Positions 1 through 64,000 of a stretch of 64,000 bases of DNA are shown here, in pieces. Under the pieces are notes generated by a model that was not told the origin of the DNA, did no database searches, and saw nothing but the letters and a program-made list of their open reading frames with translations. The translations under genes were made by a program, and so were the position numbers. Source of the DNA: Apium graveolens (lineage: Eukaryota; Streptophyta; Magnoliopsida; Apiales; Apiaceae); assembly GCF_009905375.1 (NCBI RefSeq), contig NC_133648.1, positions 25,897,376 through 25,961,375 on the forward strand, read 5' to 3'. How positions within the stretch are numbered: position 1 is the stretch's first letter; the number at the start of each line of letters is the position of its first letter.

Positions 1-774
1 AATTACTAGCTACTACCTGGTTTATATAACACCAAGTTTACAAGTGAAGACAAAGATAAAGTACAATAAGACAATAGTTATCCACTTGTTTCTGTTCCAT
101 TTTTATCCAGTGTAATATGGAATTATCTGTTGACTTTCCATTTTGAACCAGACTAAAAACGGCTGCTTTTTCTGCTGTTCCTGAAATAGGCTACCACATC
201 TCTGTCAATCCATGTGCCTCTGTCAGCTTTGTTAACTGTCACTATCAACTACTATGAGACTGAGCATCCGTTGAAGCTTTCATCCGTTGATGGCTTTATC
301 CGTTGATGCTCTAGCAGTGCATCCGTTGAAGCTTTCATCCGTTGATGGCTTTATCCGTTGATGCTCTAGCAGTTGAAGCTTTATCCGTTGAAGCACTTAT
401 CCGTTGATGGATATTATCCGTTGAAGCATTAGAGGCATCCGTTGAAGCTTAGTTTCTCATCCGTTGAAGGTCTTCAATATCCGTTGACACTTCTTCACTT
501 ATACAAAATTACAAGGCATGAAATATTTACAATTAGCCCTCCTATTTGTACATCCATTAGTAGTCAACATGACTGATTATCTCCTAATAACATCTAAGAA
601 TTACAGCTTAAAATCAGAGAGTGAGATGTGCTACAATACCAAACTTATTGCTAAGTAAGGCTACTCCTTCAACGGATAGCCAAGATGGTCTTATCCGTTG
701 AGGCTACAAATACTAGATTTCTACTTAAGTGTTTTACTGAACTTATCATCAAACTAATACACATATTCCTAACA
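1..774 (-). mobile_element. Element A 3' LTR (partial, Sirevirus-like Ty1/copia)
   Basis: This stretch matches 12152-12925 base for base in length (774 bp) with about seven substitutions counted by eye. It is therefore the second LTR of a minus-strand element whose outer end lies left of the window. It ends in TAACA next to a polypurine tract. It holds 14 exact copies of ATCCGTTGA or its reverse, including a 55-bp tandem duplication. Low LTR divergence indicates a recent insertion. Confidence 0.95.
264..701 (-). repeat. ATCCGTTGA/TCAACGGAT motif array in A LTR U3
   Basis: Exact copies of the nonamer start at 266, 282, 298, 321, 337, 353, 383, 399, 416, 437, 459 and 479. A reversed copy is at 669 and another forward copy at 693; the last two form an inverted pair. 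Spacing is irregular except for a 55-bp duplicated block (266/282/298 repeated at 321/337/353). On the element's coding strand the array lies upstream of the LTR TATA box. The identical array recurs in the 5' LTR at 12415-12852. Confidence 0.95.
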
Positions 775-788
775 ATCTCCCCCTATTT
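775..788 (-). other. Element A polypurine tract
   Basis: On the minus strand a purine run containing GGGGGAGAT directly precedes the LTR. This is where plus-strand cDNA priming occurs in LTR retrotransposons, and it fixes the 3' LTR boundary at 774. The same GGGGGAGAT is found before the LTRs of B and F. Confidence 0.85.
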
Positions 789-962
789 ATGTCTACTAGA
801 ACTGTAGGCATAAATTTGTGTTTAGCTTGATGATAACAAAACACTTAACAAATATATTAACTGTAACAAAGCAGAAATTCAAAAGTGCTGCAAAAGTGTA
901 TATGCTGAGATGAAATTGAAGAAGTGCATTATTTCCAAGGGTGCTCCTTTAGCCTGAGCAAA

Positions 963-3900
963 TTACTTTCTTTTCCTTTGATCCCTGGTTTTCTTTCCTA
1001 GCCTCCTGTCATTCTCCTCTATTTGAAGTTGAAGTTGTCTGTAGAATTCAGCTTCATCTTCTTCATTGATATCTAACTTAGATTGCATATCCTTGAGAGT
1101 TTCATTACTGGCAATCTTTAGCTGATCTTCAATTCTGAAAAATATTCTGACTCCTTTGTTGTCTCTGAACTCCATCAACTAATGAGGTGATTTGTGAATT
1201 GTAATACCTCTCTCTGGAATGAGTAAGGTTCTAGGCAAAGCATTGGGCTCCCTCCAAGTTTTCCTTATGTTGGCAATCTTGTTGAGAATCTCAGTCCTGG
1301 CAGTTCTGGTAAAGCCAGAATCCTTATGTATGGCTGAGTAGACTCTAATCAAGGTAGTGTAGCCTTCATTCAGAATTCTGTGAAGAGGCCATGTTCTTTC
1401 CCCAGCTCCTTTGTATTTGAACACTAGTCTTTCTGGTAGCTGTCTGTAGGCAGCTATTCCCCTTACATCCTCCAGCTCATCCAGATAGAGTTCAATGTCT
1501 GAAAATTCTTTTATGTCACAGATGTGAACATAATCATCTTTAGAGTTTTGAGGTTTGGACTTAGGCTTTTGTGTGAATTTGATTGAGGCTTTAGAGGGTG
1601 TTGATTTGATTCTTCTTTTCTGCTTCTTTGATGGTGGAGAAGAGGTTAGGAAGGTGGGCAATTTGATGGTGTCCCAATCAATTGGTTCCTCCTTGGGAAT
1701 GATTGTTTCACCATAAATGTTCATGAAGGGGTCAGGTACAATGTGTTCAGGAATAAAGGGTAGTGGTTTGGATATTGATTGGGTTTCTTCAGTCTTATCT
1801 ACCTTCTTTCTCTTTGCATTGACCTTCTTTCTTTTCCCTTTCTGCCATTCTTCCTTACTTCTTTCCTCCATCTCAGTACCAACCATGTCCCCCATAGCTT
1901 CATCTTCACCTTTGTCTTCAATTACTTTCTGATCATCAGCCTGACTTGACTCTAGCTGTTTTTCAAGCTTTGCTTGTGCTCTTTTGTCAGCCTTTAGCTG
2001 TTTGGCTTCTTCCTTTAACCTTTTGGTTTCTTCCTTCTTGGCTATTGAGAATTTGGGATGTCCTTGCATCACACATATGCTCTTTCCCTCTCTGAAAATA
2101 ATAGCCACGTTTCTCCTTACAGCCTCATCCATGGTCTCTTTGAGATATGCAATACTTCTTCCTAAAAGCTTGTCCTCATCTGCTTTTGGAAGAGGAAAAT
2201 CCACCTCTTTTAGAGGATTCTTTGTAGAGTCCTTATTGGATCTGTTGTTGGGCTTGAGAACCATAGGTTGCAGATCTTTGGAAGAAGTTTCTCCATCCTT
2301 ATGCCTCCCTACTGGCTTGAGTTCCATAATAATTGATTCCACTTTTGTGCTATGCTTCACAGATTGTGATTGAGAAGTTGTAGAACCAAATATTAGTTGC
2401 ATCTTTTCATCAATCTTCTTCCTTTGCTCTTTGACTTGCAATTCAGCTGCTGCTATCTGGATTAGATCAATTCCATCTAGCTTTCCTTTGACTTGAATTG
2501 GTGGAGAAGTTGTGATGACAGGAACTAGCACTTGAGAAATCTGAACTGTTGTAGATGGCTCTCCTTCCCCTTTATTCTCCCCCTTTTTGTTATCATCAAG
2601 GGTAGGGGTCAAGCCTTGTGCTTGTGCCAGCTGCATGAGTAGATTTGTTTGAGTTTGTTGATTCTGAAGAATGGTGACCATAGAGTCTTCAATGATTTGA
2701 ACCCTATCTTCCAATCTGGCCAGCCTTTTGTCAGCATCAGAGGCCTTCCTTAGTCTCCCCAACAAATCTTGCATAGTACCATAGGGTATAACTGAATCCA
2801 ATTTCTCAGCATTGTAGGATTTCAGATCAGCAATATCCAGCTTGAGCTCATCCACACTTAGATTGTGCTGGTAATGCTGCAACTGCAAGAGATGCAGAGA
2901 TTCCAGATGAGCTTGAAGAATTGCCTTGATACCAGCATCCTGAGTCTCCTGAATGGCCTGCTGAATTATCATGACTTGTTTGTCCAAAGTGACACCAAAC
3001 TCTCCTGGTGTTGATGGTTTTGCCCATGACCATGCAGGAAGATTAGGAACAGAACTTGGGCCTGCTACTCCCCCTAAGTTCATGCTCTCATTTAAAGAAT
3101 TAGAGTCATCATCATTAGAATTTACTCCAAATTCTTCAGATGGCTCACCAGCTTGAGAAGGCAGCCTGTTGACAGCAGCTTTGTCTCTGAGAAAAGATTC
3201 TGAAGTGTGTACAATGTGTAGTGTCTGTTCTGCCTCCACATTGCCCTGTGCAGCCAATAATTGATAGGCTAAAATAGGGTGAGTAAAAGTGTCAGCATCC
3301 AAGGAAATGTTATCAATGACAGCTTTGTAGTGTTGCTGAAATTGTCTTCCCTTATCTGCATCATCCACTTTCATTAACTCACTAGCAATGGCTGGATCCA
3401 ACCTTATAGCTTCTGTACCTGCCTTTCTCTCAATTTCTCTCTTTTCTTGCATCAGGGGCTCCCCCTGGCTCACACACACCCTCACATCCTCACCTTCACC
3501 TTCTAAGGTGGCACTCCTCTCACTTACTTTTGCCATGCTGGAAGAAATAACATGCATTTGGTGACTCTCAACCTCTCCTTTTTCCTGGGAGCAACCCAGC
3601 CTCTCACTCAAAAAATCACTCCCTTCCCTCAAGTCTAAAAGTGATTGTACAGTTGCCATGTCCTCTACAGTTGGAGTTGTTTCTGTTAAGTGTGTAGAGG
3701 CCATCAACGGATAGGGAGTATCCGTTGAAGTGGAAACTGATGCTATCAACGGATAACTGCTGTTAAGCTTATCCGTTGAAGAACAACCACTTGTCAACGG
3801 ATGAGAGATATCCGTTGAAGAAGGAAATGATGTAGAGACAGAAAGTGATATAATTGTTGAATCTGCGTGGATTGATTTTAAGTGAGGTGACACAGATTCT

Positions 3901-5472
3901 GTAACTACATCTGAAAGAATTGGCTGATGATCCAACAAATCATCTAAAAGATGATGATCACCAGGTTTTGAGTGGGGCTCCTCCCTGAGTTTTAATGAGG
4001 GAGAATCAGGAATTGATGTGAATATCATATCCACATCCAGAGAGGGTGTAGGAGAGTTTGAGGAATGGTGTGTGTCTATATTGAGAGAATGGGGCTGTGA
4101 TTCCATATTTGCTGGAATCACATCAAGCAGATTTTGAGAAGGCACATATACTGGTTGGTGTATCTGTGCTGTGTGTGTCCCTTGTGTGGAAACTAGGGTT
4201 TTGGCCTTCTTCTTCCTTGAAAAGGCTTGAATTGGTGAATGTGTAGCTTCAGTTTCCCTCCCTCTTTTGTTCTGTGTCCCTGGATGGGGACTATTTTCAA
4301 TAGTTACATCCTTTTGGGAGGATGCAACTAGGGATGTGCTGGACTCCTTTTGAACCACTACAGTCTTTTGAGAGACTGTGGCTTGGCTGGAATGGGTACC
4401 ACTCACCTCTCCCACCTTATCATGGGGGGCTTTTTGATGTTCACCCCTCCCCTCACCACTCACACCCTGTTCACTCCCTTCAGGGTTTATGGTAGTTGTT
4501 ACAACTGTTGTCTTTTGAGAAACAACAGAGGTAGGTTTCTTTGACTTGACTTTGGAGATTTTAGATTTGGTGGCTTTGGTAGGAGCCTGTTTGGACAATG
4601 ACACAGGTTCCATAGCCACACTAGAAGGTAAAGAAACATTGGGGTTGGAAATAGTAGGAGTTATAGAAACATTTACCTCACTTACCTGTGGTGCATTCAT
4701 GATTGGCAAGTATACCAATGCCACCTGGCTGTTGAGGTTCATTCTCAAAAGGTCTGCAAGGACCCTTTTCTCTTGTGCCCAGCATTTGAGTTTATTATTC
4801 TTATTGGATATAGCCAAACCTTCAGCAACATGGTTAGCCAATAACATAAAGAATCTAGCAAAGTAGATGTTATGTGGTCTATTAGCTTTGTTACCTAATC
4901 TGGAACCTAATTCTAGCATAACACAGTTGCTAAAATTAAAGTACCTATCAGCAACTAGCATATAGAGCATATTAACAAGAGATTAAGTGATAGCATCAAA
5001 ATTGCTAATATTCCCAGAGAAAACCTTAATGAAGGCATCTCCAAGAAAACTCCATTCTTTCCTAAGGCCTTTCCTTCTAATACTACCTAAACTAGCAGAA
5101 TCAAAAGCATAGCCTATGGAATCTAGCATAGCAGAGACATCTTTATCAGTGTGTGGTGTCATGGCATTGTTCTCAGGCAACTTAAAGCAAGATTGTAAAT
5201 CATCACAATTAATGCAATAGTCCTTACCTTTGAGAGAGAAGGCAATGGTCATATCTGTGGAGTTGAACTCTGCAGTTGTCCAAATCTCCTCAATCACTTC
5301 ACAGTAGATGGTTGGGGCTTCCAGCATAGCATAACTCAGTTTGCAGTTCTTGATGAAGTCCATCATCTTGTGATAATCAGAATGGGGCTTCCTTCTTTTC
5401 AACCAAGACTATGAAATTATTCTTTTCATAAACAAATCATGTTTGAGACATAATTTTGACTACTGGTGCCAT
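963..5472 (-). pseudogene. Element A accessory ORF (env-like by position), interrupted
   Basis: A long ORF lies between pol and the 3' LTR, the position of the accessory or 'env-like' ORF of Sireviruses. Open pieces are 5402-4983, 4970-1179 (1263 codons) and 1178-963, all in one frame. The stop at 1179-1181 is TAG where element B has a Trp codon. Another in-frame stop sits at 4983. The likely start is the ATG at 5472-5470, followed by a TGA and a frameshift within about 30 codons. The N-terminal ~250 residues form a domain shared with B, E1 and, distantly, F (conserved phrases LNMLYMLV-like and YYARFF-like). The middle is Ser/Thr/Pro-rich and low complexity, then come a coiled-coil-like segment, Lys-rich patches and a conserved C-terminal block (ERLVFKYKG). 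I see no signal peptide or membrane segment, so a true envelope role is unsupported. The N-terminal domain may resemble the 'putative plant transposon protein' family; that needs a profile search. Confidence 0.8.
3704..3818 (-). repeat. Three inverted motif pairs inside the A accessory ORF
   Basis: TCAACGGAT at 3704, 3746 and 3794 is each followed by ATCCGTTGA at 3720, 3771 and 3810. This gives three successive potential hairpins with 9-10 bp stems and loops of about 5-16 nt. All six copies are exact and lie in open coding frame in the Ser/Thr-rich middle of the protein. Element B carries its own motif version (CCGACGGAT) at the matching place (14715-14815). Confidence 0.9.
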
Positions 5473-5571
5473 TTTTGTGAGTAGAGGTTGCAGAGAAGAA
5501 CTTGAGAATTGAGAGAGAAAGAGAATGATAATTGCAAGAAAGCGTAAAGTGAAAATAAGAATTCAATTGGG

Positions 5572-5581
5572 CTTTTATACT
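5572..5581 (-). promoter_or_regulatory. Putative internal TATA box for the A accessory ORF
   Basis: The minus strand reads AGTATAAAAG about 100 bp before the ATG at 5472 and is followed by a pyrimidine-rich leader. The same decamer stands 107 bp before the accessory ORF start in B and 106 bp before it in E1. Fixed sequence and spacing in three copies support an internal promoter. Confidence 0.65.
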
Positions 5582-5756
5582 TTCTTGAATTAAAACACAA
5601 ATTAAAACAATTAAATGATACTTTTAAGTAAGTGAAAGCCGTTCAGGAATAAAAGAAACTGTAGAAATTCTGAAAACTACCGTAAATACAAATACATACA
5701 ACACTGTATATCTGTATCAACGGTTGAGTAAAAGAATCAACGGCTGTGACTCACTA

Positions 5757-5924
5757 ACGGGACACATCAACGGATAAGGTAAATAGTTATTCGTTGATGA
5801 ACAACACTATTTTATCCGTTGAAGGATAAAATTACCAGAAATGTATTTGTCTTTCAACGGATAATGAATATCCGTTGATAGAACAATTTTGGATTTCAAC
5901 GGATAGGGAATATCCGTTGATAGG
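5757..5924 (-). promoter_or_regulatory. TCAACGGAT motif cluster in the A pol-aORF spacer
   Basis: Exact nonamers start at 5767, 5814, 5854, 5870, 5896 and 5912, with diverged copies between 5715 and 5800. The pairs 5854/5870 and 5896/5912 are inverted and could fold as hairpins. The cluster lies upstream, on the coding strand, of the putative TATA box at 5581-5572. This repeats the LTR arrangement of motif array followed by TATA. The rest of 5473-6004 shows no gene. Confidence 0.8.
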
Positions 5925-6004
5925 ATAAGTCTTGATTAAAGCCAACTTTGTTCTTGCAGCAAATTCATTTCAGGCTACAAGACAGATTACATAGATGACA
6001 TAGA

Positions 6005-9000
6005 TTATGAATAGTTAAGCATACCTAACTCACTTACTAATCTTGTGAATATTGATTCATCAAGTGGCTTGGTAAATATGTCTGCAATCTGCTTTTCACT
6101 TGGAACAAAATGAAGTTCCACTGTACCTTTCATCACATGTTCCCTAATGAAGTGGTACTTGATATCAATGTGCTTGGTTCTTGAGTGCTGTACTGGATTT
6201 TCAGTAATGGCAATGGCACTTGTGTTGTCACAAAATATTGGAATTTTGTCAACAATTATACCATAGTCAAATAACTGATTCCTCATCCACAGTATATGTG
6301 CACAGCAACTACCAGCTGCAATGTATTCAGCTTCAGCTGTTGATGTGGAAACAGAATTCTGCTTCTTGCTGAACCATGATACAAGCTTGTTTCCTAGAAA
6401 TTGACAGGAGCCTGTTGTGCTTTTCCTGTCTAATTTGCAACCTGCATAATCTGCATCTGAGTAGCCAATTAGATCAAAACCAGACTCTCTAGGGTACCAA
6501 ATTCCTAGATTTGGAGTCCCTTTGAGATATCTGAAAATTCTTTTAATAGCCACTAAGTGAGATTCTTTAGGGTCAGCTTGAAATCTAGCACAGAGATATG
6601 TAGAAAACATAATATCAGGTCTACTGGCAGTTAAATATAAAAGTGAGCCAACCATGCCTCTATAACTTGTAATATCCACAGACTTTTCAGCCTTGTTTAA
6701 TTCAAGCTTGGTGGCAGTGGCCATGGGAGTTTTTGCAGGTGAACAATCCATTAAGTCAAACTTCTTTAAAAGATCATAAATATATTTAGTTTGACTAATG
6801 AAAATTCCACCACTAACTTGTTTAACTTGTAAACCAAGAAAGTAAGTTAGCTCTCCCATCATGCTCATTTCATATTTACTTTGCATTAATTTTGCAAACT
6901 TTTTACAAAGTTTATCATCTGTAGATCCAAATATAATATCATCTACATAAATTTGTACAAGTATCTTAGAGCCATTAACATTTCTAAAGAAGAGAGTTTT
7001 GTCAACAGTACCTCTTGTGAAGTGATTATCTAGAAGGAACTTTGATAAAGTCTCATACCAGGCTCTAGGTGCTTGCTTTAGTCCATAGAGTGCTTTCAAC
7101 AGATAATACACATGGTCTGGAAAATTTGGATCTTCAAAACCTGGAGGTTGGCTTACATAAACTTCTTCCTCCAATTCCCCATTTAGAAATGCACTCTTGA
7201 CATCCATCTGATAGACTTTGAAATTGGCATTAGCTGCATAGGCTAGAAAGATTCTGATGGCTTCAAGTCTTGCAACTGGAGCAAATGTTTCATCAAAATC
7301 TATTCCCTCTTGTTGAGAATAGCCTTTGGCAACTAATCTGGCTTTATTCCTTATGACAATGCCATTTTCATCCATCTTGTTTCTGAATACCCATTTTGTG
7401 TCAATAGAATTCTTGTTCTTTGGCTTGGGTACCAGCTTCCATACTTTGTTCCTGTCAAATTGGTTTAGCTCCTCTTGCATAGCTAAAATCCAATCTGGAT
7501 CCAAAAGAGCTTCTTCCACTCGCTTAGGTTCCTCCTGTGATAGAAAACTACTATACAGACATTCATCTTGAGTAGCCCTTCTAGTTTGTACTTTAGATGT
7601 AACATCACCAATGATCAGTTCAAAAGGGTGATTCTTGGTCCATTTCCTTTGAGGTGGTAGATTAGCCCTTGATGAGGTTGCCTCAGTATTGTCATGATGT
7701 GAGATAGAATGTTGATTTGTTGAAACTCCCCCTGATTTGTTGATCCTTTGAAAGGAATTGGGAGTTCTATGAACTGATGAGGTGAAGTGATTATCCGTTG
7801 ACAGACTGTGATCAACGGATGCTTCGTTATGAACTTCAACAGATGATGCACTTTGTCTTTCAACGGATGCTGCATTGCTTCTTTCAACGGAAGCTGAATT
7901 TTGACTTTCAACGGATGCAGCATTCTGTGCATTATCCAAAGGCAGACTCTGGTTTCTTCTTGAGATGCCTTCTTCATCAATCTCATCTTCACTATCATCA
8001 CAATATATCTCAATATTGTCAAATTTGAGTTCTTCATGATGTCCCTCATCTGTTAGTCCATCAATCTTTTTATCATCAAACACAACATGTACAGATTCCA
8101 TGACAATGTTGGTTCTTAGATTGTAGACCCTATATGATTTTCCAGCAGAATAACCAACAAATATTCCTTCATCAGCCTTTGCATCAAATTTTCCTTTGTG
8201 ATCAGATTGATTCCTTAAGATGTAACATTTGCAACCAAAGACATGTAGAAAGTTTAAAGTTGGTTTTCTTCTCTTGAATAATTGATAGGGAGTCATGCAT
8301 TTTGCTTGATTGATTAGAGAAATATTCTGAGTGTAACATGCACAGTTAACAGCCTCAGCCCAAAAATAAGTTGGGAGCTTTGACTCCTCAAGCATTGTCC
8401 TTGCAGCTTCAATTAGTGATCTATTCTTCCTTTCCACCACACCATTTTGTTGTGGATTTCTTGGAGCTGAGAACTCATGCATGATCCCATTTACTCCACA
8501 GAACATCTTCATGGTTGAATTCTTGAACTCAGTTCCATTGTCACTCCTAATATTCCTTACTTTGAAATCAGGATGATTGTTGACTTGCTTGATATGATTG
8601 ATGATTATTTCACTAGCTTCATCCTTTGATCCAAGAAAATAAACCCATGAAAACTTTGAGAAATCATCTACAATCACTAGGCAGTATCTTTTCCTTGAAA
8701 TTGACAATACATTGACTGGTCCAAAAAGATCCATGTGTAGAAGTTGCAGTGGTTCATCAATTGCAGATTCAAGCTTCTTACTGAATGATACTTTCTTTTG
8801 CTTTCCTTTCTGACAAGCATCACACAGTCCATCCCTTGTGAATTCCACTAGAGGTATTCCTCTAACTAAGTCCTTTTTGACTAGATCATTCATTGTTTTG
8901 AAATTCAAATGGGACAGCTTCTTATGCCATAGCCAACTTTCAACTGTACTTGCTTTGCTGAGAAGACAAGTAATGGATTCTGCATCTGTAGAGTTGAAAT

Positions 9001-9349
9001 CAGCTAAGTACACATTTCCTTTTCTAACTCCAGTTAGAACCACTTTATTGTCCTTTTTACTTGTGACAATACAGGCTTCAGAATTGAAGGAAACAGTATT
9101 CCCTCTGTCACATAGTTGACTGATGCTCAATAAATTGTGTTTGAGACCATCAACCAATGCAACTTCATCAATGATGACATTTTCTTTTGAAATCAAGCCA
9201 TATCCCATAGTGAATCCTTTGCTGTCATCTCCAAAGGTTATGCTAGGGCCAGCTCTCTCCTTAAATTCTGTGAGCAGAGTGAAATCTCCTGTCATGTGTC
9301 TTGAACAGCCACTGTCCAAGTACCATAGATTCCTTCTTTGTCCCTGCAC
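6005..9349 (-). CDS. pol: Element A Pol polyprotein (PR-IN-RT-RNase H), intact
   Basis: This open frame of 1114 codons encodes all Ty1/copia pol domains in order. The protease has DSG at residues 12-14. The integrase zinc-binding site is H142, H147, C176 and C179. The integrase catalytic triad is D207, D270 and E306, with 35 residues between the last two, as expected of retroviral-type integrases. An IN-RT linker holds ASVE repeats. Reverse transcriptase follows with YVDD near residue 800, then RNase H (DADY, TAEAEY, CDNTSA). No stop or shift is seen. No ATG opens the frame: the first sense codons follow a TGA at 9361-9359, and the gag C-terminal frame ends at TGA 9365-9363. Pol must therefore be made by stop bypass or frameshifting, which is usual for Gag-Pol. 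Its neighbours are gag upstream and the accessory ORF downstream. With nearly identical LTRs, this is the best-preserved replication module in the window. Confidence 0.95.
7793..7916 (-). repeat. Translated motif repeats in the A IN-RT linker
   Basis: Exact ATCCGTTGA/TCAACGGAT copies start at 7793, 7812, 7860 and 7908, with one-base variants near 7836 and 7884. Read in frame they give ASVE-type tetrapeptides spaced about 8 residues apart in a flexible linker. B/E elements carry SSVGRQ-type repeats here, the translation of their own CATCCGTCGG motif. The DNA word is therefore kept in each family while the peptide differs. Confidence 0.88.
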
Positions 9350-9362
9350 ACAACAAAATCAA

Positions 9363-11755
9363 TCAAGTTGATTTTGGTACCCAAGTTTCCTTGGGTCCAG
9401 CCTTGTTAGTCTTTTTCCTAGACTTCATTCCTCCTGCATCTTTTGACTTAGGTAACTTTGGGTCAACCTTGGTCTCAGATGTGGTTGGTTGAAGTGTAGG
9501 GTTAGTCACAGAATCATTTAACACATTTGATTGAATTTGATAAGGCATAGGTTGTGCAAACATGTTATTCCATATAGGCATATTGTATGGCATTTGAGGC
9601 ATACTAAATGCAGTAAAGTAAGGATTGTTAATGTATGGCATGTTTGCAAAATGTGCATGAGGATTCTGGTGAGACATAACAGGCATAGCATGCAGAGGTG
9701 ACATAGACATGTTAGGCATGGAGGGATTTGAAGGTATGGGAGCATTTTTAACAGATTTGCAATTATCAGATAGGTGATTAACACTTTTACAATGTACACA
9801 GCTTTTTCTAGGAGCATACCTATCAGGTGTGTAATTGTTATGTTTATTAACCCTACCTTCCCATTTCTTTTAGATTTTCTTTTAGTTTCCTTCTTATCCT
9901 CAACCAACTTAAGCCTATCTTTTAACTGATCTAAAGTCATGTGTCCTATATTCACCTTAATGACATCTCTGGATGTGCTAGCTCCTTCTTTGACAAAGTT
10001 CTTGAGAGTTGAATCATTCTTTTTATTTTTAAAAGAACTTGCCTGTTTTAATTGATGAGCCTTCAACGGATGCTCCTTTTCTTCCTTCAACGGATAACTT
10101 TCATCATCCGTTGATTCCACATCCGTTGACAATCCATCAATTAATTCTAACTTCTTTTTGTTTTTCTTCCAGGCATCCTCACAGAATGATTCAATTCCCT
10201 GAACCTTGGCAATTTGAACACTAACATCCCTAGATGTTTTCCAGGCCTTGATTACCTCTTGCTCACTTTCTAACTGTTTAGAAAGAATTTCTACTTTCTT
10301 AACAGCTTCTTCTAGTTCACTCTCGACAGTCAAGCATTTAAGTTTAATCTTTTCAAGCTCAATTACCTGACTCTCTAACACAGCATTCCTATCACTCAAA
10401 AACACATTATTTTCTTTGATCCTAGTGTTTTCTTTAGCTAGTGATTTAAGAGAAACATGCAAATGATATAATTCATTGGACATATCATTTATGGCTTCAT
10501 TGCATTCATGTTTAGAAAGCTGAGAGAGATCAGTAGTAATTACCTGGTTGCTTGATGAACTAGTTTCATTTTCATCAGAATTAGCCATCAGGGCTAGGTT
10601 GACATATTCCACATCATCATCTTCATTTACCCCATTTGCTGCCCAATCATCTTGAGTGAGAAAAGCTCTTTCCTTTTGTTTGAGCAAATCAAAATACTTC
10701 CTTTTGTAATCAACTTGCTCAAATTTCTTTTTCTCAGAATTTGGCTTCCTACACTCACTTGCAAAGTGTCCACTAATGCCATAGTTGTAACATTTGAAAT
10801 TTGATTTGTCAACCATGTTTTTGTTTGGCTTAGTGAACTTTGTGTTTTTCCTGAACTTCATCTTTGCAAACTTCCTGGACAGAAAGGCCAGATGTTCATC
10901 AATATCATCAGATTCATCCTGACTGGAATTTTCTTCATCCTCAGCAACTTGCTCTTTACCCTTGCTTGATTCTGATTTGCTTGTGCCAATTTTGAGACTT
11001 GGCATTGTCTTTTCCTCATTTCTGGCTTCAACTTTTTCACTGTCAGCTACAAGTGCAACTGATCCTCCTTTTCTCTTTCCCTTTTCCAACAGCTCATCTT
11101 GCTCCATCTCAAGTTCATAAGTCTTCAAAATTCCATATAATCTTTCAAGTACGAAGTCCTTATAATCTTGAGAATTTCTTAGAGAAACAGTCATAGGCTT
11201 CCATTCCTTTGGTAGAGACCTTAGAAATTTTAGATTGGAGTCCTTGACTTGGTACATTCTCCCATACAGCTTTAATCCATTCAATAGTTTCTGAAATCTG
11301 TTGAATGTATCATTCAATGATTCTCCTTCTTCAAAGTGGAAATATTCATATTGTTGAATGAGAAGCTGCATTTTATTTTCTCTAACTTGCTCCGTGCCTT
11401 CACAGATAAGCTGCACAGTATCCCAAATTTCCTTAGCAGTTTGGCTATTGATGATATTGTCAAACATATCTTGACCCAGGCCATTGAACAAAATGTTCAT
11501 GGCTTTCTTGTCCTTGTGGACCTCTTCAATATCTTCAACAGTCCATTCTGCCTTTGGCTTGGGAATAGACTGTCCAATAGCAACTGTAGCAGTAGCAGCT
11601 GTGGCCACCTTGTGTGGGATGTGAGGACCATTCTCAATGCAGTTGATGTAGCTTTCATCTTGAGAGAGAAGATGTAAATGCATCTTCACCTTCCAGTGAT
11701 GATAGTTATCTCTTTCCAGGATTGGAATCTTTATACCAATATCCTTCTTACTCAT
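9363..11755 (-). pseudogene. gag: Element A Gag, frameshifted and with altered zinc knuckle
   Basis: The start is ATG 11755-11753, just inside the PBS. The N-terminal part (NYHHWKVKMHLHLL and following) is the copia gag (UBN2/retrotran_gag type) region. The first CCHC knuckle, near residues 322-333, reads CYNYGISGHFASEC: the second Cys is Tyr (codon 10783-10781, TAT). A coiled-coil-like region and a stretch with motif repeats follow. A one-base deletion near 9855, judged against E2, shifts the frame. The continuation is open in another frame and includes a second intact knuckle (CVHCKSVNHLSDNC) and a Met/Pro/Asn-rich tail at 9719-9363. Gag coats element RNA in virus-like particles, so this copy probably needs another element's Gag. 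Confidence 0.85.
10064..10130 (-). repeat. Motif repeats inside A gag
   Basis: Two TCAACGGAT and two ATCCGTTGA copies occur within about 65 bp in the gag frame and can pair as an inverted set. They encode an STDVEST-type acidic stretch. E2 gag has CGACGGAT and ATCCGTCG copies at the homologous place (61408-61456). Confidence 0.85.
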
Positions 11756-11801
11756 GATGTTAGCAAGATAGATCTTTAAACTCTCTGTTTGTTAAGAGCT
11801 T

Positions 11802-11813
11802 GCTCTGATACCA
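11802..11813 (-). other. Element A primer binding site (tRNA-iMet)
   Basis: The minus strand reads TGGTATCAGAGC two bases inside the LTR end. This complements the 3' end of plant initiator tRNA-Met, the normal primer for copia reverse transcription. Confidence 0.92.
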
Positions 11814-11815
11814 AT

Positions 11816-12925
11816 TGTTATTCCCAGTGGACTAACAATGAGATTTACAGAAGGGGGGGTTGAATGTAAATCTCAAAACTTTTTCAAGTTTTGAGCAGTT
11901 TGTGAGACTAAGTGTTTGAGTGATCAAATGTGTGTGAATTGCTTGGAGCTGATGCAGACAGATATATATTCAAACACAAATGTAATGAACACAAAGAACT
12001 TAAAAAATTTTCTGGTGGATTTGTTGTTCCACCAGAGATGTGTTATTTCAGAAAATCTGTGATTCAAAATTAAAATACAGCTGCTTCCTAGTACAAACTA
12101 GATGATTTTCTCTCTTGATATTTCTAAACAGCTCAGGGAAAATTCACATCTAATTACTAGCTACTACCTGGTTTATATAACACCAAGTTTACAAGTGAAG
12201 ACAAAGATAAAGTACAATAAGACAATAGTTCTCAACTTGTTTCTGTTCCATTTTTATCCAGTGTAATATGGAATTATCTGTTGACTTTCCATTTTGAACC
12301 AGACTAAAAACGGCTGCTTTTTCTGCTGTTCCTGAAATAGGCTACCACATCTCTGTTAATCCATGTGCCTCTGTCAGCTTTGTTAACTGTCACTATCAAC
12401 TGCTATGAGACTGAGCATCCGTTGAAGCTTTCATCCGTTGATGGCTTTATCCGTTGATGCTCTAGCAGTGCATCCGTTGAAGCTTTCATCCGTTGATGGC
12501 TTTATCCGTTGATGCTCTAGCAGTTGAAGCTTTATCCGTTGAAGCACTTATCCGTTGATGGATATTATCCGTTGAAGCATTAGAGGCATCCGTTGAAGCT
12601 TAGTTTCTCATCCGTTGAAGGTCTTCAATATCCGTTGACACTTCTTCACTTATACAAAATTACAAGGCATGAAATATTTACAATTAGCCCTCCTATTTGT
12701 ACATCCATTAGTAGTCAACATGACTGATTATCTCCTAACAACATCTAAGAATTACAGCTTGAAATCAGAGAGTGAGATGTGCTACAATACCAAACTTATT
12801 GCTAAGTAAGGCTACTCCTTCAACGGATAGCCAAGATGGTCTTATCCGTTGAGGCTACAAACACTAGATTTCTACTTAAGTGTTTTACTGAACTTATCAT
12901 CAAACTAATACACATATTCCTAACA
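11816..12925 (-). mobile_element. Element A 5' LTR (1110 bp)
   Basis: On the minus strand the LTR runs from TGTTAGG at 12925 to AATAACA at 11816. The TATA box (TATATAAA) is at 12179-12172 and the motif array at 12415-12852 lies upstream of it, so U3 is motif-rich. It differs from the visible 3' LTR by about 7 of 774 bases. The flanking bases GCTAA (12926-12930) are the probable target-site duplication; the partner is outside the window. Confidence 0.95.
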
Positions 12926-12940
12926 GCTAATTTCTGAGAT

Positions 12941-12950
12941 AGTATAAAAG
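12941..12950 (+). promoter_or_regulatory. Putative internal TATA box for the B accessory ORF
   Basis: AGTATAAAAG lies 107 bp before the ATG at 13057, followed by a pyrimidine-rich leader. It is identical to the boxes of A and E1. The upstream motif cluster expected from E1 has been cut off by the insertion of element A. Confidence 0.65.
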
Positions 12951-13056
12951 TAAATTCACTTTTATTCATTTCTTTTATCATTCTCAAGATTCAATTGCTC
13001 TAATTTCTTTCTTCTCAAAAGCAAACTCTCTCTCTACAAATTCCAAACCTCGAACA

Positions 13057-16000
13057 ATGGCACCTATAGTGAAAATCATGTCTCAAACCGGTTATATTAA
13101 TTAGAAAAACAACTTCACAGCTTTGGTGAACAAGGAGATTCAACAGTCTGATGACTATCACAAAATGATGGATTTTGTGAAGAACTGCAAACTCAACTAT
13201 GTCATGCTGGAATCACCCACCATATACTGTGAGGTTGTTGAAGAGATATGGACAACTGCAGTGTACAACTCGACAGACAAGACCATCACATTCACCCTGA
13301 AAAGTAAGCAGTTTTGCATAAATAGTGATATTATTAAAGCATGCTTCAAGATTCCTGATAATACTGTAACTGCTCCACACACAAACACTGACATTGTTAA
13401 TATGCTTAATTCCATGGGCTATGCACTCACTACTTCTAAATTAAGTGAAATTAGGAGGTTGGGTCTTAGGAAAGAATTGAGTTATATGTGTGATGTAGTA
13501 GCTAAGGTGTTTTCTGGTAAAGTTAGTAACTTTGACTCTATAAACATTTCTATGTTTAACATGCTTTACATGCTAGTTACTGATAAGTACTTTAATTTCA
13601 GTGATTTGGTTTTGTTTGAGTTAGGCTTTAAGTTAGGAGAGATCAATAAGAGAGGTAAAAGTGTCTATTATGCTAGATTTTTTATGATGCTTACTAACCA
13701 TCTTATTGAAGATATTATGATTGAGAACCCAACCAACAAGTTAAATTGTTGGGTTCAAGAAAGAAGGATCATTAAAGATTTAAACAGAGCAAACCATCAC
13801 AAGGAGGTTCCCTTATACTACTTTCCAGTAATGGAGGGACCTCAGGTAAGTGAGGTAATTTCTTCTGTCTCCACTCTTCCAACCTCACAAATTTCTTTGC
13901 TTTCTAGTGTAGCTATGGCAACTGTGTCAATGACCCAACAGTTTCCTACCCAAGCTACCAAACCAACAAAAGTTCCTAAATCCAAAGCTAAGAAAGCCCC
14001 CTCTGATTTCTTTTAAAAGAAATTAGTTGTAAAATCCACCAAACCTAAAGAGGGGAGTGTGAAGGTGGGAAAGAAAGGTGAGGGACAGGGTGTAAGTCAA
14101 AGAAGTCCTAAGGATAAGGTTGAAGAGGTGAATGTTTCCCAGCCTAGCCACATTGCAGTTTTTCAACAAACTGCAGTGCTTAATAAGGATATAAGCTCAT
14201 TACTAGTTGCATCCTCCCAAAAGGATGTGACTATTGAACAAAGCTCTCAGCCAAGAGCACAGGCCAAGAGGGTAAGGGACACAAGCTCACCCCAAACTTA
14301 TACCAGAAAGAAGAAACCAAAAGCCCTTGGGGATGCACAGGGATCACACACTGTGCAAACTGGTGCTATAGACCCAGTCACTGCACCATCTGAAAGTCAG
14401 GTTGATCTGGCTCCAATAAATGTGGAATCACAGCCAAACTCTCTCATAATTGAAGCACCTGATACACCAAATTCTCCCACACACTCATTGAATGTTGATA
14501 TGATAAACACATCACTTCTAAATTCTCCATCATTAACTCTCTTGGAGAAGTCAAAAATCCATGCAAGTGAGCATCATCTTCTAGATGATTTGTTGGCTCA
14601 CTTGCCATTTCTTTCTGAGACTGTTGAGACATATGTGCCAAAACATTTCATCAATCTGCACAGAATCTACAATAGTCTCCACTCCACACTCATTCATTTC
14701 TACTCACTCGATGGATATTGTTCATCCGTCAAGTAGTGATTGTATCCCGACGGATGTGCCTAACAGCAGTCATCCTTCGGATAATCAAATTACTAACCCG
14801 ATGGATATTTCTCATCCGCCAGAAGTCTCTGCACAACTTCAAAGTTCAACTATAGCTACAAGTGCAGATGACTTAGTAATTGTACAATCACTTTTAGGAT
14901 TGAGGGAAGGTAGTGATTTGAGTGAGAGTCTGGGTTGCTCCCAGGAAAAAGGAGAGGAAAAGAGTGATCTAATGTAGTCCATTTCTTCGGGACTGGCAAA
15001 AGTGAGTGAGAGGAGTCCCACCTTAGATGGTGAAGGTGAGGGTGTGAGGGTGGGGAGCCAAGGTGAGACCTTGATGCAAGAAAAGATAGATAATGAGAGA
15101 AATGCAGGTACAGGAGAAATAAGGGGGATGTCATTGCAAGTGAGTTAATGAATGTCCAGGATGCAGACAGGGAGGGACTATCTCAGTAAAGTCAAGCTGT
15201 TATAGATTTTACCTCCTTGGATGCTGAGACATTTACTCACCCTGTTCCAGCATATCAACTTCTAGTTGGACAGGGCAATGACAATGCAGAAAGAATGCTA
15301 AATTTGGTGCACACCATACAGTCTATACAAAGAGCAAAGGATGCAATCACAGCTCTGCCCTCAATAGCTGATGATATTGACTATGAGACTGGTGGTTCAG
15401 AAGATTTCTTTGGTGGTGAGGATGAAGAAAGTAAAGAAGCCATTGGACATAGGGGGAGAAGTAGGCCCTAGTTCCAGATCAGGCATGCCATCATGGGCCC
15501 TCTCAAAGAAATATGAACATCATTTCAAGACCACACTCATCCAACTTATCAGTCAAACACAGTTTGCACTTCAATCATCCAAAAATGCTAGCACCAATAA
15601 GCTTCTACAAGCACATCTTGCTTCTCTCCAACTACAACAAATCCAAGGCTTCCAACACAATCAGGATATCACTTCTATCAAAACAGAAATCACTCAAGTG
15701 AAGAAGGATATAGCTGATAGATTAGATGCAAAACTTTCAGAAGCTACAATGCTTGATATCAAAAGACAATTAAGGAAAAACACTGATCTTGCCACCAAGG
15801 TGGATTCCTTGGAGAAAAGAATGACAGCAATGGAAGCCTCTCTAACAGCTATACATCTACATCAGGCACAACAAACAGACTTGCTTCAAAGGCTAATGGT
15901 AGCACAAATCCCTTCTTCTACTCAACTTGCTGATAACAAAAAGGGGGAGAAAAAAACCTCTTCTAAGGGGGAGAAAACAAGCTCAATTGTCTTATTCAGT

Positions 16001-17689
16001 CAAGGGGAATCAAGAAGTGAGGGGGAGCAAAAAGTGCTAAACATACAAGTTAGCAAAGTGATTATGCTAACAATTGTTTTCTCAAAGCCACCAGTTTTGG
16101 ATAGCATTGATCTAATTCAAAGAGTAACTGAAAAGTTTAAGTTGAAATCAAATCCCAAGATGCTTTATGTTACAGCTCTAGAGAAGGAAATAAAAGAAAA
16201 ATGGAGAAAAATGGATGCAGATATTCAACAAAAGTTTGGGCCAATTCAGAAGCCAGACAAAGTCTTTAATCATCATTTTAAAGTCATGAAAATTTCTGTG
16301 AATGAGATAAGCATGAACTATCTGGAAAGTGGTCAAACTTCCTGTATCAAATCTCCAAAGAAAGATCTCATCATGAAGGCCAAATGGAACTATCATAAGT
16401 TTTCAGACAAGAATCCTATGGATACAGTGTTTGAAATACCTAGGCCAGATGAGAAGAAGCTGCTGGCTAGGTCTATTGCATTCTATAAGGATCCAACTGA
16501 TTCAGCATTGAAAAGAAGAATTGCCAAAATGTACAGAAATGGTAAGAAGATTTGTGTGGTGGTTGGACACCCACTATTTATGGAAGCTAAGAAGAAAGAG
16601 AAAGAAAGAATCAGGCTAGAAAAGAAGCAAGCTGCTTTGGATGCTAAGAAACAAAATCAAAAGAAAGAACAAACTGCTATCTTGGCCAAACTTCAAGCTG
16701 TAAAAACCACAACAGAACTTCCTTTACAACCAACTGTAATTACTGAACCTAAGAATCTGAAAATGCAAGAAGAATCAGAGCAGAAAAGAAGATTTAGATA
16801 CAAACTCCATTCCAAGAGGAAAGTGAACTTTAATGATGAGGAATTGGAAGACCAATTTCCCAAAAAGCCTACTACTACAACTCAAACATCAAAACCCTCA
16901 GTGGTATTTGAAGAATTCAAAGTGGTTGATCCAACAAGAAATATTCATAGTGAACCAATTGTTCCTAAGGATGAGCCAGTAGACTGGGATAGTTTACCAA
17001 TTCCTGAGCTAAATTTACCCATCTTCAAGACAAAGAGGACAAAGACTAGAGCTAGCAAGAATGTGAAGCCTGTATCTCTCAAATCCAAAGCTCTAACCAA
17101 ATCCCAACCCATAATCAACAAGAGAGATCTCATGTACATTTATGATATCAAGGAATTCTTAGACTTGAATCTCTACTTGGATGATCTGGAAGAAGTAAGA
17201 GGAATTGATGCTTACAGACATCTTCCTGAAAGACTGGTATTTAGATACAAGGGAGGGAAAGATATGACATGGCCTCTTCACAGGATTCTCCAAGAAAGCC
17301 AATCTGTTCTGATTAAAGTCTACGCATCCTTCAAAAAGAACTTTGGATACAATGTGACTGCAAGAAGAATAGTTCTAAAGAGGATTGAGGAACTAAGGAG
17401 TATTAGAGCCAAAGATGCACTTCCAAAAACTCTATCTATCCCCTTTACAGGAAAAGGAGTGCATCTAAGGACCTATTGGCTGATGGAATTCATGGATGAC
17501 AAAGGTGTTAGAAGATTCTTCAGATTGGAGGACCAATTGAGTATCTCTAGCAATGAGACTCTTTTAAAAATGCAGGAAATGCTAAATCTCTCAGAAGCTG
17601 ATGAACTTGAATTCCACAGACAACTTCAGAATAAAATTGAAGAAAACAATAGAAGACTTGGGAAGAAATATAGACAATCAAGAAAATAG
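13057..17689 (+). pseudogene. Element B accessory ORF, interrupted
   Basis: This is the plus-strand homologue of the A accessory ORF, about 1500 codons long if intact. Open pieces are 13123-14016, 14059-14736, 14585-14977, 15217-15471 and 15371-17689 (772 codons). A TAG follows the start by 16 codons. TAA at 14014 stands where E1 has CAA, TAG at 14975 where E1 has CAG, and one-base shifts occur near 14650, 15125 and 15450. The conserved N-terminal domain, Ser/Thr/Pro-rich middle, helical coiled-coil-like segment (about 15600-15900), Lys-rich region and C-terminal block with ERLVFRYKG are all recognisable. The long C-terminal half is undamaged. The gag-pol of this element lies left of element A, outside the window. 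No membrane segment is seen. Confidence 0.82.
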
Positions 17690-17893
17690 ATCTATCTGCT
17701 CAAACTAGAGGAGCATCTTAATCACAATTATGAGCAATTTCTTGTGTACTTTGCATTGTTCAACTTTAAGCAATTTGTAGCACTTATCAGTTTTATCTAC
17801 TATTTTTCATTCTGTATCTTTAGGATGTTTTGTTATCATCAAGTTTCTCTTAATTTATGGCTACAATTCCAGGAGACATAAATTGGGGGAGAT
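17690..17893 (+). other. Element B 3' noncoding tail and polypurine tract
   Basis: No gene is seen here. The purine run at 17881-17893 containing TTGGGGGAGAT directly precedes the LTR start TGTTAGG at 17894. Confidence 0.85.
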
Positions 17894-18228
17894 TGTTAGG
17901 AATATATTGTGTACTTGATGCTAAGCTAAACAAAACACCTTAGTAGATTTAACTTGGTAAATTTTGTAGCACCTGACGAATGATAAATTATAGTCCCGAC
18001 GGATGATTCAATATAATCACGACGGATGACTAATTGATATCCATCGGGTGAGTAGCTTATGTAACAATAAGTAATGTAGCACATTTCTGCAAACAACTTT
18101 GTATAAATTCTGTAGTAGCTTATGAATCATGTAGACTACTAGTAGATGTGCAGAATAGGTTGATTAAATGTAAATATAAGATGTCTTGTAATTCTGTATA
18201 AATGAAATAGAGTCAAGTGATAAATGGC

Positions 18229-18310
18229 TACCCGACGGATGATCAACAAAGCTACCCGACGGATGATCAACAAGGCTACTCGACGGATAACAAGCATGTA
18301 CCCGACGGAT
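18229..18310 (+). repeat. ~25-bp tandem units with CCGACGGATGATCA
   Basis: Four tandem units of about 24-26 bp each carry the family motif CCGACGGAT or a one-base variant. E2 has the matching block at 59019-59105. In E1 the block is split by element F at 34410/47462. Confidence 0.9.
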
Positions 18311-18693
18311 GATCAATTCAAATATCTGTTGATAGTGACAACACAGTCACATGCATCGAGTATTTGAAAAGGAATGTGGCATCCTGTTTAGCAGGGTTTT
18401 GAGAACAAAGAAGCATTACCATTTTCATTCTATTTTGAAGATATTCAAATATGCTGGATTAGAGTAGTGAAGCAACATGGAGTTAGACTTGATAGGTTTT
18501 ATTTTATTATCCTGTCTTATTACCATGTAAACTTGGTTATATATAAAGCAAGTGTAGCTAGTAGAACAAACAACTAAGCCAACACATTTTTAGCAGATAG
18601 ACATTTGTAAGATGTATTTGTAAAATTTCTCTACAGTTTTGTTTGTTCACTTGTAAAGCAGCTGTGAGCTATTCAAGCTTCACAGGGTTCTCT

Positions 18694-18732
<39 letters not shown>
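18694..18732 (+). repeat. (TA)n microsatellite in B LTR
   Basis: An AT dinucleotide run of about 39 bp lies downstream of the LTR TATA box. E2 has a similar run at 59489-59526, while E1 has only a short ATAAATATAT at the same place (47909-47920). Confidence 0.9.
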
Positions 18733-18735
<3 letters not shown>

Positions 18736-18944
18736 GGTGGATACATTAAAATCCACCAGAAAGTTTTAAAGACCTGAGTTTTTATTACTTTATGTTTGAT
18801 TAACTTATATCTAAATTCCGCACTTTGCAAATCAAACAGTTAGATATAAATTGAGTTAGAACCATTTTTCATAAATCTCAAACGAAGCTAGAATTATATT
18901 CAACCCCCCTTCTGTAATTCTTGTTTTATTGTTAGGGAATAACA

Positions 18945-19495
18945 GATAATGTTGGAGAATTCACATCAAAGGATTTTAACGAGTTCTGTGAATCAATTGG
19001 TATACATGTTGAACATCATGTAACTCATATTCATACACAAAATGGTCTTGCAAAATCATTTATTAAATGACTCTAGCTAATCGCCGAACCATTGATTATG
19101 AAAACAAATCTCCCCCTTATAATTTGGGGGCATGTGATTTTACATGCAGTAGCACTTGTGCGTATCAGACCTACAAGTTATCACAAATTTTCTCCCTTAC
19201 AATTGGTCTCTGGAAGAGAACCTAATATTTTCCATCTTAGAACTTTTGGGTGTACATCCATATTGTTCCGCCACAACGCACGAAGATGGGGCCTCAAAGG
19301 AAATTGGGAATATATGTTGGTTTTGAATCTCCCTCAATAATCAAATATCAAGAACCAATGACATGTGACTTATCCACTACTAGATTTGTAGACTGTCATT
19401 TTGATGAAAATACTTTCCCAAAATTAGGGGAGAGAATAATAATTTCCCAAAATCAGGGAAAGAAAATCAACAGCCGGAAAGGGAAATTTCGTTGA
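18945..19495 (+). pseudogene. Element C integrase fragment (degenerate copia)
   Basis: Fragments in several frames match the second half of a copia integrase. They begin at the catalytic Asp (DNVGEF-like), followed by a NGL/NGV-like site and the GREPNIFHLRTFGC and PPQRTKMGPQRKLGIYVGF regions. Stops and shifts occur throughout. The phrasing differs from the Sirevirus-type elements and suggests another copia lineage, possibly Ivana/Oryco (uncertain). The N-terminal half of C must lie left of element B. Confidence 0.75.
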
Positions 19496-20106
19496 GTGCA
19501 TCTTCATTGAATACTTTTGATCCTCGCACAGGTCAATGCGATTTAGAAGTACAAAAAATAATTCATTTACAAGGCATAGAAAATCAGCTGCCTAATGCAT
19601 TCACCAACATCGGTAGAGTAACAAAATCATATATCCCGGCTGTAAATGCTCCTGAAAAAATACAAGTCCCAGAAGGACAAATTGTTAAGGCAAATGAGTC
19701 AAAACCTCGCTTAAAGGGGGGAAAACCAATCGGTTTCAAAAATAAAAATCCTCGAAAAAGAAAAGGACCAAACACTCAAGATGCCCAAATAGAGGAAATA
19801 AAATCTCTAGAAGAGACCCATGACATGATAGACGAAACTCCTGAAGAGGGACAGGTACCTGAGAATGTTAACATTGAAGAGATCTCGGTAAATTATGTTG
19901 TCACGGGAAAGAGAGGGAACCGAAATGATACTATCGTCGATGAATATTTCGCATATAATATAGCGCTTGATATAATGATGGATCCCGAAGATCTTGAACC
20001 AAAATCGGTCGATGAATGTCGACGTAGAAAAGATTGGCCAAAATGGAAAGATTCGATTAAAAAAAATATAGCTCACTTAATAAATATAAAATTTTTGGAC
20101 CTATAG
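19492..20106 (+). pseudogene. Element C IN-RT linker region
   Basis: A 204-codon open stretch joins the integrase fragment to the RT fragment. It is hydrophilic, with Lys/Glu-rich composition and an ESKPRLKGGKPIG-type basic patch. It ends in the DWPKWKDSIKKNI motif that precedes copia RT (normally W.W..A...E). It stops just before the RT core. Confidence 0.65.
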
Positions 20107-20120
20107 TCCAAACCCCTGAA

Positions 20121-20870
20121 GTGACTAAACCGATTGGTTACAAATGGGAATTTGTGAGAAAAATAAATGATAAAAATGAAGTTGTAAGATATAAAGCACC
20201 TTTAGTTGCTCAAGGATTTCCACAAAGATCAGGTATTGATTATGAGGAAACGTATTCTCCTGTGATGGATGCTACAACTTTTCGTTATCTCATTAGCCTT
20301 GCAGTCATTGAAAAATTAGACATGCAATTGATGGATGTTGTGACGGCATACTTGTATGGTTCCCTTAAGAAAGATATTTACATGAGGATCCCTGAAGTAT
20401 TTCAAATGCCCGAAGCATCTAAATCACATTCTCTCCATCTTTACTCGATTATATTGAAGAGGTCCATATATGGATTAAAACAATATGGTAGAATGTGGTA
20501 TAAATGATTAAGTGAATATTTGTTAAGGGAACAATACAAGAATGATCCTATTTGCCCATGTGTTTTTATAAAGAAAATAAGATCTTCAATTGTAATAGTG
20601 GTTGTGTATGTTGATGACATTAATATTATTGGAACTCCTGAAGAGCTTCAGAAAACAGTTGATTATCTCAAAGCAGATTTTGAGAAGAAAGATATTGGAA
20701 AAACGAATATTTGCCTTGGGCTACAAATTGAGCATCTGCGAGATGAAATTTTTGTGCATCAGTCGGCATATATAAAGAAAGTATTAAAATGTTTTTACAT
20801 GTCTAAACCACATCCATTTAGCGCTCCAATGGTTGTTCGATCATTAGATAAAAGGAAGGGTGTCTTCTGA
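20121..20870 (+). pseudogene. Element C reverse transcriptase fragment
   Basis: The copia RT core is recognisable: the KWEFVRKIN start, YKAPLVAQGF, QMDV-like LMDVVTAYLYG, SIYGLKQ and the catalytic YVDD near 20608-20620. An in-frame TGA lies at 20505-20507 between 20121-20507 and 20520-20870. The frame ends early at 20868. The element is not functional. Confidence 0.8.
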
Positions 20871-21607
20871 GCTAGGGAGAAAAATGAAGAAATTATGGTC
20901 CTAAAGTACCTTATTTAAGTGTTATCGGTGCATTAATGTATCTAGCTAATAATACAAGGCATGATATAGCATTTTCGGTAAATTTATTAGCAAAACATAG
21001 ATCTACTCTAACTCAAAGACATTGATCTAGGGTGAAACATATTTTTCGGTATCTTAGAGGTACAACTGATATGGGGCTATTTTACTCTAATAAATCCAAA
21101 ACAGTTTTAACTATTTATGCATATGCAAGTTATTTATCTGATCCATACAAAATTCGATCGCAAACAGGTTATTTGTTTACTTATGGAGATACAGTCATCC
21201 CATGACGCTCAGTGAAACAATCATTGGTTATTACATCTTCTAATCATGCAGAAATTCTCACAATTCACGAAGCTAGCCGAGAATGTATTTGGTTAAGGTT
21301 AATAGTCAAATACATTCAGGAGTCATGTGGCTTGTATCATAAAGGGGCAGTCCCAACAGTTATGTTTGAAGACAATACTCCATGCATTCAACAATTAAAG
21401 GAAGGATAGATGAAGGGAGATAAAACTAAACACATATCACCAAAGTATTTCTTCGCAAATGAGCTTCAAGAAAATGGAGAAAATAAAGTTCAACAGATTC
21501 GCTTAAGTGATAATCTTGCAGATCTATTTACCAAGTCATTGCCACCAACAATTTATGAGAAATTGCTACATAAGATAGGGATGCATCGGCTCAGAGATCT
21601 TAAATAA
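20871..21607 (+). pseudogene. Element C RNase H fragment
   Basis: Broken frames match copia RNase H: ASNHAE-like (SSNHAEILTIHEAS), EDNTPCIQQLKEG and the C-terminal TKHISPKYFF...LADLFTKSLP. Stops occur at 20868, 21204 and 21407. This closes the pol of element C. Confidence 0.78.
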
Positions 21608-21943
21608 ATTTTAAAAAATCGATGTACTATTTTTTTTTGCTAAGTTTGTTGTTTGTATATATAAAATAATTTTGGATTACAGAGATTTTGAGGGATTCAC
21701 CCTCTGCACCTTGGCGAACCAAGGGAAGACTATTTATGAAATGAAATAAATCAATCTCGCGCAGGGGATGAAAGAATTTAAGTAAAATACAACAATGAAG
21801 AAACAACTAGATGGCGCCCCTGCCTAACCTCCCATCCAAGTGACTTGAAAACAGATGTACTCTTTTTCCTTTATTAGATTTTTTTTCCAAAAGGGTTTTT
21901 TCCTATAAAGGTTTTAACGAGGCACGATTATTGAAAATTGGAC

Positions 21944-22170
21944 ACCCAATGGGGAGTATTAGAATGTGGATATCCCTAGAGATTTTTAGAATAAAACCCT
22001 TGACTTTCTAGTTCATGTAACTTGTGTCTTTTGACCTTTCAAATAACTTGTAACATCCATGTATTGCACCTATAAATAGGTGGCAATGCTAGGATTGTAA
22101 AAGGACTTAAAAGTAATACATTTTCACATGTTTCTCTTCTCTACTATCTCTTAGATATTATAATATATTT
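21944..22170 (+). mobile_element. Element C polypurine tract and probable partial 3' LTR
   Basis: A short purine run (ATGGGGAGTAT) at about 21949 is followed by an LTR-like start near 21957 (TAGAATGTGGATATCC) and a TATA box TATAAATAGG at 22071-22080. The right boundary is not clear; I see no second copy to define it. 21608-21943 is the pol-LTR spacer with no gene. Confidence 0.5.
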
Positions 22171-22386
22171 CTAAAAAATTTGATTTTATAAACTTTTAAA
22201 TATTGAATTATATGTCCAGGTAATAGTTATATTAATTAGTTATATTAATGTCATCATAAAAGGTGACCATATTTGTAATAAGCGTCCGGTTTGTAAGTAG
22301 AGGAGACATTACTAATGTCAAGTTTTTGGGAGTCTAAATATTTAGGTTATAAGCCGTTTGTGCTAATATAATATTTAAAATCTATT
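22171..22386. other. AT-rich intergenic DNA
   Basis: No gene, RNA or repeat can be supported here. It may include the end of the element C LTR. Confidence 0.5.
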
Positions 22387-22767
22387 TCACTGGTGCCGCA
22401 ATAACATGGTTGTGATACCCCTACAACTGGTTAACTCGTCATACCCTATATCACTCTAAGGGTTCTAAATATTTATGTTTTCAGAATTATATGACCAATT
22501 TTGTTTCAAAATATTAAAGTATCTGTTTAGTTATGTTCTGAAATATTTAAATACTTGTCTCATTTTCATTTCAAAATATTTGCATACATTTTTTAATGAT
22601 TTTAGAAATTATTTCTGTTACAAATTTGTTTAGAATATTTTATAAATCTGCATCAGGTGATTTTAAATTTTGCAAAACTATTTAATTTGAACCCTTAGAG
22701 TGATATAATGTATGCCGATTTAACCAGCTGTAGGGGTACTACAGTTATGTCATTGCGGCACCAGTGA
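22387..22767. mobile_element. 381-bp inverted-repeat element (MITE-like)
   Basis: The left arm at 22387-22466 starts TCACTGGTGCCGCAAT. The right arm at 22688-22767 is its reverse complement at about 85% by eye over 80 bp. The 221-bp middle is AT-rich and noncoding. This is the form of a small nonautonomous DNA transposon or foldback element. I see no convincing target-site duplication, so the superfamily is open. Confidence 0.7.
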
Positions 22768-23970
22768 CATGAGACTTCCGTGACAGTGTGATTGGTCATG
22801 ACGTATTCTTCTGTAGCTCTTGTGAGGAGTTTTTGGCCATTTGATATTTATTCTGGATACGTGGATGCACCCAAATTTTGTTTTGATTTGGCGGTGACAA
22901 TGTATATATGGTACATGTTATCTGGGTTGTTGCATACATTACGGTACCCTATTATGTATGTATTTGTATATGTTCTGATCTCGGTATGAAATGTCCTAAC
23001 AATTGTTACTTTAGTCATGCTTATTTTAAAATTATTATTTTCTTATAACTGTCAAATATTTATATTCATTTTTATGTTTTATAAATTGTATTTCAATCCA
23101 TACTGGCATTTGGCTTATGTCGTATTCTTTATCTGACAGGTACTTAAGGGGACCCAAGATTGTGTGATGTAGATCTACCCTACATATCTGTTAATTAGTA
23201 ATTATGAACTTCTAGCATTAATTACATATCAGTGTGTATTTAAAAAATTTAGTTTATCATATCTATAGGTATGAATTGTTTTGGAGATTATTGGAGCTGC
23301 TTATTTATGATTAGTAGATTTTAATGCTATGTTCACAAGTTTTTGGATTATAAGTAACCTCTCATCTAAATTTTAGAAAGGGTATCATGACAGAAAAGTT
23401 TCTTTCACTCTTTTTTCGTTCACGCAAGAACTCGCAAGTTGTTTATATGTAAATTGTCTATTGTGCATATGGAGACATACTAAGTAAGTGTAATTGATTA
23501 GTTGTAAATTTTTATTGATGGAGATTTTTGTGCATGCAGGGATCCATCATTATTAATAAGCTCTCCATCAATATTTTGTGGACACCTTATCAAATACTAA
23601 CTCTTAGCATGTACTCGTGGACACACATTAGAAAAATCCTTAAAACAATATTCCCTCTACCGCATTTAATCTTTTTTACATACAATTTTAAGTATTTTAA
23701 CTTCGTAATAATATTTACTTTTATATTTTAAGTGTTTTGACTTCGTGACAAATTGGCTCAATTGACTTCATGTTTTAAGTGGATTGACTTCACAATAAAT
23801 TTGCTCGTGAGCTTGAAATGAGGGGAGAAATTGAATGAAACTGAAATGATTAAATCAAATGTGGTTGAAATTGAGGGTTTTATTTAGATAAAGTAGCCAA
23901 AGCCCTCTACATTTCGGGTGTTAGCCCTGAATGTGATTTGGCGGTTAAAAATTACCCTAAATATTACTTC
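22768..23970. other. Intergenic DNA without recognisable genes
   Basis: Only short chance ORFs are present. The composition is AT-rich and I recognise no coding similarity, RNA gene or boundary. Confidence 0.6.
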
Positions 23971-24202
23971 AAAACGTTACATCGTGTAACGTTTATGCAA
24001 AAGATCTAAAACGGTACTTCGTGTAACGTTTTGGCATTTTGAATTTTTTTTATGCGCAAAACGGTAGATAAAGTACCGTTTTGGTACAAAACGCTATATG
24101 ATGTACCGTTTTGAGCTAAAACGCTACTTCAACTAATGTTTTGCACATTATAAAAAAAGATAAAAATAAAGTACCAAAACGGCATACTATGTACCGTTTT
24201 GA
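23971..24202. repeat. Array of six AAAACGGTAC-type hairpin units
   Basis: Units at about 23971-23994, 24008-24033, 24057-24083, 24087-24114, 24116-24143 and 24175-24202 each read AAAACGNTAC, a short loop, then the complement GTACCGTTTT with small variations. Each unit is an imperfect palindrome of about 25 bp, spaced irregularly by 2-32 bp. Confidence 0.8.
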
Positions 24203-25064
24203 ATTAAATAAACAAAACATAAGACGAAATACCGTTATGAAGTGATATTTTAGATCATTATTTTCAAAAGTGACATTTTGAAACATTTAACACTCAGAAA
24301 TGATATTTTGGTCCATTGTTCCTACATTTCTTTGTTGCTTTTTAAGAATTGTGCTCTCATCTACGTTGTGCTAAAACAATGTATAGCTTACATCATCATA
24401 TCATGTGTCAAACTCTCTATTTAATTTATCACCTCCACTAATTCCCTTTTTCACCCATTTATAATTTCTCTTTTACCTATTTTTCATTATCTTTCTTTTT
24501 CATTTTTATATTCTTAAATTAATAATTTTTAATAATTTTATTTTCTTCACTATTTTTATCTTATTCAAAATTAATTATATATACACCAATATTCATTATT
24601 ATATTTTAATATTTAATAAAAAGTTGAAAATCAATATTCGTAGTTTGGGTAATATTATTTTTAAGTTTTTGTGTTTATAATTTTATTCTACTAGAAATAT
24701 TATGTATTAAAAATATTAGATTAATATATATAATTCAAATTAATCTATTTCAAAATAAATTTTTAAAAAATAATTATAATATAACTAGGTATCGGCCCGG
24801 GAACTAATCCAATTTAAAATAATATAGGAAATTTTTAAAATACAAGGTTACTATGCCTTGGCCGTAAACAAACTCGAGCAAAATTCTCAACAATGTCCAA
24901 AGGTAATCATTCAATTGCCAAAATTAATCTACATTTAAAAAAAACATTACCCAATAATTCTGGATTTTACAATAAGTTGACTAACAAAATTGGAATCACA
25001 AAGATTACTCTGCACCAATTCTCAACTACTGAGAAGAAACATACTGCTGCAACAGCATCAGCAC
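24203..25064. other. AT-rich spacer and 3' flank of the SAS10 gene
   Basis: 24203-24880 is AT-rich intergenic DNA with no gene. The last few hundred bases before 25064 should contain the 3' UTR of the minus-strand gene. I cannot place a poly(A) signal with confidence. Confidence 0.5.
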
Positions 25065-28000
25065 TTAATTTTTGAATCTGATACTACGGCTAACTCCTGC
25101 ATTAATACCAGAGGTTTCACCACCATAAGTACCACTTGGCTTCTTAATTTCCCGAACTTGTCCTTTCCGCCGTTTGACAGCATCCTTATGTTTCAACTGT
25201 ATATACAGGAGAACACAACTCATTAGTAATTATAAAAGTGCAGTTGCACAAGTCGACGCATATGTCGGCAAATTCATACCTTATACTTCTTCCTTGGATT
25301 CTTAGTAAGTTTCTTTCGAGCACGAGTAAGCCCTCTATTTTTCTCCATCTGAATTAAAAATATTACATTTGAGTTAACAAATGGAGTTCGTATATTTAAA
25401 TTACTTGCCATTAGTCCACAAGGTTATTAGCATCTTACCTGTTGACTAATATGCCTCTTTCCATCTTCAAGGATTTCAGGCAACAATGGCTCTGCCGGAG
25501 TTCTGTAAAAGTAAAAGATAACTATTTTATTAGAATACAGGTATCGTGAGAAGTTGTTATGTTTCATGGTCAACGATTTGTGAGATATCATAGTATTATA
25601 TAGTACTAGAACTATTAATATTAACCACAAAATATTTGACAACAATCTACCAGTTCAATTTGAAACAAGACTACATATGTATAAAGATTAGTTATTCGAC
25701 ATTATAGTATATATTCAATGTACTAATGTGTTCTGTTCAAGTCCTGGCCCCACATTCCTCTACACAAAAAAGAGCAAGATCGACGCATGTATACGACAAT
25801 TTTTTACCCGTAAAAAGGTCTTATATTTTTGTTGTCGAGGTAATTTGGTAAAAAGATAAGGAGCTTATCGGTACATCGCCTCCCAAGACGTCATAATCTC
25901 CGTACTGGTTCTGTAAATATCTGTCTAATCTGTAAATTTACTATCCTAAAAAACTTGGCAGTAGTCAAGCATGCTTAAATCAGTTTAGAGCATAATTACA
26001 AATACCTTGAATACTTCTCCGACTTGGAAGCAAGTTTTGCCTTGTGTTGTGCTTCAACTTGTTTGTAAAACTCTAAATCAGATTCAGATTCCGATTCTGT
26101 TGCATTGTCTACCTCCATGTCAGCAGAACCATCAACATCCTGAGTGTTAGGTTCATCATCGCTATCATCATTGGACTTGATTCCAGCTCCTGCAAGAACA
26201 CGGAGTTCATGATTCCTTCGTCTTTCTCCAATATCATCTCTCTTTGGTAAATCATCATCGCCGGATATAAGCTGCCAGAAAGATACACAAATGCAAATAT
26301 TAATTTGCATATGTTAAAGATCTATGAATTTTTTGAGTTTAAAAACAAGTAATTAACCATCAATGCCAACACAAAAATCTGTGGCACGAGATCACAATCT
26401 CAAAAAATAGTACAAATTTATACATGTCCAGATAACCTAATCCATAACCAAAATCACAAAAAACAGTTTAGTAGATTTAAATGTTGGGAGACAAAATAGG
26501 TTTATAAAAAACCTAAACATATTAAATCAGAAACCAGAGACGGGCTCTTTCAATTCAGTGTTAAAAATAAGTAGTCTTGATCTGTGATACTTCTAAATCT
26601 TCCCTTCAGACAATGTTGGAATGGGAGACTTGTTTTCTTGGTAGTTCCAAATTATTCATGCAATCTTTCTAGAGAGAATATTTAGGGTTGTTGTAGGGCA
26701 TTTAGAACTTCAACAGCTCAAAATACAGCAATGTATGTAGCCCCCTTGGTCAGAGTGGTAAACAGCAGATTTGTCACCTTACAATCAAATTTGAAATCTC
26801 CAGACCGGCTCCAGGTAGCAACAGAATGCAGAAATCCAAAAAATCGACATCAGATTCTAGTCACTTATTAATTCTATGTATACCCTCAGAACATAAACAT
26901 CAACAAATAATGCATGTAACCCTCTAGAGAAAATGTTTAGCTGCTTCTCAAATTCATATTAGGCCATAGAAAGCACACAAGTATAGGAGCAGACAAGAGC
27001 ACCTGCAAAAAATGAGCCTGAATACAAACCACATGGCCAAAATTTGATGTGACAGTGGGTACATACTGATTTATGAGACTCGGACAAGTACAACAACTAA
27101 TGGTCATGTTGCAAACTGGTTACTAATAAGATGCATTAGAAAAAACATCAGACACCAAACCAGTTTTCAATCTTTCAAAAGCACCATATAAAAGATCTCT
27201 ACCTTTGCCTTTTTGACTCGTGTTGCAATCTTGGACAATGTAGCTGAGTTTGACAACTGTGCATGCCCATTTCCCTTATCCCGGCCTCTTACATCTGAAG
27301 GACAATCGTCAAAGTCATCCAGTGTCATGAGTTGTCTGTCCAATCACGAATTACTTAGGTGAATCCATTTCTAAGATTGAGAAAAGCAAACACAGTAGAA
27401 GCTCCGTAAAGCACGTGAGGGTAGACATACCCGTTCAGTGGTTGCGCATTCCTCTTTCCACTTTCATGCTTTGGGACTACGGAACTAAAAACACCTTTTT
27501 GTTTCAGTTTTTCCTCAAGGGCTGCTCTTACTTTTAACATTTCCACGCTCTGCAAACCAACTTTATCATTCTGGCACAATAAATAGTTTGATTTTACACT
27601 GAATTAAATTTCTAGTAGTGTGAAAGATTGCAAAATTATTCGTGTAAAGCTAGCCTTGTTCATTTTTGGGGTGATGGTGCCATCAGCAACTGTAAGTCTG
27701 TAACAGGCTAATGATAATAAATTAAAACTAATATTAAAGTATCAAGAATGTTTGACAAACCTGATGCTTGCTTTTTGCTAATGCACTCCCAGATTCCTTC
27801 ACCAACTTAGTTGCTCCATGAGGCTATATGCATTAGGCCACTTATAAGTACAGGAAAGTCAACATGTCTTTTGTTCTAAATTTTACAACTTAAAACATGC
27901 GTTTGGTGGTTTACAACGGTTTACGAGCTACTTGAGATTATAAAGATTGAAGATTTTATTTTCTGAAGGCGAGGAGGGTCTTTACTCTCCATAATATACT

Positions 28001-31000
28001 TCCTACATACAAAGAAGTTTGAGGTATGATTACCACTTCGACTTCGGCTGGGACCAGAGGGGCCTTGCATTCTTCAGGTAAATCAGATTTCTCCGCATCC
28101 TGTCTAGCTAACAAAGGCTCTGTTTCAGTATCAAATTTCCTGTCCAATATATCCTCAAGCTCTGCTGGAAGATTCTCATCAAGTTTTTTCATCTGGAAAG
28201 GGGAAAGTGCATAAGAATGCAAATAAAAGACAGATGAAACTTAATCACAAAGGAAGCAAAGAACACTTTAAGTATTTGTTTTGTTGGCCTCACATTATGG
28301 CAGAATGAGGATTACAGGCAATTGGCAAAGTTTATTCATTTCAGTTCAAGATATATGTACAACACTAGAATTACAGATGAATAACGAACATAAAGCACAG
28401 TTACATGGGAAACTTAAGCGAATAAGAAACAGTAAGCTACAAATAGCATTTAATCAGTCTGCCAAAATTTCCATCAGAATATCAGATGGTCCAAAGATGA
28501 TATTGGTTAGGTGCAAACAAATTATAGAATCATTAATGATTCTTAAATTTCATCGGATATATCAAATAACAAGGAAACTGAAACACTCAAGGAACTAATA
28601 AAAAGTCTGACAGAAGAATAAATCGTTGCATATTAACTATTTGCAAGCAGAAGCTCTCCTCAATGAAAGGATCAAGTATTTACATACTAAGAAGTAATTA
28701 GTCCCTGCTTCCCTCTTATTTCTATCTTTATTCTCCTACTTTCGGCTTCTTTTATCCCCTCCGTCTTTTTCTCTCCATAATTTTCAAATTTCGTTCAATC
28801 TCATGCCACATCAGTGTCTTTCTCTCTCCATAATTTTCAAATCTCGTTTAATCCCATGCCACGTCAGTATTAATCATCTTTATAAACTCTACCAAACCTG
28901 AATTTGATTTTCAAATTATAATTTTCATATACATTCTGATTTTAGCAAAAACCGGTTGAGGAATATTAGCTCTAGAATGTTTCTGGTAATTTGTGCCTGT
29001 AAACAGTAGTAGATGCAGTTTAGTATATGAGTTAATGTACCTTAAGGTCACAATTAGATGTATATTAATTACTGTAAGGAATAAATACCACCCAGAGTAT
29101 TCATATTATCTTTCTCTTTGAAGTTTTTTTTCTTGCAACAGTATATTACGATTTCGTGATTTACTAGTACACATATTAAAGCGCGTTTTTTGTCTTAAAT
29201 GTTCACGCATTTTTTGCATCAGGCAAGCATTTGAAAGTACGAATACTCAAGGAGAAATAGATTTAGCAAACAGTCCCTCAAAAGAATCAAAAGAGAGGTA
29301 TTATTTATAATGTATTATAGAGATGTCAAAAAAAAGCAGGAAGTGATCACAGACATACCTTTTCCAACAAACTTTTAATTTCCACAAGCCTTTCAATGAC
29401 TGGATGATCACGAACAGGCTGTCCTTCGGACTTGAGGAGTAAATAAAAAGTAATAGCTTGGCAATAAGACAGCAAAAGAACCTGTTTAAGCTCCAAGTAT
29501 TTCAACCCACCTTTCTTCGCAAACTTCCCTTTTCTAGCCTTCAAAACATTTAATTGCAAGATACATTTTAGCATGGCAAAATTAGGAGCCACTAGAGATT
29601 AGAGAATCAAATACGTAAACTATATAATATGATCCCTTAAGGAAACAAAAACGAAATATTTCTTGTCAAGTGGGTGATAATTATAAATTAGAGATTCAAG
29701 GCATACACTCCAAAAAGCATAGTAAGCAAAACAGATTATGGAAACAGGAAGACGAAATAATGTAATAACTGATATACGAACATTATACTTCAAACAACAA
29801 TAGATAGCTACTAGGATCAAGGTCAAAGAGTCAAAAACTCATCAGTGATATAAACCATATTCTCACTTATCTGTATAATTTCACATACTACAGATAGTGC
29901 TAACATCCGGTGAATAATGAAGGTCTGCAAATATTCAAATATCTGACACAAACCAATCACTATACAATACCACTACAATTATATATCCATGAATCCTACT
30001 ATTATTATTTCAAAGGTTTATATTAACTTGCCTTCAGAAAATTGATGAAACATCCGTAATTTTTATTTAAAGAGAAATATTAAAAAGTACTTCATGCATA
30101 GCATATTCTAATCAATTAGATGTTCTCCTAACATTTACAGCGACAAGAATCATAGATCAATCAACCAGTCCATTGCATACACAGTACAAGTCAATTCCGA
30201 TCTTCACAACAATCTATCATAATGTAATAATGTAACGATTTAACAAATTCTCGAATTCTTCATTGTTTATAAATTGACATAATGACAACATACCTTGGTT
30301 AAAAGTGGATTAATAATATTTTCCAGCTGTTTAGATGCATCATTAAGCTCTGTGAGCAAACCAACCAACTCTGGAGCAGCACTACATTATAAATTAATCA
30401 GTCCACAGTTAGAAGCATACATATAGAACACATTCAAACATAATGTGCTTTATGAATTTGAAAAAACTATTGCATGGAAATTCAACAATCATTAATAAAT
30501 AACAACAAAACATCTTAGTGATTAATTAGCACCGGTCTGATGTGTGATATGTTAGCTTGTGGCCATTTGTATTCAGGTTCCTGTGATATCATTGTTGATA
30601 CATTTTCAATGTCTTGTTTTGAATTACTTTTTTATTATTATAAAATTGGTAATGCAATGTAGATTGCAAAATTCTACAATAAAGTTACATGTTCTTTTTA
30701 TGTTGCACTATCCAAAGACAGCAACAAAATATTATTTGAGGTCAATCATAGAAGGTGCCTACAAGAAATAAGGAGGTCACCTGTAGACAACGTCCATCTG
30801 CTCTTCCGTTGTCAAAGCATTCAAATCTTTACTGACTTTCTCGAAAGTTGTGCCAGTTTCATCTTGAGGTCCTTTTTCTGTCGAAGGTTTTGATGTTTTC
30901 CCTTTGACCAAAATGTCCTGAAATACAAAAAAATATTTAATAATTTGTACTATCAACAATTCAACATAAAAAAATTATTTTGATCTGCAATATTAAACAG

Positions 31001-32334
31001 ATGCAGCAAACATTGACACTCTTAAATTTAACAGTATAAGGTGCATCTCAGACCTCAAATGTGGGCTCTGCATCACTGTCATCTTCACTATCATCTTCGA
31101 GGCCAAAATCTGCCATCGATAAAGTTTTTGCTTTTTCCTTCTGCAATCGCAACACTTCAGCCTCTTCCTCGGCAGGTAGATCTTCATCGCTGGATTGTAT
31201 CTGTTAAATAGAGTTCAAATTAAGTGTCCAAAACATAAAACAATACTATCCCGTTGCTTAATCTAGCAAACCAGTTTAATTCCAACCTGTTCAAAGTGTT
31301 ATAACTATTATAACTCCAAACTTTATAATATTTGTCAGTAATACATTTTCAGAGAGACAGCAACTGTATAATCTATTATATGCTCGTACCTCGTAGTCAA
31401 CATTATCACCGCCGTGATAGTTGTCTTTCCTTCTTCCCCACACAGCGCTTGCTTCTTCTACCTCTTTTGGATCATCATCCATTTCGTCCTCGACCCCGCC
31501 AAGTTTTGACCGTAATTTACTCTGCTCCCTTTTGACTACATATGACAGTATAGTATTTAGTAATACTATGTGCAGTAGCCAACGAGTGAATGTAGAATTT
31601 GGGTAATAAAAAAAGCTTATACAACGATGATTAACAGAACTTATCTACACGAACTGTAAAGTTATAAGGCAAACATATATACACATATTTATCAGACATG
31701 ATATGGTAATTCATCTATTCTTTTTTTGGGTAGTTAACTTATCCACTTCACTTAATGATGTCATAATTAAAAAATAATAATCACGAAACATCATACCGTA
31801 ACTCATTTGAAGTGATAATAGAAATAATGATAGATCCCAAAATAATCACCACAACTAAGCATGCTGATATATCATGTGTTGATAAACTTATATAGTATAA
31901 GAAGATTCCTACCAAATATCAGGGTCAGCTATAAATCTACAGTACTCACTTGCAAAAACATTGCTTTTCCACAAGTTTACAAGGGTATAAGTCATGACTT
32001 AAATGTTTGCAAAGCTCATTTGAGTTAAAATAAGCTACAGACTCCAAAAAAAATGTTGTTCCTCATTTTCTGTACCAGATTTAAAAACGTGGTTTTGCAG
32101 ATTTTACATCCTATTAAGGCTATATAAACAAGCTTATCTAGATATATTACTTCGTGCAGCAAGCCCAGTATCTTCAATATCCTCTTCGTCTTCATCATCC
32201 TCGCTGCCGTCGTCATCCTACACACATCAATTTTTAGAATCAAAGCAAATAAAATAGCATTTTAACCACCATAGTTTTCATATAGCACAATATGCTCTTT
32301 AAGGATAATACGCAGAAGCACAAAGAACACAATA

Positions 32335-32372
<38 letters not shown>

Positions 32373-32662
32373 CCTGGAAACCAAATACAGGTTCCTCCTC
32401 GTCTGATTCTGCCACATCATCGTTTATGTCAATGGGAACTACATCCCTTTGCTTATGAACTGCAATGACAGAACGCATAGTATTAATGATTATATTTCAT
32501 AAATGAGCGCGTGCTTTGATAATTTATTCATTTTTTTCGCAAATCAAATTTCATATTAAAAAACGATAAACAGATATTACAAGCGTCAATTTCATCATCT
32601 TCGGAGAAATCTTGGAAGTCATTTGACACAACTTTCTTGCTGCTGCTCTTCTTTCGACCCAT
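25065..32662 (-). CDS. SAS10: SAS10/UTP3 (THAL-type) ribosome biogenesis protein, 16 coding exons
   Basis: Joined coding exons (minus): 32662-32581, 32459-32374, 32217-32151, 31535-31390, 31200-31054, 30917-30781, 30381-30294, 29538-29359, 28192-28034, 27823-27761, 27570-27431, 27335-27203, 26271-26006, 25502-25439, 25348-25280, 25196-25065. All introns are GT-AG, phases agree, and the sum is 1959 nt (652 residues plus TAA). The protein starts [10 protein letters not shown]. It has a long acidic N-terminal region, a Sas10/Utp3 domain around residues 222-311 ([25 protein letters not shown]) and a C-terminal Sas10 domain from about residue 577 ([23 protein letters not shown], ending SRSIRF). 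This family belongs to the U3 snoRNP/small-subunit processome and acts in the nucleolus in 18S pre-rRNA processing. Length and exon content fit plant homologues. The exon 8 acceptor is the least certain junction. No damage is seen, so the gene should be functional. Confidence 0.95.
28765..28870 (-). repeat. Tandem ~52-bp duplication in SAS10 intron 8
   Basis: Two adjacent copies share CTCTCCATAATTTTCAAAT and ATGCCAC.TCAGT and differ at a few bases. They lie in the intron between exons 8 and 9, which is 1166 bp, among the longest in the gene. No coding content is seen. Confidence 0.8.
32338..32370 (-). repeat. (TA)n microsatellite in SAS10 intron 2
   Basis: A pure TA run of about 30 bp ends only a few bases from the 5' splice site of exon 2 (donor at 32373-32372). 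Length changes here could affect splice-site spacing or accessibility. Confidence 0.9.
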
Positions 32663-32695
32663 TCTTCCTTGACGCGACAATTAATGAATTACAAC

Positions 32696-33299
32696 CTGTA
32701 CAAGATAACCCCTTCAAATATTATAAAAGTACAGCATAATCGTAACCGTGAGATATTAACATTAAAATTTGAAAGCTTAAAACATCAAATTAAAGTATTC
32801 TCTTGAGCACAGGTCCAGCTCGACTTATTCTACTTGTAAAGGAATTAAACCAACTGAATGCAGTAGAGATCAAACCTAAATACAATACCTACTACCCAGA
32901 CCCAGTTGACGTAATTTAGCACTTAAACATTGACATAGCGTTTAACAAAAATTACGAAGTCTGTCAACTACATGATGCAACAAGAATTTTGATAATCAAC
33001 TCGAAACACCTACTAAAGTCACAATCTGAGCAATAGAAACACTTCTAAAATACTTGAACTTGGAAAAAAATATTCAATTGTATAGCTCATTCAACTTACA
33101 GTCTTAAATAAACTGTACTGACTTGGACATTTTATCGAACATTTGCAAACAAAGGTGAAGAATCAAGACACACATAGATATAAATATACATTTATACATA
33201 CAATTACACTATTAAATCAACTACTGTGGTGAACAAGACAACACATATATATGTATGAATCACTTATAAATATGGTGAAAGTTCTGCAGAGAAATTTAC
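32696..33299 (-). other. Probable 5' UTR intron of SAS10
   Basis: On the minus strand a good donor (AAG/GTAAAT) lies at 33300/33299 and an acceptor (TACAG/GTTG) at 32696/32695, 33 bases before the start codon. The intervening DNA is noncoding and AT-rich. Upstream lies a CT-rich leader typical of a first noncoding exon. RNA evidence is absent, so this is a splice-site inference. Confidence 0.6.
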
Positions 33300-33359
33300 C
33301 TTAAAAGAGAATCTCTATAGAAGATTAATATGATGTTCGTACCCAGCTCCGTGTGTGTG

Positions 33360-33400
33360 CAGAGAGAGATTTGGAGAGAGAGAGAGAGAGAGAGAATCAA
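33360..33400 (-). repeat. CT/GA-rich tract (Y patch) at the SAS10 5' UTR
   Basis: The minus strand shows (CT)n runs around 33361-33395 just downstream of the telo-box. Pyrimidine patches near the transcription start are common in plant core promoters. The start site itself is not determined. Confidence 0.65.
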
Positions 33401-33415
33401 TTTCAGGGGGTTAGC

Positions 33416-33423
33416 TAGGGTTT
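33416..33423 (-). promoter_or_regulatory. Telo-box AAACCCTA in the SAS10 promoter
   Basis: The minus strand reads AAACCCTA. In plants this element marks promoters of ribosomal protein and ribosome biogenesis genes and often acts with site II elements, which are present just upstream. Confidence 0.8.
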
Positions 33424-33447
33424 TGGATAACCGGTAAAGAAATGAGT

Positions 33448-33496
33448 AGCCCAGTCCAAAGCACCTATTCTCGTTAAGAAAACTCATACAAGCCCA
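33448..33496 (-). promoter_or_regulatory. Two site II elements (TGGGCT) in the SAS10 promoter
   Basis: The minus strand reads TGGGCT at 33453-33448 and at 33496-33491. TGGGCY elements bind TCP-type factors and, with the telo-box, give growth-linked expression of ribosome biogenesis genes. The arrangement fits the assigned function. Confidence 0.75.
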
Positions 33497-34041
33497 GTCC
33501 AATCTAAACGGCAACCCAATGAAACAAAATGAATGAGAAATGTTATTTTCATATCAAATTTTTTAATTTTTTATTTTCAAAACTCAAAAGGCATGAAACA
33601 CAAAAATACTTTGTATTTTTTTTCTTTCTTTATTTTTATTATATATGGAGAAGGAAAATTTGTCATTTCATGTTTTGGGAGCTCCGAAAAAAAAAATGTT
33701 CTCTTATTTTATGACTATTTCATTTTCAAATCAAACGCAATTTGGCAATTTTAATCCTAGGTCACTTATTTTTTATTAATTAACACTAGGATATAAAGTC
33801 ACGCTAAGCGCATTATCGAGTGCTTTATAAAAAATGCATATCTTTTTATATATAATAGCTCAACAATATGATAAAATTCATGAGATATTTTATTCATGTA
33901 TTAAAATGACTAATTTACCATTATTATTAATATTTATACAAAAATTATCATTTAGAGGAATTGAACTTAATTCTTTTTATTCACTTATACATCTTCATAC
34001 TACTACACCATATTATCACATGTGTTTTAAATGATAGACAT
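33497..34041. other. AT-rich DNA between SAS10 promoter and element E1
   Basis: No gene is seen. This is all that separates the host promoter from a 25-kb nested retrotransposon block. Confidence 0.7.
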
Positions 34042-34410
34042 TGTTAGAAATATGTTGTGAACTTGATGATAAGTTAAACAAAACACCTTAGTAGATTTAA
34101 CTTAGTGAATTTTGTAGCACTCGACGGATGATCAAATATAGTCCCGGCAGATGAACTTTATAGTCCCGACAAATGACAAATTGACATTCATCAAGTGAGT
34201 AGCTTATGTAACAAATAATAACTGTAGCACATTTCTGCAAACAACATGTATTAATCAGGTAGATTGTTTAGGGTTCTGTAAGTCATGTTGACTACTACTA
34301 GATTGATATGCAGAATAAGTTGATTAATTGTAAATATGAGATGTCTTGTAATTCTGTATAAATGAAATAGAGTCAAGTGGCAAATAGACTCCCGACGGAT
34401 GATCTACAAG
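34042..34410 (+). mobile_element. Element E1 5' LTR, left part (split by F)
   Basis: The LTR starts TGTTAGAAATATG and matches the first third of the B and E2 LTRs. It breaks off inside the CCGACGGATGATC tandem block at 34410 and resumes at 47462. The five bases ACAAG at 34406-34410 are duplicated at 47457-47461, which proves insertion of F. Confidence 0.93.
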
Positions 34411-35699
34411 TGTTAGGTCCCAATATGTTTGTAGAAGGGGGTTGAATAAAAACTTTACCGTTTAATCGAATTAAATGCGGAATAAAAAAGTGAAACAAAA
34501 TTCAAGTTAAATAAAATTATTATTAAACTTGAAAGGTATTACAACAACGGTATCGTTTACAAGGGATTAATCTCAAATAAATTATCACAAATCTAGAATA
34601 AATTCGACATGAACTTTTTCTATTTTTGCAATAAAAAGATCAAATGCTAGAAGCAATTCGAGATTAAGTTCTAGGGATTTTGATCTGCTAGATAGTTACA
34701 CAAGAACAAGAGAATGATTTCTAGTGGTTTGGATTTAACTTAAATGACTAGAAATTAATTAACTTGAAATGCAGTTGAGAGATTAAATATTATGCGGCTG
34801 CTGCTTCTTTTGTTCTTGAGTTGGTTGAAACGTATTGAATGATAATCTTTATGATCTTCTGTTGTTGACATTTATAATTCACTCAATAGGACTGAATTGA
34901 GCTGGCAAGACAATCTGTGAATTGGCAAGATAATCGGTATCTGGCAAGACAATCGGCATGACAATTGATTATACTGGTAAGACAATCGGCATGACTATTG
35001 AATGAACTGGCAAGACAGTCGGCATGACTAGTGATTGAACTAGCATGACTTTCGGTATGACAATTGATTGTCATACCAGTTCAAATGATTGTCTTGCTGA
35101 ATTAATATTGAAAATAAATTCAAAATCAATTCTGAAAATTCATAATATTAATTCAGAATTTATTAATCAATTAATTCAATTAATCAATAAATTAATCTTT
35201 GCAGATATAATTTATTTTTTCTTAATTAAATTATATGACTTAATTAATTAATAGATAATTAATACTACTCTTGAACATCAACCATTCTTCTGAAAATCTT
35301 CTGAAAATTATGAATCAATTCCACCACTTCAACGTTGACACTCGATGTACTGTCTGGTTCATGAGTGACTAACTTTCGTGACGTTTCTTCATGTCTTGAC
35401 TTTGATAACTTGATTTCTTCAGATTAAAACCCTGTAATTATCTGATACCCTGACAAGATCTCTGACACTTGATTAAATCCACAATCTTGATTTATATCAC
35501 TGAGGCTTGATCAATTTCTTGAACTTCTTCCAGTGAATTAATTCCCCAAGTCTGTAGATGAACAATGTTTCTTAATCCTTTGACATATGTTACTTTGAGA
35601 GATCTCTTTGACGATAGAACCACTATTTACTTGTTACATTCTTATTTGAGTTGAGTTAAATCCTCGAATAAACAAATAGGCTATGACATATGCCTTTCA
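34411..35699 (-). mobile_element. Element F 3' LTR (1289 bp)
   Basis: It matches 46153-47456 with a few percent divergence and some indels, including a block near 46680 absent here. It begins TGTTAGG and ends CTTTCA in window orientation. It contains repeats of GGCAAGACAAT and CATGACAATTGATT around 34895-35095, including a near-perfect 24-bp palindrome centred near 35065. On the coding strand these lie upstream of TATAAA at 34876-34871. Confidence 0.92.
34895..35095 (-). repeat. TGACAAT/ATTGTCA palindromic motif array in F LTR
   Basis: About ten copies of TGACAAT, AGACAAT or close variants, mostly within GGCAAGACAATCGG or GGCATGACAATTGA contexts, sit in the U3 of F. The second LTR has the matching array at 46640-46855. 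The motif differs from those of A and B/E, but the placement is the same. Confidence 0.85.
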
Positions 35700-35713
35700 A
35701 TCTCCCCCTATTT
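35700..35713 (-). other. Element F polypurine tract
   Basis: The minus strand reads ATAGGGGGAGAT immediately before the 3' LTR, as in A. It marks the element end and supports a common Sirevirus-like ancestry. Confidence 0.85.
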
Positions 35714-35961
35714 GTTTGTTAGACAATAACAACAAATACCTAGAGGATAACTCAACTAACAAATAAGAAAAAGATATAAACATAATTGCAAAGTAAATAG
35801 CAGAAAAGTTCTGGATTATATTTAACATTTTCCAGATTCCAAAAGAAATTTACAAGTGAATACAAGATAGATGTTCCTCTAGCCTGAACATATGGATACA
35901 TTTGTCTATCTTGATTCATTAAGCTCTAAGCATATTACATTAAGTTTTGAGCTATTTGAAT

Positions 35962-38900
35962 TCAGTTGTCTTCACTTCTGAATTCACCTTCTTCCAAATC
36001 TTGCAACAGCTCCTTGTCATAGACACGATCCCTTTCTGAAGAGAAACTGACTGGTCTAACTGGTTGAACCCTAACTGACTTTAGCTTATTCTTACACTGA
36101 TTGTACCTTTTGATGTTCTTTTCACAATAAGCTTGAATCAGATCAACAGCTTGAGTTTTCAACTCAGATGAGTATCTAACAGTTCTTAAATGATGTTCCA
36201 TCCAGACAAGATGCTTAACGGAGTAGTCTTTAAGAGATTGTGAATTGAGATAGCAGATTTGAAGACAGTCGGACTTAAAGAATCTTACTTGAAAGGGTAA
36301 GTTGACCACTTGAGGACTAGCCCTATTAGCAAACTCTTTTAGCCTTTCACGAAGGACTTCATTCAATTCTGAGCTTCTTTTGACTTTGTTGAGAAGAACC
36401 CAAATCTTAGATAAAGAACGATTCTCAAACAGGCGAAGTGATACCTTGAAAGATCCTTCACTCTGACAATATACAAAGATGCTCATTTCATTTAATGTTC
36501 TGTCAAAAGCATCTGAGATCCTTGAGATTTCAGTCTTGATAGCATTCATGTACACGTCATTGTTTGGATTAGAAATTTCCAGCCTGTCGAGAAGATGTAG
36601 AAACTCCCTATCATTGTTCGTGCTCAGCTAAGGTATATCAAGAACTCTCCTTGCTTCATCCCATTTTACACCAATCTTCAGAATGACATCTCTTCTTCTT
36701 TCTTCAGCTTTAATGTCATGAAGATATTGCTTTTCAAGAGTTTCTGTTCTTTGGATTTCTTTCTTCATGTCAATGATCTGAGATATCTTTTTAAGTTCAA
36801 CTTCTTTTCTCATCAACTCTGACTGCTGCTTCTGGAACTCTTTCTCAAAAACAGGATCCACTGGATCTTCCTATTCCCAGTCTTCAAAATTACTTTCCTC
36901 TTCGGCTTTAAAGATACCAGCTTTATCTTCCAAGACTGTTTCAGTGGGAACATCAAGAATATCGAAGTCATCTTGCTCTCCACTATAGTAAACATCATCA
37001 GCCTTCTTTGTCTCTTCTGCAGGAGAATCTTTTTCTTTTCCTTTTCCACTTCTCCCTTACTTCTCCCCCTTAGTTGAGGAATCCTCTACAGATTTCCCTT
37101 TAGACCCTTCATGACCTCCATTACCTCCAGAGCCCGAGCCTCCACCAGACGCCCTTCAAAGAAGGTCATTTATTCTTCAGTAATACAGTGAGAATTTTTT
37201 ATCATGAAATACAAGTGCTTCATCCCTTCATTGAGATGTTCCATGCCCTTTTCTATCTTCAAGAATCTGGAAGAGTCCAGTGAATGGTTCATTTCAATCA
37301 GTTTTTCAAGAGAATTCATTCTAGTATGGAGAGAGCAGAAGTTTGCAATGTCTTCGGCTGATAAAGTTGGAGATTTCTGAATGGAGTTAAGCTTTGGTAT
37401 CACAGTGGTCTTCAAATGTGAGATATCATTCCTGATGAATGCCAGCTAATTGTTGACAGAGGTGGAAGAAGAAGACCGTTCAACCACTTGTGCTTTGAAT
37501 GTCTGAGCCTCAACCTAACTTTTAGCAAGTTGTTCTTTCAGAGTAGCAATCTGAGCTAACAGGTTTTCAGTGTTTGTGTCTGTGTGTGCGTTCACCTGAA
37601 TGTCTCTCATTCCTGGTTCGCTCAACTCACGTGCTTGTGTTTCTCTCAGTATAATTGCTCGTGAGGAGCCATCCTGTTGCTGGTCTTCTGTACCTGCAAT
37701 TGAAATCACCCTAGCCTCTTCAAGAGAGGTCAGTGGTGGTGCAATGGGAATTCACGAGTCCCGATCCTCAGCCAAATCTATCTTTTCATGGGAAATAGAT
37801 GTCTAAATTGCTTCAGGGATAGAGTGACCGAGTTGCCCTCCACTTTCTCCAGATAAATTTGCGAGTGGAGAATCCCGTGAGGAAGCCAGAGGTGTTGGAT
37901 CTGGGAGGGGAGAAAATGACTCTATTAGAGGTGGCTGAGAGTCAGATTTTCCCTCTGAAGCATGTGACTGCTCTTCTGCCGTAACTATGGCAGACACTGT
38001 AACAGACTCAATGTGCACTCCTCTCTCTGTGTCCTGAGTGTCATCTATTGGTATGTTTACTTCCATTGTGAGTAATGGAAGGGTGCTTGACTTAGTACAA
38101 GATGCCATGGCCCGATGGCGAATTTCAATAGATTCATCCTGTTGAGAGGATGTCTCTAGTAACTGTTCAGTGGCCATTTCAAAGTCCATGTCCTGTTGGG
38201 AGGACAAGGATGGGCTTTCAGATGCCTCAGTATATGTTCTTCTCTTCTTGGGAGGAGGCAGGGTTGAGGGTTCATCCACATCTAAAAACACACTACTTCC
38301 AACTAACCTTCTCGGTAACATTTTTGACAGTGGGGGAGAGTTTGAGATAGGTTGTGACTCTGTGTTTGGCTCTATGACCTGGGATTGAAGCCGTGGTTCT
38401 ACAACTTCATGGTCAGCCCTATCAACCACTGGGGGTCTTGCATCAGAAGTAGGAATAGTTTGAGATTCAGGAAGTATTACCTGCAGTGGAAGAGCATCTG
38501 AAGTCTGTGCCTGGAAGGCTTGTACCACTGGAGGTTGAGGTTGTTGTTCATGATCGGGAAGATCAAAAACTGGTAAAGGAATGAAGTCGGCCATGAAAGC
38601 ATATACAAGTACTGGAAATTGCGTGAATTTAAAGGTTGTGTCTTGTCGTGTGTAGATCTTTTTGTTTACAGGAGGTGGTTCAGCGACTGATGAGTTTGCA
38701 AAAAGAGCCTTGTGCTCAGGGGTCAGAAGGTGTTCTGCTATAAGCATAAGAAATCCAGCGTAGTAGCAAGAAACCCTATGATCCGTAGAATGATCGCGCT
38801 TGGCTGAAGTGAGACGTCTCAGAATAATGGGTAAAAGTAATTTGCCAAAATTGATCCTTTGATTGAAAACAACCGCAAGACCAATATACTGCAAAGTGGA

Positions 38901-39368
38901 AGTGATGTTGTGAAAATTGGATTTAGTGCAGTTGGCAAACACTTTGGAAAGTGTATCGAAGAAAATATCCCATTCAGAGACCAAATTTGACTTAGACAGC
39001 TTAGTCAAATTAATCACCTCCCGATAGTGAATAACATTAAAAAAGTTTGAAATCTCATTATCAATGGGTAAATTAACAAAATTGTCCATTGAAAAATTTA
39101 AAGCTCTATTGATAACTGTTTCATCAACTACATACTGTGTGTTTGCCATGGTGAATGAAAAAGAGTTAGAATCAGCGACCACAGTAGAGGTTGTGCAAAT
39201 CAGTCTAAGCAAGTCGACATTTAATAGAACATTTGATTTAATAGCGGAGCTAACAATCGAATGATCGTTTAAAAATCGAATCCATGGCTTAAATTTCTCA
39301 ACATTACAATTATCTGGATTAAAAAACCCAACATGATTATGTGAGACAATATGGAAATCGAGAGCCAT
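35962..39368 (-). pseudogene. Element F accessory ORF, interrupted
   Basis: The start is ATG 39368-39366, after the pol-spacer hairpin region. The longest open piece is 39368-37803 (521 codons). It continues in the same frame at 37709-37515 and 37415-37170, then after a shift at 36861-36628 and 36555-35962. At least five stops and one frameshift break an ORF of about 1100 codons. The N-terminal ~250 residues align loosely with the accessory ORFs of A, B and E1: a KVFAN-SNF-like region, then CYYAGFLMLIAEHLL where A and B have YYARFFMMLTNHL. The middle is Pro/Ser-rich and the C-terminal part is Lys/Glu-rich helical. It ends in an acidic DLEEGEFRSEDN. No membrane segment is seen. Confidence 0.78.
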
Positions 39369-40547
39369 TTTAAAAAATTCAATAAGACACGCACTTTCAG
39401 AATTTTTAAGAAATTAATTAAGAAATTTTGAATTAAAAAAATTAATAATTTGAATTAATTCAATAATATCCAAAAAATTAGGAAAAAAAATGTATCTTGT
39501 TGATTTTTATCCCACAAACTCAGTAGAAGTAACAGATTTAGCAAACACATGACACAATACCAGTTTGAAGTTCAAAAACGAATTGTGGTTTTTGAAGAAA
39601 ATAACAAAATAAAGAACACACCCAATTAAATGAAAGAACTGTTCTTTTTTTAAAACAAAATTGGCAGCACTTCTGTATGTATACACGTGTATGTATATAC
39701 CCAAAAGTAAAGTTTAAGTGAGCTGAGTAAGAACTCGAGCAAGAAGAAAAAAAATGGCGATTGGGAGAGAGAGACAGCCGGTTTGGTTTAACGCAAAAAG
39801 AGAGAGACAGAGATAGAAAAAACAAAATAAAAAAACGTCTAAGTACTATAACTGGTATGACAATCCTGGATTGTCATACCAGGCAAAAATAGGGAATTTA
39901 AAATGAAAAAGAAAATAAGCTGGAATGATAATCCGATAGTCATTCCAGTACAAAATATAAAAGGAAAATAGTTAATATATATTATATAAGTTTTATAACT
40001 GGCAAGACAATTGATTGTCATACCGATTGTCTTGCCAGTATAAAACTATACTGAACATTAAAATAAACAAAGTTAAACTGGAATGACTTTCAGCAAGACA
40101 ATTTCAATAGTCTTGCCGATTGTCATTGCAGTTATATATATAAAAACACAAAAATGATTTTAAAAACAAAATAAAAATGCAAAAATAACTTAAAACAATA
40201 TTTACAATTACAGAAGAGACAAATAAAGACTAATATAAATATGGCAAAAATGCAGAAAATATTTACAAAATTAAAAAATTCAGAAATAACTATATTTTAG
40301 TCCAAAAATAGATTTCTTTTGAATTTTTGCAAATGAATTTCATAGAAAAATATTTTTAGAGAAAATAAAATATTCTGAGATATTAAAATTAACAAGTTGA
40401 ATAAATAAATAAGATAGGACAACAAAATTACATAGAATAAGCAAGAAATATGGTATAAATGATACAATAAATTTGCAAATGAATTTTCAATCATAAAAAA
40501 ATTCATTTATAAATTCATTCAAGAACAGATCTCAGGTATTAACTAGA
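39369..40547 (-). other. Element F pol-aORF spacer
   Basis: This 1.2-kb noncoding spacer is AT-rich. 39838-40140 holds the hairpin array listed separately; the rest shows no gene. I do not find the AGTATAAAAG box of A, B and E1 at the corresponding distance. Confidence 0.75.
39845..40138 (-). promoter_or_regulatory. Four hairpins with the F motif in the pol-aORF spacer
   Basis: Potential hairpins lie at about 39850-39882, 39920-39950, 39998-40040 and 40078-40136. The first has a 12-bp perfect stem (TGGTATGACAAT with its complement). The last is a nested pair. All use the TGACAAT/AGACAAT words of the F LTR. The cluster precedes the accessory ORF, as in A and E1. Confidence 0.85.
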
Positions 40548-42050
40548 TTAATCAATAAAACTATTCAACATACCCAATTTACCAACTAATCTGGTAAATG
40601 TGGATTCATCAAGAGGTTTAGTGAAAATATCTGCTATTTGTTCTTCTGTTGGAATAAAAAATAGTTCAATAGTACCATTCATGACGTGCTCTCTAATAAA
40701 ATGATACCTGATGTCGATGTGCTTGGTCCTCGTGTGCTGCACAGGGTTGTTGGTGATGGCTATTGCACTTGTATTGTCACATAGAATATGAATTTTGTTC
40801 AATACAGAGCCATAGTCCCGTAGCTGGTTCCTAATCCACAAGATTTGAGCACAGCAGCTTCCAGCAGCGATATATTCAGCCTCGGTCGTTGAGTTGGAAA
40901 CTGTTTGATGTTTCTTGCTGTACCATGAGACCAACCTGCTACCTAGGAATTGACAACTCCCTGAGGTGCTTTTCCTATCAACAACACTTTCTGCGTAATC
41001 TGAATCTGTATATCCAACAAGGTTAAAACCAGATTCTTTAGGGTACCAAATACCAAGATTTGGTGTTCTCTTAAGATATCTCAAGATTCGTTTTACAGCA
41101 ACGAGATAAATATCTCTATGATCCGCTTGGAACCTTGCACATAAGCATGTAGCATACATAATATATGGTCTACTTGCAGTAAGCTAGAGTAATGAGCCAA
41201 TCATACCTCTGTAGCTTGTGACATCTACCTTAATGGAGTTTTCACATGGTCCAAGCTTGACAGATGTAGATGACGGAGTCCTTGCTGATGCAGAAACCTC
41301 TAGATTATACTTTTTGAGGAGTTCCTTGAGATACTTGGATTGAAAAATAAATATTCCATCTAACCTTTGATTTACTTGTAATCCGAGAAAGAACTTCAGC
41401 TCTCCCATCATGCTCATTTCAAATTTGTTGTGCATTAACTTAGCAAATCTCTTACAGAGACTATCATTAGTAGACCCAAATATTATATCATACACATAGA
41501 CTTGGACTAATATAGCACCATTCTTATATTTTTTAGAAAAGAGAGTTTTGTCAATGACACCTCTAGTAAAGTCATTTTCAATAAGAAATTCAGAAAGAGT
41601 GTCATACCATTTTCTCGGAGACTGTTTGAGACCATAGATAGCCTTGAAAAGAAAGTAGACAAAATTCAAATGATCTGGATCTTCAAAACCAGGAGGTTGC
41701 TCTACATATACCTCTTCATCCAACGTTTCATTCAGAAAGGCACTCTTGACATCCATTTGATAAACTTTAAAGTTCGAGAATGCTGCGAATGCAAGAAATA
41801 TCCTGATGGCCTCAAGTCTAGCCACTGGAGCATAGGTTTCATCATAATCAATGCCTTCAGCTTGAGAATACCCTTTAGCTACCAGTCTTGCTTTGTTCCT
41901 TGTAACCACACCATCTTCATCTAGTTTATTCCTGAATACCCACCGAGTACCAACAGTTTTCTTGTGTGTAGGTCTATATACTAGTTTCCAGACTTGTTGA
42001 TGTTAAAACTGATTGAGTTCATCTTGCATAGCAATCACCCAATCTGGAAC
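40548..42050 (-). pseudogene. pol: Element F reverse transcriptase and RNase H, inactive
   Basis: RT is recognisable from [12 protein letters not shown] through [25 protein letters not shown] and YGLKQSP. RNase H follows ([37 protein letters not shown]). The catalytic YVDD is changed to YVYD: the first Asp of the pair is Tyr (TAT near 41490). A TAG at 41184-41182 and a TAA near 42008 break the frame. Both the motif and the stops make this copy dead. Confidence 0.88.
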
Positions 42051-42418
42051 AGTCAGTACTTCCTCAATCTTCTTAGGTTCCATATCAGAAAGAAATCCTG
42101 AGAACAGACATTCATTTTGAGTAGCATGTCTAGTTCTGACTCCAACATCTGGATCACCAATAATTAACTCAAAAGGATGAGCTTTATTCCATACAGTCTG
42201 TCTTGGAAGATTTGATCTTGATGACTCGCCTTGAAATACATTGGGATGTTGTGTCCTACTAGTTGATCCTTCAGCATCTCCCTCGAGTTGTTGCCAGGTT
42301 GACTTGATGATTCTCCGTCAGTAGCAGTGGTATCTCCATGGTTGCCAATATTTCCATCACCATTACCTGGAGTATCATCATGATTAGCAGGTTCTTCACC
42401 AGCAACAACCTCAGGTTC

Positions 42419-43429
42419 TTAATCATTTTCTGATTCTGAATCTGACATATCATCAAACTTCAGTTTCTCAGAATGATCTTCAGTTTGGATACTTGGGAGT
42501 TTAGTGTCATCAAATGTAACATTGACACTTTCAGTTACTTTGTGTTGATCAATGATATACACCCTGTATGATCTTCTTCCATAACCAATAAAAATACTCT
42601 CATATGCCTTTGCCTCGAATTTGCCACGACGATCATCTTCATCCTTGAGCACGAAGCATCTGGCACCAAATACATGAAAGTATTTGATAGAAGGTTTCTG
42701 TTCATTCATAATCTCATAAGGAGTCTTCATAAGGTCCTTGTTGATTAGAGTCTGATTCTGAGTATAACATGCAGTATTGATAGCTTCAGCCCAAAAGTAA
42801 ATTGGAAGACCTGATTCACTTAACATAGTTCTTGCAGCTTCAATCAATATACGATTCTTCCTTTTTACCACTTCATTCTACTGAGGGGTTCTAGGAGCTG
42901 AATATTGTCTGGTAATCCCTTTGTCTGTACAAAATCCATTGAGAAGTGAATTCTTGAATTCTGTTCCATTATCTGACCTTATTGCTCTAACAGGGATATT
43001 AGAATCTAACTCGATCAACTTGATATGATCAATCACAACTTGTGGTGTTTCATCCTTAGAGTGAAGGAATAAAACCCACGTATACTTGGAATAGTCATCG
43101 ACTATCACAAGACATTAACACTTCTTTGACATCGAAAGAACATTAACTGGTCCAAATAAATCCATGTGCAATAACTGAAGAACACCAGTTATGGAGGATG
43201 TGTCAGTGCCTTTGTGACTTGCTTTCTTTGACTTTCCTTTCTGGCATGCCTCACACAGTCCTTCTGGGGAGAATTCCAGTTGAGGCAGAACTTTGACCAA
43301 TTCTCTCTTGACAAGAGAATTCATTGTTTTGAAATTGAGATGGGAAAGTCTCTTGTGCCATAGCCAACTCTCGTTTGATGATGCCTTTGCATAGAAACAA
43401 TTGACTTCAGGATTGCTTTCGAAGTTCAT
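42419..43429 (-). pseudogene. pol: Element F integrase, interrupted
   Basis: Pieces 43429-43115, 43108-42878 and 42871-42419 are in one frame. The zinc site (WHKRLSH ... CEAC), the first catalytic Asp (LLHMDLFGP), the second (RSDNGTEF) and the C-terminal FGARCFVLK region are visible. TAA at 43112-43114 and TAG at 42875-42877 interrupt it; the latter replaces the second Gln codon of the conserved QQN. The GVVERK catalytic Glu region reads EVVKRK, so the Glu is probably replaced by Lys. The linker to RT is acidic and carries no clear F motif. Confidence 0.85.
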
Positions 43430-43453
43430 GTCAACTACGAACAGATTTCCTTT

Positions 43454-43876
43454 CTAGATTCCCATCAAGGAGGGTTGTTCACTTTTCTTATGCAGGATTT
43501 GACACTTCAGCTTGTCGAATAAAAAATAGTAGCCCTTATCACAGAACTGACTGATACTAAGCAGATCGTGTTCAAGTCCTTGCACAATATACATATTATC
43601 AATGATAACATTTCCAGCTTGCAAACAACCATATCCCTCAGTTAAACCTTTGTTGTTATCTCCAAAGGTAACCACTGGGTCAGCTTTCTCAACCACATTT
43701 GATAGCAGGGCTCTATCTCCGGTCATATATCTTGACGATCCGCTGTCAAGAATCCACACTACCGGTTCCACCTGTTTAATGCCCTGCAATACAAATGGAT
43801 TAGACCTTCTTCGGAACCCAAACTTGGTTGGGTCCGGCATACTTTTAGAATTGGCATTTATTAGGCAAAATAACAT
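43454..43876 (-). pseudogene. pol: Element F protease region
   Basis: The copia aspartic protease is shown by WILDSGSSRYMTGD. It lies in the same frame as the integrase but ends at TAG 43456-43454, where related elements have a Lys/Arg codon before KGN. It overlaps the end of the gag frame by 32 bp, so gag and pol are in different frames. Confidence 0.85.
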
Positions 43877-46056
43877 TCTTAACTTTTATGTTCTCAACTT
43901 TCTCAACGACTGGACATTTGACCTTGTAAACAGCCTTAACAAATTTCTGTTTAGGCTTAGGCACAAATATCTCCTTTCTAGCTTTAGGAGGACTAGCAGT
44001 CTTAGACCTATTATGCTTCATATTATTCACATGCTGACGAGGAGTAGTCTCATTACTAGAAATATGCTTACCATTAAAATAAGCATACATCAAATTAAAA
44101 GTACAAGACATGCAATTAGGAACACCACATACTTTTTGAAAGGGATTAACAACAGGCAAATTATGCATGGTAGATATGGCATTTTTATTATCCAACTCAT
44201 GTGTATCTGAGTTAGTCTCAGTTGCTTTCACAACTTTGACTAGAACTTTCGACACACTTGGTTTGGAAACAACCTTCTCATTAGCAAGATCTTCAACACG
44301 TATTTCTTCTTGAATAATAAAGGAGGTCTCATCAAATGGTTCAACAATTGATTCTTTATAGAGGGGTTTATCAACACCCTTAAGCACATGTGGTACTTCC
44401 CTACCTTTAGCACATACATGAGGAATGGAGTTTATGCATAATTCTCCAATAGCAACATTGTAATCAAAGCTTATTCTAGATGTTTGATTAATAGCTTGCT
44501 TATTGTAGAACTCTTTAGCCTTCGAACTAGAATTAAAGTAAGCTTTAACCTTAGTCTCAAGACCGGTGATCTTGTCTTTGAGAATGGTTTCGAGTTGTCT
44601 ATAACAGTTAACTCTATTCTCTAGAAAAGATACTTGTTCTTTTAAATTGTCTTGATTAATGTGCACAAATTTTAATTCATTGACCTCTTTCTCAAGGTCT
44701 TTGATTTGTTGAATTAACATTTCATTATCACGATGAGCACAATCTAAGAAACCTCCTAGATGATAAACTAATTTAGCATCAGTAAATTTTACCTCTTTTC
44801 TTGACGATGAAGTATTTCCATCAATAGCCATAAGAGCAAGATTCCCAACTTCTTCATCTTCACTATCAGTTTCATCCTCCCTTTGCCAGGTAAGCCCTTT
44901 CGGATTTACTCTTCTGATTTGAATCATAAGAGTTCTTCCTTACTTGCTTTGTCTTCCTGCATTCTGTGGCAAAGTGTCCCAACTCATTGTAGTTAAAGCA
45001 TCGAATGGTGCTCCGATCAATCATCCATGTTTTGTATCCACCACTGCTGGTGTTAGAGGATGAAGATCCACCTTTCTAGAATCTATTGTAGTTAGACTTG
45101 TACTTGAACTTGGGATTCCTCTTGAATCTGACATTGGAGAATCTCTTGACAATCAGGGCCACTGACTCATCTTCCAATTGCTCCAGCTCTTCCAAGGAGT
45201 AAAAATCATCACCGGATTGATTTGTAGTAGGAGGATCAAATTCTGCTACTATCACATTTTCTTCAGCCTTGGAAGACTGTACCATTCTCTCTGACTGTTG
45301 AGATTGTTGTTGTTGTTGTTGTTGTTGTTCAGCTACTAGAGCAGTAGATGTGCTGACCACTCTACCTTTCTCGTAGACTTCCTTCTGTTGAATCTGCTCC
45401 AGCTCATAGGTTTTTAACACACCATAGAGCCTTTCCAAAGAAATCTCACTCAGATCTCTCACTTCTCTTATGGCAATGATTCTATGTTCAAGATGAGTTG
45501 GCAGTGGTAAAAGGAACTTTTTGTTGACCTCCCTGATTGAATAATATTTTCCATTTATGTTCAGGTTGTTGATCAATGCATTGTACCTCTGAAACACTTC
45601 AGTAATTCCTTCTCCTGGATTGGATTTAAAATGTTCATACTCAGAGGTTAGGATCTCTAACTTGTTCTCCCTAACTTCCTCTGTGCCTTCATTAATCACC
45701 TCAACAGTTTCCCAGATGTGTTTGAAATTTTTACAGTTCATCACATGTATGTTCATCAAGGAATCATGGGAATCAACTAAAATTAATTGAAGGCTGGCAT
45801 CCAAGGAGGCTTCTTCCTTTTCAGCAGGAGTAAAATCCTCAGGCTCTTTTGCATAGGTTCTAGCTTTGGTAATTACAACATTATCTTCTATAACCTCTGA
45901 TTCAATAACCATCGGAATTTTTGGACCCTTCTTTAACACGTCCAGATATTTGGGATTTGCAACTTGTAAAAACAAGAGCATCTTCTTCTTTCACATAATA
46001 TAATTTTCTTTATCGAACAGTAGAATTTTAACGGTTCCAACTTTTTGTGAAGTCAT
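43845..46056 (-). pseudogene. gag: Element F Gag, interrupted
   Basis: The probable start is ATG 46056-46054, with TGA 22 codons later where related gags have Trp. 45981-45076 encodes the N-terminal gag domain with a (CAA)n polyglutamine run at about 45303-45330. A stop at 45076 precedes the zinc knuckle, which reads CFNYNELGHFATEC with Tyr for the second Cys (44991-44989). After a frameshift, 44927-43845 (360 codons) encodes a coiled-coil-like region, a CGVPNCMSC cluster and a Lys-rich tail. The C-terminal part is unlike A/E Gag: it lacks the second CCHC knuckle and the Met-rich tail. Confidence 0.82.
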
Positions 46057-46138
46057 TATGAATTTTTGAAGAAATAAAAATTCAAGGAGTTGAAAAATCA
46101 TAAAAGTCTAGGATCTTGATTTGTTCGTTAATCAGAAG

Positions 46139-46150
46139 GCTCTAATACCA
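46139..46150 (-). other. Element F primer binding site
   Basis: The minus strand reads TGGTATTAGAGC next to the 5' LTR. This is the tRNA-iMet site with one C-to-T change. Confidence 0.85.
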
Positions 46151-46152
46151 AT

Positions 46153-47456
46153 TGTTAGGTCCCAATATGTTTGTAGAAGGGGGGGTTGAATACAAACTTT
46201 ACCGTTTAATCGAATTAAATGCGGAATAAAAAAGTGAAACAAAATTCAAGTTAAATAAAACTATTATTAAACTTGAAAGGTGTTACAACAACGGTATCGT
46301 TTACAAGGGATTAATCTCAAATAAATTATCACAAATCTAGAATAAATTCGACATGAACTTTTTCTATTTTTGCAATAAAAAGATCAAATGCTAGAAGTAA
46401 TTTGAGATTAAGTTCTAGGAATTTTGATCCGTTAGATAGTTACACAAGAACAAGAGAATGATTTCTAGTGGTCTGGATTTAACTTAAATGACTAGAAATT
46501 AATGAACTTGAAATGCAGTTGAGAGATTAAATATTTTGCGGCTGCTGCTTCTTTTGTTCTTGAGTTGGTTGAAATGTATTGAATGATAATCTTTATGATC
46601 TTCTGCTGTTGACATTTATAATTCACTCAATAGGACTGAATTGAGCTGGCAAGACAATCTGTGAATTGGCAAGACAATCAGTGAGACAATCCGTTGATCT
46701 GGCAAGATAATCGGCATGACAATTGATTATACTGGTAAGACAATCGGCATGACTATTGAATGAACTGGCAAGACAATCAGCATGACTGTTGATTGAACTG
46801 ACATGACTTTCGGTATGACAACTGATTGTCAAGCCAGTTCAAATGTTTGTCTTGCTGAATTAATATTGAATATAAATTCAAAATCAATTCTGAAAATTCA
46901 TAATATTAATTCAGAATTAATTAATCAATTAATTCAATTAATCAATAAATTAATCTTTGCAGATATAATTTATTTTCTTATTTAAATTATATGACTTAAT
47001 TAATTAATAGAGAATTAATATTACTCTTGAACAACAACCATTCTTCTGAAAATCTTCTGAAAATTATGAATCAATTCCACCACTTCAATGTTGAGACTCG
47101 ATGTACTGTCTGGTTCATGAGTGACTAACTTCCGTGACGTTTCTTCATGTCTTGACTTTGATAACTTGATTTTCTTCATATTAAAACCCTGTAATTATCT
47201 GATACCCTGACAAGATCTCTGACACTTGATTAAATCCACAATCTTGATTTATATCACTGAGGCTTGATCAATTTCTTAAACTTCTTCCAGTGAATTAATT
47301 CCTCAAGTCTGTAGATGAACAATGTTTCTTAATCCCTTGACAGATGTTACTTTGAGAGATCTCTTTGACGATATAACCGTTATTTACTTGTTACATTCTT
47401 ATTTGAGTTGAGTTAAATCCTCGAATAAATAAATACGCTATGACATATGCCTTTCA
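46153..47456 (-). mobile_element. Element F 5' LTR (1304 bp)
   Basis: It pairs with 34411-35699. It has TGTTAGG/CTTTCA termini and a TATA box (TATAAA) at 46620-46615. The palindromic motif array lies at 46640-46855. It is followed by the ACAAG duplication at 47457-47461. The LTR pair is clearly more diverged than that of element A, so F is older. Confidence 0.92.
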
Positions 47457-47461
47457 ACAAG

Positions 47462-48127
47462 ACTCCCTACGGATGATCAACAAAGCTCCCGACGGATGAC
47501 AAGCATGGTCCTGGAAAAAATGATCAAATTCAAATAGTTGTTGACAGTGACAACACAGTCATATGCGTTGGGTGTTTGCAAAAGGAATGTGGCAGCCTGT
47601 TAAGCAGGATTTCGAGAACAAAGAAGCATTACCATTTCCATGCAATTGTGAAGATATTCAAAGATGCTGGAATAGAGTAGTGAAGCGGCAGGGAATTAGA
47701 CTAGATATGTTTTGTTTTATTATCTTTTCTTATTGTCATGTAAACTTGGTGATATATAAACCAAGTGTAGCAAGTAGAACAATTAACTAAGCAAGCCTAT
47801 TTTCAGAGAAACATATCAAGCTATATTCTATAAGCATTTCTGTGTAGTTTAGTTCTTCAAACTTGTAAGCAGCTGTGAGTTATTCAAAGCTTCACAGAGT
47901 TCTCAATTTGATAAATATATCTCTGGTGGATACTTTCAAATCCACTAGAAAGTTTTAAAAGCTTTTGTTTTTATTACTTAGTGTTTTGATTTATATCACT
48001 CTTTTATTCCGCATCATTGCTAATTAAACACTGCTATATTTATCAAGTTAGAACTTTCTTTAAATTTGAAAAAGTAGCCATAATTACATTCAACCCCCCT
48101 TCTGTAATTCTTGTTGCGGGAATAACA
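47462..48127 (+). mobile_element. Element E1 5' LTR, right part
   Basis: It resumes the CCGACGGATGA tandem block interrupted at 34410 and runs through TATATAAA at 47753-47760 to GGGAATAACA. With the left part the LTR is 1035 bp, close to E2 (1031) and B (1051). Confidence 0.93.
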
Positions 48128-48129
48128 AT

Positions 48130-48141
48130 TGGTATCAGAGT
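48130..48141 (+). other. Element E1 primer binding site
   Basis: TGGTATCAGAGT differs from the canonical tRNA-iMet site only at its last base. It lies two bases inside the LTR end. Confidence 0.88.
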
Positions 48142-48187
48142 AAGCTCTTGAAGAACAAAGAGTATAACGATCACAACAAATAATAAG

Positions 48188-49768
48188 ATGAACAAAAAGG
48201 ATGTTGGAGTGAAGATTCCATTTTTGTACAAAGACAACTATCACCACTGGAAGGTGGAGAGGAACCTACATCTTCTTTCTCAAGATGAGGCCTATGTGGA
48301 CTGCATAGTGAGAGGTCCTCATGTACCAATGAGAGCTGCAACTGGCAATGAAGCATTTGTTCCAAAACCTAGGCATGAATGGTCAAATCCTTACATTGAA
48401 CATGTCAGGAAAGACAAGAAGGCCATGAATATATTGTTCAATGGAGTTGACGATGATATGTTTGATAACATCATTAACTGTAAAACAACCAAAGAGGTTT
48501 GGGACACAATCCATATTATTTGTGATGGTACTGAGCAAGTAAGGGAGAACAAGATGCAGTTACCGATTCAGCAATATGAGCATTTCCACTGTGAAGAAAG
48601 TGAGTCTCTCACTGATATTTTTAGTAGATTTCAAAAGCTACTAAATGCTCTGAAGTTGCATGGAAGAGTCTATCAAACAAAAAACTCTAACCTCAAGTTC
48701 CTTAGATCCCTTCCAAAGGAGTGGAAGCCAATGACAATCTCATTGAGAAATTCACATGATTACAAGAAGTTCACCTTGGAGAGACTGTATGGCATCCTGA
48801 AAACCTATGAGCTTGAAATAGAGCAAGATGAGAGGATGGAGAATGGAAAGAAGAAAGGAGGGTCCATAGCTCTGGTTGTTGAGTTAGAGAAGGAGAAAGA
48901 GATGAAGGTAGAATACTAGAAGCTGTTGAGTCTATATCAAAGGTCTGTGAAAGCAAGGGTAAAGGGTTGGTTGCTGATAATGAAGATCAATTGAGCCAAG
49001 ATAACATGGATGATATTGATGAACATCTAGCATTCTTATCCAGAAGATTTGCCAAGCTCAAATTCAAGAAGAATTTTGGAGCAACTAAGCCAAACAGAAA
49101 CATGGTTGATAAGTCAAAATTCAAATGTTTCAAATGTGGCTTGGTGGGTCATTTTGCCCGTGAATGTAGAAAGTCTGATTTCAGCAAAAAGAAGTTTAAG
49201 CATGTTGATTATAAACAGAAATACTTTGAGTTGCTCAAACAAAAGGAAAGGGCTTTCATTGCACAGGAGAATGATTAAGCTGCAGATGGATTGGATGAAG
49301 ATGAAGAAACAAACTATGTCAATCTAGCCCTAATGGCCAAATCTGATGAAACAGAAACAAGTTCTTCAAGCAATCAGGTAATCACCACTAACCTAGCACA
49401 TTTATCTAAAGCTGAGTGTAATGATGCAATAAATGTCATGTCTACAGAATTATATCACCTGCATGTTACTCTCAAATCTTTCACTAAGGAAAATGCTAAA
49501 ATTAAAGAAAACAATTTGTTTTTAAGTAAGAGGAATAATGTGCTAGAGTCTCAGTTTATTGAATTTGAGAAATTGAGAATTGAGTGTAAGATTGCTAAGG
49601 ATTAATTAACTGAGTCCTTGAAGAAAATAGAGATTTTAAAGAAGCGGCTTGAATGAGAACATGAAGTGATTAAGGCATGGAAATCATATAGAGATGTTCA
49701 TTCTCAAATCATTAAAGTTCAAGATATTGAGTCCTTTTGATGCAGCCTGGAAGAAGAGTAAAGAGAAG
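48188..49768 (+). pseudogene. gag: Element E1 Gag, interrupted and truncated
   Basis: ATG 48188 opens 243 codons of the copia gag N-terminal domain (NYHHWKV and following). A frameshift near 48910 leads to 48967-49278, which has an intact knuckle (CFKCGLVGHFAREC). TAA at 49276 stands where E2 has TGG. The coiled-coil part 49291-49605 ends at a TAA. The homology stops at 49768, where foreign DNA begins. The second knuckle, the Met-rich tail and the protease, all present in E2 (about 61365-62680), are missing. Confidence 0.85.
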
Positions 49769-50402
49769 TGATAAGTGGCATTTTATACCACTTAGAACAT
49801 CTTATAATGTCTTGAATTAATGTCTTGAAATCAAGTATTTTGTGTATTTGATGCGTTTTTCTAGTGTCTTTGCATTTCAGGGTATAACTTACAAATTTAG
49901 GGGGATTTCATCATAATAAGCCTAGGGAAGTACTTGGAATCAGATGCGGGGAGTTATGCGAAGAAATCAGCAAAATCGGGAGCAAAAAGTTTATTTTTCC
50001 AGAAGTTGTCCAGGCGCCCGCCTGGGATGTGGGCCGACCGCCTGGAGGTGCAGGCGCCCGCTTGGGACCTGGGGCGGCCGCCTGGGGTCGAGAAAATTAA
50101 TTTTGGAATTTTAATTCGTATTCTACTGGGCTTCTGACGGCGCTGTTTCTTGTGGACTCTTATATAGACCTACTTGAGAGACGTTTCACAATAACAAGCA
50201 ACAATCAAGTATCAATCAAGCAAGGAGCAAGGAGAGAAGATTAGGAAGACCGTTTTAGCACACCGCAATGAAGAAGAGGAAGCATATGTTATCTTGTGAT
50301 TCTTTTATTCGTTGTAACAGTGGATGCTAGTTTTCTTTACTTTGAACCTTAATACTCTTGTGACGTACTCTGGTTTTAATAAGTATTTTATTAATTCCTG
50401 TA
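49769..50402 (+). mobile_element. G1: LTR-like segment of another retrotransposon
   Basis: It starts TGATAAGTGGCATTTTATAC, a form common for plant LTR starts, at the exact end of E1 homology. It contains a TATA box (TATATAGA, about 50161) in plus orientation. A GC-rich block at 50010-50095 stands out from AT-rich surroundings. The right end does not finish in CA and has no primer site, so it seems truncated at the join to G2. Confidence 0.6.
50010..50095 (+). repeat. GC-rich repeated GCGCCCGCCTGGG-type block
   Basis: Four related words (GGCGCCCGCCTGGG, CCGACCGCCTGGAGG, GGCGCCCGCTTGGG, GGCGGCCGCCTGGGG) follow each other at 18-24 bp intervals and are partly palindromic. This resembles the motif clustering of the copia LTRs but with an unrelated, CpG-rich sequence. 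Confidence 0.75.
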
Positions 50403-51905
50403 GGCATGCCTCCTAATTCCCTTCTCGTCTGGTTCACACTTGGTCTCCTCTCCGCTTACCAGTTCCTTGTTCTCCCTCAACGCTATTTCTTGGCATCGCC
50501 TAATCTTTTCCAATAGCTCCGGTTGCATAACCATCTCATACAAGCCTTCGGTCCCTGGCTCAGCGACTTTGACCTCAATCTCTAACTTTTCAAATTCTCT
50601 GATCAAATACTCTGACGTGGTGATCCTTTTCAATCTTTCCTTACGACTAAGGGCATCGACCACCACATTGGCCTTCCCCGGGTGATAAAGAATTTCATAG
50701 TCGTAGTCCTTAATCAATTTTAACCACCTTCTCTGCTTCATGTTTAGCTCCTTCTGGGTGAAGATATATTTAAGACTCTTGTGGTCAGTATAAATATCAC
50801 ACTTTTCTCCGTATAGGTAATGTCTCCACATCTTAAGGGCAAACACTATGGCAGCTAATTCTAAGTCATGGGTGGGGTACCTCACTTCATATTCCTTTAA
50901 TTGTCTGGACGCATAGGCAATCACCTTACCGTGCTGCATCAGCACACATCCCAAACCCTTATGGGACGCATCACTATAAATCACAAAGTTCCCTTTATCA
51001 TCTGGTAGGGCCAACACTGGGGCCGATACCAACCTTTTCTTCAATTCTTGGAAACTCTCCTCACATTTCTCTGTCCAAACAAACTTTTCTGTTTTCCGAG
51101 TAAGTCTAGTCAACGGGCCTGCTATCTTGGTGAAATCCTTTACAAACCTTCGATAATACCCGGCCAGTCCAATAAAGCTTCTTACCTCGGTGGGCGTGGT
51201 TGGTTGTTCCCAATTAGCGACAGCTTCTATCTTTGCAGGGTCTACGAGAATTCCTTCCTTACTAATCACATGACCCAAAAACTGGACTTCTTTCAACCAA
51301 AATTCACACTTTAAGAATTTGGCATACAATTTTTCTTTTCGTAAGATTTCCAATACTATCCTGAGGTATTCCGCATGTTCCTCCTCCGATCTAGAGTAAA
51401 TTAGAATATCATCGATGAAGACTATCACGCATTCGTCCAGATACTTCTTAAAGACTCTGTTCATCAGATCCATGAAAGCCACGGGTGCGTTAGTCAAACC
51501 AAATGACATAACTAGGAACTCATAATGTCTATACCTAGTGCGAAATGCAGTCTTAGGTATATCCTCCGGTTTGATCTTAAGTTGATGATAACCTGTCCTA
51601 AGGTCAATCTGGGAAAAACACGTCGCATCCTTTAGTTGGTCAAAGAGGTCATCTATTCTTGGCAATGGGTACTTGTTCTTAATGGTCAGCTTGTTCAGCT
51701 CTCGATAATCGATGCACAGTCTCATGCTGTCATCCTTCTTCTTCACAAATAATATGGGTGCACCCCACGGGGACACGCTCGGTCTAATCATTCCTTTATC
51801 CAATAGATCTTGCAGTTGATCAACCAACTCTTTCATTTCGACGGGGGCCAAACGATACGGGGGCTTTGATACTGGTGCTGTGCCGGGACCTAAATCAATG
51901 GCAGA
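50391..51905 (-). pseudogene. G2: Ty3/gypsy reverse transcriptase and RNase H
   Basis: The open frame 51851-50391 (486 codons) gives a gypsy RT with [39 protein letters not shown] and the catalytic FIDDILIYS. RNase H follows, with [33 protein letters not shown] and [10 protein letters not shown], then [14 protein letters not shown]. It belongs to the chromovirus-type plant gypsy group (Tekay-like is my estimate). It stops within the region just before integrase at the join to G1; no integrase is present. Upstream, the SKPPYR-like RT lead-in extends to about 51900. Confidence 0.92.
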
Positions 51906-52089
51906 TTATATCTCCCGATTCGGGGGTAGTCCGGGAAGATCCTTGGGATACATCCTCAAACTCATTAACTACATGTATGGTGTGGATCTCAGGGGTTTCT
52001 CGTTTGGTATCCACCACGTGAGCCAAGTAGGCCTCACATCCTTGCCTTAAAAGTCTGTTGGTCTGCACCATAGTTAGAAATTTCTTGGT

Positions 52090-52760
52090 TTATTGTTGCC
52101 CCTTAATTATTATATTCTTACCACTAGGTGTTTTCAGTTTTACTTTCTTCCCCTCGCAATCAATCTGGGCATGGTTCCTAGATAGCCAATCCATTCCTAA
52201 TATCACATCAAACTCCCCTAATCGAAAGGGAATTAAATCTACTGGGTATCTCACTCCACCTAATTCTAGGTTGCAGTTAGCATAAACTTGATTTACAGGG
52301 ATATTCTCTTGATTAGCTATTTCCACTTGCAAAGATTCTTTCAAAGTTTCCACTTTTAAGTCAAATTTTTCAGCAAATTCCTTAGATACGAAAGACTTAG
52401 TAGCTCCAGAATCAAATAGCACATTGGCGGGATTGGAGTTTAGGAGGAGCGTACCTGCTATAACATTGGTGTTCCTTATGACATCTTTCACAGTCATATT
52501 AAAGATCCTGGCAGTCGGCACTCTGTTAGATGCAGCTACACTACCCCTCGAGCTAGCTGGGGCTGCCGCAGGGCAATCCTTCTTCACGTGTCCTGTCTTT
52601 CCGCACTAAAAACACTTAGCCGCTTCCTGGTTACAAGCTGTGGCATAGTGCCCTATCTTACCACATTTAAAGCATGTCACCAGTTTCTGCATACATTGCC
52701 CATAATGCCTTTAACCACAGCTCTTGCATTCTGTCAGAGGAGGTCGTGATTGGCTATGAT
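52090..52760 (-). pseudogene. G2: gypsy protease and zinc knuckles
   Basis: 52587-52090 encodes a gypsy aspartic protease: LFDSGATKSFVS for the catalytic site and DVILGMDWL for the flap/psi region. Upstream are three CCHC-type knuckles in tandem (CKSCG..HYGQC, CFKCGKIGHYATAC and CF.CGKTGHVKKDC). The first and third are each interrupted by a stop codon. Confidence 0.85.
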
Positions 52761-53424
52761 AAGACATTCCCGTTTGGTTCCCGCTCCGGGCCACACTCAC
52801 GCTCCCTGATCCCCCGAATCCTGTACTGGGTTGGGAGGCCGTCCCCCTGACAAACTTACTAGGGATGCTCTCCCCTCCTAAACTCCTGCTTCGACCATCA
52901 AACTTTCGTTTCTTAGTTTGCTTCATCTTCTGGCTCATTTCACTCCCTGTTTCAACTATTGTGGCCTTCTGCACTAGGGTGGCATAGTAAGTTATCTCCA
53001 GAATTGCTAGCTTGTTCTGAATCCACTGCTTCAATCCCTGTTAAAATCTCTCAAGGTTTTGCTTTTCGGTGCCCATCAGCTGTGGCACAAACCTCGATAA
53101 TTCCGTGAACTTAGCTTCATATTTCGCTACGCTCATATTCTTTTTTTTCAGCTCTAGGAACTTTCGCTGCATCTAAATCTCCATAAACTTCGGGACATAC
53201 TTCTTTAAAAACAACTCAGTGAATCTTTCCAAAGTAACAATCCCTCGGGCCTCCATATTTTTCTTGGCTTCCCACCAATAGTTAGCCTCATCCTTTAAGA
53301 GATAAGTGGCAAAATTAGTCATGTGGGCTTCCTCGGTGCCAATTCGCTCAAAGGTCTTTTCTACCTCTTTCAGCCAAGCCCTGGCCTGAACTGGGTCAGC
53401 AACACCGTGAAACTCAAGTGGAGT
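52711..53424 (-). pseudogene. G2: gypsy gag, N-terminally truncated
   Basis: The retrotransposon gag core is shown by VQARAWLKEVEKTFERIG and DEANYWW. The basic/Ser-rich region before the knuckles is in 53034-52711. Stops near 53040 and 53173 break it. At its N-terminal side it joins E1 copia pol within the shared word CTCAAGTGGAGT (53413-53424). No 5' LTR is present. Confidence 0.82.
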
Positions 53425-56245
53425 ATACTAAGGATGGATTGTGTGATGCCTATCAGAGATCAAAGCATCATTCAAAAAGAAGCTTGATTCAACAATTGAA
53501 GAACCTTTGCAATTGTTGCACATGGATTTGTTTGGACCAGTAAATGTGTTGTCCATCTCAAGAAAAAGATTTTGCCTAGTAATTGTGGATGATTTCTCAA
53601 AGTTCTCTTGGAAAAATTTTCTATAGTCCAAAGATGAAGCTAGTGAAATCATCATCAATCACATAAGGCAAGTCAACAATCATCCTGACTTTAAAGTAAG
53701 AAGAATCAGGAGTTACAATAGAACTGAGTTCAAGAATTCTGTGATGAGATCATTTTGTGAAGAGAATGGGATTATGCATGAGTTTTCTGTAGCAAGAACT
53801 CCACAATAAAATGGAGTAGTGGAAAGAAAGAGCAGATTTCTTATTGAAGCTGCAAGGACAATGCTAGAAGAATTAAAGTTGCCAACATATTTTTGGGTTG
53901 AAGCTGTGAATACTGCCTGCTGCACTCAGAATATCTCTTTGGTTAATCTAGAAAAGTGCATGACACCCTACCAATTGTTCAAGAACATGAAGCCAACTCT
54001 AAATTTTCTTCATGTCTTTGGCTGCAAATGTTATATCTTTAGGAATCAAACTGATCAACATGAAAAGTTTAATGCTAATGTAGATGAAGGAATTTTTGTT
54101 GGATATGATGTGGGAAAAGCATATAGAGTCTACAATTTAAGAACCAACATTTTTATGGAATCAGTACATATTGTGTTTGATGATAAAAAGATTAAAGGAC
54201 TGCAAGATGGAGATTTCCAAGAAAGCCTCAAGTTTGTTAATGTGGAGATGGTAGTGATGACAGTGATGATGAAAGCGATCAAGAAACATTGAATAAGGAT
54301 AATGCAGAAAAATCTACATCTAATGAAGCACATAATTCAACATCTGTCGAGTTACAAAATGCTTCATCCGTCGGGAGATAATCTTCCTTATCCTTCAGGA
54401 GATAATCAGCTTCATTCGTCAAGATACAAAGTGCATCATCTGTTAGAACAATGAGAGAAACTGAGAGTCAGAACATATCACCTACAGAAAGTACCCCTTT
54501 CTCAAATTAAAGATTCACAAACTTAGGGGGAGTTTCTCACAATCAAAACTCAGTCACACATCAAGACAACAATGAGGCCTCTTCATCTAGAGCTAATCTA
54601 CCTCAAAAAAGAAAATGTACTAAAGATCACCCTTTTGAGCTCATCATTGGTGATGCATCTTCTAGAGTTCAAACAAGGAAAGCAACTCAAGAAGAATGTC
54701 TATATAGCAACTTCCTTTCTAAGGAAGAACCAAAGAAGGTAGAAGAAGCTTTGTTGGATCCTGATTGGATTTTAGCTATGCAGGAGGAGCTAAACCAGTT
54801 TGAAAGAAACAAGGTATGTAAGCTGGTACCCAAACCTAAAGGAAAGAATCCAATTGACACCAAATGGGTATTCAGAAACAAGATGGATAAAAATGGCATA
54901 GTGGTCAGGAACAAAGCTAGATTGGTTGCTAAGGGCTACTGTCAACAAGAAAGAATAGATTTTGATGAAACTTTTGCTTCTGTTGCAAGACTTGAAGCCA
55001 TCAGAATCTTCTTAGCCTATGCAGCTCATGCCAATTTCAAGGTCTATCAAATGGATGTCAAAAGTGCCTTTCTGAATGGAGATTTGGAGGAGGAAGTCTA
55101 TGTTAGTCAGCGTCCTGGTTTTGAAGATCCAAATTTTCCAGAATATGACTACTTTCTTTTGAAAGCACTTTATGGATTGATGCAAGCACCTGGAGCCTAG
55201 TATGACACTATATCAAAGTTTCTTTTGGAAAATCACTTCACAAGAGGTATTGTTGATAAAACTTTATTCTTTAGAAATGTTAATGGCTCTAGTATACTTG
55301 TTCAAATTTATGTAGATGATATTATATTTGGCTCCATGGATGAAAAACTTTACAAAAAGTTTGCCAAATTGATGCAAAGTAAGTATGAAATGAACATGAT
55401 GGGAGAACTAACTTACTTTCTTGGTTTACAAGTTAAGCAAGTTAGTGATGGAATATTCAGTAGTCAAACTAAATATATTTATGATCTTTTAAAGAAGTTT
55501 GATCTAATGGATTGCACATCTGCAAAAACTCCCATGGCCACTGCAACTAAACTTGAATTAAATACTACTGAAAAGTCTGTAGATATTTCAAGCTATAGGG
55601 GCATGGTTGGCTCACTTCTGTAATTAACATCTAGTAGGCTAGATATAATATTTGCTACTTGTCTCTGTGCTAGATTTCAGGTTGATCCTAGAGAATCTCA
55701 CTTAGTAGCTATAAAGAGAATTTTCAGATATCTCAAGGGAACACCAAAACTTGGCATTTGGTACCCTAGAGTTTGATCTAACTGGTTATTCAGATACAGA
55801 TTATGCAGGTTGTAAAATAGACATAAAAAGTACAACAGGAACCTGTCAATTTCTAGGGAACAAGCTTGAGTCCTGGTTTAGTAAAAAGCAAAATTCAGTT
55901 TCTACTTCTACAGCTGAAGCTGAATATATTGCTGCTGATAGTTGTTGTGCACAAATTTTGTGGATGAAAAACCAATTGTTGGACTATGGTCTACAAGTTG
56001 ACAGAATTCCCATTTTCTGTGATAATATAAGTGCAATTTCCATCACTGAAAATCCATTGCAGCATTCAAGAACAAAGCACATAGACATCAAGTACCACTT
56101 CATTAGGGAACATGTGATGAATGGTACTGTGGAACTTCATTTTGTTCCAAGTGAAAAGCAGCTTGCAGATATCTTTACCAAGCCACTTGATGAATCCACC
56201 TTTTCAAGGTTGGTAAGTGAGTTAGGTATGCTTAATTATTCTTGA
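53413..56245 (+). pseudogene. pol: Element E1 integrase, RT and RNase H, interrupted
   Basis: Homology resumes at the integrase zinc domain (DGLCDAY, where E2 has DGLCDAC). The IN core is broken by stops, including TAA at 53807 where the ancestral codon is CAA. 53819-54292 covers the end of IN. The linker (about 54300-54650) has decayed SSVGR-type motif repeats. RT pieces are 54751-55200 (ends TAG where A has Trp) and 55225-55623, with an intact YVDD near 55310. RNase H is 55751-56245 ([33 protein letters not shown]). A TAA at 55621-55623 and a frameshift near 55750 separate RT from RNase H. Confidence 0.88.
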
Positions 56246-56334
56246 ATTATTTCAGATATTTTTGCAAGTTATAAAGCAACCGGAAACTTAATTGATTTTT
56301 CTATTTTTGATGGAATTTTGGCTAAGTCAAAATT

Positions 56335-56546
56335 TACATCCCGGCGGATGCTCATAATCCATCGAGTTTGATCATCCGTCGGAATATTGTTTATTAATAA
56401 TAATCAATTACTTTTTTGGATTAATTTACAACCTGACGGATAATTGTTCTATCCTCATCCGTCGAATTGTCTCAATCTTAGCCGTTAAAACTCTGAACAT
56501 TATCCACCGGGTATACTTACAGTTTTGTAAGTATCACACGACGGAT
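56335..56546 (+). promoter_or_regulatory. ATCCGTCGG-type motif cluster in the E1 pol-aORF spacer
   Basis: About seven copies of CGGCGGATG, ATCCGTCGG, TGACGGAT, ATCCGTCGA and CGACGGAT types lie here in both orientations. They stand 220-430 bp before the accessory ORF start and upstream of the TATA-like box at 56654. A has the same layout with its own motif. 56246-56768 otherwise holds no gene. Confidence 0.78.
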
Positions 56547-56653
56547 AATTGACAATATTTTGACAGTTTATTTATTTTTAAACGGCTATTTTGGGCTATT
56601 TTGATTGGTTACTTTATTTCACTTTATTATTTTTGACAGTTTATTTCTGAGAT

Positions 56654-56663
56654 AGTATAAAAG
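56654..56663 (+). promoter_or_regulatory. Putative internal TATA box for the E1 accessory ORF
   Basis: AGTATAAAAG lies 106 bp before ATG 56769, followed by a pyrimidine-rich leader with CTCTCTCTAC. It is the same decamer at the same spacing as in A and B. Confidence 0.65.
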
Positions 56664-56768
56664 CCGAGTTCATTTTTATTATATTCTTTTATCATTCTCA
56701 AATTAATTGCTCTAACTCCTTTCTTCTCAAAAGCAAATACTCTCTCTACAAATTTCCTTAATTCAACA

Positions 56769-58706
56769 ATGACACCAGTAGTCAAAATTATATCTCAGTC
56801 TGGGTTCATCTATGAAAATAACAACTTCGTAGCTCTTGTGAACAAGGAGATTCCACAATCCGGAGACTTTCACAAAATGATAGATTTTGTGAAGAGCTGT
56901 AAACTCAGTTATGCTATGCTAGAATCACCTACAATCCACCGTGAAGTTGTGGAGGAGATATGGACAATTGTTGTGTACCAATCTTCTGACAAGACCATAA
57001 CTTTCACTCTTAAAGGTAAGCAATTTTGCATTAATAGTGACATTATCAAATCATGCTTTAAAATTCCAGATAACACTACTACTTTTCCATACACTGATGC
57101 TAATTTAGTTACCATGCTAAATTCTATGGCTATGCACTTTCTACCTCTAAGTTATGTGAGGTTAGGAGGCTAGGTCTTAGAAAGAAATGGAGCTATTTGT
57201 GTGATGTGGTAACTAAGGTATTTTCTGGTAAAGTAAGTAATTTTGATTCTGTTAACATTTCCATGCTTAACATGCTTTATATGCTAGTTACTGATAAGTA
57301 CTTTAACTTCAGTGACATGATCATGTTTGAGTTAGGTTATAAGTTAGGGGAACTTAATAAGAGAGATAAAAGTGTCTATTATGCTAGATTCTTTATGATG
57401 CTTACTAACCATCTTATTGAGGATATTATTGTTGAGAACCCAACCAATAAATTGAATTGTTGGGTTCGAGAAAGGAGAATCATTGCAGATCACAACAGAG
57501 CAAGTCACCACAAATAGGTGCCCCTATTCTATTTTCCAATCATGGAGGGCCCTCAGGTAAGTGAGGTAAGCACCACTTTCTCCACTCTTCCAACCTCAAA
57601 AATTTCTTTTCCTTCAAGTGTAGCTATGGCATCTGTGTCATTGACCCAACAGATGCCTACCCAAGCTACCAAAATAACAACATTAAAATCCAAAGCTAAG
57701 AAAACCCCCTCTGGTTTTTCTCAAAAGAAACCAGTTGCAAAAACTACAAAACACAAAGAGGGGAGTCTGAAGGAGAGTGGGTTAGGTGAGGGACTGGGTA
57801 AAAATCAAAGAAACCCTAAGGATAAGGCTGGTGAGATTAGTGTACCTAAGCCTAGCCATACCATAGTTTCCCAACAAATTGTGGTTGTTAACAAGGAAAT
57901 CATCTCAATTCTAGTTTCATCCTCTCAACAGGATGTTACTATTGAAGCAAGCTCCCAACCAGGAGCACATGCCAAGAGGGTTAGGGACACAGGTTCACCA
58001 CATACTTATGCTAGAAAGAAAAGATCCAAAACCCTTGGGGATGCACATGGAACATACACAGTGCAAACTGGAGCCAAAGACTCAGTCACTGCACCATCTA
58101 AAAGTCAGCTTGATGTGACTCCAATAAATATGGAGTCACGGCCAAAATCATTGATAACCAAAGCACCTGAAACACCAAATTCACCCATACACTCACTGGA
58201 TGTAGACATGATTCATACATCACTTCCAAATTCGCCATCTTTAACTTTATTGGAGAAGCCAAAAATCACAAGTGAGCATCATCTTTTAGATGATTTGTTG
58301 GCTCACTTTCCAATTCTTTCTGAGTCTATTGAGACATTTGTGCCCAAATTTTCATCAATCTGCACATAGTCTACAATGGTCTCCACTCCAAACTCATTCA
58401 TTTCTTCTATCCCGGTGGATATTATTCATCCGTCGAGTAGTGATTGTATCCCAACGGATGTGCCTAACAGCAGTCATCCGTCGGCTAGCCAAACTACTAT
58501 CCCGAAGAATGTTCCTCATTTGTCGGTACTCTCTACACAACTTCAAATCCCAACAATTATCACAAGTGCAGATGATCTAGTAGTAGTACAATCACTCTTA
58601 GGACTGAGGGCAGGAAGTGAATTGAGTGAGAGGCTGGGTTGCTCCCAGGAAAAAGGAGAGGAAATGAGTGAACCAATGCAGACCATTTCTTCAGGTCTGG
58701 CAAAAG
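56769..58706 (+). pseudogene. Element E1 accessory ORF, interrupted and cut by E2
   Basis: ATG 56769 opens 134 codons of the conserved N-terminal domain. A one-base deletion near 57130 shifts the frame to 57197-57517, which ends at TAG where B has GAG. The same frame resumes at 57518-58369, ends at TAG where B has GAA, and continues from 58376 until element E2 begins at 58707. The protein matches B closely. The motif-bearing Ser/Pro-rich segment (58410-58510) is present. The C-terminal half should lie beyond E2, outside the window. Confidence 0.85.
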
Positions 58707-59485
58707 TGTTAGGAACATGTTGTGAACTTGATGATAAGTTAAACAAAACACCTTAGTAGATTTAACTTAGTGAATTTTGTAGCACTCGACGGGTGATCAA
58801 ATATAGTCCCGACGGATGACAAATTGACATCCACCGGGTGAGTAGCTTACGTAATAATAAGATTTTTAACACATTTCTGCAAAACAACTTTGTGTAGACT
58901 CTATAGGAGCATATGAGTTATGTTGACTATAGTGGATATGCATAATAGGTTGATTAACTATAAATATAAGATGTCTTGTAATTCTGTATAAATGAAATGG
59001 AGTCAAGTGACAAATAGCTACCCGACGGATGATCAACAAAGCTACCCGACGAATGATCAATAAAGCTACCCGACAGATGATGAGCATGTACCCGACGGAT
59101 GATCAAATTCAAATATCTGTTGATAGTGACAACACAGTCACATGTGTTGGGTGTTTGTAAAAGGAATGTGGCAGCCTTTTAAGCAGGGATTTTAGAACAA
59201 AGAAGTTTTACCATTTTCATGCTATTGTGAAGATATTCAAAGATATTGGAATAGAGTAGTGAAGTAACATGTAGTTAGACTAGATATGTTTTATTTTATT
59301 ATCTTGTCTTATTTTCATATAAACTTGAAGATATATAAACCAAGTGTAGCTAGTAGAACAATTAACTAAGCACACATATTTTCAGAGAAAAATTTTCAAG
59401 TTGGATTCTATAACATTTATTTGTAATTTTAGTTGTTCAAACTTGTAAGCAGTTGTGAGCTATTCAAGCTTCACAGGGTTCTCAT

Positions 59486-59532
<47 letters not shown>

Positions 59533-59737
59533 GATACTTTCAAATCCACCATAAAATTTTAAAAGCTTGTGTTTTTATTACTTTGTGTTTGATTCATTTA
59601 ACTCAGACATTCCGCACTCTGCAAATCAAACACTTATATATTTATTAAGGAAGAACTGTTTTAAAATCTTGAAAAAGTAGCCGGAATTACATTCAACCCC
59701 CATTCTGTAATTCTTGCTGTATTGTTAGGGAATAACA
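58707..59737 (+). mobile_element. Element E2 5' LTR (1031 bp)
   Basis: It starts TGTTAGGAACATG inside the E1 accessory ORF and ends AATAACA before a primer site. CCGACGGATGA copies lie at about 58786-58840 and in the tandem block 59019-59105, upstream of TATATAAA at 59332-59339. A (TA)n run follows at 59489-59526. AAAAG at 58702-58706 is the likely target duplication; its partner is outside the window. Confidence 0.93.
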
Positions 59738-59739
59738 AT

Positions 59740-59751
59740 TGGTATCAGAGC
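59740..59751 (+). other. Element E2 primer binding site
   Basis: TGGTATCAGAGC is the exact tRNA-iMet complement two bases inside the LTR. Confidence 0.92.
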
Positions 59752-59799
59752 AAGCTCTTGAAGTACAAAGAGTGTAAAGATCTCAACAAACAGCAAGAT

Positions 59800-62163
59800 A
59801 AACAAGAAGGATGTTGGAGTCAAAATTCCATTTGTGGACAAAGATAATTATCACCACTGGAAGGTGAAAATGCACCTACATCTTCTTTCCCAAGATGAGG
59901 CCTATGTAGATTACATAGAGAGAGGTCCTTATGTACCAATGAGACCTGCAACAGGAAATGAACCATCTGTTACCAAGCCTAGGCATGAATGGTTAGATCC
60001 TGATATTGAGCAAGTCAGGAAAGACAAGAAGGCCATGAATATATTGTTCAATGGAGTTGAAGGTGATATGTTTGATAACATCTTTAACTGCAAAACAGCC
60101 AAAGAGGTTTGGGATACAATCCAGATTATTTGTGATGGTACTGAGCAAGTAAGGGAGAATAAGATGCAGCTGCTAATTCAACAATATGAGCACTTCTACT
60201 GTGAAGAAAGTGAGTCTCTCACTGATATTTTTAGTAGATTTCAAAAGCTACTAAATACTCTGAAGTTGAATGGAAGAGTCTATCAAACAAAAGACTCTAA
60301 CCTCAAGTTCCTTTGATCTCTTCAAAAAGAGTGGAAGCCAATGACAGTCTCATTGAGAAATTCTCAGGATTACAAGGAGTTCACCTTGGAGAGATTGTAT
60401 GGCATCCTAAAAACTTATGAGCTTGAAATAGAGCAAGATGAGAGGATGGAGAAAGGAAGGAAGAAATGAGGGCCCATAGCACTAGTTGATGAGTTAGAGA
60501 AAGAGAAAGAGATGAATAGAAGTTGTTGAGTCTACATCAAAGGTTTGTGAAAGCAAGGGAAAAGGGCTGGTAGCTGAAAATGAAGATCATCTGAGCCAAG
60601 ATGACATGGATGATATTGATGAACATCTAGCATTCCTATCCAGAAGATTTTCCAAGCTCAAATTCAAAAAGAATTTTGGAGCAGCCAAGCCAAGTATAAA
60701 CATGGTGGATAAATCCAAATTCAAATGTTTCAAATGTGGCTTGGCAGGGCATTTTGTAAGTGAATGTAGAAAGTCTGATTCTAGCAAGAAGAAGTTTGAG
60801 CCTGTTGACTATAAACATAAATACTTTGAGTTGCTCAAATAAAAGGAAAGGGCTTTCATCACACGGGAGAATGATTGGGCTGTAGATGGTTTGGATGAAG
60901 ATGAAGAAACAAACTATGTCAATCTAGCCCTGATGGCCAAGTCTGATAAAATAGAAACAAGTTCTTCAAGTAATCAGGTAATCACCACTAACCTAGCACA
61001 TTTATCTAAAGCTGAGTGTAATGATGCAATCAATGACATTTCCACAGAATTATATCACTTGCGTGCACTTAAGTCCCTCACTAAGGAAAATGCTAAAATT
61101 AAAGAAAACAATTTGTTTTTAAGTGAGAGGAATAATGTGTTAGAGTCTCAGTTTATTGAATTTGAAAAATTAAGAATTGAATGTAAGATTGCTAAGGATG
61201 AATTAATTGTGTCCTTGAAGAAAGAAGAGATTTTGAAGAAGTAACTTAAACGAGAACAAGAGGTGATTAAGGCATGGAAATCATCCAGAGATGTCCATGC
61301 TCAAATCACTAAAGTTCAAGGTATTGAGTCCTTTTGTGATGCAGCCTGAAAGAAGAGTAAGGAGAAGCTGAAATCTAATTTGGTTGAAGGATTGTTGACA
61401 GATGTGGACTCGACGGATGAAAGATTATCCGTCGAGTGATAAAGAGCCACATCCGTCGGCTGTGAGTAAATATGTGAGCAAAGTTAAGCTTGCCAAGCTG
61501 AATGAGAAATATGGATCAGTTTCCAAAAACTTTGTTCCAGGAGAATCAAGTCAAGTGAAGAAGGAGAAGAAAGTTAATGTTGGTCATCTGTCCATCAAGC
61601 AATTGAATGACAGATTAGAAAAGATTGAGGTTAAAGCAAAAGCTAAAAAGAAACACAATAAAAATGGGAAAGTAGGAATTAACAAGCATAACAACTACAC
61701 ACCTGATAAATATGCACCAAGAAAAATATGTGTTAAGTGTGGTAGTGTTAATCACTTGTCTGTTAATTGCAAGCTTGCCATGCCTACTCCTATATCTGTA
61801 CCTTCCTCTTTTCCCAACATGAATGTTATACCTGCCATGCCTATGAATGCTATATCTACTCAGAATATGAATGCACAATTTGTTAATATGCCATTTGCAC
61901 CTAATCCTTATTATGCTACATTTAGTATGCCTCAAATGCCATTTAGCATGCCTTACTGGGATAACATGTTTGCAAACAACATGCCTTTTCCTGTTAATCA
62001 AAATATGCGTGATAATTATGTTCTAATGACTGGTCTCAAAGGTCCAACTCAAATGACTAAGGATGAATAAGAAATTCCCAAGTCAATGAAATCAAACCTA
62101 AGAAACCAAAGAAGAAAGCTAACTAAGCAGGACCCAAGGAAACTTGGGTACCAAAATTAACTT
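59800..62163 (+). pseudogene. gag: Element E2 Gag, interrupted, start codon lost
   Basis: The position matching the E1 start ATG reads ATA. Open pieces are 59834-60316 (ends TGA where E1 has AGA), 60606-60842 with an intact knuckle (CFKCGLAGHFVSEC, ends TAA for CAA), 60891-61244 (coiled-coil-like) and 61402-62070. The last carries a second knuckle (CVKCGSVNHLSVNC) and a Met/Pro/Asn-rich tail. The gag frame ends near 62163 after the ETWVPK motif. It supplies the reference for the region lost from E1. The motif pair CGACGGAT and ATCCGTCG is at 61408-61456. Confidence 0.85.
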
Positions 62164-62179
62164 GATTTGATTTTGATGT

Positions 62180-64000
62180 GTGCTGGGAAACAAAAAGAAT
62201 CTTTAGTATCTGGATAGTGGTTGCTCAAGGCACATGACTGGAGATTCTACCCTGCTCACTGAGTTCAAGGAAAGAGCTGGCCCAAGTATTACTTTTGGAT
62301 ATGACAGTAAAGGTTATATTGTGGGATATGGCTTGATTTCAAAAGACAATGTCATCATTGAAGAGGTTGCCCTAGTGGATGGTCTCAAGCATAATTTGTT
62401 GAGTATCAGCCAGCTTTGTGATAAGGGCAATTAAGTAACCTTCAATTCAGAAGCCTATGTTGTGACAAACAAAAAGAGCAACAAAGTGGTTCTCACTGGA
62501 GTGAGAAAAGGAAATGTGTATTTAGTTGACTTCAACTCATCTAATGTAGATATTGTCACTTGTCTTCTCAGTAAAGCAAGTCAAGATGAAAGTTGGCTAT
62601 GGCACAAGAAGCTGTCCCATTTAAACTTCAAGACTATGAATGAGCTTGTCAAGAAAGAGCTGGTAAGAGGAATTCCTCAAGTGGAGTTTACTACGGATGG
62701 ATTGTGTGATGCCTGCTAGAAAGGAAAGCAGATCAAAGCATCATTCAGAAAGAAGCTTGATTCAACAATTGAAGAACCTTTGCAATTGTTACACATGGAT
62801 TTGTTTGGACCAGTCAATGTGTTGTCTATCTCAAGGAAAAGATTTTGCCTAGTTATTGTGGATGATTTCTCAAAGTTCTCTTGGACATATTTCCTAAATT
62901 CTAAATATGAAGCTAGTGAAAGCATCATCAATCATATAAGACAAGTCAACAATCATCCTGATTTTAAAATAAGAAGAATCAGGAGTGACAATGGAATTGA
63001 GTTCAAGGATTTTGTGATGAGATCATTTTGTGAAGAGAATGGGATTATGCATGAGTTTTCTGCAGGAAGAACTCCACAACAAATGGAGTAGTGGAAAGAA
63101 AGAACAGATCCCTTATTGAAGTTGCAAGAACAATGCTTGAAGAATCAAAGTTACCAACATATTTTTGGGCTGAAGCTGTGAATACTGTTTCCTACACTCA
63201 GAATATTTCTTTGGTTAATCAAGCAAAGTGCATGACACCCTATCAATTGTTCAAGAATAGGAAGCCAACTCTAAATTTTATTCATGTCTTTGGCTGCAAA
63301 TGTTTTATCTTGAGGAATCAAACTGATCAACATGGGAAGTTTGATGCTAAAGCAGATGAATGAATTTTTGTTGGATATGTTGTGGGAAAGGCATATATGG
63401 TCTACAATCTAAGAACCAACATTGTTATGGAATCAATACATGTTGTGTTTGATGAACAAAAAGATTGAAGGACTGCAAGATGGAGATTTCCATGAAAGCC
63501 TCAAGTTTGATAATGTAGAGATGGTTAGTGATGACAGTGATGATGAAAGTGATCAAGAAACAATGAATAAGGATAATGCAGAAAAATTCTATAATTAATG
63601 AAGCACATAATTCAACATCTATCGAGTTACAAAATGCTTCATCCGTCGGGAGACAACCTGCCTTATCCGTCGGGAGACAATTAGCTTCATCCGTCGGGAC
63701 ACAAAGTGCATCATCCATCAGAATATTAAGAGAAGCTGAAAGTCAGAATAGATCACTTACAGAAAGTTCCCCTTTCTCAAATCAAAGATTCACAAACTCA
63801 GGGGGAGTTTCTTATAATCAAAACTCAGTCACACATCAAGACAACAATGAGGCCTCTTCATCTAGAGCTATTCTATCTCAAGAAATAAAATGGATTAAAG
63901 ATCACCCTTTTTGAGCTCATCACTGGTGTTGCATTTCTAGAGTTCAAACAAGGAGAGCAACTCAAGAAGAATGTCTATATAGCCATTTCTTATCTAAGGA
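62180..64000 (+). pseudogene. pol: Element E2 Pol (protease-integrase, start of RT), interrupted, runs off window
   Basis: The protease site [11 protein letters not shown] follows a TAG (62204) where A has Trp. 62234-62434, 62462-62719 and 62780-63091 carry the protease end, the zinc site (WHKKLSH ... CDAC) and the integrase core with the catalytic Asp residues ([17 protein letters not shown]). TAG at 62717 replaces CAG, and a one-base loss near 63082 disrupts QQNGVVE. 63091-63363 continues integrase. 63576-63914 is the linker with SSVGRQ-type motif repeats, leading towards RT. The rest lies beyond the window. Confidence 0.85.
63638..63720 (+). repeat. Translated CATCCGTCGGGA repeats in the E2 IN-RT linker
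   Basis: Copies of TCCGTCGGGA(G/C)ACAA lie at about 24-30 bp intervals and give repeated SVGRQ or SVGTQ peptides. Element A has ASVE repeats from TCAACGGAT at the same protein position. Confidence 0.88.

Follow-up and report, generated by a model that had tools for sequence, protein, structure and literature searches.

Copia retrotransposons in the window (the whole stretch of DNA analyzed here, 64,000 nucleotides) carry short motifs, a different one in each family, and in element A and its relatives B, E1 and E2 the motif recurs at corresponding places in LTRs, noncoding spacer and genes. We put the probability at roughly 60% that these nonamers serve as double-stranded DNA sites for a single sequence-specific factor in each element family, a putative activator or anti-silencer. 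Among the evidence for this reading, motif copies at aligned places differ in concert between families, and the copies within genes far exceed the number expected from the encoded protein and its codon usage.

Retrotransposons and motif clusters in the window

Element A (1-12925, minus strand) contains gag, pol and accessory ORFs between LTRs that are 99.1% identical over 774 bp. Its 5' LTR (11815..12925, minus strand) is ∼1111 bp long on the assumption that the primer site marks its end; the primer-site-like TGGTATCAGAGC at 11802-11813 is what we take to be the plant initiator-Met primer site word. Fourteen motif copies lie at 12417-12852 (LTR positions 74-501). Downstream of them come a TATA-like TATATAAA, at LTR position 747, and a second TATATA, at position 958. 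The 3' LTR (1..774, minus strand) is cut by the window edge, with only 774 bp inside, and has 14 copies at 266-701. In the gag ORF (9518..11755, minus strand; PF14223), four copies at 10063-10129 are translated as STD, STD, YPL and HPL. The pol ORF (6005..9349, minus strand) encodes integrase and then RT, the Ty1/copia order, and the linker between these domains holds four exact copies, at 7793-7916, read as SVE, SVE, SVD and STD; interspersed with these are two decayed copies (SVE). Six copies are clustered at 5767..5920 (minus strand) in the spacer between pol and the accessory ORF, where the nonamers of two inverted pairs are 7 bp apart, and another six at 3704-3818 alternate in orientation (STD / HPL or YPL) within the accessory ORF itself (aORF; 1179..4970, minus strand). 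Cluster centers, at 12639, 10100, 7859, 5848, 3765 and 488, are thus 2.0-3.3 kb apart. This copy of the aORF looks broken: the N-terminal domain of relatives is encoded upstream, on the far side of a stop codon and starting in a different frame, and the ORF stops short of a C-terminal tail present in relatives. The closest relative of the gag protein is P0033 of Apium graveolens (97% identity over 85% of the query).

Elements B, E1 and E2 are related copies oriented opposite to A and partly disrupted by insertions. The 3' part of B (12926..18935, plus strand) comprises an aORF region with sites at 14724-14755 and an LTR from 17894 with CCGACGGAT-type copies at 17996-18310. The 5' LTR of E1 is interrupted by element C; its first part (34037..34406, plus strand) has CCGACGGAT at 34392, and its second part, followed by a truncated gag (47458..49771, plus strand), has CCGACGGAT at 47489. 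The gag piece stops at ∼49771, short of the homologous gag cluster. Pol, spacer and part of the aORF follow at 53413..58706 (plus strand), with sites at 54366, 56374-56546 and 58428-58484. The stretch between the gag and pol pieces (49772-53412) differs from the surrounding copia elements in encoding, at 50391-51851 on the minus strand, an RT of RVT_1 type together with RNase H. E2 (58707..64000, plus strand; LTR, gag and pol, cut by the window edge) has exact sites in the LTR at 58809, 59022 and 59092, and sites in gag at 61413-61459 and in the pol linker at 63641-63697. Element C (34407..47457, minus strand), a copia element of more distant relationship that has inserted into the E1 LTR, has a motif of its own, GGYAWGACA, mostly followed by AT. 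All 19 matches to it in the window are in C, where the motif occurs in the LTRs and in the spacer before the C aORF (39850-40133); the coding regions of C show no motif cluster and a single isolated match at 41596.

An exact search of the window returned 49 copies of TCAACGGAT/ATCCGTTGA. Element A accounts for 48 of these, the number that an earlier sequence-only reading had estimated, distributed as it had said: 14 in each LTR, six in the spacer, four in gag, four in the integrase–RT linker and six in the aORF. The remaining copy, at 46689, sits in one LTR of C amid that element's own motif copies. That reading had also judged the density to be beyond chance, and dinucleotide shuffles of A bear this out (mean 0.03, maximum 1, n = 200). 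For one LTR plus the interior of A, a second-order Markov model predicts 0.09 copies, compared to 34 seen. The B/E motif, CCGACGGAT/ATCCGTCGG, has 17 exact copies in the window, confined to the B, E1 and E2 pieces and present, as had been proposed, in LTR, gag, linker, spacer and aORF. These exact counts understate the B/E sites, because many read TCGACGGAT or variants such as TCGATGGAT and CCAACGGAT. When nine segments were each put through 200 dinucleotide shuffles, neither motif type exceeded one copy in any of them. The motif of each family is, in line with the same reading, essentially restricted to its own family within the window.

Aligned motif copies differ in concert between families

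In gag, linker and aORF, the A clusters and the B/E clusters occupy the same aligned places. The spacer clusters also correspond in place, without a one-to-one alignment of sites. Pairing the coding sites of A with every B/E copy aligned to them, and dropping none, gave 24 pairs in gag, linker and aORF; these are not independent, because B, E1 and E2 share ancestry, and because several gag, pol and aORF frames of B/E are broken, 'coding' is assigned there by homology. Base 3 of the motif changes from A to G in 20 of the 24 pairs, against a background A-to-G rate of 0.111. Base 1 changes from T to C in 14 pairs and is retained in eight. Base 8 is unchanged in all 24 pairs and base 9 in 22, compared to a background identity of 0.65-0.72. 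Thirteen of the 14 exact coding sites of A have one or more B/E copies with G at base 3; the exception is the lone plus-strand site in the A linker, which neither E1 nor E2 conserves. One factor binding all of the sites is the simplest account of this coordinated change, and replacement family by family favors a factor that is probably encoded by the element.

Proteins of other relatives contain footprints of the motif. A search with the aORF protein gave 29 matches, of which 14 were aligned. Generality across relatives does not hold: C has no coding cluster, and the footprint is retained in five of the aligned aORF proteins and absent from nine, all from Heracleum, where a different motif, unrecognized here, could take its place. 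In the celery aORF protein P0004, the three PL sites all read PS, as expected for E-type sites. In carrot, all three PL sites in each of two aORF proteins read QL, accounting for three of the four Pro-to-Gln changes among 67 aligned prolines in P0012 and for all three among 34 in P0023; both retain all three STD. By comparison, the ENA aORF protein P0010 retains PL at the motif sites, and 4 of 59 prolines elsewhere are Gln. The nonamer TCAACTGAT fits STD, and its reverse complement, ATCAGTTGA, fits QL/HQL. These data suggest that the carrot relatives carry a third version of the motif, TCAACTGAT, as read from carrot protein sequence only.

Carrot-type gag proteins P0045, P0095 and P0111 each contain HQL twice, at sites that do not align column for column with the PL sites of A. 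Other carrot gags read HPL, YPL or YPS, and hence there are several families in carrot; the gag and aORF readings are not linkable to one carrot element. P0045 is filed under Rhizophagus irregularis and resembles carrot retrotransposons; it may represent carrot contamination, the source maybe being carrot root culture. P0047 (gag), P0148 (pol) and P0010 come from contigs of equal length (17854) and probably belong to one element. P0047 and P0010 combine STD with PL, and the P0148 linker combines STD with SVD.

A host transcription factor, of the MYB class for example, could also bind the sites, had the element recruited it for LTR and internal enhancers and had different families come to use different factors. 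The Myb consensus is YAACKG, and both TCAACGGAT and the inferred TCAACTGAT contain a fitting hexamer (CAACGG/CAACTG), whereas CCGACGGAT and the C motif GGYAWGACAAT fall outside it. Mainly stress-related host sites were recovered for the repeated motif (RM) boxes of Sireviruses, according to the excerpted text of Bousios 2010 (PMC2829016). However, coordinated replacement at dispersed sites would require a family to switch host factor, and we regard this explanation as doubtful.

Orientation of the motif copies

The sequence-only reading had likened the motif to palindromic clusters and had allowed for a factor that binds either DNA or RNA. Neither point stands well. In element sense, the 5' LTR of A has 13 copies in plus and one in minus orientation, and so its sites are nearly all direct repeats; the internal copies of A comprise nine plus and 11 minus. 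Sites acting in RNA, as hairpins or as a packaging or translation signal, would suit the four inverted pairs of the spacer and aORF, which, with 7 nt between nonamers, could fold as 9-bp hairpins. Yet gag and linker have only one adjacent inverted pair each, the orientation inside A is mixed, and, if the TATA-like box marks the start, the transcript would lack most of the LTR copies at its 5' end, since they lie upstream of that box. Action in RNA therefore appears quite improbable. Double-stranded DNA is the more fitting target, given direct repeats ahead of a TATA-like box and internal copies facing both ways; of the earlier proposal, it is the single-factor part that survives.

CpG dinucleotides are concentrated in the motif

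In one LTR plus the interior of A, 34 of 50 CpGs are inside the motif, and the observed/expected (O/E) ratio outside it is 0.03-0.04. Taken separately, the interior has 35 CpGs compared to ∼410 expected (20 in the motif; O/E outside, 0.04), and the 5' LTR has 15, 14 of them in the motif (O/E outside, 0.03). Across codon boundaries in the ORFs of A, C is followed by G six times versus 148 expected. Of the 17 leftover CpGs in 1-12925, at least four are in near-copies of the motif. Outside the motif, O/E values are also low in the interiors of B (0.06), E2 (0.04) and the E1 pieces (0.09 and 0.15), and are 0.30 and 0.43 in the B and E LTRs. For C, the values are 0.34 in the interior and 0.62 in the LTR, and other DNA of the window gives 0.62.

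TpG/CpA O/E is 1.34 in the interior of A versus 1.21 in C, which suggests that CpG loss in A comes partly from deamination of methylated CpG. CWG, also a methylation context, is not depleted in A (O/E 1.39), and hence selection against CpG outside the motif is possible too. Under deamination or selection alike, the motif CpGs of A are retained. The remaining CpG of the motif is intact at all 48 exact sites in A and decayed in several B/E copies; given this difference in CpG state, we reject methylation decay as a full explanation for how the A and E motifs differ. The motif version inferred for carrot contains no CpG, and thus the CpG itself is not essential.

The clusters might instead be CG-methylation or siRNA features of host silencing, of no use to the element. 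Loss of nearly all CpGs outside the motif in A is compatible with this, as is the description of RM clusters as CpG islands in the excerpts of Bousios 2010 (PMC2829016). However, host silencing leaves nothing to retain 34 intact CpG motifs in an otherwise depleted element, and the lack of CpG in the carrot version counts against it as well; we consider it very unlikely.

Motif copies within genes exceed codon-preserving expectation

The sequence-only reading had proposed codon-preserving shuffles as a check on the coding copies. We performed 5000 shuffles per gene of A, preserving protein and codon usage, and the observed number of motifs was reached in none of them for any gene (gag, 4 versus a mean of 0.09; pol, 4 versus 0.14; aORF, 6 versus 0.05). 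Within the ORFs of A the nonamer occurs in both orientations and in three frames, giving STD, Y/HPL or SVE/SVD; this argues for selection on nucleic acid rather than peptide. The coding nonamers thus seem to be kept by selection on DNA, even where the peptide changes. Codons wholly inside the motif are ACG for six of six threonines, compared to 1 of 174 elsewhere in the ORFs of A, and CCG for five of five prolines, compared to 0 of 119; this contrast partly restates the CpG result and is not separate evidence, because the whole of element A avoids CpG.

Protein-level repeats or slippage, with short tandem coding duplications and nucleotide identity as a by-product, would be in keeping with the 8-codon (24 bp) period of the A linker array and the 16-30 bp spacing of 12 of the 14 LTR copies, but this scarcely credible explanation is rejected by the reading frames and the codon-preserving tests, and it also leaves unexplained the spacings that are not multiples of three (five of five in the aORF, one of three in gag) and the sharing of the nonamer with the noncoding spacer and LTR.

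Sirevirus features and searches beyond the window

Element A has the copia gene order and a copia-type gag, with PF14223 in gag and, in pol, PF00665 at 199-299 followed by PF07727 at 634-877; a search with the linker matched the pol of maize Opie3 (P0171). In Sireviruses, the polypurine tract (PPT) octamer starts 10 bp upstream of the 3' LTR, as stated in the available part of PMC2829016. The octamer AGGGGGAG lies at 777-784 (minus strand) in A, at that 10-bp distance from a 3' LTR that begins at 774. Sirevirus octamer clusters consist of several copies near the 3' LTR, mostly within 0.5 kb; A has four between pol and the 3' LTR (777, 2577, 3068 and 3459), one of them within 0.5 kb. The same octamer also occurs in the integrase–RT linkers of A (7726-7733, minus strand, where it encodes SGGVS), E1 (54525-54532, plus strand) and E2 (63800-63807, plus strand), and it could serve there as a central polypurine tract.

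A scan of viral contigs for the inverted pair matched three contigs, by a rough estimate through chance, and pol searches of viral contigs found no relatives. A genome-contig search matched 35 stretches, two of which encode relatives: L004, with 48% pol identity, and L005, with 28%. L004 (NZ_VCHY01000042.1) is filed under the bacterium Labilibacter sediminis and encodes a plant-like copia gag-pol; it looks like a plant Sirevirus-like element present as contamination in a bacterial assembly. Its linker (4156-4253) contains AGGGGGAG four times, a number reached in 0 of 1000 synonymous shuffles.

For L004, with L005 left out, nine words from the noncoding part were counted in gag and pol, and the counts were compared with those in 500 synonymous shuffles. 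CAGAAG (gag, 15 versus 6.0; pol, 14 versus 4.0) and CAGAAGA (gag, 10 versus 3.6; pol, 10 versus 2.0) were matched in none of the shuffles of either gene. Shuffles of gag and pol reaching the observed number were 5 and 1 for ACAGAAG, 24 and 15 for AACAGAAG, and 41 and 13 for ACAGAAGA. AACTTC was weakly enriched in gag only (27 of 500 shuffles), and ACTTCT, ACTTCTG and ACTTCTGA were not enriched in gag or pol by the same comparison. These words lend weak support to coding-region motif enrichment in a distant Sirevirus-like element, weak because they are short, overlapping and AT-rich.

DISCUSSION

Bousios 2010 (PMC2829016) describes, in the portions available, palindromic RM boxes in the LTRs of 13 Sireviruses and mainly upstream of ENV in nine ENV-bearing ones; in Osr10 and HOPIE a few more occur where ENV begins. 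The boxes form CpG islands, in several elements the only ones; CpG islands are also predicted in pol of Osr9 and Osr8, and the role of the repeated motifs is left open there. The motif of A resembles these boxes in being element-specific, present in many copies, and located in the LTR upstream of the TATA box and before an env-like ORF. The RM unit is palindromic, however, with a CGG-CCG core (PMC2829016), whereas the unit in A is a non-palindromic nonamer with a CGG core, its LTR copies are direct half-sites, and regular inverted pairs are found only in the spacer and aORF. The motif of A is thus RM-like in place and number, and not a strict RM member. It differs from the boxes, as these are presented in the same excerpts, in having further clusters in gag, the integrase–RT linker and the middle of the aORF, in sites that align between two families and have changed in concert, and in holding two thirds of the CpGs of the element. 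The earlier suggestion that spread into coding regions was undescribed therefore needs narrowing: the LTR and pre-env clusters and a few ENV-start boxes are published, and none is described in gag or the integrase–RT linker in those excerpts. The open-access literature, in the parts surveyed, likewise describes no gag or linker clusters, nor coordinated change between families.

How might a single factor per family act? Sites are clustered at the enhancer position of the LTR and then every ∼2-3 kb, at the end of gag, in the integrase–RT linker, in the spacer and in the middle of the aORF. Binding would switch on the LTR together with a promoter ahead of the aORF, and/or protect the whole element from silencing, as VANC proteins protect VANDAL transposons. 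The first candidate for the factor would be the aORF protein. NLS-like basic stretches were found in all eight aORF proteins checked (by a loose pattern, applied without a control), and six of the eight have no 19-residue window above 1.6 in hydropathy, a value exceeded only in P0007 and P0010. A known DNA-binding fold for this protein received no support: Pfam returned only sub-threshold Transposase_32 matches in two proteins and no DNA-binding fold, two structure models were poor (mean pLDDT 53 and 51), and a fold search and a PDB sequence search yielded nothing usable. What env-like and accessory ORFs do in plant retrotransposons is, according to PMC11728184, still unknown.

Element-encoded binding of this kind has precedents. 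Foamy virus Tas/Bel1 is an activator that the virus itself encodes and that binds DNA both in the LTR and at an internal promoter within the coding region; it is like the proposed system in this combination of sites, although the retroelement is unrelated. VANC proteins recognize short, family-specific, multi-copy motifs of VANDAL transposons, and co-evolution of the two has been proposed (PMC5735166 and PMC10398659, as excerpted). Shared with VANDALs are a short element-specific motif, its many copies, and differences between related families, seen here among A, B/E and C. In contrast, VANDALs as described in those excerpts are DNA transposons with noncoding sites and a motif, YAGTATTAY, that lacks CpG, whereas A is a retrotransposon with coding sites too and a binder that is only proposed.

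A spacing of 2.0-3.3 kb between clusters would suit a VANC-like factor that keeps the whole element open. A bolder, tentative proposal, to which we give somewhat less than an even chance, is a VANC-like self-recognition code, in which a sequence-specific anti-silencer or activator encoded by the aORF would bind sites across the whole element, genes included. Its specificity and dozens of sites (TCAACGGAT, CCGACGGAT and TCAACTGAT in different families) would shift together as families split, while the interiors of A and its near relatives shed most CpGs outside the sites.

Aligned coding sites that switch together offer a direct handle on this proposal, in that element proteins can be set against three natural versions of the motif, and the near absence of CpG outside the motif makes methylation of the sites a testable switch. 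If the proposal is correct, these elements would represent a retrotransposon counterpart of VANC anti-silencing, and selection at the DNA level would override protein sequence at sites dispersed through their genes.
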